From the NCBI RefSeq assembly GCF_036227605.1, contig NZ_CP109487.1, positions 1,054,001 to 1,118,000 of the forward strand: a stretch of 64,000 nucleotides of DNA, written 5' to 3'. The translations under genes were made by a program, and so were the position numbers. The notes below the pieces were generated by a model that saw only the letters and a list, made by a program, of their open reading frames with translations, was not told where the DNA came from and searched no databases. Source of the stretch: Streptomyces sp. NBC_01439 (lineage in GTDB: Bacteria > Actinomycetota > Actinomycetes > Streptomycetales > Streptomycetaceae). This document shows, piece after piece, positions 1 to 64,000 of the stretch (the stretch's first letter is position 1; each line of letters begins with the position of its first letter).

Positions 1-316
1 GTGGAAGCTCCCGGCCGCCTACGAGTACGTCCCCTTCTTCGACCCGGAGAACGAGCGGGAGATCGGTGCGAGTGTCACGCGGATGCTCGATGACATGCTG
101 CTGCCGTGGCGGCACAAGTTCCCGTCGGTGGACGTCACCACGCGCGCGTACATGGGGTCCGCCGGTCGCGAACTCGTCCGGGAGGCGGCCGGCGCGGACC
201 TCGTGGTGGTGGGGCGGCGGACACGCCGTTCGCCGCTGGGCGCGCATCTGGGCTCGGTGGCACACGCCGTTCTGCATCACTGTCCCGCGCCGGCCGCCGT
301 CATCGCCCATGACTGA
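1..316 (+). CDS. Universal stress protein, C-terminal part (5-prime end outside window)
   Basis: This is the last 104 residues of a two-domain universal stress protein; the gene starts upstream of the window. The reading frame is open from base 2 and ends in TGA. It contains the second Usp domain with the segment VVGRRTRRSPLGAHLGSVAH, a degenerate form of the G-2x-G-9x-G(S/T) nucleotide-binding motif because the second Gly is Thr. It matches the C-terminal half of the USP at 27.5 kb closely (shared FFDPENEREIG and PWRHKFPSV), so it is the left-hand paralogue in the duplicated USP/CBS block. USPs of this type are cytosolic, often ATP-binding, and accumulate under hypoxia or starvation. Confidence 0.9.
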   Translation, partial: WKLPAAYEYVPFFDPENEREIGASVTRMLDDMLLPWRHKFPSVDVTTRAYMGSAGRELVREAAGADLVVVGRRTRRSPLGAHLGSVAHAVLHHCPAPAAVIAHD

Positions 317-403
317 TGTCCGGTCCCGGACAAGGAGCAACGGCGCGGTCAGCGTGGAGCGGGCACTCGGCTGCACGACGGATGACCCGGCGGTTCAGCC
401 CGC

Positions 404-439
404 CACTTCCGGCCCCCGCTCCGCGAAGGGCCGGAAGTG
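404..439. terminator. Perfect 12-bp inverted repeat, possible terminator
   Basis: CACTTCCGGCCC and GGGCCGGAAGTG form a perfect 12-bp stem around a 12-nt loop, 87 bp after the USP stop and 75 bp before the CBS start. There is no T-tract, as is common in Streptomyces terminators. The right arm overlaps a weak copy of the GGGRCC-type box, so it could be an operator element instead. Confidence 0.4.
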
Positions 440-470
440 CCCGACCCGGCCCCTGCTCCCTGTCGGCCCG
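427..470. promoter_or_regulatory. Two weak candidate DosR/OsdR-type boxes
   Basis: AGGGCCGGAAGTGCCCG (427-443) and GCTCCCTGTCGGCCCG (455-470) correspond by position and sequence to the boxes before the paralogous CBS gene at 29.3 kb (AGGGCCGATCAGCCCG and ATCCCCTGGCGGCCCT). They are weaker than other copies in the window and their spacing is irregular, about 27 bp between centres. The CBS gene starts 44 bp downstream. They are probably decayed or low-affinity operators. Confidence 0.35.
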
Positions 471-514
471 CAGACTCGAAGGGACCGATACCGACCACTG
501 CTCCCGGAGGAGTC

Positions 515-1117
515 ATGAAGTCTCCGCGCACCGTCGACGACGTCATGACCGGTGCCGCCATCTCCGTCGACACCGGAGCCCAGTTCAAGGACATCGTGGA
601 GACCATGCGGGAGTGGCGCATCAGCGCCCTGCCCGTGCTGTCCGCGGACGGACGCGTCGCGGGTGTGGTCTCCGAGGCCGACCTGCTGCTGAAGGCGCAG
701 GGCATGGACGAGTCCCGCGCCGTCACGGCCGGGCAGCTGATGACCGTACCTGCGGTGACCGTGACCAAGGACGCCACCATCGCCGGTGCTGCCCGCCTCA
801 TGGCCCGCGGCCACCTCAAGCGACTGCCCGTGGTCGACGGCGACAACCGCCTCGTCGGTGTCGTCAGCCGGGGCGATCTGCTCAAGATCTACCTCCGGCC
901 GGATGAGGACATCGGAGCCGAACTGCGCGAGCTGCTCACCGCGTACCTCCTGCCGACCCGATCCGCCGAGGTCTACGTCCACGTGGCGAACGGGATCGTA
1001 TACCTCCGCGGCACCGTTCCCGATTCCGCCACCCGGGACATGGCGGTACGTGTCGCACGCACCGTGCCGGGCGTCGTCGATGTCACGGCCACGCTGGACG
1101 TCGGCGCGTCCGGATGA
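515..1117 (+). CDS. CBS-pair / BON domain protein (type A)
   Basis: Protein of 200 residues with two CBS motifs (about 7-62 and 72-130) forming one Bateman module and a C-terminal BON domain (about 133-198). CBS pairs bind adenine nucleotides such as AMP, ATP or SAM; the BON domain is a small fold that usually binds lipid or other ligands. No signal peptide or membrane segment is visible, so it is probably cytosolic. The start follows a GGAGG ribosome site 4-5 bases upstream and aligns with the paralogue at 29.3 kb; the frame opens further upstream but without conserved sequence. It is first in a run that continues with a gene remnant and another CBS-BON gene. The physiological ligand is unknown. 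Confidence 0.88.
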   Translation: MKSPRTVDDVMTGAAISVDTGAQFKDIVETMREWRISALPVLSADGRVAGVVSEADLLLKAQGMDESRAVTAGQLMTVPAVTVTKDATIAGAARLMARGHLKRLPVVDGDNRLVGVVSRGDLLKIYLRPDEDIGAELRELLTAYLLPTRSAEVYVHVANGIVYLRGTVPDSATRDMAVRVARTVPGVVDVTATLDVGASG

Positions 1118-1224
1118 GGGGCACCGGAGCCGAACTGCTCCGGGGGCGTGTGGACGTGGTCAATCGGCTCATGTTCGAGGACGACGACATGTCGGTCGAC
1201 ATCCACGGGGCCGCAGGACGGTAG
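1114..1224 (+). pseudogene. Remnant of a deleted type-B CBS-BON gene, 36 codons
   Basis: This short frame begins at an ATG overlapping the previous stop (ATGA) and ends VDVVNRLMFEDDDMSVDI...GR-stop. The ending matches the C-terminus of the intact type-B CBS-BON protein at 29.9 kb (VVDVVNRLDYAQDDVSV). In the intact block the order is A, B, C; here A and C are present and only the tail of B remains between them. The start of the remnant, around CGGAGCCGAACTGC (1125-1138), repeats bases 913-926 of gene A, and both are preceded by GGATGAGG. This suggests a recombination junction. The coupled start means a small peptide could still be translated. Confidence 0.7.
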
Positions 1225-1233
1225 GAGTAGACC

Positions 1234-1893
1234 GTGAAACACCGAGAAGTGGGCGAGCTGATGACCCGCGAGGTCGTGACGGTGCAGGGCGGCTCGCCGT
1301 TCAAGGACATCGTCCGCGCCCTCGCCGAACACAAGGTGTCGGCCGTCGCCGTCGTCGACAACGCAGGACATCCCCTGGGCGTGGTGTCTGAAGGAGACCT
1401 CCTGCCGAAGTCGGCAGATCAGGGGGACTTCTTCCGCTCGCTGCCCGTGACTGACGCTCTGGAGCACGAGAAGGCGGAGGCCACGAGGGCCGAGGAACTC
1501 ATGTCGGCTCCCGCCGTGTGCGCCGGGCCGGACTGGACCGTTGCCGAAGCGGCCCGGCTCATGGAGGCACAGGGTGTCAAACGACTTCTGGTCGTCGACG
1601 CGGCGGACGAGCTGGTGGGCATCGTCAGCCGGCGCGATCTACTGAAGATCTTCCTACGCGACGACAACATCATCCGCCAGGAGATCATCGGCGATGTACT
1701 CGACCGCACTCTGCGCCAGGACCTCGACGCGATCACCGTCCAGCTGGCCGACGGCCGGGTCGAACTGCACGGTTCCGTGCAGTTCAAGAGCCTGGTCCCG
1801 GTGATCGAAAGGCTGTGCCGAACCGTCGACGGAGTGGTGCAGGTGACGCAGCACCTCGGATACGCGGTCGACGACCTCGTACCCGGCCCCTGA
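1234..1893 (+). CDS. CBS-pair / BON domain protein (type C)
   Basis: Protein of 219 residues: CBS1 (about 6-55), an acidic linker (about 60-85), CBS2 (about 90-148) and a BON domain (about 152-212). The GTG start follows GTAGGAGTAG and matches the start MKHREV of the paralogue at 30.6 kb. The C-terminal HLGYAVDDL is also shared with that paralogue. The gene lies 9 bases after the type-B remnant and is presumably on one transcript with the type-A gene. It is likely a cytosolic adenine-nucleotide-binding regulatory protein; partner and ligand cannot be read from the sequence. Confidence 0.88.
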   Translation: MKHREVGELMTREVVTVQGGSPFKDIVRALAEHKVSAVAVVDNAGHPLGVVSEGDLLPKSADQGDFFRSLPVTDALEHEKAEATRAEELMSAPAVCAGPDWTVAEAARLMEAQGVKRLLVVDAADELVGIVSRRDLLKIFLRDDNIIRQEIIGDVLDRTLRQDLDAITVQLADGRVELHGSVQFKSLVPVIERLCRTVDGVVQVTQHLGYAVDDLVPGP

Positions 1894-1941
1894 AGCCCGG
1901 CCTCGCTCGTCGCCGGAAGGCGTCCTCGCCGGACGTCGGGT

Positions 1942-1977
1942 GGGGCCTCCCGAGCCCCCGAGGGGCCACTCGGCACC
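1942..1977. promoter_or_regulatory. Tandem DosR/OsdR-type boxes before USP gene
   Basis: GGGGCCTCCCGAGCCC (1942-1957) and GGGGCCACTCGGCACC (1962-1977) are imperfect 16-bp inverted repeats of the GGGRCC-N4-GGYCCC type with centres exactly 20 bp apart. The nearer one ends 69 bp before the USP start, the geometry seen at most other stress promoters here. Confidence 0.65.
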
Positions 1978-2046
1978 TCGCGATCCGGCACCGTCGGGTC
2001 GAATCTGAAAGGAGAGCCGGGTACTCGATCAGAAGGAGCCGGACAC

Positions 2047-2922
2047 ATGACGCACCGCATCACCGTGGGCCTGGACGGAAAGCCCGAGAGCACCGCCGCC
2101 GCCCGCTGGGCCGGCCGCGAGGCGGAGCTGCGGGGAGCCTCACTGGACCTCGTCCATGCCGAGGAATGGCTGGAGAATCCGCCGCTGCCCGTCACCACCA
2201 CGGAGGAACGCAGACGCTGGGCCACGGAGGTCCTGCGCAAGACGTCCAAAGCGGTCCGCCTCGACCATCCGTCGCTGGAGATCACCACGCGCCGGGTCAG
2301 TGGACTGCCCGACCTCGCTCTCGCGTCCGCCGCCAAGGATTCCGACATGCTGGTGCTCGGCACGCGCGGCCTGGGCTCCGTCGCCGGATTCCTCGTCGGG
2401 TCCGTCGGGACGAACGCGATCGCGGCAACGGAGCGACCCGTCGTCCTCGTACGGTCCGCCGATCGTGAGGGGAACCCGCCCGACGGAGGCCGGGATCGTG
2501 GACCGGTCGTGGCCGGGGTGGACGTTCAGCACCCGTGTGACGGCCTCCTCGCGTTCGCCCTCGAGGAGGCTTCACACCGCGGATGCCCGCTGATCGTCAT
2601 CAACGGATGGTCGCCCCCGCCGATCATGAGCTACTCACCCGTACTCGAGCCCGGGATCAACGAGGAGATCCAGCACGGCATCACCACGGCGCTGGACGGA
2701 ATGCTGGCCCCGTGGCGTGAGAAGTTCCCGACGGTGAGCATCGACGCGCGCGCCACCATCGGCCGGCCCGCGGCCCAGATCCTCGACGCCGCTCGGGAGG
2801 CCGCCCTCGTCGTGGTCGGCCGCCGCATCCGGCGCACCCCGGTCGGCCCCCACATCGGCCCCATCACCCACGCCGTGATGCATCACGCCACCTCGCCGGT
2901 CGCCGTCGTCGCCCACGACTGA
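2047..2922 (+). CDS. Universal stress protein, two Usp domains
   Basis: Protein of 291 residues with two Usp domains (about 3-140 and 155-290). Domain 1 has an intact nucleotide-binding motif, GTRGLGSVAGFLVGS (G-2x-G-9x-GS). Domain 2 is degenerate (GRRIRRTPVGPHIGP), so probably one ATP site per chain. It is a close paralogue of the USP at 33.0 kb (shared VHAEEWLENPPLPVTTTEERRRW). AAGGAGCC lies 8 bases before the ATG. The gene is followed 28 bp later by an Acg-type gene, the same pairing as at 33-34.9 kb. USPs of this class are typical DosR-regulon members; the cellular effect is not known. Confidence 0.93.
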   Translation: MTHRITVGLDGKPESTAAARWAGREAELRGASLDLVHAEEWLENPPLPVTTTEERRRWATEVLRKTSKAVRLDHPSLEITTRRVSGLPDLALASAAKDSDMLVLGTRGLGSVAGFLVGSVGTNAIAATERPVVLVRSADREGNPPDGGRDRGPVVAGVDVQHPCDGLLAFALEEASHRGCPLIVINGWSPPPIMSYSPVLEPGINEEIQHGITTALDGMLAPWREKFPTVSIDARATIGRPAAQILDAAREAALVVVGRRIRRTPVGPHIGPITHAVMHHATSPVAVVAHD

Positions 2923-2950
2923 CGCCGACAGCACAGACAGGAACCGTCCC

Positions 2951-3940
2951 GTGTCCGCACAGCGCTTGGACCCCGAGAGCGTCGTCCCCCTCGTCGAAGA
3001 CGCCGTCGCGGCGCCTTCCATGCACAACGCCCAGCCCTGGAAGTTCGTCCTCAGGCCGAACGCGGCGCTTCTCGAACTGCGCGGCGATCCCGAACGGGCG
3101 ATGCCGCGCGCCGACCCTGACCACCGCGCCCTTCATCTGGGCTGCGGCGCGGCGCTGTTCAACCTGCGGGTATCGGCAGCGTCAGCGGGCTTCGCCGCGG
3201 TCGCGGAGCTCCTTCCCGACGGTCTCGACCCGTGGCTGCTCGCCCGGGTCCGCTTCCAGGCGGCCTCGGACATCGATCGGGACCTGATTCCGCTGCATCC
3301 GGCCGTACGAAGCCGGCACTCCAGCCGCTTCCCATTCACCGAGGAGCAGATCCCGGCTGCCCTGATGGACGCTCTGTGCGCGGCCGCCCGGTTGGAGGGC
3401 TGCCGTCTGGTCGTGCCGGACGCCTGGCACACCGAGACCGTACTCGGCGTGGTCCGCGACTCCGAGCACCGTGAAGCCATTGACCCGGCGCTTCAAGACG
3501 AAACGTCCGCGTGGACCCATCCGGCAGACGGCGGCGAACAGGAGCGGAGCGACGGCATTCCCGTATCCGCGTTCGGCCCCCGCCCCTCCGGCAGGTCCTC
3601 CCCGGTCCGTGACTTCGGCCGGTCACAGCCTGCGTCGGGGCGCAGCTGGGCCGTGTTCGAGGAGCATCCTCAGATCGCCCTGCTGGGCACGTCCGAGGAC
3701 ACCCCTGTGGACTGGCTCCGTGCGGGTCAGGCTCTGGAACGGGTCCTGCTCCAGGCCACCGCCGACGGCCTCGTCAACTCGATGACCTCGCAGCCGCTGG
3801 AATGGCCCGAACTCCGCTGGACGGTGCGGGATCCCGTCGCGCCGATGGGGCACGTCCAGATGGTCATCCGGCTGGGCTACGGACCCCAGGGGCCGGCGAC
3901 TCCCCGCAGGGCGGTCGCGGAATTCCTCGAAGTCGTCTGA
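2951..3940 (+). CDS. Acg-family nitroreductase-like flavin protein
   Basis: Protein of 329 residues beginning at GTG, matching the length and sequence of the paralogue at 33.9 kb. It contains APSMHNAQPWKF near the N-terminus and the late segment SQPLEWPELRWTVRDP typical of the Acg (Rv2032-like) group. These resemble nitroreductases by fold and bind FMN, but are thought to hold the flavin under a lid rather than act as ordinary nitroreductases; Rv2032, Rv3127 and Rv3131 are DosR-regulated. It sits directly behind a USP gene and is probably co-transcribed. Enzymatic substrate is not inferable. Confidence 0.88.
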   Translation: MSAQRLDPESVVPLVEDAVAAPSMHNAQPWKFVLRPNAALLELRGDPERAMPRADPDHRALHLGCGAALFNLRVSAASAGFAAVAELLPDGLDPWLLARVRFQAASDIDRDLIPLHPAVRSRHSSRFPFTEEQIPAALMDALCAAARLEGCRLVVPDAWHTETVLGVVRDSEHREAIDPALQDETSAWTHPADGGEQERSDGIPVSAFGPRPSGRSSPVRDFGRSQPASGRSWAVFEEHPQIALLGTSEDTPVDWLRAGQALERVLLQATADGLVNSMTSQPLEWPELRWTVRDPVAPMGHVQMVIRLGYGPQGPATPRRAVAEFLEVV

Positions 3941-3962
3941 CGGCGGCAACGTGGTCCGGCTG

Positions 3963-4268
3963 CTACGAGGCGGCGGCGTCCAGCCACCCGGTATACGGCT
4001 TGAGCGAGTCCTGCGGGCGTGTCCCCGCTCCGACGGCACCGATGTCGCCGTACGCGGTGCGCTTCATCTGCAGGGCCAGGTCCTCCATGGCCCGGGCGAC
4101 GGCGAGTTCGTCGCCGATCTCGGGAACGTCACTGTCCTGCGGGTTGCAGCGAGCGGTGCCGTGCCCGGTGATCCTGGTGGTGCCGGTGTCGAGTTCCAGT
4201 CGGGCCTTCGTGGTGCGGTCCTCCTCGAACAGGAAGAGCCGGACCTTCCATTCAGCGGTGTGCGACAT
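3963..4268 (-). CDS. DUF1876 domain protein
   Basis: Protein of 101 residues with the full DUF1876 pattern: [26 protein letters not shown] at the start and [16 protein letters not shown] in the middle. The family includes Rv1738 and Rv2632c; Rv1738 is strongly hypoxia-induced and has a fold resembling ribosome hibernation factors, so a role in slowing translation has been proposed for it. The gene overlaps the end of the shortened P-ATPase gene by 17 bases and ends 22 bp from the convergent Acg gene. The paralogue at 52.0 kb has the same neighbours in the same order. Confidence 0.88.
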
Positions 4269-4875
4269 GGCGGGTCTCCCGGAGTCGGTGAGAGGTGTGG
4301 AGGCGGTTTCGACGCGCCCGGCGTCGCAGTTCGTCGGTGCCCCAGACGAGCACCGGGAAGACCGCTATGAGGGCGACGACGTCGAGGGGCAGTGCGGCCG
4401 TACCGAAGATGCCCTGCAGCGGCGGCACGTAGACGAGCGCCGCGGTGAAGAGCCGACCGTCCCGGATCACCGTGGCGTGGGTCGGCAGATAGCGCGCGAG
4501 GGTCTCCACCGCCTGCTCGGCCTGGCGCTCCTGGAGCAGGGCGAAACCCGCGTTGAGGAGGATGACGGCGACGATCGCCCAGCCGAGTACGGCGATGTCC
4601 GCGACGAAGGCCATGGCAGCCGCCGCCCACAGCAGCAGGGCGAGGGGATGGACCAGTTGGCGGACGAGTTCACGTCCCAGCGACGTACGCGCCTTGCGGC
4701 GCACCTCGTTCGGGCCGTACACGGCCAGGCGACGCGCCGCCTCGCGATCGGAGAGCCCCCTCTCCCCAGTTCCCAGTTCGCGACGCAACAGCGGCAGGGG
4801 CTCCAAAGGGTCAAGGGCGCCGCCGGCCTGCGGGCCCGGCTCGGCGGCCTGCGGGCGTGAGGGCGCCTCAGTCAT
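4252..4875 (-). pseudogene. P-type cation ATPase with large in-frame internal deletion
   Basis: The 207-codon open frame has the N-terminal cation-ATPase domain and first membrane helices of the full ATPase at 52.3-55.0 kb (shared LARYLP, then VIRDG), then jumps in frame to its last membrane segment ([24 protein letters not shown]). Almost 690 residues are missing, including the TGES loop, the DKTGT phosphorylation site and the nucleotide domain, so it cannot pump ions. Because the frame is intact, a membrane miniprotein of about four helices could still be made. It overlaps its upstream neighbour by 8 bases and its downstream neighbour by 17, so it may persist to keep translational coupling. 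Confidence 0.85.
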
Positions 4876-5482
4876 CACCGGCCTCCCGGCCATGCCGCAG
4901 TCGGCCGGACCAGCCCGGTTCGACGCGTTCCCATCCGTGCTCCCACTCCGCGAGGTTGCGTGCTTGGAGGAGGCGCAGCCGCAGGAGGACGACCCCGGCG
5001 CTCGCGAGTGCGATCAGGGCCGCGCTGCCCGCTCCGGCTGCAACTGCGTCCGACGCCGCCGTGGCCCCGGTTCGGGGAGCTGAGGCCACCGCACCGTTGT
5101 CGTCGACCCACAGGGTGACGGTGCGTCCCACGGGTGTCCCTGCCAGGACGGGAAGGGCGGAGGTGTGGCGGGTTCCCGAGGGAAACTCCCACCGCGCACG
5201 CGCTGTCGTGGTGACCGCGCCCGCCCGGGTCGAGGAGTGAGGCGCGGGCTCGCCGATCGTGGTCGCTTTCACGAGGTGGCGGTGCCGTGCCTGCTCCGCG
5301 GCCGCGCGCAGTCCGTTGTCCACAGCGGTCAGTCCCACCTCGACCCCGCAGACCACGGCGAGAACGCACGACAGCACGAAGGCGGCGATCCAGCGGCTGC
5401 GCGTACGATCCGTCGCCCGCCGGAGCGGGTTGGCCTGAGCATGACGCCTGTGCCCTGGACCGGACGAGCTTCGGTGGAACAT
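4868..5482 (-). CDS. Rv1733c-like two-helix membrane protein
   Basis: Protein of 204 residues. An Arg-rich N-terminus is followed by a membrane helix (about residues 34-58), an extracytoplasmic domain containing [16 protein letters not shown], a second helix (about 155-177) and a basic C-terminal tail with [11 protein letters not shown]. This architecture matches the Rv1733c family, a DosR-regulon membrane protein of unknown function. The paralogue at 55.0 kb has the same ends and neighbours. The gene lies between flavodoxin and the deleted ATPase and overlaps the latter by 8 bases. Confidence 0.8.
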
Positions 5483-5516
5483 GCCACACCTCCGCGCTGT
5501 AACGGTGCCGATCCGC

Positions 5517-6020
5517 TCAGTGGGCAGCGGCGAGTTCGGCACTGATGTGATGGGCCCAGCTCTGGATCTGCTCCGGATTGCGGAAGTCGCCGCCCTTGCC
5601 CGCCCGGACCATGGCCCGGGCGATCAAGCCCGGCGTGCCCGAGGTGATGCTGCCGCCGAAGGTCCGGTGCTCACGCGCCCCGATGCGCTCCATCTCCCGG
5701 GCCACGGCGGGCACGGGCGGGATCTCGTGCTGCTCCGCGCTGCTGTCGACCGGGCCACTGCTGAACAGCCAGACCGGCCGGTGCTTGAGGTAGTCGGCGT
5801 TGCGTTCCGCGCAACGCTTGGCCTTGCCGCTCCAGTGACCGGCGTAGAGGGCACCGCCCAGCACCACGGCGTCGTACCCCCGCACGTCCTTCACGTCGTC
5901 GGCGGGAAGCACAGTGGCATCGAGACCGTCCTCCCGGAGGGTCCGGCCGATCTGTGAGGCGATGCCGGCCGTCGCTCCGTGCTTGCTGCCGTAGGCCACG
6001 AGCACTCTCTTCTGCGTCAT
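5517..6020 (-). CDS. Flavodoxin-domain protein
   Basis: Protein of 167 residues. The start MTQKRVLVAYGSKHGATAGIA provides the flavodoxin FMN-phosphate loop, and YDAVVLGGALYAGHW is the second flavin-contact region. It resembles the protoporphyrinogen-oxidase-like (HemG-type) single-domain flavodoxins and is very similar to the copy at 55.7 kb. It is probably a cytosolic FMN electron carrier or oxidoreductase. The gene is first in the minus-strand block that ends with DUF1876. Unlike the other copy it is not preceded by hsp20. Confidence 0.85.
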   Translation of the reverse strand: MTQKRVLVAYGSKHGATAGIASQIGRTLREDGLDATVLPADDVKDVRGYDAVVLGGALYAGHWSGKAKRCAERNADYLKHRPVWLFSSGPVDSSAEQHEIPPVPAVAREMERIGAREHRTFGGSITSGTPGLIARAMVRAGKGGDFRNPEQIQSWAHHISAELAAAH

Positions 6021-6364
6021 GACGACTCTCCGTTCCCACTCATCACTGGCCGCTCCGGCCGGACGCATCCGCCGCAGAGCTCCGAGTGGTCCTTCTCTTC
6101 CTCTCAGTCTGCTCCGCGCGGAAGGCGCTGCGCCTCCGCTCGATCCGGGCACCTGGCATCGTGCGCCGGCCCTTCCGACCTCCTGCGGGCACCCTTCGGG
6201 TGTCTGCCTTCACGCTCCTCCGGAAGGAAGCCGTTCACATGGGTCGCATGGGGCCGTGCGGGGACCGTTCGGCCCTCGTCGACACGCAGCGGCCGCGCGG
6301 ACCGGGCTCCTGCCGTGATGCGGGAAGTGGGCCAGTTGCTGACCGACGAAGGACGGATGCCTCC
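6021..6364. other. Intergenic region with one strong box and a probable CBS-gene remnant
   Basis: This 344-bp gap contains a weak box, AGCTCCGAGTGGTCCT (6078-6093), 57 bp before the flavodoxin start. Further on it has a strong box, GGGACCGTTCGGCCCT (6261-6276), with a poor partner 20 bp upstream (GGGTCGCATGGGGCCG). After that, a plus-strand stretch from 6318 reads MREVGQLLTDEGRM, resembling the first residues of the type-C CBS proteins (MKHREVGELMTREVV). It runs into the 3-prime end of the GH65 gene. I read this as the promoter and first codons of a lost CBS gene. No intact gene is visible. Confidence 0.5.
6261..6276. promoter_or_regulatory. DosR/OsdR-type box, orphan
   Basis: GGGACCGTTCGGCCCT is a near-perfect copy of the window-wide inverted repeat. 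It lies 241 bp from the flavodoxin start, too far for the usual geometry, but 41 bp before the CBS-like remnant at 6318. It is therefore probably left over from a deleted gene. Confidence 0.6.
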
Positions 6365-8764
6365 TCAGGCCGTATGCAGACGGAACCAGCGCTGTTGCCC
6401 CGGGGCCACGCTCGCTCTCCGGCCGCCCGGCAATACGAGGCACACGGGCCCGAACCGCGACGCGGGGACGCTGATCCCGAATCGGCCCGGCAGGAACCGG
6501 GCGCGGATGCCCCGATGCCCGCGGTAACAGAAAGTGAAGGTCGAGCGGGGTACCTCGCTCAGCGGAACGGGATCCACGCGGAGTCCGTCCGAGCAGGCCT
6601 CCAGCCCCACGACGACGCGCTCCACGAGGTCGAGGGTGCCGCCCATGGCACCGAGGTGGATGCCCTCGCCAGTCGTGCCGCCCTGAATGTCGGTGACATC
6701 GCCCAGCAGCGCCTCCTGGCAGAGCGGCCAGGCGTCCTGGCCGCTCAGACGGGCGAGGACCCAGCCGTGGACCAGGCTGCTGAGCGTCGAGCCGTGACTG
6801 GTGCGTGCGAGGTGGTACGAGACGGTCGCTCGCCAGGTGTCGTCGTCGAGGGCGTAGCCGAGCCGGGCGAAGATCTCGTAGAGCTCGGCGGGTCGGAAGA
6901 GGTAGCCGAGCATGAGGGTGTCGGCCTGTTTGGACGCCTGGTACCGGTTGACCGTGTCGCCCTCGGCTTCGAGGATGCGGTCGAGGCGGCGGATGTCGTG
7001 ATATCGGGAGCGGTAGGCGTCCCAGTCGAGTTCGGCCAGGTCGCCGTAGCCTTCGAACTGGCTGACGATCCCGCGGTGGAAGGGCACGTACAACCGGTCT
7101 GAGATCTCCTTCCACCGGTCGAGGTCACCGTTGTCGAGGCCCAGCTCCGCGGCCAGTTCCCTGCGACGGGCTGACGGCAGTCCGGCGTACAGCTCCAGGG
7201 CGCGGGCCAGCACCCACGCGGCGGTGACATTGGTGTAGGCGTTGTCGTCGATCCCGGGCGTGCTGGAGTCGGGGTAGGCGTCGTGGTATTCGTCGGGTCC
7301 GAGGACGCCCCGGATCCTGTATCGCCCTCGTGCGGGGTCGTACGCGGCTGCACTGGCCCAGTAGTGGGCGATGCTCAGCAGCAGTTCGGCACCGGGTCCC
7401 TGCATGAACCCGGTGTCGCCGGTGGTCTGACCGTAGCGCCAGACGTTCCACGCGATGGCCGATCCGACATGGCGCTGCAGATGCGAGTGGTCGGGCAGCC
7501 ATCTGCCGGAGCGCGGATTGAGGTGCAGCGTCTGCGTTTCCTCAGCTCCGGAACTGCCGCTCTGCCAAGGGAACATGGCCCCGGCGAAACCGGTGCGGCG
7601 CGCGGCGTCGCGGGCCGGTGACAGTCGGCGGTACCGGTACATCAGGCAGGAGCGCGCGACTTCCGGGAAGTGCAGGGTGACGTAGGGCAGGACGCAGACC
7701 TCGTCCCAGAAGACGTGCCCGCGGTAGGCCTCTCCGTGCAGGCCCCGGGCCGGGACCCCCACGTCGAGGTCGGCGGTGAACGGGGAGAGCGTTTGGAGGA
7801 GGTGGAAGGTGTGCAGGCGCAGGATCCGCCCTGTTTCACCGGGGACCTCCAGTTCCCCATCGGACCAAAGTCGTTCCCAGGCGGCCTGGTGGGTGGCGAG
7901 CAGTGCGGGAAAGCGCGGTGCGCGAGAGGCGTGGTCGACGGCACCCTGCAGTGGCTCTGTCGCGGGCCGGTCGAGCGACGTCCGCAGGGCAGCGGTCTTC
8001 AGCACCACGGCGGGCCTGCCTCGGGAGATCCGGAGGACGAGTGTCTGGACGGCGGACGTGGCGGTGCAGGACACGGCCACGGGGCTGGGGGGCCGCGACG
8101 AGACACGTACGGCAAGTCCTATCCGGATCCGCGACGAGGTCGTCGTACAGCCCAGCCATGCGACGCCTTCCGGCTCGACACCGACGTGGTGGCCAGTGAG
8201 ATGGCGGCCGTCGAGATCGCGGTAGCGCTCGACACCGGTATTCGTGATGTCTCCGTCGAGGACGGACTCGACTTCGACTGTGCCGGTCCAGCCGTAGGCG
8301 TGGAACACGGTGCGCTGCGCGGCCAGGTACGGGTCGCCCATGTGGACGAGCCGGGTGTGCGTGACACCCAGTCGGCGGCCGTGCGGGTCCTGGAAGAGCA
8401 TGCGGCGCGTGAGGGTGCCCCGACGCAGGTCGAGGGAGACCTTGCAATGGCGCAGGGTGGCGTCGTCGGGTGTCAGCCAGTCGCCCGGCGATCCGCCCTC
8501 CGGCAGACAGCGGTAGCGCAATGCCGTCCAGTCGGGGAGCCGGACCATGTCCTCGTTGGTGACCTGTGCGCCTGCCACGGTCGAGACGAGACGGTCGTAG
8601 CAGCCAGCGACGTAAGTCCCCGGGGAGTGGACGGTGTCGGCCTCGGTCTCCGGTGCCGATCCCCGCGTGGCGAACCGTCCGTTGCCGAGGGTGCACAGGC
8701 TCTCGACGACCCGTTCCGTCTTGGGGTCGTACCTGCCGAACTCCCAGGCCCAGGAGTTCGTCAT
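6365..8764 (-). CDS. Glycoside hydrolase family 65 protein (disaccharide phosphorylase type)
   Basis: Protein of 799 residues with an N-terminal beta-sandwich domain and a central (alpha/alpha)6 catalytic barrel. FWDEVCVLPY and LGPDEYHDAYPDS are GH65 signatures, and the Glu of GPDEYH (residue 492) is the expected general acid. Family members phosphorolyse trehalose, kojibiose or maltose to beta-glucose-1-phosphate. The adjacent overlapping HAD gene looks like the partner phosphoglucomutase. In M. tuberculosis the DosR-regulated OtsB1 (Rv2006) is a HAD-GH65 fusion, so the split pair here plausibly serves the same trehalose-linked role. The ATG overlaps the HAD stop (ATGA). Exact disaccharide is unknown. 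Confidence 0.88.
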   Translation of the reverse strand: MTNSWAWEFGRYDPKTERVVESLCTLGNGRFATRGSAPETEADTVHSPGTYVAGCYDRLVSTVAGAQVTNEDMVRLPDWTALRYRCLPEGGSPGDWLTPDDATLRHCKVSLDLRRGTLTRRMLFQDPHGRRLGVTHTRLVHMGDPYLAAQRTVFHAYGWTGTVEVESVLDGDITNTGVERYRDLDGRHLTGHHVGVEPEGVAWLGCTTTSSRIRIGLAVRVSSRPPSPVAVSCTATSAVQTLVLRISRGRPAVVLKTAALRTSLDRPATEPLQGAVDHASRAPRFPALLATHQAAWERLWSDGELEVPGETGRILRLHTFHLLQTLSPFTADLDVGVPARGLHGEAYRGHVFWDEVCVLPYVTLHFPEVARSCLMYRYRRLSPARDAARRTGFAGAMFPWQSGSSGAEETQTLHLNPRSGRWLPDHSHLQRHVGSAIAWNVWRYGQTTGDTGFMQGPGAELLLSIAHYWASAAAYDPARGRYRIRGVLGPDEYHDAYPDSSTPGIDDNAYTNVTAAWVLARALELYAGLPSARRRELAAELGLDNGDLDRWKEISDRLYVPFHRGIVSQFEGYGDLAELDWDAYRSRYHDIRRLDRILEAEGDTVNRYQASKQADTLMLGYLFRPAELYEIFARLGYALDDDTWRATVSYHLARTSHGSTLSSLVHGWVLARLSGQDAWPLCQEALLGDVTDIQGGTTGEGIHLGAMGGTLDLVERVVVGLEACSDGLRVDPVPLSEVPRSTFTFCYRGHRGIRARFLPGRFGISVPASRFGPVCLVLPGGRRASVAPGQQRWFRLHTA

Positions 8765-9513
8765 GGCGCCTGCCCGCGAAGTACGGCGGGCAGAGCAGCC
8801 AGGTCGGCCAGCACGAGGTTCGCGCCTCCTACGCGCAGAGCGTCGGCCCTGTGCGCATCGGGCGACCTGTCGATGCCGACGACCAGGCCGAAACTCCCCC
8901 GGCTGCCGGCCTCCACCCCGGCAATCGCGTCCTCCACGACCGCCGTGTCCTCGGGGACGCTGCCCAGACGGGCGGCCGCTTCGAGGAAGAGCGCGGGATC
9001 GGGCTTGCCGGCCAGGCCGAGTCGTGCCGCGTCCTCGCCGTCCACCAGAGCGTCGAAGAGGCTCGCGAGGGCTGCGGACTTCAGCAGCGCGGCGGCGTGC
9101 CGGGACGAGGACACCGCCGCGTACCGCACGCCTTGGGCCTTCAGTTCGTTGAGGGCCGGGTGGACATCGGAGAACGCCTCCACCGCACGGGAGCGGAGGT
9201 TCTGAGTGAAGATCTGCTCCTTCAGCGCGGCGACCGCCCGGACTGTGCCGCAGCCAGGCGTGTCCCCGCGCTCGCCCGGCGGCAGATCGATCCCCCGGGC
9301 GCCCAGGAAGGCGCGGGCCCCGTCGACACGGGATTTTCCGTCGACCAGATCCCGGTATTCACGATCGGCGTCGAAGGGCTGCTGCGTCGCGCCGTCCGCG
9401 GCCCAGACCTCCAGGCAGTCGTCGAAGGCGGTCTTCCAAGCGGCCGCGTGGAGCACCGCGGAATCGAGCAGGACGCCGTCGGTGTCGAAGACGACGGCCC
9501 GGATCGGCCTCAC
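8761..9513 (-). CDS. HAD-family beta-phosphoglucomutase-like hydrolase
   Basis: Protein of 250 residues starting at a GTG that overlaps the preceding stop (GTGA). Motif I is FDTDGVLLDS (nucleophile Asp10, acid/base Asp12), followed by a helical cap, VSSSRH (motif II Ser) and VVEDAIAGVEAGSRGSFGLVVGID (motif IV). This pattern fits beta-phosphoglucomutases and related sugar-phosphate phosphatases. Position between XRE-PPOX and GH65 suggests it converts beta-glucose-1-phosphate released by the phosphorylase to glucose-6-phosphate. Many earlier in-frame starts exist but lie inside the upstream gene and lack conservation. Confidence 0.88.
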   Translation of the reverse strand: MRPIRAVVFDTDGVLLDSAVLHAAAWKTAFDDCLEVWAADGATQQPFDADREYRDLVDGKSRVDGARAFLGARGIDLPPGERGDTPGCGTVRAVAALKEQIFTQNLRSRAVEAFSDVHPALNELKAQGVRYAAVSSSRHAAALLKSAALASLFDALVDGEDAARLGLAGKPDPALFLEAAARLGSVPEDTAVVEDAIAGVEAGSRGSFGLVVGIDRSPDAHRADALRVGGANLVLADLAALPAVLRGQAP

Positions 9514-10181
9514 CGACGGGCCACGCGCCGGCCGGTGACCCGGACGGGGTTGATCGACATCCAGTGCGTACGGTGGCCGCCCGCCCAGGGCAGGGAACGT
9601 GCGAGGGCGTCCAGGCGTTGCAGGGCGTCGCCGTCGGTGACCCCGGCGACTTCGCCGACGGCCATCACGCTCCAGCCCTGCTTCATCGCGTCGTCGATGT
9701 GGTCGACTTCGAAGGCCACCTCGGTGCCGGCGGCGCCGGCGAGCAGCGCCTCGCCGGAGGTCCGGAAGGCGATGTCGCCCCCGGCGACGACGTAGTTGAC
9801 CGGGAAGATGGCGGGTCCTTCGGCGGTGAAGAGTGCGACGCGGCCGATGCCATGGGTCGAGAGCAGCCGACGGCACTCCGCCTCGCCGAGCTCCACGAGT
9901 TCGGAGTCCAGCCAGGCACTCCCGCGGCCCGGCGGTTGATCGGTGGTGGCGCCGGTCAGTTCGGCGACGGTCGTCCCCAGCGCGTCGGCGAGCCGTACCA
10001 GCGAACCGCTGCCGGGGTTGGCGGCCCTCTCCTCCAGGTAGGCGATGTACGAGGCGTCCGCCCCGCAGCGATCGCCCACCTGCTCGCGGGTGAGACCGAG
10101 CTGTGCGCGCCGGGCGGCGATGCGCCGGCCCAGGTCGGTGTGTCCGACTTCCTGTGCGGGCTTCGGTGCCGTGCTGGGCAT
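9510..10181 (-). CDS. XRE-type helix-turn-helix fused to pyridoxamine-phosphate-oxidase-like domain
   Basis: Protein of 223 residues. The N-terminal HTH (about 17-72) reads LGRRIAARRAQLGLTREQVG and continues as a cro/C1-type domain; the C-terminal PPOX split-barrel (about 90-218) includes FPVNYVVAGGDIAFRTSGEALL. Such fusions are common in actinobacteria; the barrel probably binds FMN, F420 or haem and could make DNA binding redox-responsive. The gene starts 5 bases after the ADH stop and overlaps the HAD gene. A second PPOX copy, cut by the window end, lies at 63.7 kb beside a HAD remnant. Confidence 0.85.
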   Translation of the reverse strand: MPSTAPKPAQEVGHTDLGRRIAARRAQLGLTREQVGDRCGADASYIAYLEERAANPGSGSLVRLADALGTTVAELTGATTDQPPGRGSAWLDSELVELGEAECRRLLSTHGIGRVALFTAEGPAIFPVNYVVAGGDIAFRTSGEALLAGAAGTEVAFEVDHIDDAMKQGWSVMAVGEVAGVTDGDALQRLDALARSLPWAGGHRTHWMSINPVRVTGRRVARR

Positions 10182-10186
10182 GACGG

Positions 10187-11263
10187 TCACTTCCCCGGGG
10201 TCTGCGCGGTCAGGGTGTTGTGCTGGGGGCCGCCCAGCGCCACCTTCAGGGCTCCGGTCTCGGCTGCCCGGGAGAAGACGTCGTACGCCTCCTCCATCTG
10301 CCCGAGCTCGAAGCGATGAGTGATCAGCGAGGCCGCGGGGAGACGGCCGGCGGCCATCATCTTCAGCAGCATCGGTGTCGAGTAGGTGTCGACGAGGCCG
10401 GTGGTGAGGGTGACGTCCTTGATCCAGAGGTCTTCGAGGTGGAGGGTCGCCGGCTTGCCGTGGACGCCGATGTTGGCGACGTGGCCACCGGGGCGGACCA
10501 TCCGCGTGCACATCTCGAAGGCTTCCGGCACGCCGACCGCCTCCATGACGACGTCGGCGCCGAGCCCGTCGGTCAGGTCCTCCACCAGCCGCTCGGGCTG
10601 CTCGTCCGCACGTGCCGTCGCGTCCGCGCCCAGTTCGCGGGCGGCGGCCAGCCGGGAGTCGGCGAGGTCGACGGCAATGATCCGGCCGGGGCTGTAGAGC
10701 CGGGCGGTGGCGATGGCGGCCAGGCCGATGGGGCCGACACCGACCACGACCACCGTGTCGCCGGGCTGCACCTTGCCGTTCAGGACGCCCACCTCGTAGG
10801 AGGTGGGGAAGATGTCGGCGAGCAGCACGGCGTCATAGCTGTCGACGGCGCTGGGCAGCGGGTGGACGGAGAGGTCTGCGAAGGGGACGCGGACGTACTC
10901 GGCCTGCGTGCCGTCGATGGTGTGGCCCAGGACCCAGCCGCCGCCTCCGCGGCACTGGCCGTAGTGGCCTTCCCGGCAGAACCGACAGCGGCCGCAGGAG
11001 GAGATGCAGGAGATCAGCACCCGGTCGCCGGGGCGGACGCTGCGGACGTCGCCACCGGTCTCGACGACGGTGCCCACCGCTTCGTGACCCAGGATCCGGC
11101 CCGGGGTCACCTCGGGTACGTCGCCCTTGATGATGTGCAGGTCGGTACCGCAAATGGTGACCGCGTCGACGCGGACCACCGCATCGGCGGCGTCCTTGAT
11201 GCTCGGGTCCGGAACGTCCTGCCAGGAGGTCTGTCCGGGCCCGTGGAAGACGAGTGCCTTCAT
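10187..11263 (-). CDS. Zinc-dependent alcohol dehydrogenase (MDR superfamily)
   Basis: Protein of 358 residues. Catalytic zinc ligands appear as Cys38 (ICGTDLH) and GHEAVG (His60-Glu61). The structural-zinc lobe is CISSCGRCRFCREGHYGQC, and the NAD-binding motif is VVVVGVGPIGLAAIATARL. It resembles Zn-dependent dehydrogenases that reduce acetaldehyde or oxidise small alcohols, a plausible NADH outlet under low oxygen. It is first in the operon with XRE-PPOX, HAD and GH65. The start follows AAGGGAAGGGCGGCATC and is preceded by two operator-type boxes 73-109 bp upstream. Confidence 0.9.
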   Translation of the reverse strand: MKALVFHGPGQTSWQDVPDPSIKDAADAVVRVDAVTICGTDLHIIKGDVPEVTPGRILGHEAVGTVVETGGDVRSVRPGDRVLISCISSCGRCRFCREGHYGQCRGGGGWVLGHTIDGTQAEYVRVPFADLSVHPLPSAVDSYDAVLLADIFPTSYEVGVLNGKVQPGDTVVVVGVGPIGLAAIATARLYSPGRIIAVDLADSRLAAARELGADATARADEQPERLVEDLTDGLGADVVMEAVGVPEAFEMCTRMVRPGGHVANIGVHGKPATLHLEDLWIKDVTLTTGLVDTYSTPMLLKMMAAGRLPAASLITHRFELGQMEEAYDVFSRAAETGALKVALGGPQHNTLTAQTPGK

Positions 11264-11335
11264 GATGCCGCCCTTCCCTTCCCATCTCGTCAGGTGTCGG
11301 TACCTCCAGCCTGACTTCTTGGGCGGCAGCGTGCA

Positions 11336-11372
11336 CGGGCCGGACGGCCCCGCATCGGGGCCGGTCGGGCCC
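11336..11372. promoter_or_regulatory. Tandem DosR/OsdR-type boxes before ADH operon
   Basis: CGGGCCGGACGGCCCC (11336-11351) and GGGGCCGGTCGGGCCC (11357-11372) have centres 21 bp apart. The nearer one is 72 bp before the ADH ATG on the minus strand. A third, weak candidate follows at 11379-11394. No other gene start is near. Confidence 0.7.
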
Positions 11373-11553
11373 ATGCCGAGGGCCGTGCGGGATGGGCGAA
11401 GCCGCCGGGGCTTACCCCGACCGGTGCTCCGCCGGCGTCACCGAGACCGTTCGCCCTGCCGGCCCGGTCTTCCGGTGAAGGGCGTCGGCAACCCGGCCGA
11501 GGTCCCGACAGGCGTGCGCGAAACAACCCGCACTCGGCACGTCCGCCCGGAGA

Positions 11554-12003
11554 TCATTCGACGGGTACGTCAGGCCGGATGATCGTCACCGGGCAGGAGG
11601 CATGGAGCGCCACCTGAACACTCACGGAACCGAGCAGGGCCCTGCGGAAGCCGCCCCGGCCCCGGCTGCCCACGACCAGCATGTCGGCGCCCTCGGCTGC
11701 ATCCACCAGGACCTCGGTCGCATTGCCTCGCACCAGGCGCTGGTGCACCAGTGACCCGCCCTCCTCGCCGAGGACCGTACGGACCTCCTCGACCAGGCCT
11801 CGCTCGGCCTCCTCCTCGTCGAACACGGTGTCCACCGCGGGGGCCGACCACGAAGCGGCACCGGGCACGTCCCACGCCGCGACGGCCTCCACCTTCCCGC
11901 CCACGAGGCCTGCGTACCGGACCGCCCAACGAAGCGCGGCCCGGGAGGACGGCGAACCGTCGACTCCCACCACGATCTTTGGAGCCCCATCCTGCCTGTC
12001 CAT
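11554..12003 (-). CDS. Universal stress protein, single domain
   Basis: Protein of 149 residues comprising one Usp domain, unlike the tandem-domain USPs elsewhere in the window. The ATP-binding motif is intact: [15 protein letters not shown] (G-2x-G-9x-GS). The N-terminus [20 protein letters not shown] is canonical. It probably forms homodimers. The gene is divergent from the beta-CASP nuclease gene and shares a promoter region with tandem boxes. An alternative ATG nine codons upstream is possible, but the chosen ATG fits the conserved N-terminus better. Confidence 0.88.
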
Positions 12004-12098
12004 CGCGTTCACCTTCCGACGCCGGTACATCCACAGTCTCCGAACCCCACGCACACCGCCACGCGACACGGCGGAACGTCACCGGCAGGCCGCACGTA

Positions 12099-12136
12099 TG
12101 GGCCGGACGGCCCTCAGCCGGAGGCCTGCCGGGCCC
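12099..12136. promoter_or_regulatory. DosR/OsdR-type boxes in divergent promoter
   Basis: TGGGCCGGACGGCCCT (12099-12114) is strong and GAGGCCTGCCGGGCCC (12121-12136) moderate; centres are 22 bp apart. They sit between the USP (95 bp away) and the beta-CASP gene (70 bp away), so they could serve both. Confidence 0.6.
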
Positions 12137-12206
12137 CTCCCGGCGGCGGGGTCCAAAGTGGATGGTGAAGGCCACGGCCGGACCCTGACCCGAAGGAGGG
12201 CTGGTC

Positions 12207-13635
12207 ATGACGGAGTCGGCCCTGAGCACCCCTGCCGCCCCGACCCCACGCCCTGCCCTGCTCCGGTTTCTGGGTGGTGTGCGGACGGTCACCGGCAGCA
12301 AGTTCCTGGTCGAAAGCGACCACGCCAGGGTCCTCGTCGACTGCGGGCTCTTCCAGGGTTTCGCGGACCTGCGACGGCGCAATTGGCAGAAGCTCGCCTG
12401 CGACGCCAAGGACATCCACGCGGTCGTCGTCACCCACGCGCACCTCGACCACTGCGGCTACCTTCCCCGCCTGGTCCGGCACGGCTTCCGCGGCCCGATC
12501 CTGACCAGCGCCCACACGGCCCGTCTCGCCGAGATCGTCCTCCGCGACAGCGCCCGGCTCCAGATGGAAGCGGCCCAGCACGCCAACGACCACGGCTGGT
12601 CCAAGCACCAGCCCGCCAAGCCCCTCTACGACGACAACGACGTCGACCAGACCGTGAAGTTCTTCGACCCTGTGGAGACGGGAGCCGAGGTCGAGATCAT
12701 GGGCGGCACCCTGCTGAGGCTCACCACGGCGGCCACATCCTCGGCTCCACATGGGCCCACCTCACCCTGGAGGACGGCCACACCCTCGCGGTCAGCGGAG
12801 ACCTCGGCCGCCCCGGCCCCCCCTCCTGCTGCCGCCGGAACCGTTCTCCGGCGCCGACGTCCTTCTCATGGAATCCACCTACGGCGACCGCAGCCACGAC
12901 AGCGCAACGGCTCAGCGGGAGTTCGGCGCCGTCATCTCCCGAGCGCTCTCGCGCGGTGGCACCGTCGTCATCCCCGCCTTCGCCATCGACCGAACCGAGG
13001 TCGTCCTGCACGAGCTCGCCGGCTTGCGGCGCGACGGCACGCTCCCCCGACACGTCCCCGTCTACGTCGACAGCCCCATGGCACTCGCCGCCCTCGACGT
13101 CTACCGCGAAGCCCTGCGCAGCCATTCCCCCGAGCTGCGGCCCGAGGCCCTCGCCCAGGGCGAGGCCGCCATCAGCCCGGACCCCTTCCTGGCCGCCCGC
13201 AGCGTCCAGGAATCCATCGACATCAACAACAGCACCGGCCCCGCGGTCATCGTCTCCTCGGCCGGCATGGCAACCGGCGGGCGGGTCCTGCACCACTTGC
13301 ACCGGATCCTGCCCGACCCCCGCAACGCGGTCGTCATCGTCGGGTTCGCCGCCGCCGGCACCCGCGCCCGCGACCTCGTCGACGGCGCCCGGACCCTCAA
13401 AATGTTCGGCGAGTACGTGCCCGTCCGCGCCGAAGTCGCCGACGTACCGCACTTCTCCGCCCACGCCGACGCCGGCCAGATCATCGACTGGCTGCGCAAC
13501 GCCCCCGCCCCGCACACCACCTACCTCGTCCACGGGGAGGAGTCGGCGGCGGAAACCCTGCGCGACCGCATCGACCGCGAACTGGGCTGGACGGCTGTCG
13601 TACCCCGCTCGGGAGAGGGCGTCCTCGTGCGGTGA
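12207..13635 (+). pseudogene. Beta-CASP metallo-beta-lactamase RNA-processing protein, frameshifted twice
   Basis: The combined frames encode a CPSF/YsaG-type nuclease: [12 protein letters not shown] (His77, His79, Asp81, His82), [52 protein letters not shown] and HFSAHAD, all in the right order. Two single-base losses interrupt it. Near 12722, CTCACCACGG should be CTCCACCACGG; near 12828, a run of seven C should be eight. Each piece is otherwise well conserved. The result is either a recently broken gene or sequencing error in GC-rich homopolymers. If intact (about 476 residues) it would be a zinc-dependent RNA or DNA nuclease, suggesting hypoxic control of RNA turnover. Confidence 0.8.
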
Positions 13636-13637
13636 CC

Positions 13638-13653
13638 GGGACCGGTCGGCCCT
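13638..13653. promoter_or_regulatory. DosR/OsdR-type box before CBS gene
   Basis: GGGACCGGTCGGCCCT is one of the best matches in the window. It starts 2 bp after the beta-CASP stop and lies 78 bp before an upstream in-frame ATG (13732), or 177 bp before the conserved CBS start. No clear partner box is seen. Confidence 0.65.
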
Positions 13654-13830
13654 CGGGATGTGTACCGCCAGGCCCTCCCGAAGCCCGTACCGCAGCAGTC
13701 AACCTGAGGGGGAAAGGGCTGGAGGCACGGCATGAACACGGTGTGGAGTCCGCTGGGGAAGGGGTCGCCGAGAGCCGCGCCTCCGCCTTCCCGACTTCCC
13801 CGCCCGCCCGCCCGCGACGAGGACGCTGCC

Positions 13831-14485
13831 ATGACCTCAACTCCGTACACCGTCAACGACGTCATGACCAAGAAGGTCATCGCCTTCAGCCCCGACGCCG
13901 GATTCAAGGAGATCGCCACCGCCATGGAACGGTGGAAGGTGAGCGCCGCCCCCGTGGTCGAAGGCGAAGGCCACGTCGTCGGCGTCGTCTCCGAGGCCGA
14001 CCTCCTCCCGAAGGAGGAGTTCCACGACCACCGTCCCGGCATGATCGAACAGACGCGCCACCTCGGCGACACCGCAAAGGCGGGCTCACTCAGGGCCGAA
14101 GAGCTGATGACCACCCCGGCCATCACCATCCATCCTGACGCCACGCTCCCCCAGGCGGCCCGCCTCATGGCCGAACGCCACGTGAAGCGGGCTCCCGGTC
14201 GTCGACGCGGACGGCAACCTGAAGGGCATCGTCAGCCGCGCCGACCTCCTCAAGGTCTTCCTGCGCTCTGACGACGCACTCACCGAGGAGATCAGGCGCG
14301 ACGTGGTGCACCCCCTCTTCCCCGTCTCCCACAACCATGTCCAGGTCACGGTCTCCCAAGGTGTTGTCACCCTGACCGGACAGGTACGGGACACCGGCCT
14401 GATCCCGGTGGCAGCACGCCTCGCCCAGGCCGTGGAGGGCGTCGTCGACGTGCGCTGTCGGCTCGAACTCGTGCACCCGGCTTGA
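13831..14485 (+). pseudogene. CBS-pair / BON domain protein with a single-base frameshift
   Basis: CBS1 ([23 protein letters not shown]) and most of CBS2 are in one frame; after HVKR the frame shifts because AAGCGGGCTCCC carries one extra G near 14190. In the +1-corrected frame the protein continues LPVVDADGNLKGIVSRADLL and ends with a normal BON domain (VHPLFP to RLELVHPA), about 217 residues. The closest relative is the CBS protein at 46.4 kb. An in-frame ATG at 13732 preceded by GGAGG would add 33 residues and fits the operator spacing. Two more frameshifts lie in the gene just upstream, so sequence error should be considered. Confidence 0.78.
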
Positions 14486-15139
14486 GCGCCTTTCGGGCGG
14501 GCTCGGCATCCCGCGATCGGCTCAGCGTCCGGTTCGCGCCGCCTCAACAGCGCACGGGCCGCTGCGATCCCGGGCATCCCGGGCGTGGCCCGGCGACCAT
14601 CTCGACCTCCTGACGGACCACCACACACCGGTCGGGTTCTCCGACCGCATGGACGCGGTCACCCGATTCCGCAACGAGGGCACTCCCTTGGGACATCCGG
14701 TTACCCCAGAGCCGTAGGCCTCCCGTGCTCACACGGCACGCCGTGACCGCCTGCCGGGGAGAACCGGACACGCGAGGCTCTTGTCACCTGTTCACAAGAC
14801 AGGCCACGTACACACGCGCGTACTTCAGCGATGGATCGGACGTCTCGGGCGGATCCACCGACGACGTCGAAGGAGACGGCCGCGCAGCTGCTGCCGCCAC
14901 TGCCCTTTGCAGGCAGGGCGACCCGACGCAACCCGAGACCGAATCTAACTACTCGTCAGTAAAGTCAGCAAAAGGTCAGCAATCGTCCGACCGAAGTTGA
15001 CTACAGCCTGCAACACGTGAGGCTCGGCGACCGACACTGGAGGCCGGCAGCCCACGTCCGGCAGCCTTCATCCCGAAGCCGAAAGCGGAGGATCGGTCCC
15101 GAGTGGCGCATCTAGCCCCGGTCCGCACAAATGAGCAGG
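14486..15139. other. Gene-poor region, no supported feature
   Basis: About 650 bp with no open frame that has recognisable protein motifs or paralogues in the window. From about 14750 the base composition becomes less GC-rich (for example AATCTAACTACTCGTCAG near 14943), unlike the flanking coding DNA. No operator-type box, tRNA or clear terminator was found. It borders the recombinase and pirin fragments and may be the edge of an old insertion. Confidence 0.4.
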
Positions 15140-15320
15140 TCAACGCACCCTTCCCCTGGCTTTCAGATGCGCCGACGGGAGCTCGGGGGCCGGAATCGGA
15201 GGGCCGTCGTAGCCCTTGACCTCGCCGAATCGAGTCCCGTTCATCCAGTCTTCCCGGGCCTTCGCGATATCATCGTGTGACCGTCCGATCCAGTTCCAGG
15301 ACATGGCGATCCTCGAGAGA
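15140..15320 (-). pseudogene. Pirin C-terminal fragment
   Basis: The minus strand encodes SWNWIGRSHDDIAKAREDWM followed by NGTRFGEVKGYDG and PIPAPELPSAHLKARGR before a stop. This matches the C-terminal end of pirin-family proteins (WNFVGRTHEEI...MNGTRFG-EV-GY-G...PAPALP). The N-terminal two thirds of pirin, including the metal-binding cupin, is absent. Upstream in the same frame the sequence changes to a recombinase-like segment, so this is a broken gene tail rather than a functional protein. Confidence 0.7.
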
Positions 15321-15400
15321 TCCGCCACCTGCAGGCCCATCCCCAACGACGCCGACAGGGAAAGGCCAGCGATCCACAGCCAAGATGAAGATCCATAAAG

Positions 15401-15540
15401 GCCCTCAGCCACCGGCATCACGTGCGCGTACGTCTCGTGGGTGACACGCGGATCCCGGCGCCCGAGCCACTCGGCCCATGTCCGGTACCGGTACGCCCTC
15501 GGACAGTCCAGCTGAGGCCAAGAAGTGGCGCAGGCGCTAC
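15401..15540 (-). pseudogene. Tyrosine recombinase (integrase) C-terminal fragment
   Basis: On the minus strand, RLRHFLAS (15513-15536) is the conserved RHxxA-type box. In another frame shortly after, EWLGRRDPRVTHETYAHVMP matches the end of phage-type integrases, including the catalytic Tyr in ETYAHVMP. A stop codon just before RLRHF and the frame change show it is degenerate. It implies past integration of a mobile element at or near this position. The rest of the element is not visible in the window. Confidence 0.65.
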
Positions 15541-15818
15541 GGGGAGAGCGCCTCGTGATCCCCGTGCTCTGCTTGGCTTGCGCCTCAGGCGGTCGACGAG
15601 CGAGCCTGCAGGGTCTGCCCCACGAGGAACTCGACGCGATGGGCCACTCGGGTTCATTGCGATCCGGAGTGACTCCCATTATCACGCGCGGACGCGCCAA
15701 AAACCACGCGCGCCACCGCCCGGGTGTGCAGGAAACGATGATCGAGGCTTCCTGCCCACGCCCACAGCCGACGGATCGCCCACAGTGGCAGCAACCGACC
15801 GGAACCGGAGGTACCGCC

Positions 15819-16265
15819 ATGACCGACACTGCACCGGAAGGGACTGGTAAGCCGCTGCCCGGAGAGGCTCACCGGCTCGATGTCACCCACGTCGAAGGTG
15901 ACGTCTACGTGGTCGACGTGCGCGGGCACCGCCTCCGTGTCGACCAGCCCACGGACGCGGGCGGGGCGGACACCGCGCCCACACCGACCGAGCTGTTCGC
16001 AGCGTCCCTGGCTACGTGTGTCGCCTTCTACGCGGGGCGCTACCTGCTCCGCCACGGCATGCCGTGCGACGGGCTGGGCGTGCGGGCGGAATTCGTCATG
16101 GCCACCGACCGCCCCGCTCGGGTGGCCGCGGTGCGCATGGTGATCGTGCCGCCGCCGCAGCTGCCCGAAGAGCGGCGCGCGGGCCTTCTCGCCGTCGCCT
16201 CGCACTGCACCGTCCACAACACGCTCCAGCGATCGCCGGACATCGGCATCGAGCTCGCACCGTAG
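15819..16265 (+). CDS. OsmC family protein
   Basis: Protein of 148 residues with the two OsmC cysteine contexts: SLATCVAFYAGRYLL and ASHCTVHNTL. OsmC/Ohr proteins are cytosolic thiol-dependent peroxidases for organic hydroperoxides; the YhfA-like branch has less certain substrates. The ATG follows GGAGGTACCGCC. The frame extends far upstream without conserved sequence. No operator-type box is seen before it. It is convergent with the truncated PPDK gene. Confidence 0.88.
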   Translation: MTDTAPEGTGKPLPGEAHRLDVTHVEGDVYVVDVRGHRLRVDQPTDAGGADTAPTPTELFAASLATCVAFYAGRYLLRHGMPCDGLGVRAEFVMATDRPARVAAVRMVIVPPPQLPEERRAGLLAVASHCTVHNTLQRSPDIGIELAP

Positions 16266-16297
16266 CCGCCCCGCTCACAAGGCGGGCGGACAGGCAT

Positions 16298-16323
16298 CGT
16301 CGGCCGGGGCCTCGCCGCCGACG
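16298..16323. terminator. Hairpin between convergent genes
   Basis: CGTCGGC and GCCGACG form a 7-bp GC-rich stem around a 12-nt loop in the gap between the convergent OsmC and PPDK genes. It could serve both. No U-tract is present. Confidence 0.4.
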
Positions 16324-16358
16324 GTCCGTCGCCAGGTAGGAGTGAGGCGACGGTGCGG

Positions 16359-17327
16359 CTATTTCGCGCGCCGGCCCACATGGGTTTCGAGCAGCCACAG
16401 GGTGCCGTGTTCGATCGTGAACTCGATGTCGCACACATCGCGGTAGTGCTCTTCCAGCTGCTCCACGTACGTGGACAGGCGATCGAACGAGGCCGGGTCC
16501 AGCGTGGCCAGCTCCTGAAGCGGCAAGCTGTCGCGGACGCCCGAGACGACTTCCTCGCCCTGAGCGTTCGGCAGGTACTTGCCGTACAGCCCGGGACTCC
16601 CGGCGGACGGATCGCGGCTGAACACGACGCCGCTGCCGGAGTCAGCTCCGAAGTTACCGAAGACCATGCTCTGGACGGTGACCGCCGTCCCGGAACGGAA
16701 TGTGGTGAGGACCGCCTGCCACAGCTGTTCGACCGGGTCCTGCGGAAACGCCCGCCCCGTGCGTTCGAGAATGAGGTCCTTGAACGTTTCGACAACCCGT
16801 ATGAGGTCGCAGGTGTCCAGCCTTGAGTCGTCCGCGACCTGGTGCTGCAGCTCAATTCGCCGGAGCACGTCTTCGAACAGTGAACTTTCGACACCCATGG
16901 CCGTACTGCCGAACATCTGCACAAGACGTCGGTAGGAATCCCAGCCGAACCTGTCCCGGTCGGGCACCCTGGCCAGCCCCAGCACGGACAGGTCATTCAG
17001 GCCGATGTCCAGGATGGTCTCCGTCGTGCCCGGCATGAAGTGCCCGGCACCCGCCCTGACCGACAGTAGAAGCGGGTTGTCCACCTGCCCCAGCCTCTTG
17101 CCGGCAGCCTGCTCCACCGCCGCCAAGTGCTCGCTGACCTCGCCTTCCAAGCCCTCCGGCGGCTCACCGGTGGCCAGGAAGGCACGGCAGGCATCGGTGG
17201 TGATGGTGAAGCCTGGCGGAACCGGCAATCCCAGGCACGTCATCTCCGCGAGATTCGCGCCCTTACTTCCGAGGAGCGCGGCCATGCCCCGGCCGCCCTC
17301 GTTGAAGTCGTACACGTACGAACCCAT
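16359..17327 (-). CDS. Pyruvate phosphate dikinase, N-terminal ATP-grasp domain only
   Basis: Protein of 322 residues containing LGSKGANLAEMTCLGLPVPPGFTITTDA and the PPDK nucleotide-binding region (PGTTETILDIGLN, FGWDSYRRLVQMFGSTAMGV, FSRDPSAG, LLETHVGRR). It stops where the ATP-grasp domain ends; the phosphohistidine domain (GG-TSHAAVVAR) and the PEP/pyruvate barrel of normal PPDK (about 880 residues) are absent and no continuation is found. It therefore cannot run the full reaction alone. It may be a decayed gene or act with another protein. The ATG used matches the conserved start; an in-frame ATG at 17426 would give 355 residues and would sit at the usual distance from the upstream boxes. 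Confidence 0.75.
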   Translation of the reverse strand: MGSYVYDFNEGGRGMAALLGSKGANLAEMTCLGLPVPPGFTITTDACRAFLATGEPPEGLEGEVSEHLAAVEQAAGKRLGQVDNPLLLSVRAGAGHFMPGTTETILDIGLNDLSVLGLARVPDRDRFGWDSYRRLVQMFGSTAMGVESSLFEDVLRRIELQHQVADDSRLDTCDLIRVVETFKDLILERTGRAFPQDPVEQLWQAVLTTFRSGTAVTVQSMVFGNFGADSGSGVVFSRDPSAGSPGLYGKYLPNAQGEEVVSGVRDSLPLQELATLDPASFDRLSTYVEQLEEHYRDVCDIEFTIEHGTLWLLETHVGRRAK

Positions 17328-17483
17328 CCCTGCCACCAACCCCTTCGTCGCCCCCTCCTCTCGGGGGTGCTGATCGTGTCCGCGCGGACACGCGTCGTGC
17401 CGCGCGAACGCAACCGCCGGATCCATGGAATGCGCTGCCTTCTCTGTACTCAGTCTGTCTGGCCGGTCGGTCGGCCTCCAGGA

Positions 17484-17519
17484 GGGGCCGGTGGGCCCTT
17501 CCTGGGGCCAGTGGGCCAA
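17484..17519. promoter_or_regulatory. Tandem DosR/OsdR-type boxes before truncated PPDK
   Basis: GGGGCCGGTGGGCCCT (17484-17499) and GGGGCCAGTGGGCCAA (17504-17519), centres exactly 20 bp apart. They lie 156 bp before the conserved PPDK start or 57 bp before the alternative upstream ATG on the minus strand. Confidence 0.65.
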
Positions 17520-17644
17520 CTCCCCGCCTACAGACTCGATATCGCGACCCTTCATCTGCGGCCTGCCTCCGCCCGCCCTCCGTATAGAGGATCGCGATAA
17601 CCGCACGCCGCCTGTCGCAGCCTGCACCGTCCCCGAGGGAGGGT

Positions 17645-17929
17645 TCAGGTCTCTCCCGGACCCGGCCGGCCGTGCCCTGGCCCGTGCGCGCGCAGTGCGG
17701 TCAGACGTTGTTCGTACTCTTCTTCGTCGATCTCGCCTCGGGCGAACCGTTCGGCGAGCACCTGCTTGGCGGAAGGCGCAGCCGGGGGCCGCACTGGGCC
17801 CGAGGGGAAGCGGTCGACACTGCGGAGGAGCAGTGCGACTCCCGCGACGGCCAGGGCCACGAGGAGGACCATGCTGAACGTCATGGCGACCCAGCCCCAT
17901 CCGCCCATTCCGTGGTCGTACCAGAACAT
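17645..17929 (-). CDS. Small membrane protein with SHOCT domain
   Basis: Protein of 94 residues. One membrane helix spans about residues 12-36 (VAMTFSMVLLVALAVAGVAL), followed by a Pro-rich linker and a C-terminal SHOCT motif (AKQVLAERFARGEIDEEEYEQRLTAL). SHOCT modules are thought to mediate oligomerisation or membrane-associated assembly. This arrangement is common in small actinobacterial proteins of unknown function. It has its own box-containing upstream region. Confidence 0.8.
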   Translation of the reverse strand: MFWYDHGMGGWGWVAMTFSMVLLVALAVAGVALLLRSVDRFPSGPVRPPAAPSAKQVLAERFARGEIDEEEYEQRLTALRAHGPGHGRPGPGET

Positions 17930-18042
17930 GGCTCACGCTCCTGTTGCGACGGTCTGGGACACGGCCCGCAGGGCATGTCCCCCATGTCCTCACTGTCCGT
18001 CGGCCCATGTCGTCCGGGCATGGGCTGGTCGGGGTCGCAACC

Positions 18043-18079
18043 AGGGCCGTTAGTCCTATGCTCAGGGCCGTGTCCGCCT
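18043..18079. promoter_or_regulatory. DosR/OsdR-type boxes upstream of SHOCT gene
   Basis: AGGGCCGTTAGTCCTA (18043-18058) and a weaker AGGGCCGTGTCCGCCT (18064-18079), centres 21 bp apart. The nearer is 113 bp before the SHOCT gene (minus strand). The methyltransferase start is 225 bp away in the other direction. Confidence 0.45.
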
Positions 18080-18304
18080 CCAGACGGGAGGACCCGAACG
18101 AAGGCGCCCAATGGGCACGCCTTCCCGCCCCGGGCGCCACCGCAAGAGTCGGCTCTTCACCACAGAAGTTGTGCCGGAAGCCGAGTGCCGACAGCAATGA
18201 CGGCCGTGGCACAGCGGGTGGGCGCGGTGACGACATGGTGTCCCTCTAGGGTGGCCTCGCGGGCCGATTGAGGCGACGCCGACCTTGGTGAGGAGGGCGT
18301 CAGC

Positions 18305-18970
18305 ATGTCGGAGCGGGAGCAGGGGCTGGGCGACGTTCAGCGTGCGCACTGGCAGCAGACCTACGGCCGGCATCCCGGCATGTACGGGGAGGAGCCATCC
18401 GATCCGGCGATCCACGCCGCTGCCGTCTTCGGGGCCGCCGGCGCCCGGAAGGTGCTGGAGCTGGGTGCCGGCCATGGCCGTGACGCGCTGTACTTTGCCC
18501 GCCAGGGATTCTCCGTGTTGGCCACCGACTTCAGCCCAGTGGGTCTGGAACAGCTGCGTGAAGCCGCCGCGGCCCAGGACGTCACGGAGCGGGTCACCAC
18601 AGCGGTCCACGACGTCCGCGATCCTCTGCCGCTCGCGGACGCCTCGGTGGATGCCGTGTTCGCCCACATGCTGCTCTGCATGGCACTGTCCACCCAGGAG
18701 ATCCACGCCCTGGTCGCCGAGGTGCGACGGGTACTGCGGCCGGGCGGAGTGTTCGTCTACACCGTCCGCCACACTGGGGACGCCCACTACCAGGCCGGTG
18801 CCGGGCACGGAGACGACATCTGGGAACACGGCGGCTTCGCCGTCCACTTCTTCTCCCGCGACCTGGTCGACGCCCTCGCCGGAAGCTGGACTCTGGTCGA
18901 GGTCGCCGCCGTCGAGGAAGGCGGCCTCCCCCGGCGGCTGTGGCGCGTCACGCAGACCGTCCCTCGGTGA
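18305..18970 (+). CDS. Class I SAM-dependent methyltransferase
   Basis: Protein of 221 residues with SAM motif I KVLELGAGHGRDALYFA (about 49-65), motif II ATDFSPVGLEQL, motif III LPLADASVDAVFAHMLL and VLRPGGVFVYTVRH. It resembles small-molecule or TehB-like methyltransferases; substrate is not predictable. The ATG is preceded by GGAGGGCGTCAGC. The gene ends about 105 bp from the convergent USP gene. A DosR-regulon methyltransferase (Rv2003c) exists in mycobacteria, but orthology is not established from this sequence. Confidence 0.82.
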   Translation: MSEREQGLGDVQRAHWQQTYGRHPGMYGEEPSDPAIHAAAVFGAAGARKVLELGAGHGRDALYFARQGFSVLATDFSPVGLEQLREAAAAQDVTERVTTAVHDVRDPLPLADASVDAVFAHMLLCMALSTQEIHALVAEVRRVLRPGGVFVYTVRHTGDAHYQAGAGHGDDIWEHGGFAVHFFSRDLVDALAGSWTLVEVAAVEEGGLPRRLWRVTQTVPR

Positions 18971-19075
18971 GTACCGCCTGAAGGCTCAGCGCTGTCCGAT
19001 CTCGGGTTCCGGTTCGGCTTCGTCGTACCGCTCCGATGCTCGGTGCACCCGACGGCGGGCGTCGTCACGCAGTCC

Positions 19076-19936
19076 TCACCGCACGGGGACCGTGATCACC
19101 GGGCAGTGCGCCCGGTGCAGCAGCCCGTGGACAACCGATCCGAGTCGCATGCCCGTGTAACCTCCCTTGCCACGACGGCCCACGACCACGGCGAGGGCGT
19201 GCTCGGCGGCACCGGCGAGCTCCTCCACCGGGTGCCCGGACAGCACCTCGTGCGTCAACACGACGTCCGGGTACTCCTGCGACCAGCCTGCCGTCGTCTC
19301 GGACAGCATGCGTCGTTGCCCTTGGAGCGCGGCCTCCTCGTCGTGGTGCAGGAAGAGCGGGGGCTCCCACACCGACACGGCACGCAGCCTGGCCCCCCTG
19401 AGGTCGGCCTCTTCGAATGCCAGCGCGAGGGCCGCCTTCGAGGAATCGCTCCCGTCAATGCCCACCACCAGGTAGGGCGGCTGTTGCGTGACGTGCTCGG
19501 CGTCGCCCACGACAATGACCGGACACTGCGCCTGGGCGCTGACGGGAACAACCAGGGAACCGGCGCTGAGGAACTCCGAAGTCCGGCTCAGGTGACGGGA
19601 GCCGAGCACGATCATGCGGGCCCGCCTCGACAGGCGACCGATCTCCGGGGCGGGGAACCCCTCGACGAGATCCACGACCGATTCGACCTCCGGGTGTCGC
19701 TCCCTGCTCCAGGCGGCAGCCTCGCCGAGGGCGTCTGAGACCACCTGATGCAAGGCGATGCTACGCGGTGTGTCGTCGACGTGTTGCGTGTCGTGTTGAG
19801 GAGGTACGGCTACGACGAGTCGCAGCCGTAGCCGGCGTCGCCCGGCCTCGTCCACCGCCCAGGCCAGGGGAAGACGCCAGTCCCTGGCCGGGTCGATGCC
19901 CACGACGATCTCCTCGTGTTCGCCCGCGTCGCTCAC
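19076..19936 (-). CDS. Universal stress protein, two domains, C-terminal ATP motif
   Basis: Protein of 286 residues. Here the first Usp domain is degenerate (LGSRHLSRTSEFLSAGS) and the second keeps the ATP motif GRRGKGGYTGMRLGS, the reverse of the USPs at 2.0 and 27.5 kb. The N-terminus HEEIVVGIDPARDWRLPLAWA is distinctive and shared with the paralogue at 50.1 kb. The GTG start overlaps the stop of the preceding USP (GTGA), so the two are translationally coupled. They may form a heteromer. Confidence 0.92.
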   Translation of the reverse strand: MSDAGEHEEIVVGIDPARDWRLPLAWAVDEAGRRRLRLRLVVAVPPQHDTQHVDDTPRSIALHQVVSDALGEAAAWSRERHPEVESVVDLVEGFPAPEIGRLSRRARMIVLGSRHLSRTSEFLSAGSLVVPVSAQAQCPVIVVGDAEHVTQQPPYLVVGIDGSDSSKAALALAFEEADLRGARLRAVSVWEPPLFLHHDEEAALQGQRRMLSETTAGWSQEYPDVVLTHEVLSGHPVEELAGAAEHALAVVVGRRGKGGYTGMRLGSVVHGLLHRAHCPVITVPVR

Positions 19937-20835
19937 GATTCGCTCCCGTTCTCGTCCGTGTGGCGCGGAATGAGCTCTACGGGGCAGTGGGCATGATGGA
20001 CGAGGCTGTGCGTGACCCGTCCGAGGGTGGGCCCGAGGTAGCTGGGTGCCCTTCGGCCGCCCATCACCAGCAGGTCCGCCCGGCGCGAAGCCTCGACCAG
20101 GACAGAAGCCACTGACGTGCTCTTCTCCGCGTCACCCTGCACGGCCAGGTCCGGAAACTCCTGGCGCACCCGGTCCGCCACCGCGTTCAGGTGATGGACC
20201 TGCTCGTTGGCGATTTCCTCCACGTCGTCGAGCAGGGTCACGACCTCGCCGACGGACTGCAGGATGTTCCACACGTGCAGCAGCCGCAGTGAGCCCTCGC
20301 GGATCTGTGCCTCGCGTGCGGCGTACCGTGCGCAATCGAGGTCGTGCTCGTCACGGACGGCGGCGAGCACCGCGCCCGTCCCAGCGCCGTTCTCGGTGCC
20401 CCTGACGATGATGACGGGCGTCTTCGCCCCCGCTGCGACCTTGAGGCCGACCGATCCGAGCATGAGGGAGCTGAAACCGCCCAGCCCCCGGCTGCCGACC
20501 ACGATGGTGCCGTCGGGGCCCGCGGCCTGGTGGAGGCTCGGGACCGGTGCCCTGCGGCTGAACTCGGCGTTGACTTGCAGGCCGGGAAACCGCTCCGTGA
20601 CTGCGGCCACCGTGGCATCCAGTAGTTCCCGGCCTGCCTGGCGGACATGCTCGATGCTCTTCGCCGAGACGTAGAGGACCCGGCCGTCCGTGTCGGACCC
20701 GTGCACGATGCGCAGCGGGCACTCCCGGCGTGCGGCCTCCTCCGCCGCCCAGAACGCTGCCCACCGGGCCGGTTCGGAGCCGTCGACACCGACGACGACG
20801 GTGCCGAGTTCCGAGCTGCTCGTGGTGCCTTCCAT
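19933..20835 (-). CDS. Universal stress protein, two domains, N-terminal ATP motif
   Basis: Protein of 300 residues. Domain 1 carries GSRGLGGFSSLMLGS (intact G-2x-G-9x-GS); domain 2 is degenerate (GGRRAPSYLGPTLG). It is the upstream partner of an overlapping USP gene with the opposite domain asymmetry, and the pair is duplicated at 50.1-51.9 kb. The ATG follows AGGAACC. Boxes lie 67-103 bp upstream. Probably a cytosolic nucleotide-binding stress protein. Confidence 0.92.
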   Translation of the reverse strand: MEGTTSSSELGTVVVGVDGSEPARWAAFWAAEEAARRECPLRIVHGSDTDGRVLYVSAKSIEHVRQAGRELLDATVAAVTERFPGLQVNAEFSRRAPVPSLHQAAGPDGTIVVGSRGLGGFSSLMLGSVGLKVAAGAKTPVIIVRGTENGAGTGAVLAAVRDEHDLDCARYAAREAQIREGSLRLLHVWNILQSVGEVVTLLDDVEEIANEQVHHLNAVADRVRQEFPDLAVQGDAEKSTSVASVLVEASRRADLLVMGGRRAPSYLGPTLGRVTHSLVHHAHCPVELIPRHTDENGSES

Positions 20836-20901
20836 GGTTCCTCCTCAGGGAGCCGCCAGGGGTCGGGGTCTCAGGTCGGCTCTTCTGACTTCTCGGTCAG
20901 G

Positions 20902-20937
20902 ACGGCCCTTCAGTACCTGGCAGGGACCGGTGGTCCT
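20902..20937. promoter_or_regulatory. DosR/OsdR-type box (plus weak partner) before USP pair
   Basis: GGGACCGGTGGTCCT (20923-20937) has two strong half-sites with a 3-bp instead of a 4-bp spacer. A weak partner, ACGGCCCTTCAGTACC (20902-20917), lies about 20 bp away on the USP side. The nearest edge is 66 bp before the USP ATG (minus strand). Confidence 0.5.
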
Positions 20938-20970
20938 GGTTCATGCAATCCCGCGCCGCAGGTGCGGCAC

Positions 20971-21007
20971 AGGTCCGATCGGGCCCGGCTCCGGACCATT
21001 CGGCCCT
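20971..21007. promoter_or_regulatory. Tandem DosR/OsdR-type boxes before CBS gene
   Basis: AGGTCCGATCGGGCCC (20971-20986) and CGGACCATTCGGCCCT (20992-21007), centres 21 bp apart, 90 bp before the CBS start on the plus strand. With the pair at 20902-20937 this makes a four-box divergent control region. Confidence 0.65.
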
Positions 21008-21097
21008 CCTCGTCTCTTGGCATGGGGCGGATCGTGGTTTTAGGCGTCCTCCGGCGTTCCCGTCCGGGTGGATCGCCGTGACGGCAGGAGGTGCCTC

Positions 21098-21793
21098 ATG
21101 AAGCACATCAAGGTCGGAGACCTGATGACCGACGAGGTCGTCTCGGTCATGACGTCCACCCCTTTCAAGGATGTCGCGAAGCTGCTCGCTCAGCACGACA
21201 TCAGCGGACTGCCGGTCCTCGACGACGAGGACCGGGTGCTCGGCATCGTCTCCGAGAGCGACCTGATCGGCCTCGCAGCCGCCGATCACGCACCGGTGGG
21301 CGAGGAGCCCGATACCGGCCGGGGCGGGGCCCCATTCCCGTCCGAGGTGACCTTCACCGCTGGTGAGGCCATGTCCGCACCGGCGGTGACGGTTCACGCG
21401 GACGAGACCGCGGCAGGAGCCGCCCGACTGATGGCCCGCCGCGGCGTCGAGCGACTGCCGGTCGTGGACGACGAGGACCGACTCGTCGGCATCGTCACCC
21501 GCCGTGACCTGCTCTGGCTCTTCCTGCGACCGGACTCGGAGATACGTCACCGCGTAGTCGCGGACATACTCGTGGACACGATGGGGCTGAGCGCCGATGC
21601 GGTCACCGTCCACGTGGTCGACGGCATCGTGACACTGGAGGGCCGGCTGGAGAAACAGAGCCAGATTCCGGTCCTGATCCACCTCACCAGCCAGCTGGAC
21701 GGTGTGGTCGCAGTCGCCTCCCGCCTGGCGGCCACCCACGATGGCTCCCTACCCACCCCACCGCACCGCACCGCCTACGGGATGTCCCTGTAA
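21098..21793 (+). CDS. CBS-pair / BON domain protein
   Basis: Protein of 231 residues: CBS1 (about 6-57), a linker with a Gly-rich stretch (about 65-88), CBS2 (about 90-148) and BON (about 152-215). MKHIKVGDLMTDEVVSV is the conserved start; ATG follows GGCAGGAGGTGCCTC, a strong ribosome site. Divergent from the USP pair, so both sides of this promoter encode putative adenine-nucleotide binders. It is more divergent than the A/B/C paralogues and has a longer inter-CBS linker. Ligand unknown. Confidence 0.88.
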   Translation: MKHIKVGDLMTDEVVSVMTSTPFKDVAKLLAQHDISGLPVLDDEDRVLGIVSESDLIGLAAADHAPVGEEPDTGRGGAPFPSEVTFTAGEAMSAPAVTVHADETAAGAARLMARRGVERLPVVDDEDRLVGIVTRRDLLWLFLRPDSEIRHRVVADILVDTMGLSADAVTVHVVDGIVTLEGRLEKQSQIPVLIHLTSQLDGVVAVASRLAATHDGSLPTPPHRTAYGMSL

Positions 21794-21914
21794 CGGCGAC
21801 GTCCCGTGTCGCCCATCCGGGGGAATCGCCGACGCCCGCTCGCTGCGTTTACGGCCGTCACCCGACGTGACGCTGTCTCCTTGATGGTTCCAAGGCAAGG
21901 AGAAGGACCCGGCC

Positions 21915-23705
21915 ATGGATTACTCGATCATCCGCAAGCAGCCCGGCCCCGGTGTCGTCTTCATGCTCCAGGACTACGAGCGGGCCCGCGCGGACTTCAA
22001 CTGGGAAACGGCCAGGTCCTTGCTGTCCGGGCTGCCTGGAGGCGGGCTGAACATCGGCTACGAGGCCGTCGACCGGCACCTGGCGGCAGGCCGGGGCGGG
22101 CGGGAAGCACTCCGCTGCATCGCACCCGACGACACCGTCACCCGCCTCACCTACGCCGAGCTCGGAGGCCTCACCGGTCGCTTCGCCAACGTCCTCACCT
22201 CCCTGGGCGTGGACCGACAAGAGAGGGTTTTCACCCTCTTGGGCCGCTGCCCCGAGCTGTACACGACCGTCTTGGGCACGCTGCGCAGCGCACGCGTGCT
22301 GTGCCCGCTCTTCTCGGCCTTCGGCCCCGAGCCCGTGCGCCAGCGGCTGGAGCTGGGCGATGCCCGGGTCCTTGTCACCACCGAGGCGCTGTACCGGCGC
22401 AAGGTCGAGGAGAACAGGCACCGCTTGCCTCATCTGGACCATGTCCTGCTCGTGGGTCCGGTTACCGATCCGCCGCCTGGCACGCTCTCCTTCGCCGCAC
22501 TCATGGACGAGGCTCCGGAGGAGTACACGGTGCCGGCCACCGATCCGGAGGACATAGCGCTGCTGCACTTCACCAGCGGTACGACCGGTACCCCGAAGGG
22601 CGCGGTCCACGTGCACGAAGCGGTTGTGGCCCACCACGCAACGGCGGCCTTCGCGCTCGATCTGCGCCGGGAGGACGTGTACTGGTGTACGGCGGACCCG
22701 GGATGGGTGACCGGTACCTCGTACGGGATCATCGCCCCGCTCACGCACGGCGCGACCGTCGTGGTCGACGAAGGGGACTTCGACGTCCACCGCTGGTACC
22801 GCATCCTCGACAACCATCGGGTCACCGTCTGGTACACGGCACCGACCGCCATCCGCATGCTCATGCGTGCAACCCCCAGGGACGGCACCCGAGATCTGCC
22901 CGGGCCGTACGACCTGTCGGCTCTGCGCTTCATCGCAAGCGTGGGTGAACCGCTCAACCCGGAAGCCGTCCTGTGGGGGCAGGAGGTACTCGGCCTGCCG
23001 ATCCACGACAACTGGTGGCAGACGGAGACCGGGGCGATCATGATCGCCAACTTCGCGGCCAGCGACATCCGGCCCGGCTCCATGGGACGGCCTCTGCCCG
23101 GTGTGGAGGCCGCGTTGCTCGAACGCGGCGAGGACGGACGCGCCGAGGTCGCGGGAGGCCGCGTTCGGGTCATCACCGGGGCGGGCGTCGAGGGAGAGCT
23201 GGCGCTGCGTCCGGGCTGGCCCTCCATGTTCCGGGGCTATCTGAACGAGGAGGCCCGTTACCGGGCCTGCTTCGCAGACGGCTGGTACCTCACGGGCGAT
23301 CTTGCGAAACGCGACGAGGACGGGTGGTTCTGGTTCGTCGGCCGCGCCGACGACGTCATCAAGTCGGCAGGACACCTCATCGGACCGTTCGAGGTGGAGA
23401 GCGCGCTGATGGAGCATCCCGCGGTCGCGGAGGCCGGTGTGATCGGCCGCCCGGACCCGGTCGTGGGAGCTGTCGTCAAGGCATACGTCTCCCTCCGTCC
23501 CGGGCTCTCCCCCGACGCGTCCCTCAAGCGAGAACTTTTGGCGTTCGCACGCAGGCGGCTGGGCCCCGCGGTGGCGCCCAGAGAGATCGAGTTCGAGCAG
23601 AACCTCCCCAAGACGCGCAGCGGCAAGGTGATGCGCCGCCTGCTGCGCGCCCGGGAACTGGGATTGCCCGAAGGTGATCTGTCCACGCTGGAGACCCCCG
23701 GATGA
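21915..23705 (+). CDS. AMP-forming acyl-CoA synthetase, acetyl-CoA-synthetase-like
   Basis: Protein of 596 residues of the ANL superfamily. The phosphate-binding loop is [21 protein letters not shown]; further motifs are [40 protein letters not shown], and the adenylation Lys in [13 protein letters not shown]. It is about 50 residues shorter than typical Acs and resembles AcsA/medium-chain variants. The reaction is carboxylate + ATP + CoA to acyl-CoA + AMP + PPi. It is first in an apparent operon with 2-oxoacid dehydrogenase E1/E2 and an ACP (25-bp gap to E1alpha). ATG follows AAGGAGAAGGACCCGGCC. No operator-type box is seen upstream. Confidence 0.9.
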
Positions 23706-23730
23706 CCCGCTCGTGAGAGAAGGCGGAACC

Positions 23731-24807
23731 ATGAGCACCACCCCGCAGCCCGAAGGAAAGGCCCGGAGCGCAGCACGCAGGAGCGGGCACAGGAAGGGAC
23801 CCGCCACTGCCGCCCGCGGCACTCCCGACGGGCATCCCGCACCCGGGCACCACCTGTCCCTGCTCCGCCGGATGCTTGCCATCAGACGGTTCGAGGAAAG
23901 GTGCGTGGAGCTCTACAGCGGCGCGAAGATCCGTGGGTTCGTCCACCTCTACATCGGTGAGGAAGCCGTCGCCGTGGGCGTCAACCAGGCACTGCGCGAG
24001 GAGGACGCGGTGGTCTCCACCTACCGCGAACACGGGCATGCCCTGGCTCGCGGAGTTTCCGCCGACGCCGTGATGGCCGAGATGTACGGCAGGGCCACCG
24101 GCTGCAGCCGCGGACGCGGCGGCTCGATGCACCTGTTCGACGCCACGCACCGCTTCTACGGGGGCAACGCGATCGTGGCCGGCGGCCTGCCCCTGGCTGC
24201 CGGACTCGCACTCGCCGACCGGATGCGCGGCAGCACCCGCGTCACCTGCTGTTTCTTCGGGGACGGAGCTTTCGCCGAAGGCGAGTTCCACGAGACGGCC
24301 AACCTCGCGGCCCTGTGGCGGCTACCCCTACTGCTGGTCTGCGAGAACAACTTGTACGCCATGGGCACGAGCCTGGCCCGGGAGCACGCCCAGACCAACC
24401 TCGCCATGCGTGCCGCCTCCTACGGAATGCCCGCGTGGACGGTCGACGGCATGGACGTCCTCGCCGTCGAAGCGGCCGCACTCAGGGCGGCGGAGTCCGT
24501 GCGCGCAGGCAACGGACCGCACTTCCTCGAGGCACAGACCTACCGGTTCCGCGCCCACTCCATGTACGACCCTGACCGGTACCGGGCCAAGTCCGAGATC
24601 GAGGAATGGAAGGGACGCGACCCCCTCAAAGGACTGGCCGAACTGATGCGTTCCGAAGGGCAGCTCGACGACCGGGTGATGGAAGAACTCGACAAGGAAG
24701 TACTCGCCGAGATCGACCAGTCCGTACAGCGGGCCGAGAAGGCCCCGCTCGAACCGGTCTCGGACCTGCTCCGCTTCGTCACGAGCGAAACCGGGGGCGC
24801 GGCATGA
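23731..24807 (+). CDS. 2-oxoacid (pyruvate-type) dehydrogenase E1 alpha subunit
   Basis: Protein of 358 residues with the thiamine diphosphate motif [31 protein letters not shown] (Gly-Asp-Gly to Asn-Asn) and [13 protein letters not shown], the phosphorylation-loop equivalent. [16 protein letters not shown] is also typical of pyruvate/acetoin E1alpha. It makes the alpha half of an alpha2beta2 E1. The first 40 residues are a basic, Ala/Pro-rich extension of uncertain role. The stop overlaps the E1beta start (ATGA). Confidence 0.92.
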
Positions 24808-25808
24808 GCACACGGAAGGCACCGACCGGGACTTCCCGGCCGACTACCTATCGGGAGGCGCTCCGTGAGGGGCTACGCGAAGCCCTGCTGCAGGACGAAC
24901 GGGTCTTCCTCATGGGCGAGGACGTGGGCCGGTACGGCGGATGCTTCGGCGTCAGCCTGGGCCTGCTCGAAGAGTTCGGACCTGACCGTATCCGCGACAC
25001 GCCTTTGTCCGAATCCGGATTCGTCGGCGCGGGCATCGGCGCCGCACTCGGCGGGATGCGGCCCGTGGTCGAGATCATGACCGTCAATTTCAGTCTCCTG
25101 GCCCTGGACCAGATCCTCAACAACGCGGCCACACTGCTCCACATGTCGGGCGGGCAGCTGAGCGTCCCCGTCGTGATCCGCATGACCACCGGGGCAGGCC
25201 GACAGCTCGGCGCCCAGCACTCCCACAGCCTCGAAGGCTGGTACGCCCACATCCCCGGCATCAGGGTGCTGGCACCCGCGACGGTCGACGACGCGCGCCA
25301 CATGCTCGCAGCCGCCCTCGCGGACCCCGATCCGGTGCTGCTCTTCGAACACGGCAGTCTCTACAACGCGGAGGGCTCGCTGGACGCCACCGTTGATGCC
25401 GTCGATCTCGACACGGCGGCCGTACGCCGGCCGGGTACGGACGTCTCGGTGATCACGTACGGCGGCTCCCTGCCGAAGGCCATGGCCGCAGCGGAAACCC
25501 TTGCCGGGGAGGGCATCAGCGCAGAGGTCGTGGACCTACGCACCCTGCGCCCCCTCGACGACGCCACCGTCATGGCGTCCGTCGGCCGAACCCACCGGGC
25601 CGTGATCGTCGACGAGGCATGGCGCAGCGGCAGCCTGGCCGCGGAAATCTCGTCCCGCATCACCGAGCAGGCGTTCTACGAGCTCGATGCCCCCGTTCAG
25701 CGCGTATGCAGCGCGGAGGTCCCCATTCCCTATGCCCGGCAGCTCGAAGAAGCGGCGCTTCCCCAGCCCGCGACCATCGTGGACGCCGTTCGTCGGGCGG
25801 TGAGCTGA
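24804..25808 (+). CDS. 2-oxoacid (pyruvate-type) dehydrogenase E1 beta subunit
   Basis: Protein of 334 residues: [41 protein letters not shown] is the E1beta signature and [20 protein letters not shown] contains the conserved substrate-site His residues. It pairs with the upstream alpha subunit to decarboxylate a 2-oxoacid and acylate the E2 lipoyl group. Overlaps E1alpha by 4 bases and is followed 1 base later by E2. Confidence 0.93.
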
Positions 25809-25809
25809 C

Positions 25810-27141
25810 ATGGCCGACTTCACCATGCCCTCCCTCGGCGCGGACATGGACGAGGGCACCCTCGTGGAATGGCTGGTAGGACCCGGTGACACCGTCACGA
25901 AGGGCGATGTCGTCGCCGTCGTGGAGACGGCGAAGTCGACGATCGAAGTCGAATGCTTCGACTCGGGAACGGTCGGTGCACTCCTCGTCGACCCAGGGAC
26001 CACCGTGCCGGTCGGCACACGGATGGCCGTCATCAACACGGAAACTGAGCCTCCGGCCGCCGTCCCTGCCCCTGCCACTCCTTCTGCGAAGCAGCCGACG
26101 GCCCCGGCCTCCGAACTGCAAGCCGTTCCGGGCCGCACCACAACCGGGGGCGGGGACACCGTGTCCACTCCCCTGGTGAGGCACTTGGCCGAGCGGAAGG
26201 GCATCGACCTGTCGTCCGTGCACGGTTCCGGCAAGGGCGGTCGGATCACCCGTTCCGACGTGGAGCACGCGCCAGCCGACGGGCCACATCGGGTGAAGGC
26301 CTCGCCGCTCGCCCGCAGGATGGCCCAGTCGTCGGGCATCGACCTGAGCGCCCTGCGGGGAACCGGACAGGGCGGCACGATCCGGGCCGACGACGTACGG
26401 GCCGCCACGGCGGGCCCTCCGGCCCGTACGGTCGAAAGCCACGCACAGGCGCGCCCGTCTTCGGCGACGGCCGAGCCCGCGTATCCGGCGCGTGCGGCGA
26501 TCGCGGCTCTGATGAGCCGTGCCAACCGCGAGATCCCCCACTACTACTTGTCGACGAAGATCGATCTGGCCGCCGCGATGGCATGGATGCGCGACCGGAA
26601 TGCCGACAGGCCCGTGGCGGAACGGCTCGTACCAGCGGCCCTGCTGCTCAAATCGGTTGCCCTGGCTGCACGCCAAGTACCGGAACTGAACGGTTACTGG
26701 AAGGACGAAGCGTTCGTCCCCTCGCACACCGTGCGACTCGGTGTCGCGGTGTCCCTGCGCGGTGGCGGCCTGGTCGCGCCGGCGCTGACCGACGCCGACA
26801 CGATGCCGCTGCCAGAGCTCATGGCGACGCTGAAGGGACTGGTCTCGCGGGCGCGTGGCGGCCGACTGCGGGCCTCGGAGACCGCCGACCCGACGCTGAC
26901 CGTGACCAACCTCGGTGATCAGGGGGTGGAGACGGTCTTCGGGGTGATCTACCCGCCGCAGGTCGCACTCGTCGGTCTGGGGCGTGTCATCGAGCAGCCG
27001 GTAGCCGTGAACGGGATGCTCACGGTGCACCCGACCGTCACGGCCACGCTCTCCGCCGACCACCGTGCGAGCGACGGTGCGACCGGGGCGCGATTCCTGA
27101 CGTCCATCGACCGCCTGCTCCAACGACCGGAGGAACTGTGA
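25810..27141 (+). CDS. Dihydrolipoyl acyltransferase (E2) with two peripheral-subunit-binding domains
   Basis: Protein of 443 residues. Lipoyl domain 1-78 with lipoylation Lys42 in VETAKSTIEVE; a Pro/Ala linker; then two consecutive E3/E1-binding domains (STPLVRHLAERKGIDLSSVHG...GGRITRSDV, about 118-152, and ASPLARRMAQSSGIDLSALRG...GGTIRADDV, about 160-198); then the catalytic domain ending with SADHRASDG, the HxxxDG acyltransferase motif. Most bacterial E2s have one binding domain. No E3 gene is nearby, so the housekeeping lipoamide dehydrogenase is presumably used. The GTG start of the ACP gene overlaps its stop. Confidence 0.92.
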   Translation: MADFTMPSLGADMDEGTLVEWLVGPGDTVTKGDVVAVVETAKSTIEVECFDSGTVGALLVDPGTTVPVGTRMAVINTETEPPAAVPAPATPSAKQPTAPASELQAVPGRTTTGGGDTVSTPLVRHLAERKGIDLSSVHGSGKGGRITRSDVEHAPADGPHRVKASPLARRMAQSSGIDLSALRGTGQGGTIRADDVRAATAGPPARTVESHAQARPSSATAEPAYPARAAIAALMSRANREIPHYYLSTKIDLAAAMAWMRDRNADRPVAERLVPAALLLKSVALAARQVPELNGYWKDEAFVPSHTVRLGVAVSLRGGGLVAPALTDADTMPLPELMATLKGLVSRARGGRLRASETADPTLTVTNLGDQGVETVFGVIYPPQVALVGLGRVIEQPVAVNGMLTVHPTVTATLSADHRASDGATGARFLTSIDRLLQRPEEL

Positions 27142-27389
27142 ACCGTGACGAGGCCCTCGTACTGATCAAGAACGTGCTGACAGACGTGGTTCCCGGCGCC
27201 GACGCGGCGGTTCTCTCGCAGGACGAGAACTTCCGGGACCACCTGGAGATGGACTCGCTCGACTTCCTCAACTTCATCGAGGCGCTGAGCGAGCGTACCG
27301 GTCTCGCCCTGCCCGAGACCGACTATCCGGCGTTGAACACCCTGGACGGCTGCGCCGACTACGTCGCCTCACGCTCCTCCGTGGAGTAG
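27138..27389 (+). CDS. Acyl carrier protein
   Basis: Protein of 83 residues with the phosphopantetheine attachment motif EMDSLDFLNF (Ser40). It is acidic and four-helical in pattern. The GTG start overlaps the E2 stop (GTGA), so it belongs to the acs-E1-E2 operon. An ACP directly behind a 2-oxoacid dehydrogenase E2 is unusual; it could receive acyl groups from E2 or from the acyl-CoA synthetase, or support lipoyl/octanoyl supply. Which of these is correct cannot be decided from sequence. Confidence 0.9.
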   Translation: MNRDEALVLIKNVLTDVVPGADAAVLSQDENFRDHLEMDSLDFLNFIEALSERTGLALPETDYPALNTLDGCADYVASRSSVE

Positions 27390-27391
27390 CG

Positions 27392-27427
27392 GGGGCTGTT
27401 CGGTCCCACATGGGGCCACTCGGCCCC
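27392..27427. promoter_or_regulatory. Tandem DosR/OsdR-type boxes before USP gene
   Basis: GGGGCTGTTCGGTCCC (27392-27407) and GGGGCCACTCGGCCCC (27412-27427) are two of the best copies, centres exactly 20 bp apart, 71 bp before the USP ATG. They begin 2 bp after the ACP stop, so the operon boundary is tight. Confidence 0.75.
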
Positions 27428-27498
27428 TCCTCGGTCGCCGCGCCGCAGGTGACGCTGGAAGAGGGCCACGGTCCTGCGGCACCCAAGGAGGTCTCGCC

Positions 27499-28368
27499 AT
27501 GAAGCACCATGTGACCGTCGGCGTCGACGGCTCTCCCGAGAGCCGGGCCGCGGCCCGTTGGGGCGCCCGGGAAGCGGTCCTGCGGGAAGTGCCGCTGAGG
27601 CTCGTCCACGCTGTCGACTGGCTGATCAGCCCCTCGGTACCGGCGCCGGGCCGCGAAGCGGCCGACCGTTGGGCCGACGAGGCGCTCACCGATGCGGCGG
27701 AGGACGTGCGACGTCGGCATCCCGGGCTGGAGGTCTCGACCAGATGCCTTTCCGGCAGGCCGGCGGCAGCCCTGGCCGCGGAGGCGGCCGACGCCGGGCT
27801 GCTCGTACTCGGCTCCCGCGGTGTGGGAGGGCTGGTGGGATTCCTCATCGGCTCGGTGAGTTTGTCGACACTCGTGGCCACCGAGACGCCGGTGGTGCTC
27901 GTCCGCGTGTCGGACGCGCCCGAGGCGGCCCAGCCCACCCGCTACGGGCAAATCGTCCTGGGCGTCGATATCCACGAGGCAGCGGACAAGGTACTGGCCT
28001 TCGCCTTCGAGGAGGCCGACCGTCGCGGCTGCGCCCTGCGTGCGATCCACGGCTGGAAGATGCCGTCCATGTACCAGTACGCGCCCTTCTTCGACCCGGA
28101 GAACGAGCGGGAGATCGGCCGGACCATCACCGTGATGCTCGACGAGATGCTGATGCCGTGGCGGCACAAGTTCCCGTCCGTGAGCGTCACCCACGAGGCG
28201 TTCGAGGGGCCCGCACCCGAGCAGCTCGTCCGGGCCGCGGCAAGCGCGGACCTGATCGTCGTGGGTCGCCGCCTGCGCCGCTCACCTCTGGGCGTGCATC
28301 TGGGGTCCGTGGCTCATGCGGTCCTGCACCACGCCGCTGCGCCCGTCGCGTTCATCGCTCACGGCTGA
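27499..28368 (+). CDS. Universal stress protein, two Usp domains
   Basis: Protein of 289 residues. Domain 1 has an intact ATP motif, GSRGVGGLVGFLIGS; domain 2 is degenerate (GRRLRRSPLGVHLGS). FFDPENEREIG and PWRHKFPSV are shared with the partial USP at the left end of the window, marking the duplication. GGAGGTCTCGCC precedes the ATG. The CBS gene follows 27 bp later. Probably a cytosolic ATP-binding stress protein of the DosR-regulon type. Confidence 0.93.
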   Translation: MKHHVTVGVDGSPESRAAARWGAREAVLREVPLRLVHAVDWLISPSVPAPGREAADRWADEALTDAAEDVRRRHPGLEVSTRCLSGRPAAALAAEAADAGLLVLGSRGVGGLVGFLIGSVSLSTLVATETPVVLVRVSDAPEAAQPTRYGQIVLGVDIHEAADKVLAFAFEEADRRGCALRAIHGWKMPSMYQYAPFFDPENEREIGRTITVMLDEMLMPWRHKFPSVSVTHEAFEGPAPEQLVRAAASADLIVVGRRLRRSPLGVHLGSVAHAVLHHAAAPVAFIAHG

Positions 28369-28395
28369 CGGCCCCATTCACAAGGAGATCGGACC

Positions 28396-29082
28396 ATGTC
28401 TCACCGCACTGTCGCAGACGTCATGACCCGGAACGTGGCCACGGCGAGCCCCGAAGCGTCACTCAAAACGGTCGCCCGGAGCCTCAACGACAACGGGGTC
28501 TCGGCCCTGCCCATCGTGGACACCCGTCGCCACCCGATCGGCATCGTCTCCGAAGCCGACCTGCTCCGCAGGCAGGCCGGGCTGCCCGACACCGAAGGAC
28601 GCGACCCCATGCACGCCACGTCGTCCATAGACCGTGTCTCGATGGGCGCCCGGACCGCCGGCGATCTGATGTCCACTCCCGTCCTGACCGCCCGGCCGGA
28701 GTGGGGCATCGTCGAGACGGCCCGCTTCCTGCACGAGCGAGGCGTCAAGCGCCTGCCGGTGGTCGACGAGACCGGAACCCTGGTGGGCATCGTCAGCCGC
28801 ACCGACCTGCTGCGCCCCATGCTCCGCAACGATGACGCCATCCGCGACGAGATCGTCGACGACGTACTGGGCCGGACCCTCAGGATGACCCCGGGAGGCG
28901 TTGCGGTGACTGTAAGCGAAGGGGTCGTCTCGTTGAGCGGCCGGGTCGAGGAGCGGTCGACCATTCCGGTTGTCGAACGACTGTGCCGGTCGGTCGACGG
29001 GGTCGTCAGCGTGGACCAATCCCTTGGTTACGCGGTCGACGACCTGTCTCCGGTTGCCGACCCTCACGATGCCCTGCATTGA
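28396..29082 (+). CDS. CBS-pair / BON domain protein (type D)
   Basis: Protein of 228 residues: CBS1 (about 5-56), linker (about 60-85), CBS2 (about 92-146), BON (about 150-215). Starts MSHRTVADVMTRNVATASPEASLKTVARSL, ATG preceded by AAGGAGATCGGACC. It has no counterpart in the left-hand copy of the block (0-4 kb). Co-transcription with the preceding USP is likely. Function is inferred only from the Bateman module: adenine-nucleotide sensing. Confidence 0.88.
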   Translation: MSHRTVADVMTRNVATASPEASLKTVARSLNDNGVSALPIVDTRRHPIGIVSEADLLRRQAGLPDTEGRDPMHATSSIDRVSMGARTAGDLMSTPVLTARPEWGIVETARFLHERGVKRLPVVDETGTLVGIVSRTDLLRPMLRNDDAIRDEIVDDVLGRTLRMTPGGVAVTVSEGVVSLSGRVEERSTIPVVERLCRSVDGVVSVDQSLGYAVDDLSPVADPHDALH

Positions 29083-29225
29083 ACCCTCGCGACAAAGGGC
29101 GGAAAGAGCCCACCCGCTTCTCGCGGATCCCGATCGTGCGGTGCACGGCCACCAGCCGCTTCTCCGCATCCTCTCTGGGACTCTTTCCGTCAATTTCATA
29201 AAAGCACGCCCGACACCTGGACAAC

Positions 29226-29262
29226 AGGGCCGATCAGCCCGAAATGATCCCCTGGCGGCCCT
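29226..29262. promoter_or_regulatory. DosR/OsdR-type box with weak partner before CBS gene
   Basis: AGGGCCGATCAGCCCG (29226-29241) and a half-site-like ATCCCCTGGCGGCCCT (29247-29262), centres 21 bp apart, 60 bp before the CBS start. The second is conserved at the paralogous promoter near 460, which supports function despite its weak left half. Confidence 0.5.
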
Positions 29263-29322
29263 ACCGCCGTCGGGCACGGGTGTCCACGCTCGGACGTATC
29301 GGGACGCCGTTCTGGAGGCATC

Positions 29323-29928
29323 ATGAAGCAGCTTCGCACCGTCGAGGACGTGATGACGCATGCCGTCATCTCCGTCGACCGCAGAACACCGTTCAAGGAA
29401 GTCGTGGAGGCCATGCGGCAGTGGCGGATCAGCGCCCTGCCCGTCCTGTCGGAGGAAGGACGGGTCGCCGGCGTGGTGTCCGAAGCGGATCTGCTGCTCA
29501 AGGCCCAGGGTGCGGACGAGTCCCGCGCGGTCACCGCCGGGCAGCTGATGACCGTACCCGCGGTCACCGTGACCAAGGACGCCACCATCCCCGGCGCCGC
29601 CCGCCTGATGGCCCGCGGCCACCTCAAGCGGCTGCCCGTCGTCGACGGCGACGGCCGCCTGATCGGCGTCGTCAGCCGGGGCGACCTCCTCAAGATCTAT
29701 CTCCGCCCCGACGCCGACATCGCCGAGGAGCTGCGCGAACTGATCATGGCCGAGCTCATCCCCGCCGGATCCGCCATGGTGCAGGTCCACGTGGCCGACG
29801 GCATCGTGCACCTGGACGGCTCCCTTCCCGACCCGGCCCTGAAGGACGTGCTGGTGCGTGTCGCACGCACCGTACCGGGCGTCGTGGACGTCACGGCCGT
29901 GCGCCTCGATACCGAAGTCCGCACGTGA
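29323..29928 (+). CDS. CBS-pair / BON domain protein (type A)
   Basis: Protein of 201 residues, nearly collinear with the CBS-BON protein at 0.5 kb (shared QWRISALPVLS-type first CBS, then VTAGQLMTVPAVTVTKDATI and ARLMARGHLKRLPVVDGD). CBS1 about 7-62, CBS2 about 72-130, BON about 134-198. ATG follows CTGGAGGCATC. First of three consecutive CBS-BON genes separated by only 9-12 bases, certainly one transcript. Confidence 0.9.
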   Translation: MKQLRTVEDVMTHAVISVDRRTPFKEVVEAMRQWRISALPVLSEEGRVAGVVSEADLLLKAQGADESRAVTAGQLMTVPAVTVTKDATIPGAARLMARGHLKRLPVVDGDGRLIGVVSRGDLLKIYLRPDADIAEELRELIMAELIPAGSAMVQVHVADGIVHLDGSLPDPALKDVLVRVARTVPGVVDVTAVRLDTEVRT

Positions 29929-29940
29929 AGGAGGCCGACG

Positions 29941-30567
29941 ATGAGGCACCGCAGCGTCGCCGACCTGATGACCCCGACAGCCGTCAGCGTCCAGCGGGGC
30001 ACCCCGTTCAAGGAAATCGCCAGGCTCCTCAAGGATTTCGACATCTCCGCCGTGCCCGTGGTGGACGAGGCCGAGCGTCCCGTGGGCGTCGTCTCCGAAG
30101 CCGACCTGCTCCGCAAGCGCAGCTCCGGCAGCGGCACGAACACGGCCGCCGATCTCATGACCAGCCCCGCCATCACGGCCCGGACCGAATGGAGCGTCGT
30201 CCGCGCGGCGCGAGTCATGCGGGGTCGCCAGGTCAAGAGACTGCCCGTGGTGGACGCCGCCGGCCGACTGATCGGCATCCTGAGCCGTAGCGACCTGCTT
30301 CAGCTCTTCCTTCGCAGGGACCACGCGATCCAGGAGGAAATCCTCGAAGACGTGGTGACCCACACCCTCGGCCTCAGCCCCTCGTCGTTGACCGTCGACG
30401 TCACCGACGGGCTGGTGACCCTCAGCGGCACCGTAAGCCGACGCAGCCTGGTCCCCATCGTGCTGCGCCTGTGCCAGAGCGTCGACGGCGTCGTCGACGT
30501 GGTCAACCGGCTCGACTACGCGCAGGACGACGTGTCGGTCGGCGCCCGAACGCCCACCGAACGGTAG
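29941..30567 (+). CDS. CBS-pair / BON domain protein (type B)
   Basis: Protein of 208 residues: CBS1 (about 5-56), short linker, CBS2 (about 66-122) and BON (about 126-192). It begins MRHRSVADLMTPTAVSVQRG and ends VVDVVNRLDYAQDDVSVGARTPTER. The equivalent gene in the left block survives only as a 36-codon tail. AAGGAGGCCGACG lies just before the ATG. Like its neighbours it has no export signal. It is probably an adenine-nucleotide-responsive protein. Confidence 0.9.
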   Translation: MRHRSVADLMTPTAVSVQRGTPFKEIARLLKDFDISAVPVVDEAERPVGVVSEADLLRKRSSGSGTNTAADLMTSPAITARTEWSVVRAARVMRGRQVKRLPVVDAAGRLIGILSRSDLLQLFLRRDHAIQEEILEDVVTHTLGLSPSSLTVDVTDGLVTLSGTVSRRSLVPIVLRLCQSVDGVVDVVNRLDYAQDDVSVGARTPTER

Positions 30568-30576
30568 GAGAAGAGC

Positions 30577-31233
30577 ATGAAACATCGGGAAGTCCGTGAG
30601 CTGATGACCCGCGAGGTCGTCACCGTCCCCAGCAACGCTCCGTTCAAGGAGATCGCCCGCACCCTGACGGAGCACAAGGTGTCAGCCGTTCCGGTCGTCG
30701 ACTCTGCCGGCCGGCCGCTCGGCGTGATCTCGGAACGGGACCTGCTGCCGAAGTCCGCCGGCCAAAGCGACTACTTCCGGTCACTTCCCGAGCGGGAGGC
30801 CTGGCAGGAGGACAAGGCCGCGGGTACGCGCGCCGAGGAGCTGATGTCCTCGCCCCCTGTGTGCGCCAGACCCGACTGGACCGTCGCCGAAGCCGCCAGG
30901 TTGATGGAAGCACAAGGAGTCAAGCGGCTCCTGGTCGTGGACGACTCGGACGTACTGATCGGAATCGTCAGCCGTCGGGACCTGCTGCGGATCTTCCTCC
31001 GGGCGGACGAGGACATCCGTCACGAGATCATGGGTGACGTCCTCGAACTCGGCGTACGTCAGAGCCCCTCGGCCATCACCGTGGCCGTCACCGACGGCCG
31101 GGTCGAACTGCACGGAACCGTCGACTTCAGGAGCCTCATCCCGCTCATCGAACGCCTCTGCCGGACCGTCGACGGCGTCGTCTCCGTAACCCAGCATCTC
31201 GGATACGCCATCGACGACACGAACTCAGTCTGA
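30577..31233 (+). CDS. CBS-pair / BON domain protein (type C)
   Basis: Protein of 218 residues, close paralogue of the gene at 1.2 kb (MKHREVRELMTREVVTV, DYFRSLPEREAWQEDKA linker, EAARLMEAQGVKRLLVVDDSD). CBS1 about 6-55, CBS2 about 88-146, BON about 150-212. ATG follows GGTAGGAGAAGAGC. Third in the CBS-BON trio and followed by a USP gene after 76 bp without an operator box, so the USP is probably co-transcribed. Confidence 0.9.
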   Translation: MKHREVRELMTREVVTVPSNAPFKEIARTLTEHKVSAVPVVDSAGRPLGVISERDLLPKSAGQSDYFRSLPEREAWQEDKAAGTRAEELMSSPPVCARPDWTVAEAARLMEAQGVKRLLVVDDSDVLIGIVSRRDLLRIFLRADEDIRHEIMGDVLELGVRQSPSAITVAVTDGRVELHGTVDFRSLIPLIERLCRTVDGVVSVTQHLGYAIDDTNSV

Positions 31234-31309
31234 AGAAGCCGCCGTGCAGCCTCGGCACGTGCGACGACCAACTCCCCGACCCATGCGGGACCCTGCCGGG
31301 AGAGCCATC

Positions 31310-32185
31310 ATGAACGATCGAATCGTCGCCGGTCTCGACGGATCCGCGGAAAGCCTCGCGGCCGCCCGCTGGGCGGCGCGAGAGGGCCTGCTGCGCGGCG
31401 TGCCACTCCACCTCGTCCACGCCGAGGAATGGTCATCTCCCCGCGACCTCCCGATGCCGACCAGCGATGTGCGCCGTCACTGGGCCCAGGCGCTGCTGAA
31501 CGAGACCGCCGACGAACTGCGCGCGAGCCACCCCGAACTGGAGGTCGGCATCCGATCGATCGACGGCAGACCGGCCGCCGAGCTCGCCAGCGTCGCAGTC
31601 GGCGCGAACATGATCGTCCTGGGCTCTCGGGGACTGGGCACCGTCACGGGCTTCGTCCTCGGTTCCGTCGGCATGGCGGTCATCCAGGCGACGGTACGGC
31701 CCGTGGTCATGGTGCGGGCGAGCGAGGACGCGGTGCCACACCCCGACGGCCGGCACACGGCCCGTGAGCTGCTGGTGGGCGTTGACATCAGCCGACCATG
31801 TGATGCCCTGCTCGCCTTCGCCTTCGAGGAGGCGCGGCGGCGGGCATGCACCCTTCACGTCCTGCACAGCTGGTCGCTGCCTCCCCTGGTGGGGTACGGC
31901 GCGGCGTACGATCCGAGAGTCCACGCCCAGCTCGAAATGAGCGCGGAGGCCTCTCTGCACGATGTCCTGGCGCCTTGGCGGGACAAGTACCCGGATGTCG
32001 GCGTCATCGCTCGCGCGAGCCTCGGACACGCCGCCACGGAACTCATCAGGATGGGCGCAGAGGCGGGGCTCATCGTCGTGGGCCGCCGCATCCGGCGGAG
32101 CTCAATCGGCGCGCACATCGGACCGGTCACCCATGCGGTCCTCCACCACGCCAAGGCGCCCGTCGCCGTCATCGCGCACGAATAG
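31310..32185 (+). CDS. Universal stress protein, two Usp domains
   Basis: Protein of 291 residues. Domain 1 carries GSRGLGTVTGFVLGS, an intact ATP motif; domain 2 has GRRIRRSSIGAHIGP, degenerate. The chosen ATG begins MNDRIVAGLDGSAESLAAARWA, the conserved Usp start; GGGAGAGCC precedes it. It shares HAEEW with the USPs at 2.0 and 33.0 kb and is probably part of the CBS trio transcript. It ends 27 bp from the convergent HRP1-like gene. Confidence 0.92.
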   Translation: MNDRIVAGLDGSAESLAAARWAAREGLLRGVPLHLVHAEEWSSPRDLPMPTSDVRRHWAQALLNETADELRASHPELEVGIRSIDGRPAAELASVAVGANMIVLGSRGLGTVTGFVLGSVGMAVIQATVRPVVMVRASEDAVPHPDGRHTARELLVGVDISRPCDALLAFAFEEARRRACTLHVLHSWSLPPLVGYGAAYDPRVHAQLEMSAEASLHDVLAPWRDKYPDVGVIARASLGHAATELIRMGAEAGLIVVGRRIRRSSIGAHIGPVTHAVLHHAKAPVAVIAHE

Positions 32186-32212
32186 CGACGCCCACATGCA
32201 TTCTGGTGCGGC

Positions 32213-32632
32213 TCACCGCTCCGCGCAGATCGTCTCGACGAAGTGACCCACCTGCTCCTCGGACAGGTGCCTGGCGAGATCGGCCTCACTGATCATGCCG
32301 ACGAGGCGGTGGTCGGCGATCACCGGGACACGCCGGATCCGGTGATCCTGCATCGTCTGCAGCACCTGGCTCGTGTCAGCGCCCGCGTCGACCGTGATGG
32401 GCCTGCCCTGCGCCAGCTGTCCGGCTGTCATGTGGTGTGGGTCCTTGCCCTTGGCCAGACACTTCAGCACGATGTCACGGTCGGTAATGATGCCGTGCAG
32501 ACGGTCGTCGGGCCCGCAGATCGGCAGTGCGCCGACGTCCAGTTCGCTCATCCGCCGGGCCGCGTCCATGAGCGTCTCGGTCTCCTGTACGCAGGTGGCA
32601 CCGCTGTGCATGATGTCCCGCGCGGTGGTCAT
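32213..32632 (-). CDS. hrp1: HRP1-like (Rv2626c) CBS domain protein
   Basis: Protein of 139 residues consisting only of two CBS motifs. TTARDIMHSGATCVQETETL, DVGALPICGPDDRLHGIITDRDIVLKCLA and HRIRRVPVIADHRLVGMISEADLARHL match Rv2626c (hypoxic response protein 1) almost segment by segment, including its two conserved Cys contexts. HRP1 is among the most strongly DosR-induced proteins of M. tuberculosis; its biochemical role is unresolved. Start is MTTARD after GGAGGCAGCC. It lacks a BON domain, unlike the nine other CBS proteins here. The nearest strong boxes (32852-32887) are 220 bp upstream and point towards the USP. Confidence 0.88.
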   Translation of the reverse strand: MTTARDIMHSGATCVQETETLMDAARRMSELDVGALPICGPDDRLHGIITDRDIVLKCLAKGKDPHHMTAGQLAQGRPITVDAGADTSQVLQTMQDHRIRRVPVIADHRLVGMISEADLARHLSEEQVGHFVETICAER

Positions 32633-32851
32633 GGCTGCCTCCTCATACACGTCCGTACCCGTTTCCAGTCTGGGCTCGTGCTCGGCGCCCCGCTCGTCGA
32701 CGCGAGATCATGGGGACATGGCTTCTCTGCGGCATGGACCAGAGCACAAGGCCTTCCGAGCTCTCGCCGGATGCCAGGCCGACCGGCAGACCTCCTGACG
32801 TGACCGGCCCTGGTTGATCAGGCCCCAGACCTCTCTCCACCGCACCAGGGG

Positions 32852-32887
32852 CGGGCCGGTCGGCCCCCCGAGGGGCCGACCGGCCCC
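32852..32887. promoter_or_regulatory. Tandem DosR/OsdR-type boxes, best-conserved pair
   Basis: CGGGCCGGTCGGCCCC (32852-32867) and GGGGCCGACCGGCCCC (32872-32887) are near-perfect or perfect palindromes with centres exactly 20 bp apart, 75 bp before the USP start. They may also act on the HRP1-like gene on the other strand, 220 bp away. Confidence 0.78.
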
Positions 32888-32962
32888 TCAACAGGAGGCC
32901 GTCGGGCAGTCAGTCTGGAGTGAGCGGGAAAACTCCGATCCGCGAACAGGGAGATGGAGACC

Positions 32963-33838
32963 ATGGCGAACCGAGTGACCGTCGGCCTCGACGGGTCCCC
33001 GGAAAGTACGGCGGCTGCCCGCTGGGCAGCCCATGAGGCCGAGCTTCGCGGTGCCTCCCTGGACCTGGTCCACGCCGAGGAATGGCTGGAGAATCCTCCC
33101 CTTCCCGTCACGACCACCGAGGAACGTCGGAGGTGGGCCGAGGCCGTCCTCCGCGACACCACCGATGAGACGCACCGCGCACATCCGTCGCTGAAGGTCG
33201 ACACCCGCCGAGTGGGCGGGCTACCTTCCCTGGCCCTCGCCCGCGCCGCCGAGGAATCCGACATGCTCGTACTTGGCTCGCGCGCGCTCGGCAGCATCGC
33301 GGGTTTCCTCGTCGGATCCACCGGCGCCGCCACCGTCATCGAGGCCGTGCGCCCCGTCGTGCTGGTCCGGTCCATGGACCGCGCGGGCAATCCGCCGGAC
33401 GGTACCCGCGACCGAGGGCCCATCGTGGTCGGCGTGGACATCCACCAGCCCTGTGACAAGTTGCTCGCCTTCGCCTTCGAGGAGGCCTCCCACCGCCGCT
33501 GCCCGCTCGTGATCATCCACGGCTGGTCGCCACCGCCCATCCTCAGCTACGCACCGGCGCTCGACCCCGGGGTCCAGCAGGAAATGGCCCACGGCATCAC
33601 CACCACACTGGACGAGATGATCAGCCCCTGGCACGAGAAGTACCCTTCGCTGCAGGTCGACTCCCGGGCCACCATCGGACAGCCGGCGATTCAGATCCTC
33701 GACGCGGCCTCCACCGCCGCCCTCGTCGTCGTCGGCCGCCGAATCCGCCACTCCGCCTTCGGCACTCACATCGGCCCCATCACACACGCCGTGATGCACC
33801 ACGCGGTCGCACCGGTCGCCGTCATCGCCCACGAGTGA
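32963..33838 (+). CDS. Universal stress protein, two Usp domains
   Basis: Protein of 291 residues beginning MANRVTVGLDGSPESTAAARWA. An ATG three codons earlier is possible, but GGGAG is better spaced for the one chosen. Domain 1 motif is GSRALGSIAGFLVGS, with Ala replacing the second Gly, so ATP binding may be weaker. Domain 2 is degenerate (GRRIRHSAFGTHIGP). Close paralogue of the USP at 2.0 kb. Followed after 27 bp by an Acg gene. Confidence 0.92.
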   Translation: MANRVTVGLDGSPESTAAARWAAHEAELRGASLDLVHAEEWLENPPLPVTTTEERRRWAEAVLRDTTDETHRAHPSLKVDTRRVGGLPSLALARAAEESDMLVLGSRALGSIAGFLVGSTGAATVIEAVRPVVLVRSMDRAGNPPDGTRDRGPIVVGVDIHQPCDKLLAFAFEEASHRRCPLVIIHGWSPPPILSYAPALDPGVQQEMAHGITTTLDEMISPWHEKYPSLQVDSRATIGQPAIQILDAASTAALVVVGRRIRHSAFGTHIGPITHAVMHHAVAPVAVIAHE

Positions 33839-33865
33839 AGCCCACAGCACAGGCAGGTAAGTCTC

Positions 33866-34855
33866 ATGAACGCATCGTTTCCGGACCCGGCAGCGATTGT
33901 TCCGCTCATCGAGGACGCTGCCATGGCTCCTTCCATGCACAATGCCCAGCCTTGGAAGTTCCTCTACCGACCGGCCTCCGGGCTCATAGAGCTGTACGGC
34001 GACCCGGGCCGTGCCATGCCCCATGCCGACCCGGACCACCGCGCCCTCCATGTGGGCTGCGCCGCCGCTCTGTTCAACCTTCGAGTGTCCGCAGCCTCGG
34101 CAGGCTGGGGCGCTGACGTACGGTTGCTGCCCGACCCGGACGATCCGTGGTTGCTGGCCGCTGCCAGCCTCCGGGAACCGGGGCCCACGGACAGCGATCT
34201 CGGAACCCTGCATCCAGCCGTACGGCGACGTCACTCCAGCCGATTTCCTTTCGTGGAGGAGGAGATCCCTCCAGCACTGTTGGACGGCCTGCGAGCCGCC
34301 GCGCTTCTCGAAGGGTGTCGCCTGGCCGTACCGGACGCTTGGCACACCGACACCGTGCTGGGGCTGGTACACGACTCCGAGCATCGCGAGGAGATGGATC
34401 CCTCACTGACGGCAGAGACGATGGCGTGGACACATTCCGGCACACCGGACGAGCAGACCCGTCCCGACGGAATTCCCGTGAACGCCTTCGGTCCGAAGCA
34501 CTCGGGTCGGGGTGGAGTCGTGCGCGACTTCGGTCGCTCTCGGCGCGTTCCCGGTCGTGGGTGGGCCGCCTTCGAACAGAAGCCGCAGATCGTGCTGCTG
34601 GGTACGTCGGGTGACAGGCCCAAGGACTGGCTACGAGCAGGACAGGCCCTGCAGCGGGTTCTCCTTCAAGCCACCGCCGACGGGCTGGTCACGTCCATGA
34701 CCTCGCAGCCGCTCGAATGGCCCGCGCTCCGCTGGACGGTGCGCGATCCGGGCTCGGCGATGACCCACGTCCAGATGGTGATCCGGCTCGGCTACGGACC
34801 GCAGGGTCCGGCAACGCCCCGGCGCCCGGTAGCCGAGGTACTGGACATCCGATGA
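33866..34855 (+). CDS. Acg-family nitroreductase-like flavin protein
   Basis: Protein of 329 residues, same length as and collinear with the copy at 2.95 kb. Shared landmarks: APSMHNAQPWKF, HADPDHRALHVGC, RRHSSRFPF, TSMTSQPLEWPALRWTVRDP and VIRLGYGPQGPATPRRPV. By family it binds FMN in a nitroreductase-like fold with an occluded active site. Rv2032 (Acg), Rv3127 and Rv3131 are DosR-controlled relatives. Last gene of the plus-strand block; a hairpin follows. Confidence 0.88.
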   Translation: MNASFPDPAAIVPLIEDAAMAPSMHNAQPWKFLYRPASGLIELYGDPGRAMPHADPDHRALHVGCAAALFNLRVSAASAGWGADVRLLPDPDDPWLLAAASLREPGPTDSDLGTLHPAVRRRHSSRFPFVEEEIPPALLDGLRAAALLEGCRLAVPDAWHTDTVLGLVHDSEHREEMDPSLTAETMAWTHSGTPDEQTRPDGIPVNAFGPKHSGRGGVVRDFGRSRRVPGRGWAAFEQKPQIVLLGTSGDRPKDWLRAGQALQRVLLQATADGLVTSMTSQPLEWPALRWTVRDPGSAMTHVQMVIRLGYGPQGPATPRRPVAEVLDIR

Positions 34856-34898
34856 GACCGGACATCGAGCTGCCGCCAGGAATTTCGTTGCCGTGAGC

Positions 34899-34917
34899 AC
34901 GCCGCTGCACGCGGCGT
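34899..34917. terminator. Hairpin between convergent genes
   Basis: ACGCCGC-TGCAC-GCGGCGT is a perfect 7-bp stem with a 5-nt loop in the 73-bp gap between the convergent Acg and kinase/P-loop genes; it probably terminates both. Confidence 0.55.
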
Positions 34918-34928
34918 CGCCACTCGCC

Positions 34929-36515
34929 TCAGTCCGGTTCCATGTAGGGGCGGCGGAAGACCGGGGCCTGGCCGGAACCGTACGGGCGCACGGCCGCCAT
35001 CGCTTGGATGACGGCGGCCTCCAGAAGGCCGCCGGTGTCGATGGGGACGGCCTCCTCCCACGGCGGCTCCGCGGCTGCCATGGCCGTGGCCACCTCAGGG
35101 GTGGCGTCGGACGCCCCCGGGGCGCGGGTGCTCAGGCGCGCTGCCGACACCTCTCCCGGAGCCTGGCAGTGCAGGGCCACCAGGTCGGCGCTGGTGCGTT
35201 CGGCCATGCGCAGGGCGGCTTCACGCTGTCTGGCGTCGGACCAGGTGGCGTCCAGAACGACGGACTCGCCCCGGGACAGGAGGGCGGACGCCCGGTCGAG
35301 CAGCACCGCGTACGTCCTCGCGGTCCACTCGGGCGTGTACAGCCCTTCGCCGTAGCCCGCGGCCGCGGATTCCTCCGCCGGGATGCCTGCCAGCTCCTTG
35401 CGGAGACGGTCGCTGCTGAGCAGCGTGACACCGAGGCGATCGGCCAGTGCGCCGGAGAGCGTGGACTTCCCGCTGCCCGGGAGGCCGCCGACGAGGGTCA
35501 GGCTGACAGCCGAAGTGCGCAGGTGGCGCAGCGTCGTGGTGACCAGCCGGCGCGCTGCCGTCTCTGCGCCGCGAGCGCCTTGAGCTGCCTGGATCAGGGA
35601 CACCTTGGCGCGGACGAACGCGCGGTAGGCGACGTAGTGGTGCCACAGAGACGGCGGTGCGGGGTCACCGGAATACTCGCCGTACTGAGCCAGGAAGAAC
35701 GCCGCGGTCTCCGGGGCACCCGTCTGCTCCAGGTCCATGGCGAGGAAGGCCGCGTCGTCGAGGCCGTCGACGGAGCGAAGGCGGTCGTCGAACTCCAGGC
35801 AGTCCAGGACGCGGGGGCCGTCGTCGAGACAGAAGATGTCCTGGGCGAGCAGGTCGCCGTGGCCGTCGACCACCCGCCCCTGCTCGATACGCGCGTCGAA
35901 CAGTTCCTTGCGGCCGGCGAGATAGCGCCGCACCAAGCGCTCGATCTCCTCCACCCCGTCGATCAGCTGGGCGTCGTCGGTCAGTTCCCTGACCTGCGTG
36001 AAGCTCGCTTCCCAGCGTGCGGACAGCGCGTCCCGCCTGCCTTGCTCGTCGATGTCCGGGCCGCGGGGCGCGTCCGCGTGACGGGAGGCGAGGAGGCGTG
36101 CAACGGTCCGCAGAGCGTCGTCGACGTCGGCGCCTTGGCTCACGAGCAGGGACAGGCGTCGTTCCGCCGGCATGCGGCGCATCACCACGAGGGGTTCGGG
36201 CGTGTCCACGCCGGGGCTGCGGAATTCTCCCAGCCCCAGGTAGACGTCAGGGGCGAAGCGGCGGTTGAGAGCGACTTCCTGTTCGCACGCGGTCCGCCGG
36301 GCGGCCGTGGTCGTGTAGTCGAGGAACCCCAGGTCGACCGGCTTCTTGACCTTGTAGGCGCGGTCACCGACGAAGAACAGCACGGCCGTGTGTGTCTCGC
36401 ACACCTCTGCCCGCGGAAGCGGCGGAACGTCGAGGCCAGCGCCGGTCCGGAGCACGGACGCATCAGCCGGGTGCGCCGAGACCGGCGGCTCCTCGGGGTG
36501 ACCCGGCTCAGTCAT
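34929..36515 (-). CDS. Fused aminoglycoside-phosphotransferase-like kinase and P-loop ATPase
   Basis: Protein of 528 residues. The N-terminal half is APH-like, with VVDGHGDLLAQDIFCLDDGPRVLDCLEFDD (about 216-243; HGD is the kinase catalytic motif). The C-terminal half is a gluconokinase/zeta-toxin-like P-loop domain with Walker A GGLPGSGKST (343-352). This two-domain arrangement matches Rv2004c, a DosR-regulon protein of unknown substrate. The start overlaps the upstream USP stop by 8 bases. ATG chosen is MTEPGHPEEP; the frame extends upstream but lies inside the USP gene. Confidence 0.88.
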   Translation of the reverse strand: MTEPGHPEEPPVSAHPADASVLRTGAGLDVPPLPRAEVCETHTAVLFFVGDRAYKVKKPVDLGFLDYTTTAARRTACEQEVALNRRFAPDVYLGLGEFRSPGVDTPEPLVVMRRMPAERRLSLLVSQGADVDDALRTVARLLASRHADAPRGPDIDEQGRRDALSARWEASFTQVRELTDDAQLIDGVEEIERLVRRYLAGRKELFDARIEQGRVVDGHGDLLAQDIFCLDDGPRVLDCLEFDDRLRSVDGLDDAAFLAMDLEQTGAPETAAFFLAQYGEYSGDPAPPSLWHHYVAYRAFVRAKVSLIQAAQGARGAETAARRLVTTTLRHLRTSAVSLTLVGGLPGSGKSTLSGALADRLGVTLLSSDRLRKELAGIPAEESAAAGYGEGLYTPEWTARTYAVLLDRASALLSRGESVVLDATWSDARQREAALRMAERTSADLVALHCQAPGEVSAARLSTRAPGASDATPEVATAMAAAEPPWEEAVPIDTGGLLEAAVIQAMAAVRPYGSGQAPVFRRPYMEPD

Positions 36516-37383
36516 GGGGAATGACGGCGACGGGGCAGCGCGCGTGATGGATGGCGGCGGTGGCCACGGAACCGATTGGGGGCGCGAGGGCGGGGCGGTG
36601 CCTGCGCCGGCCGACAACCAGTAGTCCTGCACCTTCGGCGGTCCGGACCACGACCTTGGTCGGGCTTTCAAGACCGACACCGGGAGTTACCTCCACGGTC
36701 GGGAACTTCTCGCGCCAGGGGCGGAGAGCCTCACTCAGGAGCTTCTGCGCGTCCTGTCTGATCTTCTCGGTCACGTCGTGGTCCACGCCCCAGGGAGCGT
36801 GAGCGTGGAGGGGCATGCTTCGGCCATGGACGGCTTGCAGGGGAACACCCCGTTCCGCGGCGGCGGCGAAGGAGAATGCGAGCAGGTCGTCGCACGGACC
36901 GTGCAGTTTTAGCGCCACCACTACGCCGCCCGAGGCGCCTGGAGCGGACGATGTCCCCGCTTCGCGCGTCCCGGCGCGTACCAGGACCACCGGCCGCTCG
37001 GCCCGTGCCACGACGGGCATGCTGATGTCGCCCAGGAAATAGCTCTCGACGGGCTCCATCCCCCGCGAGCCGAGCACCGTCATATCGGACTCCGCTGCCG
37101 CCTTCAGCAGTGCCTCCTGGGCATCTTCGGCGACCAGATTGCCGACGATGGTCAGGCCCGGGTGGCGCGCCTGGAGCTCGGCCTTCGCGTTGTGCACGAT
37201 CCGCTTCGCCCAGTAGTTCTGATCCATCTCGGCGGGAACGTGGGTCGGTTCCGGCGCCAGGAGGGGCCACGCGTGCAGCAACCGCAGCGTGAGCTTGCGG
37301 CGGGCGGCTTCGTCAGCGGCCCAACGGGCGGCGGCAAGGCTCTCGGGTGAACCGTCGAGGCCCACGGTGACGACTGGCTCCAT
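36508..37383 (-). CDS. Universal stress protein, two Usp domains
   Basis: Protein of 291 residues beginning MEPVVTVGLDGSPESLAAARWA. Domain 1 motif GSRGMEPVESYFLGD has Asp where Ser/Thr is normal; domain 2 is GRRRHRPALAPPIGS, degenerate. More divergent than the other tandem USPs. It overlaps the kinase/P-loop gene, mirroring the Rv2005c-Rv2004c pairing in mycobacteria. No clear operator-type box is visible in the 186 bp upstream, unlike most USP genes here. Confidence 0.9.
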   Translation of the reverse strand: MEPVVTVGLDGSPESLAAARWAADEAARRKLTLRLLHAWPLLAPEPTHVPAEMDQNYWAKRIVHNAKAELQARHPGLTIVGNLVAEDAQEALLKAAAESDMTVLGSRGMEPVESYFLGDISMPVVARAERPVVLVRAGTREAGTSSAPGASGGVVVALKLHGPCDDLLAFSFAAAAERGVPLQAVHGRSMPLHAHAPWGVDHDVTEKIRQDAQKLLSEALRPWREKFPTVEVTPGVGLESPTKVVVRTAEGAGLLVVGRRRHRPALAPPIGSVATAAIHHARCPVAVIPHD

Positions 37384-37569
37384 GCACCCTGCTCCGTCTG
37401 GTAGATGACTGGAATGACCGTGAGGTATCCGTCCGGCCTGCCCGGAGCCCTGTCGTCTCCGCGCTCGCGCCGGTAGCCGTGCAGCGACCGTAGGCGGTAC
37501 TCGCCGAAGCAACTACGCCAACGCGCCGAGCACACGGTCGCATGTCACCCGAGCAGCACCTGGGCGGGA

Positions 37570-38934
37570 TCAGTGGGTGCGCTCGATGTCCAGTTCCAGG
37601 AAGTGGGCCGAACACGAGATGCACGGGTCGTGGTTGCGGACGGCCCGCTCGCACAGCCGGCTGAGCTCAGCCTCGGAGCCCTCACCCCGATCGAGACCAG
37701 CTTGGACCAGCCGACGCAGGTCCTCCTCGATGGCGCCCTGGTTCTGGGCGGTCGGCGGAACGATGCAGGCGTCGGTGACACGGCCCCCGCCGTCGAACAC
37801 GTAGCGGTGGTAGAGCAGGCCGCGCGGCGCCTCCGTGGCACCGTGCCCGGTGCCGGCCCGGGCCGGCACCTCTACGTACGGGCGGGCTGGACGCTCGTAC
37901 TCCGCGATGATCCGCAGGGCCTCTTCCACCGCGTACAGGACTTCCACCGCACGGACGAGGATGCTTCGGTACGGGTTCCTGCAGACCTCTCCCCGCCCGC
38001 CGTCTGCGCGCGACGGGGGGGCACCCAGCCCGGCCTCCCGTGCCGCTTGCAGGGCCAGCGGGGACAGCAGGTGACCGCTGACCGCCCAGCGGGCGAGGGA
38101 GCCGGTGAGATGCCTTCGGCCGTCCAGCCGGGAGTGGAGGGCTGTGGAGTGTGACACCTGCTCCTCGGCCACGTGGTCGGTGAAATCCCGCAGGGGGAAG
38201 CTGTGCGGCGGGAGCGTCCCGTCGTACCGGAGCACGGTGGGCACGCCGGACTCGATGGCGTAGGTGTCCTCCTCGGCGAGGGCGAGCAGGTCGGCTTCGC
38301 ACTCGGCGTCCGGGAATTCGAAACCGGCAACCCAGCGCACCGTGTCCCAGGCGTCGTCGAGGGCGGTGCGCAGCCGTTCTTCCAGGGGGCGGAGTTCGGC
38401 GCGGGTCGGGGCTCTGTGGAAACCTCCGAGCCGGACGTTGACGGGGTGGATGGCCCGGCCCCCGAGCAGTTCGACCACGGCGTTGCCGGTCTGCTTCAAG
38501 CGCAGTCCGCGCTTTACGTGCTCCAGATGGGAGCGGGACAAACCGATCACGTCGTCTTCGCCGAGGAAGTCCGGTGCGTGCAGCATGTGGATGTGCAGCG
38601 TCTGGCTCTCGATCCATTCGCCGCAGTACAGCAGGCGGCGCAGGGCGGCCAGTTGTCCGTCGACGACGACGCCGCACGCGTCCTCGACGGCACGGCAGGC
38701 ACTCATCTGGTAGGCGACGGGACAGATCCCGCAGATGCGGGAGGTGAGATCGGGTGGCTCCGTGTGCGCCCTGCCCCTGAGGAAGGCTTCGAAGAACCGC
38801 GGTGGCTCGTAGATCTTGAGCCGCGCCTCGATGACGGTGCCGTGGTGGATCCTCAGGTGCAGCGCGGTCTCGCCCTCGACACGGGCGAGTGAGGGGATGC
38901 GGAGCTCCTGGGACCGGGGCGTGGGATCGCTCAT
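37570..38934 (-). CDS. [NiFe] hydrogenase large (alpha) subunit, group 3b type
   Basis: Protein of 454 residues with both nickel-binding motifs: [15 protein letters not shown] (Cys68, Cys71) and [14 protein letters not shown] (Cys438, Cys441). About ten residues follow His444, the expected site for maturation-protease cleavage. Length and partners fit the cytosolic NADP-linked group 3b (sulfhydrogenase) enzymes, such as Hyd3 of M. smegmatis, which oxidise or evolve H2 to balance pyridine nucleotides under hypoxia. Last gene of the operon; its ATG overlaps the small-subunit stop. Confidence 0.92.
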
Positions 38935-39749
38935 CCGGGGCCTTCCGCGTCGGTCGTACCGGGCTGTCCTTGCTCCTCCACGGCGGTGAAGGCGGTCACG
39001 TTGAAGGTGTGCAGGTACCTGCCGATGTCCTCCTCGCTCATCCCGTCGCGCTGCATGAGCGGGACCAGCGCGGGAAGGTTCGTGGTTCCGGCCGGCCCGA
39101 AGCAGCCGTAGCAGCCGCGCCCGTAGGTCGGGCACAGGGCTCCGCAGCCCGCGTGGGTGACGGGGCCGAGGCAGGGCATGCCGTGAGCGACGGTGACGCA
39201 GACGTTGCCGCGCCGCTTGCAGGAGAAGCAGACGCTGTGGTTCGGGATGGCGGGCTTGCGTCCGGCGAGGAACGCGGTGATGACCTCGACGAGCTGGCCG
39301 CGGTCGATGGGACAACCGCGCAGTTCGAAGTCGACGGGTACGTGGGCGGAGATCGGCGTGGAGGTCGCGAGGGTCTCGATGTACTCGGGGCGGGCGTAGA
39401 CGGTCGCCAGGTACCCCTCGACATCGGCGTAGTTCCGCAGCGCCTGCACGCCGCCGGCCGTGGCGCAGGCGCCGATAGTGACGAGGTGGCGGGCATCGGC
39501 GCGGATGCGCCGGATGCGCTCCACGTGCTCGGGCGTGCTGACCGAGCCCTCGACGAGCACGAGGTCGTACGGGCCGGGCGCGGGCTCGCTGGACGCTTCC
39601 AGGAAGTGGGCGATCTCCAGTTCGGCGGCGATGCCGAGCAGTTCGTCCTCGCAGTCGAGGAGGGTGAGCTGGCAGCCGTCGCAGGAGGCGAACTTGAACA
39701 CGCCGAGGCGTGGGCGGGCAGGAGGCTGGGGCGGGGCGGGGGTGCTCAT
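38931..39749 (-). CDS. [NiFe] hydrogenase small (delta) subunit
   Basis: Protein of 272 residues. Cysteines for the proximal cluster appear in [17 protein letters not shown] (Cys23, Cys26) and IGACATAGG. Additional Cys-rich segments ([40 protein letters not shown]) provide further FeS clusters, as in group 3 enzymes. There is no Tat signal, so the enzyme is cytosolic. The gene starts 1 base after the gamma-subunit stop and overlaps the large subunit. Confidence 0.92.
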
Positions 39750-39750
39750 C

Positions 39751-40557
39751 TCATAGTTCCCGGACGGTGAGCAGGGGCTCGGCCTGGTCGTAGCCGACGA
39801 CCGGGCCGTCGCGGCAGAGAAGGAGGGGCCCGAGCTGGCAGTGTCCGCAGTGGCCGATGGCGCAGCGCATGTTGCGTTCGAGGGAGACCTGGATACGGTC
39901 GGGACGTACCCCTTGGTGGATCAGCGCCCGTGCGGTAGCGCGCATCATCACCTCGGGACCGCAGACGAAGGCGACCGTGTCCAGCGGCGTGAAGCGGGCC
40001 TCGCGGAGCAGCGTGGTGACGACTCCGACCCGGCCGGCCCAGCCGCCGGAGGGCCGGTCGACCGTGACGGCGCCGAACGGCTTCTCCCAGGCGGGGAACT
40101 CGTCTCCGTAGAGCAGATCGGCGGGGGTCCGGGCACCCGCGAGGACGTTCAGCCGCCCGAAGACGTGGGGCTCGGCCAGAACGGTGTCGACGAGGGGACG
40201 CAACGGCGCGAGCCCGATGCCGCCTGCGATGACGAGCAGGTCGCTGCCGTGGGCGGCCGCCGTGTCCCAGGCGGTACCGAAGGGGCCGCGCACGCCGACC
40301 CACCCGCCGGTCCGCAGGCCGCACAATGCGCGGGAGACGGCCCCCACGGCGCGGACCGTGTGCGTCAGCCGGTGCCCGTCTCCGAGCCGAGACACGGACA
40401 CCGGGATCTCGCCGACACCGAACGCGTACAGCATCGCGAACTGGCCGGGTGCAAAGCGGTCCAGGGCATCCTTGGCAGGCTCCAGGACAAGCGTGACCGT
40501 GTCATGCGTCTCGTCACGGCGGTCCACCACGCGATAGGACAGCGGTGCGGGCGTCAT
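39751..40557 (-). CDS. Hydrogenase gamma subunit, FAD/NAD(P)-binding reductase with 2Fe-2S site
   Basis: Protein of 268 residues of the ferredoxin-NADP reductase-like family: FAD domain (about 5-95, [21 protein letters not shown]), NAD(P) domain ([29 protein letters not shown]) and a C-terminal Cys cluster ([21 protein letters not shown]). It would pass electrons between the hydrogenase FeS chain and NAD(P)H. The start overlaps the cNMP-binding gene stop (ATGA). Confidence 0.9.
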
Positions 40558-41039
40558 GGTGCTGCTCCGCTCCCCCGCGGTCCCGGCGGTCCGTAGAGGT
40601 CGAGCAACCGGGTGCGGGTCGCCCGCAGCCGGTCGCCGATGGTCTCGGCGACGGCGGTCACCAGCGACAGGCCCAGCGCCGTGTCCTCGGCGCACAGGTC
40701 ATGGACGGCGGCGGCATCGAACTCCCAGGCGCGGACGGGTTCCCGTGTCTCGGCCGCCAGATGCCACTGCCGAGGCGGGCACAGCCACGACCAGCCGAGC
40801 AGGCTGCCCGCACCAATGGTCTCGACGACGGCTCGCCCCCGACCGGGCATGTGGATGTCGAGCGCAACCGTGCCCCAGCGGATGATCCAGAAGCGGTCGG
40901 CCTTCTCCCCTTCCTCGAAGATCCGCGTGCCGCTTGGAAGGGCGACGTCCCGGGCGAGGGCCATCAGCCTCCCACCGTGCTCCGCCGTCAGAGCGGCGAG
41001 CACGCCCTCGCCAGGAGGACCATCCAGATGCCTGGTCAC
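40554..41039 (-). CDS. Cyclic-nucleotide-binding-domain protein within hydrogenase operon
   Basis: Protein of 161 residues with one CRP/FNR-type sensory beta-roll: RIFEEGEKADRFWIIRWGTVALDIHMPGRGRAVVETIGAGSLLGWSW. No helix-turn-helix DNA-binding domain follows, so it is not a full transcription factor. The GTG start overlaps the beta-subunit stop (GTGA) and its own stop overlaps the gamma-subunit ATG. It may modulate the enzyme allosterically. A decayed copy of the same domain is found at 46.3 kb. Confidence 0.85.
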   Translation of the reverse strand: MTRHLDGPPGEGVLAALTAEHGGRLMALARDVALPSGTRIFEEGEKADRFWIIRWGTVALDIHMPGRGRAVVETIGAGSLLGWSWLCPPRQWHLAAETREPVRAWEFDAAAVHDLCAEDTALGLSLVTAVAETIGDRLRATRTRLLDLYGPPGPRGSGAAP

Positions 41040-42205
41040 GGCGTGTTCTCCCGCTGCGTGGCCTCCTGGTGCAGGGCGTGGGCTTCCTCGGTCAGGTCGA
41101 TCCCCGTGGGACACCACACGATGCACCGGCCGCATCCGACACAACCCGAACTGTCGAACTGGTCGTGCCAGGTACCCAGCTTGTGGGTGAGCCACTGGCG
41201 GTACCGGCTGCGCGGGGTGGACCGGACCGGACCGCCGTGGAGGAGCGAGAAGTCGAGGTCGTAGCAGGAGTCCCAGAGGCGCCAGCGCTCGGCGTGATTG
41301 CCGGTCAGGTCGGTGACGTCCTCCGTGGTGGTGCAGAAGCAGGTGGGGCAGACCATGGTGCAGTTGCCGCAGCTGAGGCACCGGGCGGTGACGTCGTCCC
41401 AGCGCTCCGCTTCCAGGTTGTCCCGCATCAGCGTGCGCAGGTCCACCGGCGGCATGGAGCGGCCCATCCGTTCGGCGGCGGCGCTCACGGCCTGGGTCGC
41501 AGCCGCTCGGGTGGAGCCATCGGGGCTCCGCCCCGGCAGTTCCGCGAGGACCGCGGCTCCTTCCTCGCTCCCGCTCCGGCACAGGAAGCGGTGGCCGCCA
41601 TCGTCCACGACCTCGGTGAGAGCGAGGTCGTACCCGGCGTCGGCGGCCGGCCCGCTCCCCATCGAGACGCAGAAGCAGGTGGCACCCGGCTCGGTGCACT
41701 CGGCCGCGATCAGGAAGGCGCCCGTCCGCCGGGACAGGTAGGTGGGATCCCGGTACCTGCCTCCGCTCATCACCCGGTCCAGGATCTGAATGGCACGCAG
41801 ATCGCAGGGCCGCACGCCGAGGAAGGCGTACGAAATGCTCTCCTGCTTCTCCTCACGGACGACCGGCGCACCGTCCGGGCCGCGGTCCGCGGACCACTGA
41901 CGGACGCGCTCCGGGTGCAGGAACGACTTCCATGACTGGGGTCCCGCGCTGTGCGCGAAGGCCGCCCCGTCCTCGCGGCGGCGCAGCTGGTACCGCCCCG
42001 CCTCCAGTTCGACCCCCCACCCGTAGGGAAGTGCGTCTGCGGTGTCCAGCTCGTCGAGGACGATCGCGCCGTCGCGCACGGTCGGGCCGATCACCGTGCG
42101 GCCGCGCCGCTTCAGGACACGCACGAGCGCGTCCAGACCGTCGCGGTCGAGGACCGCCTCGGCCTGGTGGTCGAGGACGGCTCCGGCATCCGAAGCGTCG
42201 GTCAT
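41036..42205 (-). CDS. Hydrogenase beta subunit, 4Fe-4S dicluster protein
   Basis: Protein of 389 residues. Two ferredoxin-type motifs lie in the C-terminal part: CLSCGNCTMVCPTCFC and CVGCGRCIVWCPTGID. The N-terminal portion has FLGVRPCDLRAIQILDRV and TCFCVSMGSGP, as in the beta subunit of sulfhydrogenases and related heterodisulfide-type electron carriers. It connects the FAD subunit and the hydrogenase module. ATG MTDASDAG follows GAGAGGTGCACC; a start 7 codons upstream is also open. Confidence 0.9.
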   Translation of the reverse strand: MTDASDAGAVLDHQAEAVLDRDGLDALVRVLKRRGRTVIGPTVRDGAIVLDELDTADALPYGWGVELEAGRYQLRRREDGAAFAHSAGPQSWKSFLHPERVRQWSADRGPDGAPVVREEKQESISYAFLGVRPCDLRAIQILDRVMSGGRYRDPTYLSRRTGAFLIAAECTEPGATCFCVSMGSGPAADAGYDLALTEVVDDGGHRFLCRSGSEEGAAVLAELPGRSPDGSTRAAATQAVSAAAERMGRSMPPVDLRTLMRDNLEAERWDDVTARCLSCGNCTMVCPTCFCTTTEDVTDLTGNHAERWRLWDSCYDLDFSLLHGGPVRSTPRSRYRQWLTHKLGTWHDQFDSSGCVGCGRCIVWCPTGIDLTEEAHALHQEATQRENTP

Positions 42206-42247
42206 GGTGCACCTCTCGGTCTCCACGTGCCTAGATCCGGCAGCATG

Positions 42248-42784
42248 TCAGACCTCCCGGCTCCGGGGTTCGAACCCGGTCCGGCGAGTCCGCTCGTCGT
42301 GCCGGCGAACATCCGCCTCGATACGCAGGGTCAGAAGCGGCAGGGCGGCCGCGACCGCCGGCGTGAGCCCAGTGCCCAGCGAACGGTCCGCCCCCTCGAC
42401 CGCATACACGATGAGCCGGCCGGGGCCGCGCCCGACGCGGTCGGCGAGGCACACGGCCTCGGCGAGCCCCAGCCCGTGGGTGCTCTGCCTGCCTGCGGCA
42501 GCGGGGTGCGGCATCTCGCCGGGAGCCACACACCACCGGTGTGTTCGCCCTGGCTGAGCCGCAGGTGGGAAGCAGGCGTCGACGACGAGGGTGAGGGCCT
42601 TGCCTTCCCAGAGGCCGATCAGTCGGCCGGGGTCTCCGTCGCACTGTGCGAGGTCAGTGCCGGACGGGAGAGGTCGCTGTGCTTTCCATGCGCGCAACAA
42701 GGCGATGGCGGCCCACCCCAGCCCGTCATCGCGCCGGAGCTCGTTTCCGATCCCGATGACCGCAGTACCGGCGAGAGGCTTCAC
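42248..42784 (-). CDS. Hydrogenase maturation endopeptidase
   Basis: Protein of 178 residues, HyaD/HybD-type: VIGIGNELRRDDGLGWAAI carries the conserved Glu and Asp (GNxLxxDDG) that bind nickel in the large-subunit precursor; VVDACFPP and HGLGLAEAVCLA are further family positions. It would remove the C-terminal peptide after DPCISCSAH of the large subunit. The GTG start follows AAGGAAGTGGGTACCT. Upstream the same frame is open. It is the first gene of the operon, 42 bp before the beta subunit. Confidence 0.85.
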   Translation of the reverse strand: MKPLAGTAVIGIGNELRRDDGLGWAAIALLRAWKAQRPLPSGTDLAQCDGDPGRLIGLWEGKALTLVVDACFPPAAQPGRTHRWCVAPGEMPHPAAAGRQSTHGLGLAEAVCLADRVGRGPGRLIVYAVEGADRSLGTGLTPAVAAALPLLTLRIEADVRRHDERTRRTGFEPRSREV

Positions 42785-42942
42785 AGGTACCCACTTCCTT
42801 GTCCGGGCGTCTCCAGGAACAGCCTGCCCTGCTAGCGGGATGAGGTCCTGTGCCACGGGGCAAACGGCGTATGGTGCGGTACCGAGTGCGGGGCGGCGCG
42901 CCAAGGCTCTGAGGCCGACCATCGGACTGACAGCCGTGGAAG

Positions 42943-42958
42943 GGGACCGTTCGGCACT
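42943..42958. promoter_or_regulatory. DosR/OsdR-type box before hydrogenase operon
   Basis: GGGACCGTTCGGCACT, a good single copy. It lies 158 bp before the maturation-protease start (minus strand), farther than usual, which hints at a longer leader or an upstream start codon. It is also 69 bp from the SulP-gene stop. Confidence 0.6.
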
Positions 42959-43027
42959 GGCCCTCCGATCAACAGGGCACCGGAAACCCCGTCGGCACGG
43001 CCCACTGGGCCACACGCGAGGCCGGCC

Positions 43028-44615
43028 TCAGGAACGCGTCCCCTCCTCGCCACTCCACTGCCGATAGGCCGCCACGACCGTCGGAAGCGTGGGGTAGAGA
43101 CGGCCGACTCCGATGGATGCGGTGAGGCCGTACGCGTCGAGGTCGTCGCGCAGGTCCTCCTTGACCCGGGCCAGCGCGAAAACGATTCCCCGGCATTCGA
43201 GCTCGCGGCGAAGGCCGTCGACAGCATCGAGGGCGGTGATGTCCACCTCTACGTTGGCCTCGGTGTTCAGCACGAACCACTGGACAGGCTCGCGCTGTAC
43301 GTCGACGGCGGCCAAGGCGCGACGGCGGAAGTCTTCTGCGTTCGCGAAGAAGAGCGGCGAATCGTAACGGTAGATCAGCAGGCCGGGGATGGTTCGCGCC
43401 TGGGGATAGTCGTCAACGTCATGCATTCCGGCTACGCCGGGAACGAGACCCTCGATCGCGTCGTGCGGGCGGGCGACCCGTACCAACAGCTCGGCGACGG
43501 ACAGAGCCACCGCCACCAGCACTCCGGCCAGGATGCCGAAAGTGAGGACACCGAGGGTGCAGCCGAGGGCCAGGAGTAGCTCGCGTCGCCGGAACGCGGC
43601 AAGGCGGCGGAACTCGCTCAGCTCCACCAGACGTACGGCGGCGTACACGACAATGGCGCCGAGGATCGCGCTCGGGGTGTGGGCCAGGAGTGGACCGAGG
43701 AAGAGCAGGACGGTCAGCACGCAGGCGGCGGAGACGAGGGAGTACACCTGGCTGCGCGCGCTCGCCGAGTCGGCGAGGGCCGTGCGACTGGCGCTACTGC
43801 TGACGGGGAACCCCTGGACCATCCCGGCCCCGAGGTTGGCGGTTCCCAGCGCCAGCAGTTCCCGGTTCGCGCGCAAGGGGGTGGGGTCGTCATGGGAGGC
43901 GAAGGCCCGGGCCGTGAGGATGACGTCGGTGTATCCGACGAGCAGGACGCCGAGGGCGGGAAGCAGGAGCTGAGGAACGTCGGTGAGAGCGGGAAGGACG
44001 GGGGCGGGCAGGCCCGCGGGTACCGCGCCGATCACGGAGATGCCGTACTCGTCCTCGAGTCCGAAGGCAGCAACGGCCGCCGTCGCCAGCACGAGAACGA
44101 GCAGCGGGCCCGGCGGCAGTCGCGATACGTGCGGCAACGCGAACAGCAGAGCCAGCCCGACCGCACCGAGGATCACCGTTGGCCAGTGCACCTGGGATGC
44201 CTGCCGGAAGAACGAGAGCAGCTGCGGGAAGAACTCCGAGCCCGTAGTGGAGACGCCGGTCAGGCGGGGCACCTGGTCCACGATCATAATCAGGGCAACG
44301 CCTGCCAGATAGCCGACCAGCACGGGCCGGGACAGCAGATCCGCGAGGAAGCCCAGCCGCAACGCCCGCGTACGCCATGACCTGGGGCACGAGGTACGCG
44401 GCGACAGTGACACCTGCGAGCGCATCCCCTCGCAGCCAGCCACGCCGGTAGCCGGTAAGAAAGGGCGGCTTCCAGACGAACTCCCGTGGCGGCACGACCC
44501 CTCCTCCGTCGACAACGACAGGCTTGCGCACGAACGACGCCTTCCAGGCAACGCGGTGTCGACGCCGCGGCGTCGGATGGGCGGACGGGCGAGGTCGTCC
44601 ACGCCGGAAACTCAC
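43028..44615 (-). pseudogene. SulP-type anion transporter with STAS domain, broken by internal deletion
   Basis: The first part (44615 to about 44370) encodes a SulP N-terminus, GYRRGWLRGDALAGVTVAAYLVPQVMAYAGVA. The sequence then jumps to LRLGFLADLLSRPVLVGYLAGVALIMIVDQVPRLTGV in a different frame. The missing piece is roughly the second to fourth membrane helices. The remainder is a normal SulP membrane domain followed by a STAS domain (about 43040-43400; VEVDITALDAVDGLRREL). The junction near 44365 shows an out-of-frame deletion, so no complete transporter can be made. The GTG start overlaps the ion-channel stop (GTGA). Confidence 0.8.
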
Positions 44616-45505
44616 GGCAGGGCGCGATCACCCGTGCCCGCCTGCCGTCCGTGGTCGCGCGCGAACGCATCGAGAGCCTGCCTGGGCGGGCCCTGGGTGT
44701 GCAGGAAGCGCTCGTCCAAGATGCCCGCGAGGTCTTCCAGGGCGGAACGCAACACCGTGGCGGCGAGCCGGACATCCCGGTGCCCGGCCTCCGAAGCCTC
44801 ATCGGCGATGTCGAGGGCGTAGCCGATCTGGAGGGCCAGGGAGGTCCGTTCGTCGCCGTCGTGGAAGTAGTAGGACTCCGCGTACTGGAGGAAGTCGACC
44901 GCTGCCACGGACAGTGCTGTGGCCAGGCCGTCCAGCATGGCCGCCCCGGCCGGGGAGTCGATCTGTTCCTTCGAGGGGTGGGTACGGGAGAGGTGGGAGA
45001 GCCGCAACGCAAGAGCCCTGCGGCGGGCCAGAGCCGGATAGATGCCGAGGATCCAGGAGACCGTCGCGGTCAGCAAGGCGAACCCGACCAGCGCCTCCAG
45101 GGGTGCGAGGAGGCGCAGCCAGCCCTCGGCAGGTGCGACGTCGCCGAGACCGAGCGTGGAGAGCGTGACCAGCGAGACGTACGTCGCGTCCAGCAGGCCT
45201 GCATGGTCGTCGGGCTGCAACCCGCCCGCGTACACGAACGCGTCGGGCATGTGAGGCCAGTAGATCAGTGCCCACCCCGCCGCCACGGTGAGGGCCCACA
45301 GGGCGACGACAGACACCATGGCAAGCGGACCCGCCAGGCCGGCTGCCGTACGACGGGTGCCCAGGGCGAAGGACAGCCGCCACAGTGTGGTCATGACCAG
45401 CCGGCTCAGCCCGCCGTGACGCGTCGGGTGCCACAGCGTGTGGAACACGTCCCGGAGGATCAGCAGTACCAGGGCGGCGCCCGTGGCCGTCACCAGCCAA
45501 TCCAT
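44612..45505 (-). CDS. Two-pore-helix potassium-channel-like membrane protein
   Basis: Protein of 297 residues. MDWLVTATGAALVLLILRDVF is the first membrane helix, followed by two more (about 55-75 and 120-145). TYVSLVTLSTLGLGDVAPAEGW contains the pore loop with TLGLGD, a variant of the K+ selectivity filter TxGYGD with Leu for Tyr. The C-terminal 150 residues are soluble and helical. Ion selectivity is therefore uncertain. It lies between a PPOX gene and the broken SulP gene on one apparent transcript. Confidence 0.8.
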   Translation of the reverse strand: MDWLVTATGAALVLLILRDVFHTLWHPTRHGGLSRLVMTTLWRLSFALGTRRTAAGLAGPLAMVSVVALWALTVAAGWALIYWPHMPDAFVYAGGLQPDDHAGLLDATYVSLVTLSTLGLGDVAPAEGWLRLLAPLEALVGFALLTATVSWILGIYPALARRRALALRLSHLSRTHPSKEQIDSPAGAAMLDGLATALSVAAVDFLQYAESYYFHDGDERTSLALQIGYALDIADEASEAGHRDVRLAATVLRSALEDLAGILDERFLHTQGPPRQALDAFARDHGRQAGTGDRALP

Positions 45506-45587
45506 CCGGAACCCCTTTTCCGCTGCGTTTCGCCCAGGTTCGCGCACCTCCGTGGTCGCTGATCGCAGCCCACGCCGTCCCCCGGTG

Positions 45588-46091
45588 TCAGAAGCGGGGC
45601 CGGACCTCGCCGGCGGCCGGAATCGGCCGAGGTTCCGGCCACAGGCGGAACCCGGTGACGAGTTCGGACCGGATCCGCAGGATGCGGGGCATCGCCTCGT
45701 TCCTCCACGGATCGAGCAGCGCCGCGAGCCGTTCGGCTTCGTCGCGGTTCACGACGAGCTCGGCGTAGCCGACCACCACGACGCTCCAGCCGAGATGCGT
45801 GTCGGGGTCGATGGCGTCGGCTTCGTAGGCGAGGACGATGCCGGGCTCGCCCGGCATCGCCACCAGCGACGCGTGTGAAGCGCCTTCGTCGAGCTGCACG
45901 AGCACGTCCTCCCCGTGGACGATGTGGCTCATCGGCCGGATGACTGGCAGCGCTTGGTGGGTGAAGACGATGCGGCCGAGCGAGACGGTACCCAGGAGCC
46001 GCAACGCTTCGGAGCGGTCCAGCTGCTCCGTGGACCGCGCGGGGTCCGGGGCAGGGCGGTGGTCCGGTCTCCTGGCGGTTTCGTGATCCAT
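45588..46091 (-). CDS. Pyridoxamine-phosphate-oxidase-like (PPOX) split-barrel protein
   Basis: Protein of 167 residues, single PPOX domain: RLLGTVSLGRIVFTHQALPVIRPMSHIVHGEDVLVQL and HLGWSVVVVGYAELV are the usual core strands. It probably binds FMN, F420 or haem; Rv3129 in the DosR regulon belongs to the same superfamily. Unlike the gene at 9.5 kb there is no HTH domain. ATG follows GGAGGGACGCGTG. First gene of a minus-strand operon with an ion channel and SulP remnants. Confidence 0.82.
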   Translation of the reverse strand: MDHETARRPDHRPAPDPARSTEQLDRSEALRLLGTVSLGRIVFTHQALPVIRPMSHIVHGEDVLVQLDEGASHASLVAMPGEPGIVLAYEADAIDPDTHLGWSVVVVGYAELVVNRDEAERLAALLDPWRNEAMPRILRIRSELVTGFRLWPEPRPIPAAGEVRPRF

Positions 46092-46168
46092 CACGCGTCC
46101 CTCCGCTCCGGCCCTGTCTTGTCGGCCTCGGCTTCACTCAGCGTCTTTTCCGTCTCGCACGCCGTGCC

Positions 46169-46216
46169 AGGGCCGAATGGTCCCCTGTCCTGCGGAATCG
46201 GGGGCCGGTCGGCCCA
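46169..46216. promoter_or_regulatory. Two DosR/OsdR-type boxes in divergent promoter
   Basis: AGGGCCGAATGGTCCC (46169-46184) lies 77 bp before the PPOX gene (minus). GGGGCCGGTCGGCCCA (46201-46216) faces the plus side. Their centres are 32 bp apart, so they probably belong to separate promoters. A palindrome-like GGCACCTGCAGTGCC follows 21 bp after the second. Confidence 0.65.
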
Positions 46217-46291
46217 TCCCCGGCACCTGCAGTGCCGCTCAGACTTGAATCGGAATCGGCCGGAGGCCGCCATGAGGACCACTCCCCCTAC

Positions 46292-46378
46292 GGGGGTGGC
46301 CGAGCGGACAGGTTCTGGATCGTCCGAACGGGCATCGTCGCCCTGGGCACGGCAGTGCTAGCTATCCCTGGCGGCCGG
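46292..46378 (+). pseudogene. Remnant of a cyclic-nucleotide-binding domain gene
   Basis: The plus strand encodes ADRFWIVRTGIVAL (46304-46345), matching ADRFWIIRWGTVAL of the CRP-like protein in the hydrogenase operon. The flanking sequence cannot be aligned and no complete domain exists. It lies between a strong box at 46201 and the CBS gene at 46417, suggesting a gene was lost and its promoter now drives the CBS gene. The rest of the 325-bp gap holds no other recognisable feature. Confidence 0.65.
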
Positions 46379-46416
46379 TGTCGGCCACCTGAACCGCCAG
46401 CAGTGAGGAGTCCGTC

Positions 46417-47061
46417 ATGCCCGCGTCCCGGTACACCGTCAGCGACGTCATGACCCATACGGCTGTGGCCATCGGCCGCGAGGCTTCCTACAAGGAGATC
46501 GTCGAGCTGATGGACCAGTGGAAAGTCAGTGCTGTTCCCGTCCTGGAGGGCGAGGGGCGCGTCGTCGGAGTGGTCTCCGAGGCGGACCTGCTGCCGAAGG
46601 AGGAGTTCCGGCGGGACGACCCCGTGCTTCCTGATCAGCTGGAAGAGGCTTCCAAGGCAGGGGGTGTGCTGGCCGAGGAACTGATGTCGAGCCCAGCCGT
46701 GACTGTGCACCCCGACGCCACACTCGCCGAGGCTGCCCGGATCATGGCGCGAAAGCACGTGAAACGCCTCCCCGTGGTGAACGGTGTGGGGATGCTGGAG
46801 GGAGTCGTCAGCCGGAGCGACCTGCTCAAGGTGTTTCTGCGACCGGACGAGGAGATCGGCGAGGAGATCCGCGACTCGGTTCTCACCGGGCTCGCTCCTC
46901 CCGTACATCTGCAGGCGTCGGTGAAGGAGGGCGTCGTCACCTTGCGCGGATCGCTCCGTGATCGCGCACTGGTGCCGCTGATGGCCCGTGCGGTCCGTGC
47001 CGTGGAAGGCGTGGTGGACGTGCGGATGGAACTGGAAGGGCAGCCCACCAGAGCCTCCTGA
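46417..47061 (+). CDS. CBS-pair / BON domain protein
   Basis: Protein of 214 residues: CBS1 ([27 protein letters not shown], about 5-58), linker, CBS2 (about 88-144, [32 protein letters not shown]) and BON (about 148-210). It is the intact relative of the frameshifted gene at 13.8 kb and gives a template for correcting that gene. ATG follows GTGAGGAGTCCGTC. About 110 bp separate it from the response-regulator gene, with no operator box between. Confidence 0.9.
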
Positions 47062-47170
47062 GGCCTCTTACCGCCCCGGAACCCGGGGGCGCCGCCCAGG
47101 TGCGTCCGCCCGATCCCCTGAGACAATTCGCATGAAACATACACAGAGCGGATCGACCACAGGGGCGTAC

Positions 47171-47875
47171 ATGTCCGACGTACCGGCAGCCTCCTACGAG
47201 GGCACCGTCCGGGTCTTCCTCTTGGACGACCACGAGGTCGTACGCCGCGGCCTGTACGACCTGCTGGACGCGGAGCCGGACATCGAGGTCGTCGGTGAGG
47301 CGTCCACCGCCGCGCAGGCGCTGACCCGCGGACCGGCGCTGCGCCCGGACGTCGCCGTACTCGACGTCCGACTGCCCGACGGCGACGGGATCACCGTGTG
47401 CCGCGAGCTGCGCTCGCGCATGCCGGAACTCGCCTGCTTGATGCTGACCTCGTTCGATGACGAGGACGCGCTGCTCGACGCGATCATGGCTGGTGCGGCC
47501 GGCTACGTCCTCAAGCAGATCAAGGGGTCCGACCTCGTCTCGGCCGTACGGACGGTGGCGACCGGGCAGTCGATGCTGGACCCGGCGACGACCGCCCGCC
47601 TCATGCACTCCCTGCGGGACCCGGAGGCCGTCAAGGCCCCGGATGACGATCGGCTGGCCGCTCTCTCCGAGCGGGAGCGTTCCGTACTCGAACTGATCGG
47701 CGAGGGCCTCACCAACGCGCAGATCGCCAAGCGGCTGTACCTGTCCGAGAAGACGGTCAAGAACCACATCTCAAGGCTGCTGGGCAAGCTGGGGGTGGAG
47801 CGTCGGGTGCAGGCCGCTGTCATCGCCACGCAGGTCCATGAACACGAGCCGGAGCACGGCAAGGGCCGGAGCTGA
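47171..47875 (+). CDS. DosR/OsdR-like NarL-family response regulator
   Basis: Protein of 234 residues. Receiver domain (about 12-130): acidic pair LDD (19-20), phospho-acceptor Asp65 in [16 protein letters not shown] and Lys115. LuxR/NarL HTH (about 160-222): [52 protein letters not shown], almost the DosR recognition helix ([26 protein letters not shown]). I infer that it binds the GGGRCC-type inverted repeats in this window. The ATG after AGGGGCGTAC is preferred; an ATG 13 codons upstream is open but lacks a ribosome site. Its own upstream region lacks a clear box. It is convergent with its presumed kinase. Confidence 0.92.
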
Positions 47876-47892
47876 GTGACTACGGGGCGTGC

Positions 47893-49644
47893 TCACCTGG
47901 AGGGTGGGCAGTGGCCTCCACCGCCCAGTGGGACCCGCCATTCCAGCTTTGTGCCCTGCCCGGTCGGCCCGTGCGCCGAAACGGAGAGTTCACCACCCAG
48001 GCGTTCGGCCCGTTCACTGAGATTGCGCAGCCCGCTGCGACGACCTCCCTCCGCCATTCCCACTCCGTCGTCGGTGACCAGTACGGTCAGTACGCCCTCG
48101 ACGGCTGCGATGGACACTTCCGCCCGGCTTGCCCTCGCATGCCGGGCGACGTTGGTGAGCGCCTCCCCGACCACGGCGAGTGCCTCGTCCGCGGTCTCGG
48201 CGGGTACGTCGGTGTCGATCAGGCCCTCCATCCGCAGGGCCGGGGCGAACCCGAGTACCTGGGCAGCCTCCTCGACGGCCTGAACGGCACGGAGCCGCAG
48301 CTTCGGCGGCACCCCGGATACTTCGTGTTCACGAAGCCCGAAGATCGTCGACCGAATGATCTTGATGGTGGCATCCAGGTCGTCGATCGCCCGGGCAAGT
48401 CGTTCCGAAGCCTCGGGATGCTCGACGAAGGGTTGCGCGCTCTGCAGGGTCATACCTGTGGCGAAGAGGCGCTGGATGGCGAGATCGTGCAGGTCACGGG
48501 CAATGCGGTCGTGATCCTCCAGCATGCTCATCTGCTCGGTGTCCCGGCGCCGGTCTGCGAGCTCCAGCGCCACGGCGGCCTGGCCGGCGAAGCCGGGCAG
48601 GGCTGCGATCTCGGCGCGGGCGAACGCCGGGCGGCCGCGCCTGCGGGCCAGGATGAGGACGCCGCTCAGCTTCTCCTTGGTGCCGAACGTGACGGCGACG
48701 GCGGGGCCGAAACCCTTCCACCGTTCCGGCTGCACGGTGATCCGGTCGTCGGCCCCGACGTCGGCCACGGTGATCAGTCCGTCCTCCTCGCCGAGGGCAG
48801 CGGCGGCCAGGGTGCCTTCACTGCTGGGCAACACGATGCCGCGATGTGCCTCGGCGCCCTCCCCCAGGGCTAGCGAGCCGCGCAGCTCCCCGCTCTGGCC
48901 CACAAGGTAGAACACACCGATGTCGGCGCCCGTGATGTCGCGAGCTCGCTCCAACATCCCCTCCAGCACCTCCGTCTCGGCCGAGCCGGAGAGCAGAGCA
49001 CGGGTGAAGTCGGAGCTGGCGGCCAGCCAGCGCTCCCGGAGGCGTACCTCTTCGAAGAGGCGGGCGTTCTCGACGGCAATGCCGGCCGCCACCGCCAGCG
49101 TGGACAGGACCGCCTCGTCCTCCTCGTCGAAGTCGATACCACCCCGCTTCTCGGTCATGTAGAGGTTGCCGAACACGTCCTCGCGAACCCGGATGGGGAC
49201 GCCGAGGAAGGAGTGCATCGGGGGGTGGTGGGGAGGGAAGCCGTAGGAGGCGGGGTGACCGGACAATTCCGAGAGCCGGAGCGGCTCGGGGTGCCGGATG
49301 AGCTGGCCGAGGATGCCGTGGCCGGAGGGCAGGTCGCCGATCTCGGCCCGGAGGTCGTCGCTGATGCCGACAGGAAGGAACTGGGCGAGCTTCTGGTCGT
49401 CACCGATGACGCCCAGCGCTCCGTACTCCGCGTCCACCAGGACGACAGCGGCTTCGACGATGCCACTCAGGACCTGTGGCAGATCGAGCTCCCGACCGAC
49501 GGACATCACAGCCTCGAGGAGCCCGTTCAGCCGGTCCCGGGTGCCGCGCACCTCGTCGATACGAACCTGGAGCTCCTCGAGCAGTTCGTCCAGCCGGAGC
49601 CGCGGAAGCCCAGGACGCACGGGACCCAGCTCGTCCCCGCCCAT
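47893..49644 (-). CDS. DosS/DosT-like GAF-GAF histidine kinase
   Basis: Protein of 583 residues. Order: N-terminal coiled segment (about 15-45), GAF-A (about 50-205), GAF-B (about 215-365), HisKA_3 with DHDRIARDLHDLAIQRLF (phospho-acceptor His386), and HATPase (VVGEALTNVARHA, TDDGVGM, GLRNLSERAERLGGE). In GAF-A, HPASYGFPPHHPPMHSFLGVPIRVRED aligns with the DosS segment around its haem ligand His149, giving His140 here. This predicts a haem-based oxygen or redox sensor. No membrane helices are present. It ends 17 bp from the response-regulator stop, tail to tail. Confidence 0.92.
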   Translation of the reverse strand: MGGDELGPVRPGLPRLRLDELLEELQVRIDEVRGTRDRLNGLLEAVMSVGRELDLPQVLSGIVEAAVVLVDAEYGALGVIGDDQKLAQFLPVGISDDLRAEIGDLPSGHGILGQLIRHPEPLRLSELSGHPASYGFPPHHPPMHSFLGVPIRVREDVFGNLYMTEKRGGIDFDEEDEAVLSTLAVAAGIAVENARLFEEVRLRERWLAASSDFTRALLSGSAETEVLEGMLERARDITGADIGVFYLVGQSGELRGSLALGEGAEAHRGIVLPSSEGTLAAAALGEEDGLITVADVGADDRITVQPERWKGFGPAVAVTFGTKEKLSGVLILARRRGRPAFARAEIAALPGFAGQAAVALELADRRRDTEQMSMLEDHDRIARDLHDLAIQRLFATGMTLQSAQPFVEHPEASERLARAIDDLDATIKIIRSTIFGLREHEVSGVPPKLRLRAVQAVEEAAQVLGFAPALRMEGLIDTDVPAETADEALAVVGEALTNVARHARASRAEVSIAAVEGVLTVLVTDDGVGMAEGGRRSGLRNLSERAERLGGELSVSAHGPTGQGTKLEWRVPLGGGGHCPPSR

Positions 49645-49729
49645 GCGTACCTCCAGCGGCGCCCCGGGGAAGTTCGGCCTGCCTCTTCACCGTATCCCTG
49701 CCCCCACCTTCCCGCTCAGGCTGAAGGCA

Positions 49730-49960
49730 TCATCCGGAGTCGTCCGCGCCGAGATGCCGAATGTGTGCGTCCGGTCCCGGGAAGAAGAGGGTGGTCCTGC
49801 CGGTGTCCGACCAGCGGACGTCGTAGGGCGGGGTGCCGTCGTCGTGGTGCAGTCCGACGACTTCGCCGTCGCGACCCGCTTTGCCCACCGTCGGCCCGCC
49901 CACCACTATCTCGTCACCGACGCGAGCGTGGGGTCCGTGCTCGGACGTGCGCGTCTCCAT
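49730..49960 (-). CDS. DUF1918 domain protein
   Basis: Protein of 76 residues: ARVGDEIVVGGPTVGKAGRDGEVVGLHHDDGTPPYDVRWSDTGRTTLFFPGPDAHI is a typical DUF1918, an SH3-like small barrel. Rv0569 in the DosR regulon belongs to this family; function is unknown, with nucleic-acid or protein binding suggested by fold. Start METRTSEHG follows GGAGATGATGATC. It lies upstream of the histidine kinase gene on the same strand, with an 85-bp gap. Confidence 0.85.
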   Translation of the reverse strand: METRTSEHGPHARVGDEIVVGGPTVGKAGRDGEVVGLHHDDGTPPYDVRWSDTGRTTLFFPGPDAHIRHLGADDSG

Positions 49961-50127
49961 GATCATCATCTCCTTCGGAATGCGTGCCGTGCGAGTCGGG
50001 CCGCCGCGAAGCCACTGGTGAGGGCGGCTGATGCTCGGCCAGTCGGCGTTCCGCTTCGAGGTCGGTGAGCCCGCCGGGCGCGCGTACCGGTACCTCTGCG
50101 GTGGCCGGGGTCATGGCCATGGCGGTC

Positions 50128-50985
50128 CTATTCGGCCGGAACCGTGATCACCGGACAGAAGGCCCGGTGCAGCAGTCCGTGGACAACGGAGCCCAGGCGC
50201 ATGCCGGAGTAGCCTCCTCGTCCGCGACGGCCCACCACCACGGCCAGGGCGTGCTCGGCGGCTTCCGCGAGCTCTTCCACCGGGTGCCCGATCGGGACCT
50301 CGTGGGAGAGCACCACGTCCGGGTACTTCTGCGACCAGCCGGCCGTGGCCTCGGACAGCATCCGCCTCTGAGCCTGCAATGCGACCTCCTCGTCGTGGAG
50401 CAGGAAGACCGGCGGCTGCCACACTGCGATGGCGCGCAGTGCTGCGCCGCGCAGGTCGGCTTCCTCGAAAGCAAGCGCCAGCGCAGCCTTCGAGGACTCA
50501 CTGCCGTCGATGCCGACGACCAGGTAGGGCGTCTCCTGGGTGGTGTGCTCGGGGTTTCCCACCACGACGACGGGGCAATGCGCCTGGGCCACGACCGGGA
50601 CCACCGTGGAACCGGCGCTGAAGAGTTCCGCGGTCCGGCTCAGGTGACGGGATCCGAGCACGAGCATGCGGGCCTGGTGAGACAGGCGTCCGATGGCGGG
50701 AACGGGGAATCCTTCGATCAGATCAGTGGCTGCGTCAAGCCCCAGGTGTCGGTCCCGCGCCCAGTCGTAACCTGCCGTAAGAGCTTCAGAGCCCGCCTGG
50801 CGCAGAGCCGTCCTGCGGGGTGTGTCATCAACCTGCCGCGTACGCTGCGGCGGAGGCACAGCCACGACGAGTCGGAGCCCGATCCCACGACGGTGGGCCT
50901 CGTCCGACGCCCAGGCAAGGGGCAAGTGCCAGTCCCTGGCCGGGTCGATGCCTACGACGATCTCGCGGCGTTCGGCGGTGGCCAT
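50128..50985 (-). CDS. Universal stress protein, two domains, C-terminal ATP motif
   Basis: Protein of 285 residues, paralogue of the one at 19.1 kb (EIVVGIDPARDWHLPLAWA). The first domain is degenerate (GSRHLSRTAELFSAGS); the second has GRRGRGGYSGMRLGS, an intact ATP motif. Its ATG overlaps the upstream USP stop by one base (TGATG). The paired arrangement with a complementary-asymmetry USP is the same as at 19-20.8 kb. Confidence 0.92.
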   Translation of the reverse strand: MATAERREIVVGIDPARDWHLPLAWASDEAHRRGIGLRLVVAVPPPQRTRQVDDTPRRTALRQAGSEALTAGYDWARDRHLGLDAATDLIEGFPVPAIGRLSHQARMLVLGSRHLSRTAELFSAGSTVVPVVAQAHCPVVVVGNPEHTTQETPYLVVGIDGSESSKAALALAFEEADLRGAALRAIAVWQPPVFLLHDEEVALQAQRRMLSEATAGWSQKYPDVVLSHEVPIGHPVEELAEAAEHALAVVVGRRGRGGYSGMRLGSVVHGLLHRAFCPVITVPAE

Positions 50986-51887
50986 CACGATCCACTCCCG
51001 TGCTCGTCCGGGTGGCGCGGGATGAGCAGCACAGGGCAGTGCGAGTGGTGTACGAGGCTGTGGGTGTGCCGCCCGAGGGTGGGTCCCAGGTATGCGGACG
51101 CCCTGCGACCGCCCATGACCAGCAGGTCGGCGTGCCGGGAAGCCTCTACGAGAACACCGGCGACGGACGCGCTCTTCTCGGCATCCGCCCGCACGGTGAG
51201 GTCCGGGAATTCCCGGCGGATTCGCTCCGTCAGCGCGGTCAGGTGCCGGACGTACTCGTCGGCGATCTCCTTGATGTCGTCCATCATGGTCATCACGTCG
51301 CCAACGGACTGGAGCACGTTCCACACCTGGAGCAGCCGCAGCTCGGCCTTGCGCAGCTCGGCCTCGCGCGCCGCGTAACGCACACAGTCCAGATCTCGCT
51401 CGTCACGGACCCCGGCGAGTACCGTCCCGCTCTCGGCGCCGCTTTCGGTTCCCCTGACGATGATGACGGGCGTCTTCGCACCGGCCGCCACCTTCAGGCC
51501 CACGGATCCGAGCAAGAGGGAGTTGAATCCGCCCAACCCCCGGTTGCCGACCACTATGGTGCCGCGACGACCAGCGGCCCGGTGCAGGCTGGCCACGGGG
51601 TCGCCACGACCGAATTCCGTGGTGGCGACCAGGCCGGGGTGCTGCTTCTTGACCGCAGCAGCGATTTCGTCGAGCAGTTCGCGGCCGGCAACACGGACGC
51701 GCTCAATGGTCTCGACAGATGCGTAGAGTGCCCGGCCGTCCGTGTCGGCGCCGTACACGATGTGCAGCGGACGCCCTCGGCGTTCGGCCTCTCCCGCTGC
51801 CCAGAGCGCGGCCTGACGGGCGGGCTCGGAGCCGTCGACGCCGACGACGACGGAGCCGAGTTCGGAACCGCTGACGGTGTGCTCCAT
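50985..51887 (-). CDS. Universal stress protein, two domains, N-terminal ATP motif
   Basis: Protein of 300 residues, paralogue of the USP at 19.9 kb with the same length. Domain 1: GNRGLGGFNSLLLGS (intact spacing, Asn for Ser at position 2). Domain 2: GGRRASAYLGPTLG, degenerate. GAGGAATC precedes the ATG. Boxes lie 68-104 bp upstream. Coupled to the next USP by a one-base overlap. Confidence 0.92.
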   Translation of the reverse strand: MEHTVSGSELGSVVVGVDGSEPARQAALWAAGEAERRGRPLHIVYGADTDGRALYASVETIERVRVAGRELLDEIAAAVKKQHPGLVATTEFGRGDPVASLHRAAGRRGTIVVGNRGLGGFNSLLLGSVGLKVAAGAKTPVIIVRGTESGAESGTVLAGVRDERDLDCVRYAAREAELRKAELRLLQVWNVLQSVGDVMTMMDDIKEIADEYVRHLTALTERIRREFPDLTVRADAEKSASVAGVLVEASRHADLLVMGGRRASAYLGPTLGRHTHSLVHHSHCPVLLIPRHPDEHGSGS

Positions 51888-51954
51888 GATTCCTCCTCGC
51901 CCAGGGCCAGTGAGGGTCTGACCTCACAGTGACACCGCAGGCCCCTGTGGGAAG

Positions 51955-51991
51955 AGGGCCGCTCAGGACCTTCATGGGGGCCAAAGGTCCC
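51955..51991. promoter_or_regulatory. Tandem DosR/OsdR-type boxes before USP pair
   Basis: AGGGCCGCTCAGGACC (51955-51970) and GGGGCCAAAGGTCCC (51977-51991, spacer of 3), centres about 21.5 bp apart; the nearer is 67 bp before the USP ATG on the minus strand. They lie directly after the DUF1876 region of the neighbouring operon. Confidence 0.55.
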
Positions 51992-52010
51992 GGTCGGGCC
52001 TCCTTCGTGG

Positions 52011-52310
52011 TCACGCTGTGGTGTCCAGCCACCCGCTGTACGGCTTGAGGGACTCCTGCAGGGACGGAGCTCCGGCAGCCTGCATGTCGCCGTAGGCGGC
52101 TCGCTTCATCTGGAGGGCGAGATCCTCCATGGCACGAGCGACCGCGAGTTCGTCGCCGATCTCCGGGACGTCGTCGTCCTGGGGCGCGCAGCGGGCGGTG
52201 CCGTGGCCCGTGAGCCGGTTCGTACCCGTGTCGAGTTCCAGGCGTGCCTTCGTCGTGTGGTCCTCCTCGAAGAGGTAGAGACGGACCTTCCATTCGGCTG
52301 TGTGTGACAT
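52011..52310 (-). CDS. DUF1876 domain protein
   Basis: Protein of 99 residues, close paralogue of the one at 4.0 kb ([49 protein letters not shown]). Belongs to the Rv1738 family, linked to hypoxic translation arrest by structure in the mycobacterial protein. It follows the P-ATPase gene by 18 bp and is the last gene of the hsp20 operon. GGAGGCTCCC precedes the ATG. Confidence 0.88.
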   Translation of the reverse strand: MSHTAEWKVRLYLFEEDHTTKARLELDTGTNRLTGHGTARCAPQDDDVPEIGDELAVARAMEDLALQMKRAAYGDMQAAGAPSLQESLKPYSGWLDTTA

Positions 52311-52328
52311 GGGAGCCTCCGGACGGGT

Positions 52329-55013
52329 TCAGGCGTTCGTGCTTCGGCGAGTGCGTCGGGCCCAGCGCCGGAATTCATCGGTGCCCCACACGAGGACCGG
52401 GAAGGTGGCGATGAGCGCGACGACGTCAAGGGAGAGGGCTGCGGTGCCGAACAGGTCTTGCAACGGCGGCGCGTAGACGAGCGCCGCGGCGAAGACCAGC
52501 TCGAAGGCGATGCCCGCGAGGAGCAGGTGGTTGCTGAACAGGCCGATCTCGCGCAGAGCAGCGTGGTCGGTGCGTGCGGCCATCGCCGTGCCGACCTGAC
52601 AGGTGACGATGCCGGCGAAAGTGGCGGTGGTCGCGGTGACGTACGCGTGGTGGAGGGGGGTGCCGGGGCCGGTGGGGTCGCCGGGGTGCCAGCCCGCCCG
52701 CCAGAGCACGTAGAAGAACGCGGTCATGACCAGGGCGGCGGACACCGTGCCGAGCCATCCCCAGCTCCGGATGAGCATGTCGCGGGAGATGACCCCCTGC
52801 GAGCTCGGTCGCGGCGGACGGCTCATGACGCCCGGCTCGGCCCGTTCCCGGCCGAGGGCGAGGGCGGGGAGGGTCTCGGTGCCGAGGTCGATGGCGAGGA
52901 TCTGCAGGACGGTCAGCGGCAGGGGGACGGTGCCGGCCGAGAGTGCGAACACCAGGAAGGGCACGACCTCGGGGGTGGCGTGGGCGAAGATGTAGACGAT
53001 GAACTTGCGGACGTTGTCGTATACGCGGCGCCCGGATTCGATGGCGGCGACGATGGTGGCGAAGTTGTCGTCGGTCAGCACCATCGTGGACGCTTCGCGT
53101 GCCACGTCGGTGCCGGACCGGCCCATCGCGACCCCGATGTGCGCACGGTGAAGTGCCGGGGCGTCGTTGACACCGTCGCCGGTCATGGCCACGATCTGCC
53201 CGTGTGCGCGCAGCGTGTCGGCCACGTGCAGCTTGGTCTCCGGAGAAGAGCGGGCGAAAACGACCTCGGCATCGCCTTGTGCCAGGAGCTGGTCGAGCTC
53301 CTGGTCACCCACCGTCTCGGACTGGGCCACCACCGTGAGGCGCGGTACTCCGATCCCGACCTCCCGCGCGACGGCGGCCGCGGTGGCGCCGTTGTCACCC
53401 GTGACGATATGGACCCGGACGCCCGCGTCGTGACAGCGGCGGACGGCCTCCGCGACCTCGGGCCGCGGAGGGTCGTACAGGCCGACGAGCCCCAGAAGGC
53501 GCAGACCGCTCTCCGCATCGTGGCGCCGCGCCGGCGTCGCAGCCCCCTTCGGCAGGTCGCGCACGGCGACGGCCAGGACACGCATGCCGTCGTGGGCGAG
53601 CCGGTCCGCGGCGGCGAGCGCGGCAGTGGAGTCCCCGCCGTCAAGGGCGCCCACCACCGACTCTGGCGCGCCTTTGACGATGACGCGGGCGCCGTCCGGT
53701 TCCGCCTGCTGCACGACGGACATCAGGCGCAAGCGGGGGTCGAAACGGAAGAGGACCTGGCGGTCGGCGTCCCTCCTGTCGAGGTCGATGGGGGCGCCGT
53801 GGGCACCGGCTCCTTCGACCAGGGCGATCTCGGTCGGGTCCCCGTGCAGGTGGCCCTGGGCATCCCGCGTGACCGTGGTACACAGGGCCCCTGCACGGGC
53901 GAGTTCACCTGCCCAGGGGCCTTTGCTCGTACCGTGTTCAGGTGTCCACACAGTCTGGAGCCGCATGCGGTTCCGGGTGAGGGTGCCGGTCTTGTCGGTG
54001 CAGATCACGTTAGTGGACCCGAGAGTTTCGACGGCGCTCAGCCGCTTGACCACAGCCCCCTGGCGGGCGAGGGCCCGTACCCCGACGGCGAGGGCGAGGG
54101 TGATGATCGGCAGCAGGCCCTCGGGCACGTTGGCGACCAGCAGGCCGATGGCGAAGATCAGCGAGTCGGTCAGCGGGAGTCCTACGGCCACGCCTGCCAC
54201 GAGGAACACCGCACCCATGGCGACCGCGACGGCGGCGATCAGCCAGGCGACCTTCTTTACCTGCCGCTCCAAGGGGCTGGGGTCGCGCTGGGTGCGCTGG
54301 CTGAGTGCGGCGATCCGTCCGAGTTCGGTGTGGTCGCCCGTGGCGAACACGATCGCCTGGGCCTGGCCCTCGGTGCAGGCAGTACCGCTGAAGACGAGGT
54401 TCGGCTCCTGGAGCAGCGGAGCCCCTGCGAGACCGGGGCCGGCGACGCGTTCGGCGGGGGCGGACTCCCCTGTCAGCATCGACAGGTCGACCTCGATACC
54501 GCCGTCTGTGAGGCGTCCATCGGCGGGGACCTTGGCGCCCTCTTCGAGGACGATGAGGTCGCCCGGCACGAGCTCGCGCGACTCGACGGCCGACGGTTGG
54601 CCGTCGCGGATCACCCATGCGTACTCGGGCAGATACCGGGCCAGGGTCTCCACTGCCTGCTCCGCCTGGCGCTCCTGCAGGAGCGCGAAGGCGGCGTTGA
54701 CGATGACCACGGCGACGATGGCCCAGCCGAGGACCGCTATGTCCGCCACGAAGGCCAGTGCGGCAGCCGCCCAGAGCAGCATGGCCAGCGGGTGGACGAG
54801 CTGGCGGACGATCTCCCGGCCCAGGGAGGTACGGGCCTTGCGGCGGACCTCGTTGGGGCCGTAGACGGCGAGGCGGCGGGCCGCCTCGCGCGCGGAGAGT
54901 CCACTCGGCCCGGTGCCGAGTTCGCGCCTCAGGAGCGGCAACGGTTCGAGGGGGTCAGGGCTCAGGGGCAGCCCGTTGGCCGGAAAGGGGGGCCGGGTGG
55001 CTGCCTCAGTCAT
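52329..55013 (-). CDS. P-type cation-transporting ATPase, CtpF-like
   Basis: Protein of 894 residues with all P2-type features: cation-ATPase N domain (about 15-85), [12 protein letters not shown] actuator loop, phosphorylation site [11 protein letters not shown] (Asp340), nucleotide-binding [20 protein letters not shown] hinge and C-terminal membrane helices. It resembles CtpF (Rv1997), a DosR-regulon calcium-type pump; the ion is not certain. It overlaps the Rv1733c-like gene by 8 bases. A copy with an internal deletion of almost 690 residues lies at 4.3 kb. Confidence 0.92.
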
Positions 55014-55662
55014 CGCCAGGTCCCTTTTCGCGTCGCAGCCTGCCGGACCAGCGCGGCTCCACGGCCTCCCACTCGTGCTCCCACTGGGCCAGGCTGCGGG
55101 TCTCGACGTGGAGCAGACGAAGGCGGACCACTGCCCCTGTGGCGAGGGCGAGCAGGCTGAAGGATCCGATTCCCGCGACTGCGGCCGTGAGGACGCGTTG
55201 GGCTTCGGCCGACGGCGCCTGCGCCTCCCTGCCCGCGTCATCGACCCAGATCGTGACCGTCCGGCCTGCCGGAGTGCCGAACGGGACGGAGATCGTGGCG
55301 GAGTGCTGGTGAGCAGCCGGGTACTCCCAAACGGCCGGAGCAACCGTCCGGGAGGTGCCGCCGGAGCGGTTGGAGACCGCGCGCTCCACGGCGCCGACCG
55401 TCGTCGCCTCGATCCGGTGCCGGTGGCGGGCCGCTTCCTGGGCACTGCGGCTTTCGGCGTCCCAGACGGCCGTCGTGACGACGGCGCCGCAGGACAGGGC
55501 GATCAGGAAGGAGAGCACGAAGGCGATGTTCCAGCGGCGCCGGGTCCGGTCGGCCGGACGACGCAGCTCGTTCGGACGTCCGCCGAACAGCCGACGCACG
55601 CGGTCGGCCGTCGCCGGGCGCGATCGGGTGGGCCCGTCTCCGGGCGTGCCGGGCTCGGACAT
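55006..55662 (-). CDS. Rv1733c-like two-helix membrane protein
   Basis: Protein of 218 residues: basic N-terminus, helix 1 (about 46-68, [23 protein letters not shown]), external domain with [17 protein letters not shown], helix 2 (about 168-190) and tail [17 protein letters not shown]. Paralogue of the protein at 4.9 kb. Rv1733c itself is a DosR-regulon antigen of unknown role; the constant pairing with a P-type ATPase here suggests a pump-associated function, which is inference. Confidence 0.82.
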
Positions 55663-55696
55663 CGTGCACCTCCGCGCTCTGGTACTGCCCGGCCGC

Positions 55697-56200
55697 TCAG
55701 CGGGGAGCGGCGAGTTCGGCGCTGATGTGGTGGGCCCACGTCCGGATCCGCTCGGGATTGCGGAAGTCTCCTCCCTTGCCCGCGCGGACCATGGCCCGGG
55801 CGATGAAGCCGGGCGTACTGGCGGTGATGCTGCCGCCGAAGGTGATGTGCTCGCGTGCGCCGAGGCGCTCCATCTCCCGGGCCACCGCAGGCACCGGCGC
55901 GATGTCGTGCTGCTCGGCGGAACTGTCCACGGGGCCGCTGCTGAACAGGTAGACCGGGCGGTGCTGGAGGTAGTGCTCGTTGCGTTCGGCGCAGCGCTTG
56001 GCCTTGCCGCTCCAGTGCCCGGCGTACAGGGCGCCGCCGAGCACCACTGCGTCGTACCCGCGTACGTCGTCCACGTCGTCGGCGGGGACCACGACGGCGT
56101 CGAGGCCGTCCTCACGCAGGGTCCTGCCGATCTCGGACGCGATTCCGGCGGTCGCACCGTGCTTGGTGCCGTAGGCGACCAGAACGCGCTTGGACGTCAT
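55697..56200 (-). CDS. Flavodoxin-domain protein
   Basis: Protein of 167 residues; MTSKRVLVAYGTKHGATAGIASEIG is the FMN-phosphate loop and YDAVVLGGALYAGHWSGKAKRC the second flavin loop. Nearly collinear with the copy at 5.5 kb. The ATG overlaps the hsp20 stop (ATGA). It may supply reducing power to oxygen-sensitive enzymes or act as a HemG-like oxidoreductase. Partner unknown. Confidence 0.87.
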   Translation of the reverse strand: MTSKRVLVAYGTKHGATAGIASEIGRTLREDGLDAVVVPADDVDDVRGYDAVVLGGALYAGHWSGKAKRCAERNEHYLQHRPVYLFSSGPVDSSAEQHDIAPVPAVAREMERLGAREHITFGGSITASTPGFIARAMVRAGKGGDFRNPERIRTWAHHISAELAAPR

Positions 56201-56655
56201 GACGACTCTCCCTTGCCGTCCGCCGTGGTGCGCTTGACGGGGATGCTGCGCCTGGACTCCTCGGGCGAGGCCGGCATGGGCACGCGCACGGTGAGAATGC
56301 CGTCCTCGTACGCTGCCTCGACTTCGTCGGAGGGGATCGGCCCGGGCAGGCGCACAACTCTCTGGAAGGAGCCGTAGCGGAACTCCGAGTGATCCTTCTC
56401 CTCCTTGCTCTCGGTGTGCTCGGCGCTGACGGTGAGGGTGTCCCCCTCAACCGTGATCTGGATGTCCTTGTCCGGGTCCATCCCGGGAAGTTCGGCGCGC
56501 AGCGTGTACTGCCCCTCCTTGTTGGTCACCTCGATCGGGATCGGGAAGGTGTCGAACGACGACCGCCACAGCGGGAACCGTGGGAATTCGGTGCCGAACC
56601 AGTCCCTGAAATCGGGGAACGGGCTGCGCCTGCGCTCCAGGTGCGTTCCTGACAT
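56197..56655 (-). CDS. Hsp20 / alpha-crystallin small heat-shock protein
   Basis: Protein of 152 residues with a short hydrophobic N-terminal region (DFRDWFGTEFPRFPLWRSSFD) and an alpha-crystallin domain (about 40-128; LRAELPGMDPDKDIQITVEGDTLTVSAEH, YEDGILTVRVPMP). Length and context match HspX/Acr (Rv2031c), the hallmark DosR-regulon chaperone. It is an ATP-independent holdase. First gene of the hsp20-flavodoxin-Rv1733c-like-ATPase-DUF1876 operon, with two boxes 83-118 bp upstream that lie inside the end of the PEP synthase gene. Confidence 0.92.
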   Translation of the reverse strand: MSGTHLERRRSPFPDFRDWFGTEFPRFPLWRSSFDTFPIPIEVTNKEGQYTLRAELPGMDPDKDIQITVEGDTLTVSAEHTESKEEKDHSEFRYGSFQRVVRLPGPIPSDEVEAAYEDGILTVRVPMPASPEESRRSIPVKRTTADGKGESS

Positions 56656-56711
56656 GGTGTGCTCCGTTCCGGCGCCCGATCAGCGCCTTCATGCGTTGCC
56701 TTCCTCCACTT

Positions 56712-59153
56712 TCACGAGACGGACGGCTGCTCCGCTTGAGACCATCGGGTCCCTGATGGGGCCGTTCGGCCCTCCCCGTACCGGACCGATTCGGCGGCGG
56801 CCACGTGGTGCTTGACCGCGGCGAAGCTGTCCGGGGCGACGGAGATGGAGTCGATCCCTGCCTTGACCAGGAACTCCGTGAAGGCGGGGTCGTCGCTCGG
56901 GCGCTGGCCACAGAGGCCGACGGGGCGGCCCGCTGCCTGGGCACGAGGGACGAGGATCTCGATGCTCCGGGTGACCGCCGGGTTGGTCTCGTCGAAGACG
57001 TGGGCGAGGGCTTCGGAGTCGCGGTCGACACCCAGGGTGAGCTGGGTGAGGTCGTTGCTGCCGATGGAGAAACCGTCGAAGCGTTCGGCGAAGTCCTGGG
57101 CCAGGATGACGTTGGCGGGGATCTCCGCCATGACGTAGACCTTCAGCCCGTTCTCCCCACGGCGGAGGCCTTCCTCAGCCATGACACCAAGCACCCGGTC
57201 GGCCTCTTCGAGGCTGCGACAGAAGGGGATCATGACGACGACGTTGGCCAGGCCCATCTCGTCGCGGACCCGGCGCAGGGCCCGGCACTCGAGGGCGAAG
57301 CCCTCCCGGTATCCGTCGCTGTAGTAGCGGCTCGCACCCCGCCAGCCGATCATCGGGTTGGCCTCGACCGGCTCGAACGGCCGACCTCCGACAAGCCGCG
57401 CGTACTCGTTGGTCTTGAAGTCGCTGGTCCGTACGATGACGGGGGCGGGCCACCGGGAGGCGGCGATCCGGGCGATGCCGTACGCCAGGCGATCGGTGAA
57501 GTAGCGGGTGCGGTCGAGGTATCCCTCGGTGAGCTGGTCGACGGCGCAGCGGTCGGCGGGGTCCAGGCGTTCGGGGTGCAGCAGGGCCATGGGGTGGACC
57601 TTGACCTGGTGCGCCACTATGAACTCCAGCCGGGCCAGGCCGACACCATCGGCCGGCAGGCGCCACCACCGGAAGGCGGCGGAGGGGTCGGCGAGGTTGA
57701 GCATGACGTGCGTCCGGGTGGCGGCGATGTCCGCGAGGTCGGTCTCGGTCTCCTCATAGGTGAGCAGCCCTTCGTAGACCTTGCCACGTCCGCCTTCGGC
57801 ACAGGAGACGGTCACCTTCTGTCCGTCGTGCAGGGCCTGAGTCGCACGGCTGGTGCCGACGACGGCGGGGACGCCGAGTTCGCGGCTGACGATCGCAGCG
57901 TGGGACGTGCGGCCGCCGTGGTCGGTGACGATGGCGGAGGCCCGCTTCATGATCGGTTCCCAGTCCGGGTCGGTGATGCCGGTGACGAGCACCCCGCCGG
58001 ACGGGAAGCGGTCGAGGTCGACGGGCGAGTCCAGGACGACGACGGGCCCGCTGCCGATGGCCTCGCCGACAGCGATGCCGTCCACGAGAGGCGTACCTGG
58101 CACGGCCGTCAGGCGGCAGCGGCGCAGGGTGGAGGCGGCGCGGCGGGACTGAACGGTCTCGGGCCGGGCCTGCACGATCCACAGGTCGCCGGTGAGGCCG
58201 TCTTTGGCCCATTCCAGGTCCATGGGGCAGCCGTAGTGCCCTTCGACGGTCAGCGCCCAGTCGGCGAGGAGCCTCACTTCGGTGTCGTTCAGGACCCTCT
58301 GCAAGCGCTCCTCGTCGGTGGTATCAACGGTCCGCGTCAGTCCATGTTCCGCATAGACCGCCTTCCGCCGCTTCGCTCCGACACGTACGTCGATCAGCGG
58401 GTCCAGATCCGGGTCCTTCAGGCTCGGCTTGAAGACGGTGTACTCGTCGGGGTCGACCTGCCCGCTGACGACCGTCTCGCCCAGTCCGCACGCCGCGCTG
58501 ATGACGATGACCTCGGGGAATCCGCTCTCCGGGTCGAGGGTGAAGATCACCCCGGCACCGGCCAGGTCCGACCGGACCATGATTTGAACACCGACCGAGA
58601 GAGCGACCTGGAGGTGGTCGAAGCCCATCCGCTCCCGGTAGTCGATGGCTCGATCGGTGTAGAGGGACGCATAGCAGCGATGCACCGACTCCAGCAATTG
58701 GGCGGTCCCGCGCACGTTCAGGTAGGTCTCCTGCTGGCCTGCGAAGCTCGCCTCCGGCAGGTCCTCGGCGGTGGCGCTGCTGCGTACGGCAACCTCGGGG
58801 TCCGCGCGGCCTTCGTCGCGCCCCAGCTGCTCGTACGCCGAGACGATCTCGGCCCGCAGCCCTGGGGGCAGCGGCTCGGCGAGGGTCATCGACCGTATCG
58901 CGGCCCCGACCTCATCGAGCGCGGCGCCCTCGTGCAGGCGCGCGATCTGTTCCTCGATCCGCCCCCGGAGTCCGTGTCCGTCCAGCAGCTCTCCGTACGC
59001 GGCGGCCGTCGTTGCGAACCCCGGAGGGACGCGCACGCCGGCATCGGCCAGGTGGGCGGTCATCTCACCCAGTGAGGCGTTCTTACCCCCGACACTGCCG
59101 ACTTCCTGCCGGCCGAGTTCCGCGAACGGTATGACGCGCCGCGTGCTTGCCAT
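56712..59153 (-). CDS. ppsA: Phosphoenolpyruvate synthase
   Basis: Protein of 813 residues. ATP-grasp domain (about 10-340; SVGGKNASLGEMTAHLADAGVRVPPGFATTA, FAGQQETYLNVRG, VTLDPESGFP-type region), phosphohistidine domain with VTDHGGRTSHAAIVSRELG (His418, equivalent to His421 of E. coli PpsA), and PEP-binding barrel with GSNDLTQLTLGVDRDS and GLCGQRPSDDPAF. It catalyses pyruvate + ATP to PEP + AMP + Pi and would support gluconeogenesis or ATP sparing in dormancy. The last 20 or so residues (EGRTAPSGTRWSQAEQ) are a non-conserved tail overlapping the hsp20 operators. Start MASTRRVIPF. Confidence 0.93.
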   Translation of the reverse strand: MASTRRVIPFAELGRQEVGSVGGKNASLGEMTAHLADAGVRVPPGFATTAAAYGELLDGHGLRGRIEEQIARLHEGAALDEVGAAIRSMTLAEPLPPGLRAEIVSAYEQLGRDEGRADPEVAVRSSATAEDLPEASFAGQQETYLNVRGTAQLLESVHRCYASLYTDRAIDYRERMGFDHLQVALSVGVQIMVRSDLAGAGVIFTLDPESGFPEVIVISAACGLGETVVSGQVDPDEYTVFKPSLKDPDLDPLIDVRVGAKRRKAVYAEHGLTRTVDTTDEERLQRVLNDTEVRLLADWALTVEGHYGCPMDLEWAKDGLTGDLWIVQARPETVQSRRAASTLRRCRLTAVPGTPLVDGIAVGEAIGSGPVVVLDSPVDLDRFPSGGVLVTGITDPDWEPIMKRASAIVTDHGGRTSHAAIVSRELGVPAVVGTSRATQALHDGQKVTVSCAEGGRGKVYEGLLTYEETETDLADIAATRTHVMLNLADPSAAFRWWRLPADGVGLARLEFIVAHQVKVHPMALLHPERLDPADRCAVDQLTEGYLDRTRYFTDRLAYGIARIAASRWPAPVIVRTSDFKTNEYARLVGGRPFEPVEANPMIGWRGASRYYSDGYREGFALECRALRRVRDEMGLANVVVMIPFCRSLEEADRVLGVMAEEGLRRGENGLKVYVMAEIPANVILAQDFAERFDGFSIGSNDLTQLTLGVDRDSEALAHVFDETNPAVTRSIEILVPRAQAAGRPVGLCGQRPSDDPAFTEFLVKAGIDSISVAPDSFAAVKHHVAAAESVRYGEGRTAPSGTRWSQAEQPSVS
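56738..56773. promoter_or_regulatory. Tandem DosR/OsdR-type boxes before hsp20, inside PEP synthase 3-prime end
   Basis: GAGACCATCGGGTCCC (56738-56753) and GGGGCCGTTCGGCCCT (56758-56773), centres exactly 20 bp apart, 82 bp before the hsp20 ATG. They overlap the last 20 or so codons of the PEP synthase gene, which encode a non-conserved tail. Confidence 0.75.
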
Positions 59154-59167
59154 GACGACCTCCGGGC

Positions 59168-59263
59168 TCAATACGGGAGCGGGCGGCCGGACGGAGTGCG
59201 CAGGTCCGGCGGCGCGGGCTTGTGGGGCTGCTTCTGGCGGGACTGGATCCTGATGCGCTGCAT
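59168..59263 (-). CDS. Possible 31-residue leader peptide upstream of PEP synthase
   Basis: A short frame starting MQRIRIQSRQKQPHKPAPP ends 14 bp before the PEP synthase ATG. It is very basic and Pro-rich, and GAGGTGGCCACG precedes its ATG at a good distance. The nearest boxes are 98 bp upstream, the usual distance from a box to a first start codon here, whereas they are 208 bp from PEP synthase. Could be a leader or coupling peptide. No homologue is recognised. Confidence 0.35.
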   Translation of the reverse strand: MQRIRIQSRQKQPHKPAPPDLRTPSGRPLPY

Positions 59264-59361
59264 CGTGGCCACCTCTGGGAAACGGAGCCCGTATCGGCAT
59301 CCGGATTCCACGATCACACCGGGAGGTGGCTGCACCCCAGTGCCGAGAGGTGCAGCGGCAA

Positions 59362-59402
59362 GGGGCCGACCGGGCCTCACCGGGGAGGGGCCGACCGGCC
59401 CA
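59362..59402. promoter_or_regulatory. Two DosR/OsdR-type boxes in NAPRTase / PEP synthase divergent promoter
   Basis: GGGGCCGACCGGGCCT (59362-59377) and GGGGCCGACCGGCCCA (59387-59402), both excellent matches; centres 25 bp apart rather than 20-22. The nearer is 65 bp before the NAPRTase ATG. They could also serve PEP synthase on the other strand. Confidence 0.7.
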
Positions 59403-59467
59403 TGGCAGGCCGAGCAGGGAACCGAAGGGCTCATGCCCGACAGGCGCAGAGCGTGCAGGCTGGGGGT

Positions 59468-60814
59468 ATGTCCGAGACGACGACCACCGACCTCTACGAG
59501 GTGACGATGGCGATGTCCTACCTGCGAGAGGGCATGCTCGCGTCGGCCACCTTCAGCCTGTTCGTCCGGGATCTGCCGCCCGGCCGGGGATTCCTCGTCT
59601 CCGCCGGGCTGGAGCCGTCCCTGGACTACCTGTCCCACTTCCGGGTGAGCGCGGATGACGTCCGCGATTTCGCCGTCGCGCTCCACAGACCGCCCGAGGA
59701 AGTGTCCGGCCTGCTCGGCCTGCGCTTTGACGGGGAAGTCCGCGCGATTCCGGAGGGCCACCTCGTTTTCGCCGGGGAGCCCCTGCTGGAGGTCACCGCC
59801 CCGCTCCCCCAGGCCCAGCTCGTCGAGACGTATCTGCTCAGCCAGATCTGCCACCAGACCGCCGTCGCCTCGAAGGCGGCCCGTTGCGTGATCGCCGCGG
59901 AGGGCCGGCCCCTGGTGGACTTCTCTCTGCGCCGCGACCACGGCCCCCAGGCCGGGCTGCAGGCCGCCCGGCTCTCCGCCATGGTCGGTTTCACCGCGAC
60001 CAGCAATGTTGCCGCCGCCACCCGATACGGCATCCCCGCCGCCGGAACCATGGCTCACTCCTACATCGAGTGCTTCCCTAGCGAGGAGGAGGCCTTCCGG
60101 GCCTTCGCCCGCACCCATCCGGGCCCGCTGACGTTCCTCGTCGACACCTATGACACCGCACGCGGCGTCGCAATCGCCGGCCGTGTTCTCGCCGAGCTCC
60201 GGCGAGGGCCGGGCTGCGCGATCCGGCTCGACAGCGGCGATCTGGGTGAGCTCGCCAAACGTTCACGCCAGCTGCTCGACGCGGCAGGGCTGACCGACGT
60301 ACGCATCATCGCCAGCGGCGGTCTGGACGAATACTCCGTCGCCGAACTCGTGCGCACTCGGGCACCGATCGACGTCTTCGCGGTCGGAACCCGGGTGGGC
60401 GTCGCCGCCGATGCTCCCTACTTGGACGCGGCGTACAAGTTGGTCCAGTACGACGGACGCCCGGTAATGAAGCTGTCCTCCGCGAAGGTCACCGCTCCGG
60501 CTCCCAAACAGGTGTTCCGCGGCCCCGGCTGCGCGGATGTGATCGGTCTGTCCGACGAGCAACCGCCTGACGGTACGGTGCCCCTGCTCCGTACGGTGAT
60601 GCGGGACGGCCGCCGGACCGGCCCGCCCGACACCCTCGCCGCGGCCAGAGCCCGCTTCGAGGCTGATCTCGTGGATCTGCCGGAGGCAGCACGCCTCATC
60701 CATCGCCCCGAGAGCCCTGTGCCAACAGGTTCCCCGCAGTTGAAGGCCCTGACCTCGGTGGTGAGGGACCGTCTCAAAGCGGCATCCGCCGCCCCCGCTG
60801 ACAGGAGCGGATGA
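59468..60814 (+). CDS. pncB: Nicotinate phosphoribosyltransferase
   Basis: Protein of 448 residues: TTTDLYEVTMAMSYLREGM N-terminal motif; VDFSLRRDHGPQAGLQAARLS; GTMAHSYIECF containing the expected catalytic His; IRLDSGDLGELAKRSRQLLD and IASGGLDEYSVAEL phosphate-binding loops; VGTRVGVAADAPYLDAAYKLVQY. It makes nicotinate mononucleotide from nicotinate and PRPP, the first step of NAD salvage. The DosR regulon contains a second NAPRTase, PncB2 (Rv0573c), so a hypoxia-dedicated isozyme is plausible. Convergent with the GH65 remnant. Confidence 0.92.
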   Translation: MSETTTTDLYEVTMAMSYLREGMLASATFSLFVRDLPPGRGFLVSAGLEPSLDYLSHFRVSADDVRDFAVALHRPPEEVSGLLGLRFDGEVRAIPEGHLVFAGEPLLEVTAPLPQAQLVETYLLSQICHQTAVASKAARCVIAAEGRPLVDFSLRRDHGPQAGLQAARLSAMVGFTATSNVAAATRYGIPAAGTMAHSYIECFPSEEEAFRAFARTHPGPLTFLVDTYDTARGVAIAGRVLAELRRGPGCAIRLDSGDLGELAKRSRQLLDAAGLTDVRIIASGGLDEYSVAELVRTRAPIDVFAVGTRVGVAADAPYLDAAYKLVQYDGRPVMKLSSAKVTAPAPKQVFRGPGCADVIGLSDEQPPDGTVPLLRTVMRDGRRTGPPDTLAAARARFEADLVDLPEAARLIHRPESPVPTGSPQLKALTSVVRDRLKAASAAPADRSG

Positions 60815-60828
60815 GCGGGATCCGCTGA

Positions 60829-60978
60829 TCAGCCGACTTCCATGCGGAACCACCGCTGCCGACCGGGGCCACGGACGCGGCCCGTCCACCGGGCAGGTAC
60901 AGCGGAAGGGGAGGGGCTATTCGGGAGAAGAGGTGCGCGCGTGGCGAGCCGACCGTTGCCGAGCGTGCACAGAGCTTC
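60829..60978 (-). pseudogene. GH65 gene remnant: both ends present, middle deleted
   Basis: Reading the minus strand, EALCTLGNGRLATR matches residues near the N-terminus of the GH65 protein at 6.4-8.8 kb (SLCTLGNGRFATRGS). About 25 codons later, LYLPGGRAASVAP and then RQRWFRMEVG-stop match its C-terminus (LVLPGGRRASVAPGQQRWFRLHTA). Roughly 750 codons are missing and a frameshift lies within the tail. It belongs to a decayed second copy of the PPOX-HAD-GH65 operon. Confidence 0.8.
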
Positions 60979-60989
60979 CCACGCCTATC

Positions 60990-61019
60990 GTGCGGGTTCG
61001 ATTCCCGTCTTCCGCTCCA
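60990..61019 (+). other. tRNA 3-prime-end fragment (T-arm and acceptor strand)
   Basis: TGCGGGTTCGATTCCCG (60991-61007) is a complete T-arm with GTTCGATTC, followed by TCTTCCGCTCCA, an acceptor 3-prime strand and discriminator/CCA-like end. No D-arm or anticodon arm precedes it; instead the GH65 remnant begins within 12 bases. Tyrosine recombinases commonly integrate at tRNA 3-prime ends and leave such fragments as attachment-site duplicates. Confidence 0.6.
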
Positions 61020-61025
61020 AGACAG

Positions 61026-61050
61026 AGCCCCAGGTCAGCAACCTGGGGCT
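61026..61050 (+). terminator. Rho-independent-type terminator behind tRNA fragment
   Basis: AGCCCCAGGT-CAGCA-ACCTGGGGCT is a perfect 10-bp stem with a 5-nt loop followed by GTTGT. It is the type of hairpin usually found just after Streptomyces tRNA genes, supporting that the preceding 30 bases derive from a tRNA gene end. Confidence 0.7.
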
Positions 61051-61190
61051 GTTGTCCAAACCCCTCAGGGCCCGCTGCCATTCTCGTGCCCCAAGTGCCG
61101 TAACGGGGCTTCAGTCCATCCGGGGGAAGAAGGAGGTGCCGGACGCGGACCGGCCGAGGCGGCCGGTCCGCAGTCGCTGGCGCCGGCCTG

Positions 61191-63338
61191 TCAGTGGCCC
61201 TCCTTGCGCCTGCCTCCGATTTGGAGCGGCCGCATCATCTCGTTGTCCTCGTGCTCGACGATGTGGCAGTGCCAGACGAAGCGACCGGGGTGATCGAACC
61301 GCGCCTTCACCCGGGTGATTTCTCCCGGATAGGCGATCACGGTGTCCTTGAAACCGAGCTCCCAGCTCTCCGGCGGAATGGGTGCCCCGTTGAACGGCTG
61401 CCGGTTCACCACCTCGAACGCCACCTCGTGGATGTGGATCGGGTGGGCGTCCACAGTGAAGTTGTGCAGTTCCCATGTTTCGGTCGCGTTCAGCCTCGGG
61501 TTCTCCGTGACCGGGTCGTCCCAGGCGAGCGAGACCGGATTGCCGGCGGAGTCGACCGTCCCGAGCAGGTTCTGGACGGGCGTTCCCGGTGGCACCAAGG
61601 GGTTGCTGGAGTTCGCCTCGTTGAGGGACAGCCGACGGGTGACGCTCGCCGAGCCAAGTGGCCTGATCCTGGGCAGCCTGAGCCGATCCGGCGGGACGCT
61701 GGTGTCCTTGCTCGCCAGAGGGCCGACCACGAACTTCATCACCTGCCCAGTGGTGGCCGGATCCGCCACAGGGAAGGCCACGCCCGGTTCGCCCCGGCCG
61801 AAGGGTTCGTCCGCGCCCTCGTTGATGAGGTACAGCTCGGTGCCTTCCGCAATCCCGGTGAAGTCGACGATGACGTCGGCCCGCTCCGCATTGGCCAGCA
61901 GCAGCCGCTCCAGCCGCACTGGTGCGGGCAGGAACCCGCCTTCGTTGCCGATCTGCCAGAACGGTACGGCCGACCGGGCCGGTCTGACGGTCGGACCGTC
62001 CGCGATCTTCAGGATGAGGAACCGGGCATTGCATCCATTGAGGAAGCGCAGCCTGTAGCGACGCGGTTCGACTTCGAGCTTCGGCCATGTCCGGCCGTTG
62101 ACCACCATGGTGTTGGCGAAGAATTCGGGGTTCCAGATGGGGGACACATCGGTCGTGGGAATGTACGGACCCGCGAACCCGTCGAAGAATTCCCGGGTCG
62201 TGGGGTAGAACAGCGAGCCGTCCGAATTGAACGAGCGGTCCTGGATGGCCAGGGGGATCTCGTGGTATCGGGTACCCGGCCGATCTCCGGAGGCGGGCGC
62301 CGGGCCGGGCAGGGCCCCCTTGGGCAGGTCGCACTCACCGCCGCGGAGCAGATAGAAGCCGGCGGGTCCGGCGTAGACGTTGAGCCGGGTCAGACCCAGG
62401 GTGTGGTCGTGGAACCAGAGGGTCGATGCCCGCTGGTCGTTGGCGTACTGGAAGGTCGCGGTACCCGGATCCCACTTCAGGCGGTGCGCATCGGCGAACT
62501 TGTCCCGGAACTCGTTGTAGAACGAGCCCACGGTGGCGAATCCCGGAGGAATGTTGTTCGCGCGTGGCAGGTACCACGCTTCCGTGTAGCCGTCGCTCTC
62601 CTCGGTGGAATGCCCACCGTGCAGGTGCGTGACGATCGGTACGGGGCCGGTGTACGGACCCGGCGTCGATGTGAAGGTCGGCCGCGAATCCCGCCCGGCA
62701 TTTCCGCCCGGCGGGTTCGCCCAGTGCAGGGTGGGGTCGACCGCCAGCAAGTGCGGGAGGAAACGGCCCTGGCTGTCGACGAGATCGTTCACCCAGGTGA
62801 CCCGGACAGGCCTGTCTACGCTGGCCTCGATGGTGAACGACGGGTAGTTGAACGTGCTGTTGTCCCCGAGCGAGCCGTATCCCCACAGGGTGGTGGACGG
62901 CAGAGTGGGAGGCAATACCTGCTGGCTGAATTGCCGGACGCCGATGACATACGTATCGATGCCGTGCCGCTCCGGGTGCCGGGCCTTCGGCATCACCGGC
63001 GGGATCACCAGGTTGGTGACGTATTTCGGGATGGTCGTGGGGTCCAGGGTGGAGACTGGGAATTTCCCGACAGACCTGGCCCCCGGAACCACCGCGGTCT
63101 CGTTCGGGAGTGCCACCGCCTCATTAGGGGCCGGAAGGACCAGGGCCGCTCCACCAACGGCCCCGGCTACGAGCAGGCCTCTTCGCGCGATCATCTCTCT
63201 CGCCTTCTGCAGCCCGAGGGCATCGATCACTTCCTCACTCAATGTTAAGTGGAGTGCACGGTAAGTAATCGAAGGACGCCCGGCGTGGCGACGGGCTGTC
63301 GGGGCAGGCAGCGAGCGAGCCGCAACCGGCACAGTCAT
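61191..63338 (-). CDS. Multicopper oxidase (laccase / bilirubin-oxidase type)
   Basis: Protein of up to 715 residues with all four copper motifs: THLHGGHS, WFHDHTLG, HPIHIHEVAFE and HCHIVEHEDNEMM. REMIARRGLLVAGAVGGAALVLPAPNEAVA (from about residue 47) looks like a signal peptide with a hydrophobic core, so an ATG at 63197 is a plausible alternative start; the exact start is uncertain. The enzyme would oxidise phenolics, bilirubin or metal ions and reduce O2 to water outside the cytoplasm. It sits between two ghosts of the PPOX-HAD-GH65 operon, has no operator-type box and is probably a later insertion. Confidence 0.85.
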   Translation of the reverse strand: MTVPVAARSLPAPTARRHAGRPSITYRALHLTLSEEVIDALGLQKAREMIARRGLLVAGAVGGAALVLPAPNEAVALPNETAVVPGARSVGKFPVSTLDPTTIPKYVTNLVIPPVMPKARHPERHGIDTYVIGVRQFSQQVLPPTLPSTTLWGYGSLGDNSTFNYPSFTIEASVDRPVRVTWVNDLVDSQGRFLPHLLAVDPTLHWANPPGGNAGRDSRPTFTSTPGPYTGPVPIVTHLHGGHSTEESDGYTEAWYLPRANNIPPGFATVGSFYNEFRDKFADAHRLKWDPGTATFQYANDQRASTLWFHDHTLGLTRLNVYAGPAGFYLLRGGECDLPKGALPGPAPASGDRPGTRYHEIPLAIQDRSFNSDGSLFYPTTREFFDGFAGPYIPTTDVSPIWNPEFFANTMVVNGRTWPKLEVEPRRYRLRFLNGCNARFLILKIADGPTVRPARSAVPFWQIGNEGGFLPAPVRLERLLLANAERADVIVDFTGIAEGTELYLINEGADEPFGRGEPGVAFPVADPATTGQVMKFVVGPLASKDTSVPPDRLRLPRIRPLGSASVTRRLSLNEANSSNPLVPPGTPVQNLLGTVDSAGNPVSLAWDDPVTENPRLNATETWELHNFTVDAHPIHIHEVAFEVVNRQPFNGAPIPPESWELGFKDTVIAYPGEITRVKARFDHPGRFVWHCHIVEHEDNEMMRPLQIGGRRKEGH

Positions 63339-63339
63339 G

Positions 63340-63660
63340 GCCAATATCCGTTGCCGGCAAATAGCCTGCGCTCAGCCTCGGTTTTCTCGTGGTCCGTCGG
63401 CCTCCTGGAACCCCAAGGATGCGGCCGGGCGGCGTCGTTGTGTGCGGGCCGGTCCTCGTCGAACGTCTCGACCGCTCCGTCCCTGAGCGCTTCCGTGAAC
63501 GCGTGCTCTTTTCGGGCGGCGACCGTCCATGCAGTGCCGCACGCCGGCGGATCCGCGGCGTTAATCTGTCGAAATCGGACTTCCACTCAACAGCATGCAG
63601 CGCGGCGGAATCGAGGAGGACCCCGTCGGTGTCCAGAACGACGGCTCGAAGCGGACTCAC
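63340..63660 (-). pseudogene. HAD phosphatase remnant
   Basis: From a GTG overlapping the PPOX stop, the frame reads VSPLRAVVLDTDGVLLDSAA and then LHAVEWKSDF, matching the first 30 residues of the HAD protein at 8.8-9.5 kb. In another frame it continues PACGTAWTVAARKEHAFTEA and LRDGAVETF, matching PGCGTVRAVAALKEQIFTQN and LRSRAVEAF of that protein about 75 residues later. The remaining two thirds is missing. The multicopper oxidase gene starts where the homology ends. This is the middle gene of the decayed second operon. Confidence 0.8.
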
Positions 63661-64000
63661 TGCCTGATCACCCGGCGCCCAGTGATCCGGATCGCGGTGA
63701 CCTTCATCCAATGGGTCCTCGGGCCGCCGGCCCAGGGCAGGGAGTACGCGACTGCGTCAAGCCGACCGAGCTCCTCCGCGTCAGTGACGCCTCCCGCCTC
63801 GCCTACGACCATAACGCTCCAGCCCAGGCGCGTGGCGTCGTCGATGTGGTCGACCTCGAAGGCCACCTCGGTGCCGGCGGCCCGTGCAAGCACCGCGTCA
63901 CCCGAGGTCCGGAATGCGATGTCGCGGCCCGCCACCACGTAGTTGACCGGGAATATCGCCGGACCCTCCGGGGTGAAGACGGCGACCCTGCCCACGCCGT
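63657..64000 (-). CDS. PPOX split-barrel domain protein, C-terminal part (5-prime end outside window)
   Basis: About 113 C-terminal residues are visible: GRVAVFTPEGPAIFPVNYVV, GRDIAFRTSGDAVLARAAGTEVAFEVDHID, and an end RITGRRVIRQ. It is very similar to the PPOX half of the XRE-PPOX fusion at 9.5-10.2 kb, so the complete gene probably also has an N-terminal HTH beyond the window. The stop overlaps the GTG of the HAD remnant, preserving the coupling seen in the intact operon. Confidence 0.85.
   Translation of the reverse strand, partial: GVGRVAVFTPEGPAIFPVNYVVAGRDIAFRTSGDAVLARAAGTEVAFEVDHIDDATRLGWSVMVVGEAGGVTDAEELGRLDAVAYSLPWAGGPRTHWMKVTAIRITGRRVIRQ

Follow-up and report, generated by a model that had tools for sequence, protein, structure and literature searches.

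The window, a 64,000-nt stretch of the Streptomyces sp. NBC_01439 chromosome (bases 1054001–1118000 of a 9.58-Mb single-contig genome; GC content, 69.5%), contains an island of genes belonging to the USP, CBS, Rv2632c-like, Hsp20, DUF1918, NAPRTase, cation ATPase and nitroreductase families, which we take to fit the DosR regulon in kind. A response regulator gene at 47.2 kb is located 109 bp behind the CBS gene at 46417, and a pair of palindromic boxes precedes this unit (see the table). The best PDB match of the regulator was DevR (3c3w, E = 2.4e-76), with an identical EKTVKN segment in the helix-turn-helix. The adjacent sensor kinase strongly matched 2vzw and DevS GAF structures, and its HPPM segment was conserved. 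Because of the match to the DevS GAF structures, the signal sensed by this kinase is, judging from its family, likely to be oxygen or NO, with putative heme binding.

Boxes, putative –10 elements and regulators. Positions are those of the window, except for the OsdR paralogues and the partial and fragmentary matches, which are given in genome coordinates.
Feature	Position	Strand	Gene or remark
OsdR-like box, 9.6 bits	427..442		upstream of CBS-type gene 515; matrix
OsdR box, 16.2 bits	6261..6276		upstream of flavodoxin-like gene 5517-6020 (named by eye)
Putative –10 CAGGCT	11308..11313	-	ADH; measured from proximal box
Alternative –10 CACGCT	11328-11333		ADH; alternative pick, measured from distal box
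OsdR box, 15.4 bits, proximal	11336..11351		ADH gene (Pfam)
OsdR box, 13.8 bits, distal	11357..11372		21 bp from 11336
OsdR box, 16.8 bits	12099..12114		USP gene 11554
Weak partner box, 5.1 bits	12121..12136		22 bp from 12099
OsdR box, 15.2 bits	13638..13653		upstream of CBS gene 13831
OsdR box, 15.5 bits	17484..17499		upstream of PPDK-like fragment 16359-17336 (named by eye)
OsdR-like box, 9.9 bits	18043..18058		between genes 17645-17929 and 18305-18970
OsdR-like box, 9.2 bits	20894..20909		upstream of USP 19933-20835
OsdR box, 13.2 bits	20971..20986		between USP and CBS genes
OsdR box, 10.9 bits, proximal	20992..21007		CBS 21098; 21 bp from 20971
Putative –10 GATCGT	21030..21035	+	CBS 21098
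OsdR box, 10.5 bits, distal	27392..27407		
OsdR box, 9.0 bits, proximal	27412..27427		USP 27499
Putative –10 GACGCT	27451..27456	+	USP 27499
OsdR box, 15.4 bits	29226..29241		upstream of CBS gene run from 29323
OsdR box, 16.0 bits, distal	32852..32867		
OsdR box, 17.4 bits, proximal	32872..32887		USP 32963
Putative –10 CAGTCT	32911..32916	+	USP 32963
OsdR box, 12.2 bits	42943..42958		upstream of hydrogenase-type gene run starting 42784
Putative –10 GACGCT	46140..46145	-	PPOX-family gene
OsdR box, 12.3 bits, proximal	46169..46184		PPOX-family gene 46091 (-), by Pfam
OsdR box, 15.7 bits, proximal	46201..46216		CBS 46417, regulator behind
Putative –10 CAGACT	46240..46245	+	CBS-regulator transcript
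OsdR/DevR-family response regulator (receiver + GerE/LuxR HTH)	47171..47875	+	Pfam Response_reg, GerE
DevS/OsdK-like sensor kinase (GAF, HisKA_3, HATPase_c)	47893..49644	-	convergent with regulator; Pfam
Putative –10 GAAAGT	56708..56713	-	hsp20; by eye, in no count
Weak partner box, <3 bits in matrix	56738..56753		by eye; 20 bp closer to hsp20
OsdR box, 20.2 bits	56758..56773		within PPDK ORF 3' end, upstream of hsp20
OsdR box, 15.5 bits	59362..59377		between PPDK and NAPRTase genes
OsdR box, 15.7 bits, proximal	59387..59402		NAPRTase 59468
OsdR paralogue	954161		69% identical
OsdR paralogue	1222665		77% identical
Partial OsdR match	1243648		67% identical
OsdR fragment	1248740		90% identical
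OsdR paralogue, core chromosome	4817924		63% identical
OsdR paralogue	8439152		89% identical

To avoid circularity, the motif matrix was built from the 25 OsdR sites of S. coelicolor given in Table 1 of PMC5069765 and symmetrized, and contained no window sequence. It gave 18 matches of at least 12 bits in the window, 15 of them intergenic (non-coding sequence represents 17% of the window according to our own gene calls); for 50 column-permuted matrices, the mean number of intergenic matches was 0.6 and the maximum was 8. The window boxes match the published S. coelicolor site set. In four 20-kb stretches at 1.04–1.12 Mb, we found 16 intergenic sites of at least 12 bits in 15.1 kb of intergenic DNA, compared with 8 in 144.9 kb in 40 control stretches (800 kb), and the density around the window was therefore ∼19-fold higher. 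A preliminary description of this DNA had proposed that the palindrome is an operator, a claim that an equal motif density elsewhere would contradict; given the far higher intergenic density in the island, this comparison does not refute it.

Counting sites of at least 9 bits together with weak partners at 19–23 bp, we obtained 25 sites in 15 clusters, one site being an overlapping register of its neighbor; the earlier estimate of about 18 loci and close to 30 copies requires weaker sites, such as 1942/1962. The five palindromes cited as best examples do exist at the given positions, although only that at 32872–32887 fits the proposed consensus GGGRCCGNNCGGYCCC exactly; the other four, at 13638, 27412, 56758 and 59387, miss it by one base each. 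The further site at 1942–1957 misses it by three. Boxes were present in 20 of 49 gene-start regions (a number that includes operon-internal starts), and the best upstream scores of the USP genes at 2047, 19076, 36508 and 50128 did not exceed 4.9, so that the assignment of a box to nearly all stress promoters was too strong. The proposed absence of a box from OsmC, the multicopper oxidase and the acs operon was confirmed (best upstream scores, –1.6, or 3.1 across a wider stretch, 3.6 and –4.7, respectively). Read-through into the acs operon is possible, as only 121 bp separate it from a boxed CBS gene that precedes it in the same orientation.

The distribution of the motif was also compared among genomes. 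The bare 14-mer GGRCCGNNCGGYCC occurred at 107 sites in the genome versus 109 for its reversed control and is therefore uninformative outside the islands; a looser 15-mer gave 240 versus 394 for its control, and both were rejected as genome-wide markers. We used 61 Streptomyces genomes including that of the window, with one ambiguous genome omitted, and defined an island-type OsdR by a best E below 1e-85. The median number of exact AGGGCCGNNCGGCCC matches was 12 in the 40 genomes with an island-type OsdR versus 7 in the 20 without (P = 2.7e-5), whereas the reversed pattern showed no difference between these groups (P = 0.62). For locus comparisons, we selected 20 of 55 other Streptomyces genomes with a match and 20 genomes with a match from other families of the class, in both cases favoring strong matches on long contigs. 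Another 80 loci were fetched later, of which four overlapping ones were dropped to leave 76, and near-identical promoters were removed. At least one intergenic box of at least 12 bits was found at all 20 other Streptomyces loci and at 75 of the 76 later loci.

We then counted half-site spacers between genes as GGGMC-Nk-GKCCC, registered on the dyad center. The counts peaked at N4, with 32 occurrences in the strain's own islands, 43 at the 20 other Streptomyces loci, 264 at the 76 later loci and 26 at the 20 loci of other families, compared with 8 in the (larger) controls, an approximately elevenfold enrichment in the own islands over controls; the two GGGNC half-sites are thus 4 bp apart, as in DevR/DosR-type boxes. 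A spacer 2 bp longer than that of the mycobacterial box had been suggested, but GGGAC-N6-GTCCC was found only 1, 1 and 5 times in the own islands, the 20 Streptomyces loci and the 76 later loci, respectively, and the N4 and N6 counts rule out the longer spacer as the main register. When the half-site was written as GGGRC, as proposed initially, N6 occurred 7 times in 58.9 kb of own islands versus 10 times in 163.2 kb of control sequence, an approximately twofold difference in density, and was found 9 times at the genus loci and not at all in other families. Given the dominance of N4 and the weakness of N6, the longer spacer mainly reflects a minor register that overlaps the true one. A spacer-5 class, in contrast to neighboring spacers that gave about 6–31 occurrences at the later loci, was found 70 times there, 16 times in the own islands, 27 times at the genus loci and never in other families, and is real in Streptomyces. 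The mycobacterial half on both sides (GGGAC-N4-GTCCC) was absent from the own islands and the 20 genus loci and occurred 6 times at the 76 later loci and 11 times at the 20 loci of other families; the dominant half-site in the own islands was mainly GGGCC. The A-variant half (GGGACC type) of proximal boxes faced the gene-distal side in 15 versus 2 and 18 versus 2 cases.

The repeated palindrome is real, and the motif itself has no novelty: it is the OsdR site published in 2016 (Urem et al., PMC5069765). In that study, MEME analysis of 12 Streptomyces osdR upstream regions yielded the 16-bp palindrome AGGGCCGATCGGCCCT, and EMSA with wild-type and mutated uspA probes indicated that phosphorylated OsdR (SCO0204) of S. 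coelicolor binds it and requires the conserved bases. The same protein, under the name DevR, binds the narG2 upstream region (PMC4766573). As in the window, the S. coelicolor targets are clustered near osdR, and those predicted include USPs, alcohol dehydrogenase, PPDK, nitroreductase and pyridoxamine 5'-phosphate oxidase (PMC5069765). In M. tuberculosis, the DevR targets analyzed have in common a tight packing of sites and an overlap of the site nearest the start with the –35 element (PMC3029386), and an hspX probe in a study of DosR contains GGGAC-N4-GTCCC (2026, PMC12919924). The window shares with that system GGGNC half-sites 4 bp apart on the dyad center and EKTVKN in the helix-turn-helix, but differs in its mainly GGGCC half-site and its spacer-5 class. 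Unlike the S. coelicolor system, this genome carries several box islands with paralogous regulators, its regulator and kinase genes converge instead of forming an operon, and a box is located upstream of a run of hydrogenase-type genes. The match to the published box and to the DevR structure means that the motif and the regulator class were already known; together with the DevS-like kinase and the box counts in 40 versus 20 genomes, it also upholds the initial assignment to an OsdR/DosR-type operator.

A protein search revealed that the 47.2-kb regulator is one of five near-full-length paralogues in the genome with at least 63% identity. Box clusters were found at 0.94–0.96, 1.04–1.14, 1.20–1.26 and 8.42–8.44 Mb, where OsdR paralogues lie, so that box-rich islands surround three paralogues besides the regulator of the window. 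The exception was the core paralogue at ∼4.82 Mb, which had no box upstream (best score, 2.6 bits within 500 bp) and no intergenic site of at least 12 bits in the surrounding 80 kb. The palindrome had been assigned to the 47.2-kb regulator; the type of site is that of OsdR/DevR, although five paralogues and three other box islands do not fit a single cognate regulator. It could be argued that the window boxes are read by this regulator alone and that each paralogue has a distinct operator, since the regulator is located within a dense box island and a box pair precedes its own transcription unit. However, the five paralogues have in common EKTVKN (four) or EKTIKN (one) in the helix-turn-helix, the same matrix also detects boxes ahead of the 954-kb and 1223-kb paralogues, and OsdK is described in a review as also phosphorylating the orphan regulator SCO3818 (PMC9739842); we consider exclusive reading by one regulator unlikely. 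On sequence grounds, the palindrome would in all probability serve as the operator of OsdR/DevR-family regulators, namely that at 47.2 kb and very probably the island paralogues, with activation as proposed below.

Expectation-maximization was performed on two separate sets, 55 promoters of the own islands and 78 of the 20 other Streptomyces loci, and both runs converged on A-N-N-V-T-G-R-A; in the commonest placement, the A was located 24 nt and the T 28 nt beyond the proximal box. The distance between A and T equals that between –11A and –7T of the sigma-70 –10 element. A...T was found at 23–25 nt past the box in 23 of 55 own-island promoters (3.7 expected) and in 51 of 78 from the other loci (5.5 expected). 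With the rule fixed beforehand, it was then found in 176 of 307 promoters at the 76 later loci (12.4 expected, P = 1.5e-158); the remaining 131 of this held-out set lacked the element. The corresponding controls gave 0 of 13 control-region anchors and 11 of 175 permuted-matrix anchors, compared with 137 of 328 real boxes taken without the tandem rule (anchor-control counts were not deduplicated). The distance rule was weak at loci from other families of the class (12/56, 4.4 expected; 8/38, 3.1 expected). In three sequence sets, therefore, the proximal box lies 22–24 nt from a –10-like NAnnnT element without a conserved –12T. Numbered from –7, the box would occupy –51 to –36, with its center near –43.5, over the –35 position; this placement derives from the –10 distance, and the transcription starts are predicted. 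Neither a TANNNT –10 nor a TTGAC –35 was found at a fixed distance from the box.

In the window, 6 of the 20 boxed regions fit the –10 distance, fewer than in the other sets: those of the ADH gene, two USP genes, two CBS genes and the PPOX-family gene, with hsp20 added by eye. Among the 14 regions outside 23–25 nt, that of 17336 has a –10-like element at 27 nt (by eye). The pair 46169/46201 putatively serves two divergent promoters. For the 176 promoters, upstream partner boxes were located at 20, 21 and 22 bp in 31, 26 and 23 places, representing 80 of the 122 partner distances listed at 16–59 bp, and over all 307 promoters longer box spacings tended to be in phase with the helical repeat of 10.5 bp (R = 0.30, P about 0.0015, n = 71). 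The available part of the S. coelicolor account describes neither tandem spacing nor a –10 distance, and its table places the SCO0517 sites at –248 and –268, 20 bp apart (PMC5069765).

The –10-like element might be that of an alternative sigma factor preferring G/C at –12, which would gate these promoters doubly, by OsdR and by a stress sigma. T occupied –12 in just 3 of 176 positioned elements, and the bases around –7 (T, then G-R) were conserved. However, a special avoidance of T at –12 (1/85, then 3/176) had to be rejected, as TA is rare here in any case and this accounts for most of the effect: at other places within these regions, 12 of 222 A...T occurrences have a T in front (P = 0.065 for the difference). 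We therefore claim only that –12T is not conserved. In addition, the GGA after the –10 resembles a discriminator favorable to sigma region 1.2, as in primary-sigma promoters, and this likeness would argue for a primary-type sigma; an alternative sigma seems unlikely. A role of the palindromes as RNA hairpins or terminators instead of operators, as might be thought of GC-rich inverted repeats, two of which (13638, 27392) directly follow stop codons, is scarcely credible in view of the tandem phasing of 20–22 bp, the near-fixed distance to the –10-like element, the pair (46169/46201) common to divergent promoters and the match to an EMSA-tested box.

We propose that a phosphorylated regulator dimer would bind a 16-bp box resembling AGGGCCGA followed by TCGGCCCT. 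The gene-nearest box, at about –51 to –36, would adjoin and cover the place of the –35 element, and the dimer would recruit RNA polymerase to a –10 in which –11A and –7T are retained, without a conserved –12T or a –35 match. Because the –10 is poor and a –35 match is lacking, such a promoter would be nearly silent without the dimer. Where present, a second dimer 20–22 bp upstream on the same helix face may stabilize the first cooperatively. The near-fixed geometry between the box and the –10 supports a DevR-like activator that would replace –35 recognition, presumably in response to hypoxia or NO.

We found no description of OsdR promoter spacing or of the distance between box and –10 in the portions of the literature searched, and the near-fixed distance to an unusual promoter element, together with several regulator copies beside such sites, looks new. 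We judge it slightly more probable than the contrary that, in Streptomyces and its close relatives, OsdR promoters constitute a separate class that follows a grammar of its own, read by several island paralogues in a multi-input dormancy network. This grammar would consist of boxes often paired 20–22 bp apart, an asymmetric proximal box, a gap of 22–24 nt, and a –35-less NAnnnT followed by G-R-A.

OsdR is the counterpart in Streptomyces of the dormancy regulator of M. tuberculosis, and its box marks stress promoters here, in 20 of 49 gene-start regions. From a motif that was known but had been defined only loosely, the analysis derives a promoter rule with which transcription starts, operon heads and members of the regulon can be predicted in Streptomyces genomes. 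The results also show that the operator of the tuberculosis type has changed in sequence and kept its geometry. Because one genome holds several regulator copies beside the same kind of operator, knock-outs of a single regulator would be hard to interpret.

Behind the boxes, the 16-bp palindromes predicted as operators of OsdR/DevR-family response regulators, some reading frames are short or apparently split. The CBS-BON gene, judged by eye, apparently occupies two reading frames where its paralogues have it unsplit, and a PPDK-like frame (named by eye) of 325 aa, compared with 813 aa for the second such frame, still carries a strong box upstream. Two cassettes in the window are paralogous, and the frame of their cation ATPase differs in length between them. 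Besides an Fe-S protein, the hydrogenase-type run of genes, which lies behind a single box, includes a stand-alone cNMP-binding protein.

Elsewhere on the chromosome (contig G000:C1), one segment is apparently duplicated, with near-identical boxes in the two copies. Both copies contain an OsdR paralogue, whose match begins only at residue 53 in the second copy, and the kinase match in each is interrupted by one in-frame TGA.

Coordinates of the features (window positions unless marked G000:C1)
Feature	Position	Content
Cassette, first copy	3963-6020	Rv2632c-like, cation ATPase (207 aa), membrane protein, flavodoxin-like; some of these names were given by eye
Cassette, second copy	52011-56200	same; cation ATPase 894 aa
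CBS-BON gene	13831-14485	
PPDK-like, short	16359-17336	
PPDK-like, long	56712-59153	
Hydrogenase-type run	37570-42784	
Its box	42943	
Regulator and kinase	47171-49644	convergent
Regulator and kinase	G000:C1 ~8.437-8.440 Mb	convergent
Duplicated segment, first copy	G000:C1 ~951-956 kb	
Duplicated segment, second copy	G000:C1 ~1240-1245 kb	

The orientation of both regulator and kinase pairs differs from that of SCO0204/0203, for which PMC9739842 gives the order RR-HK.
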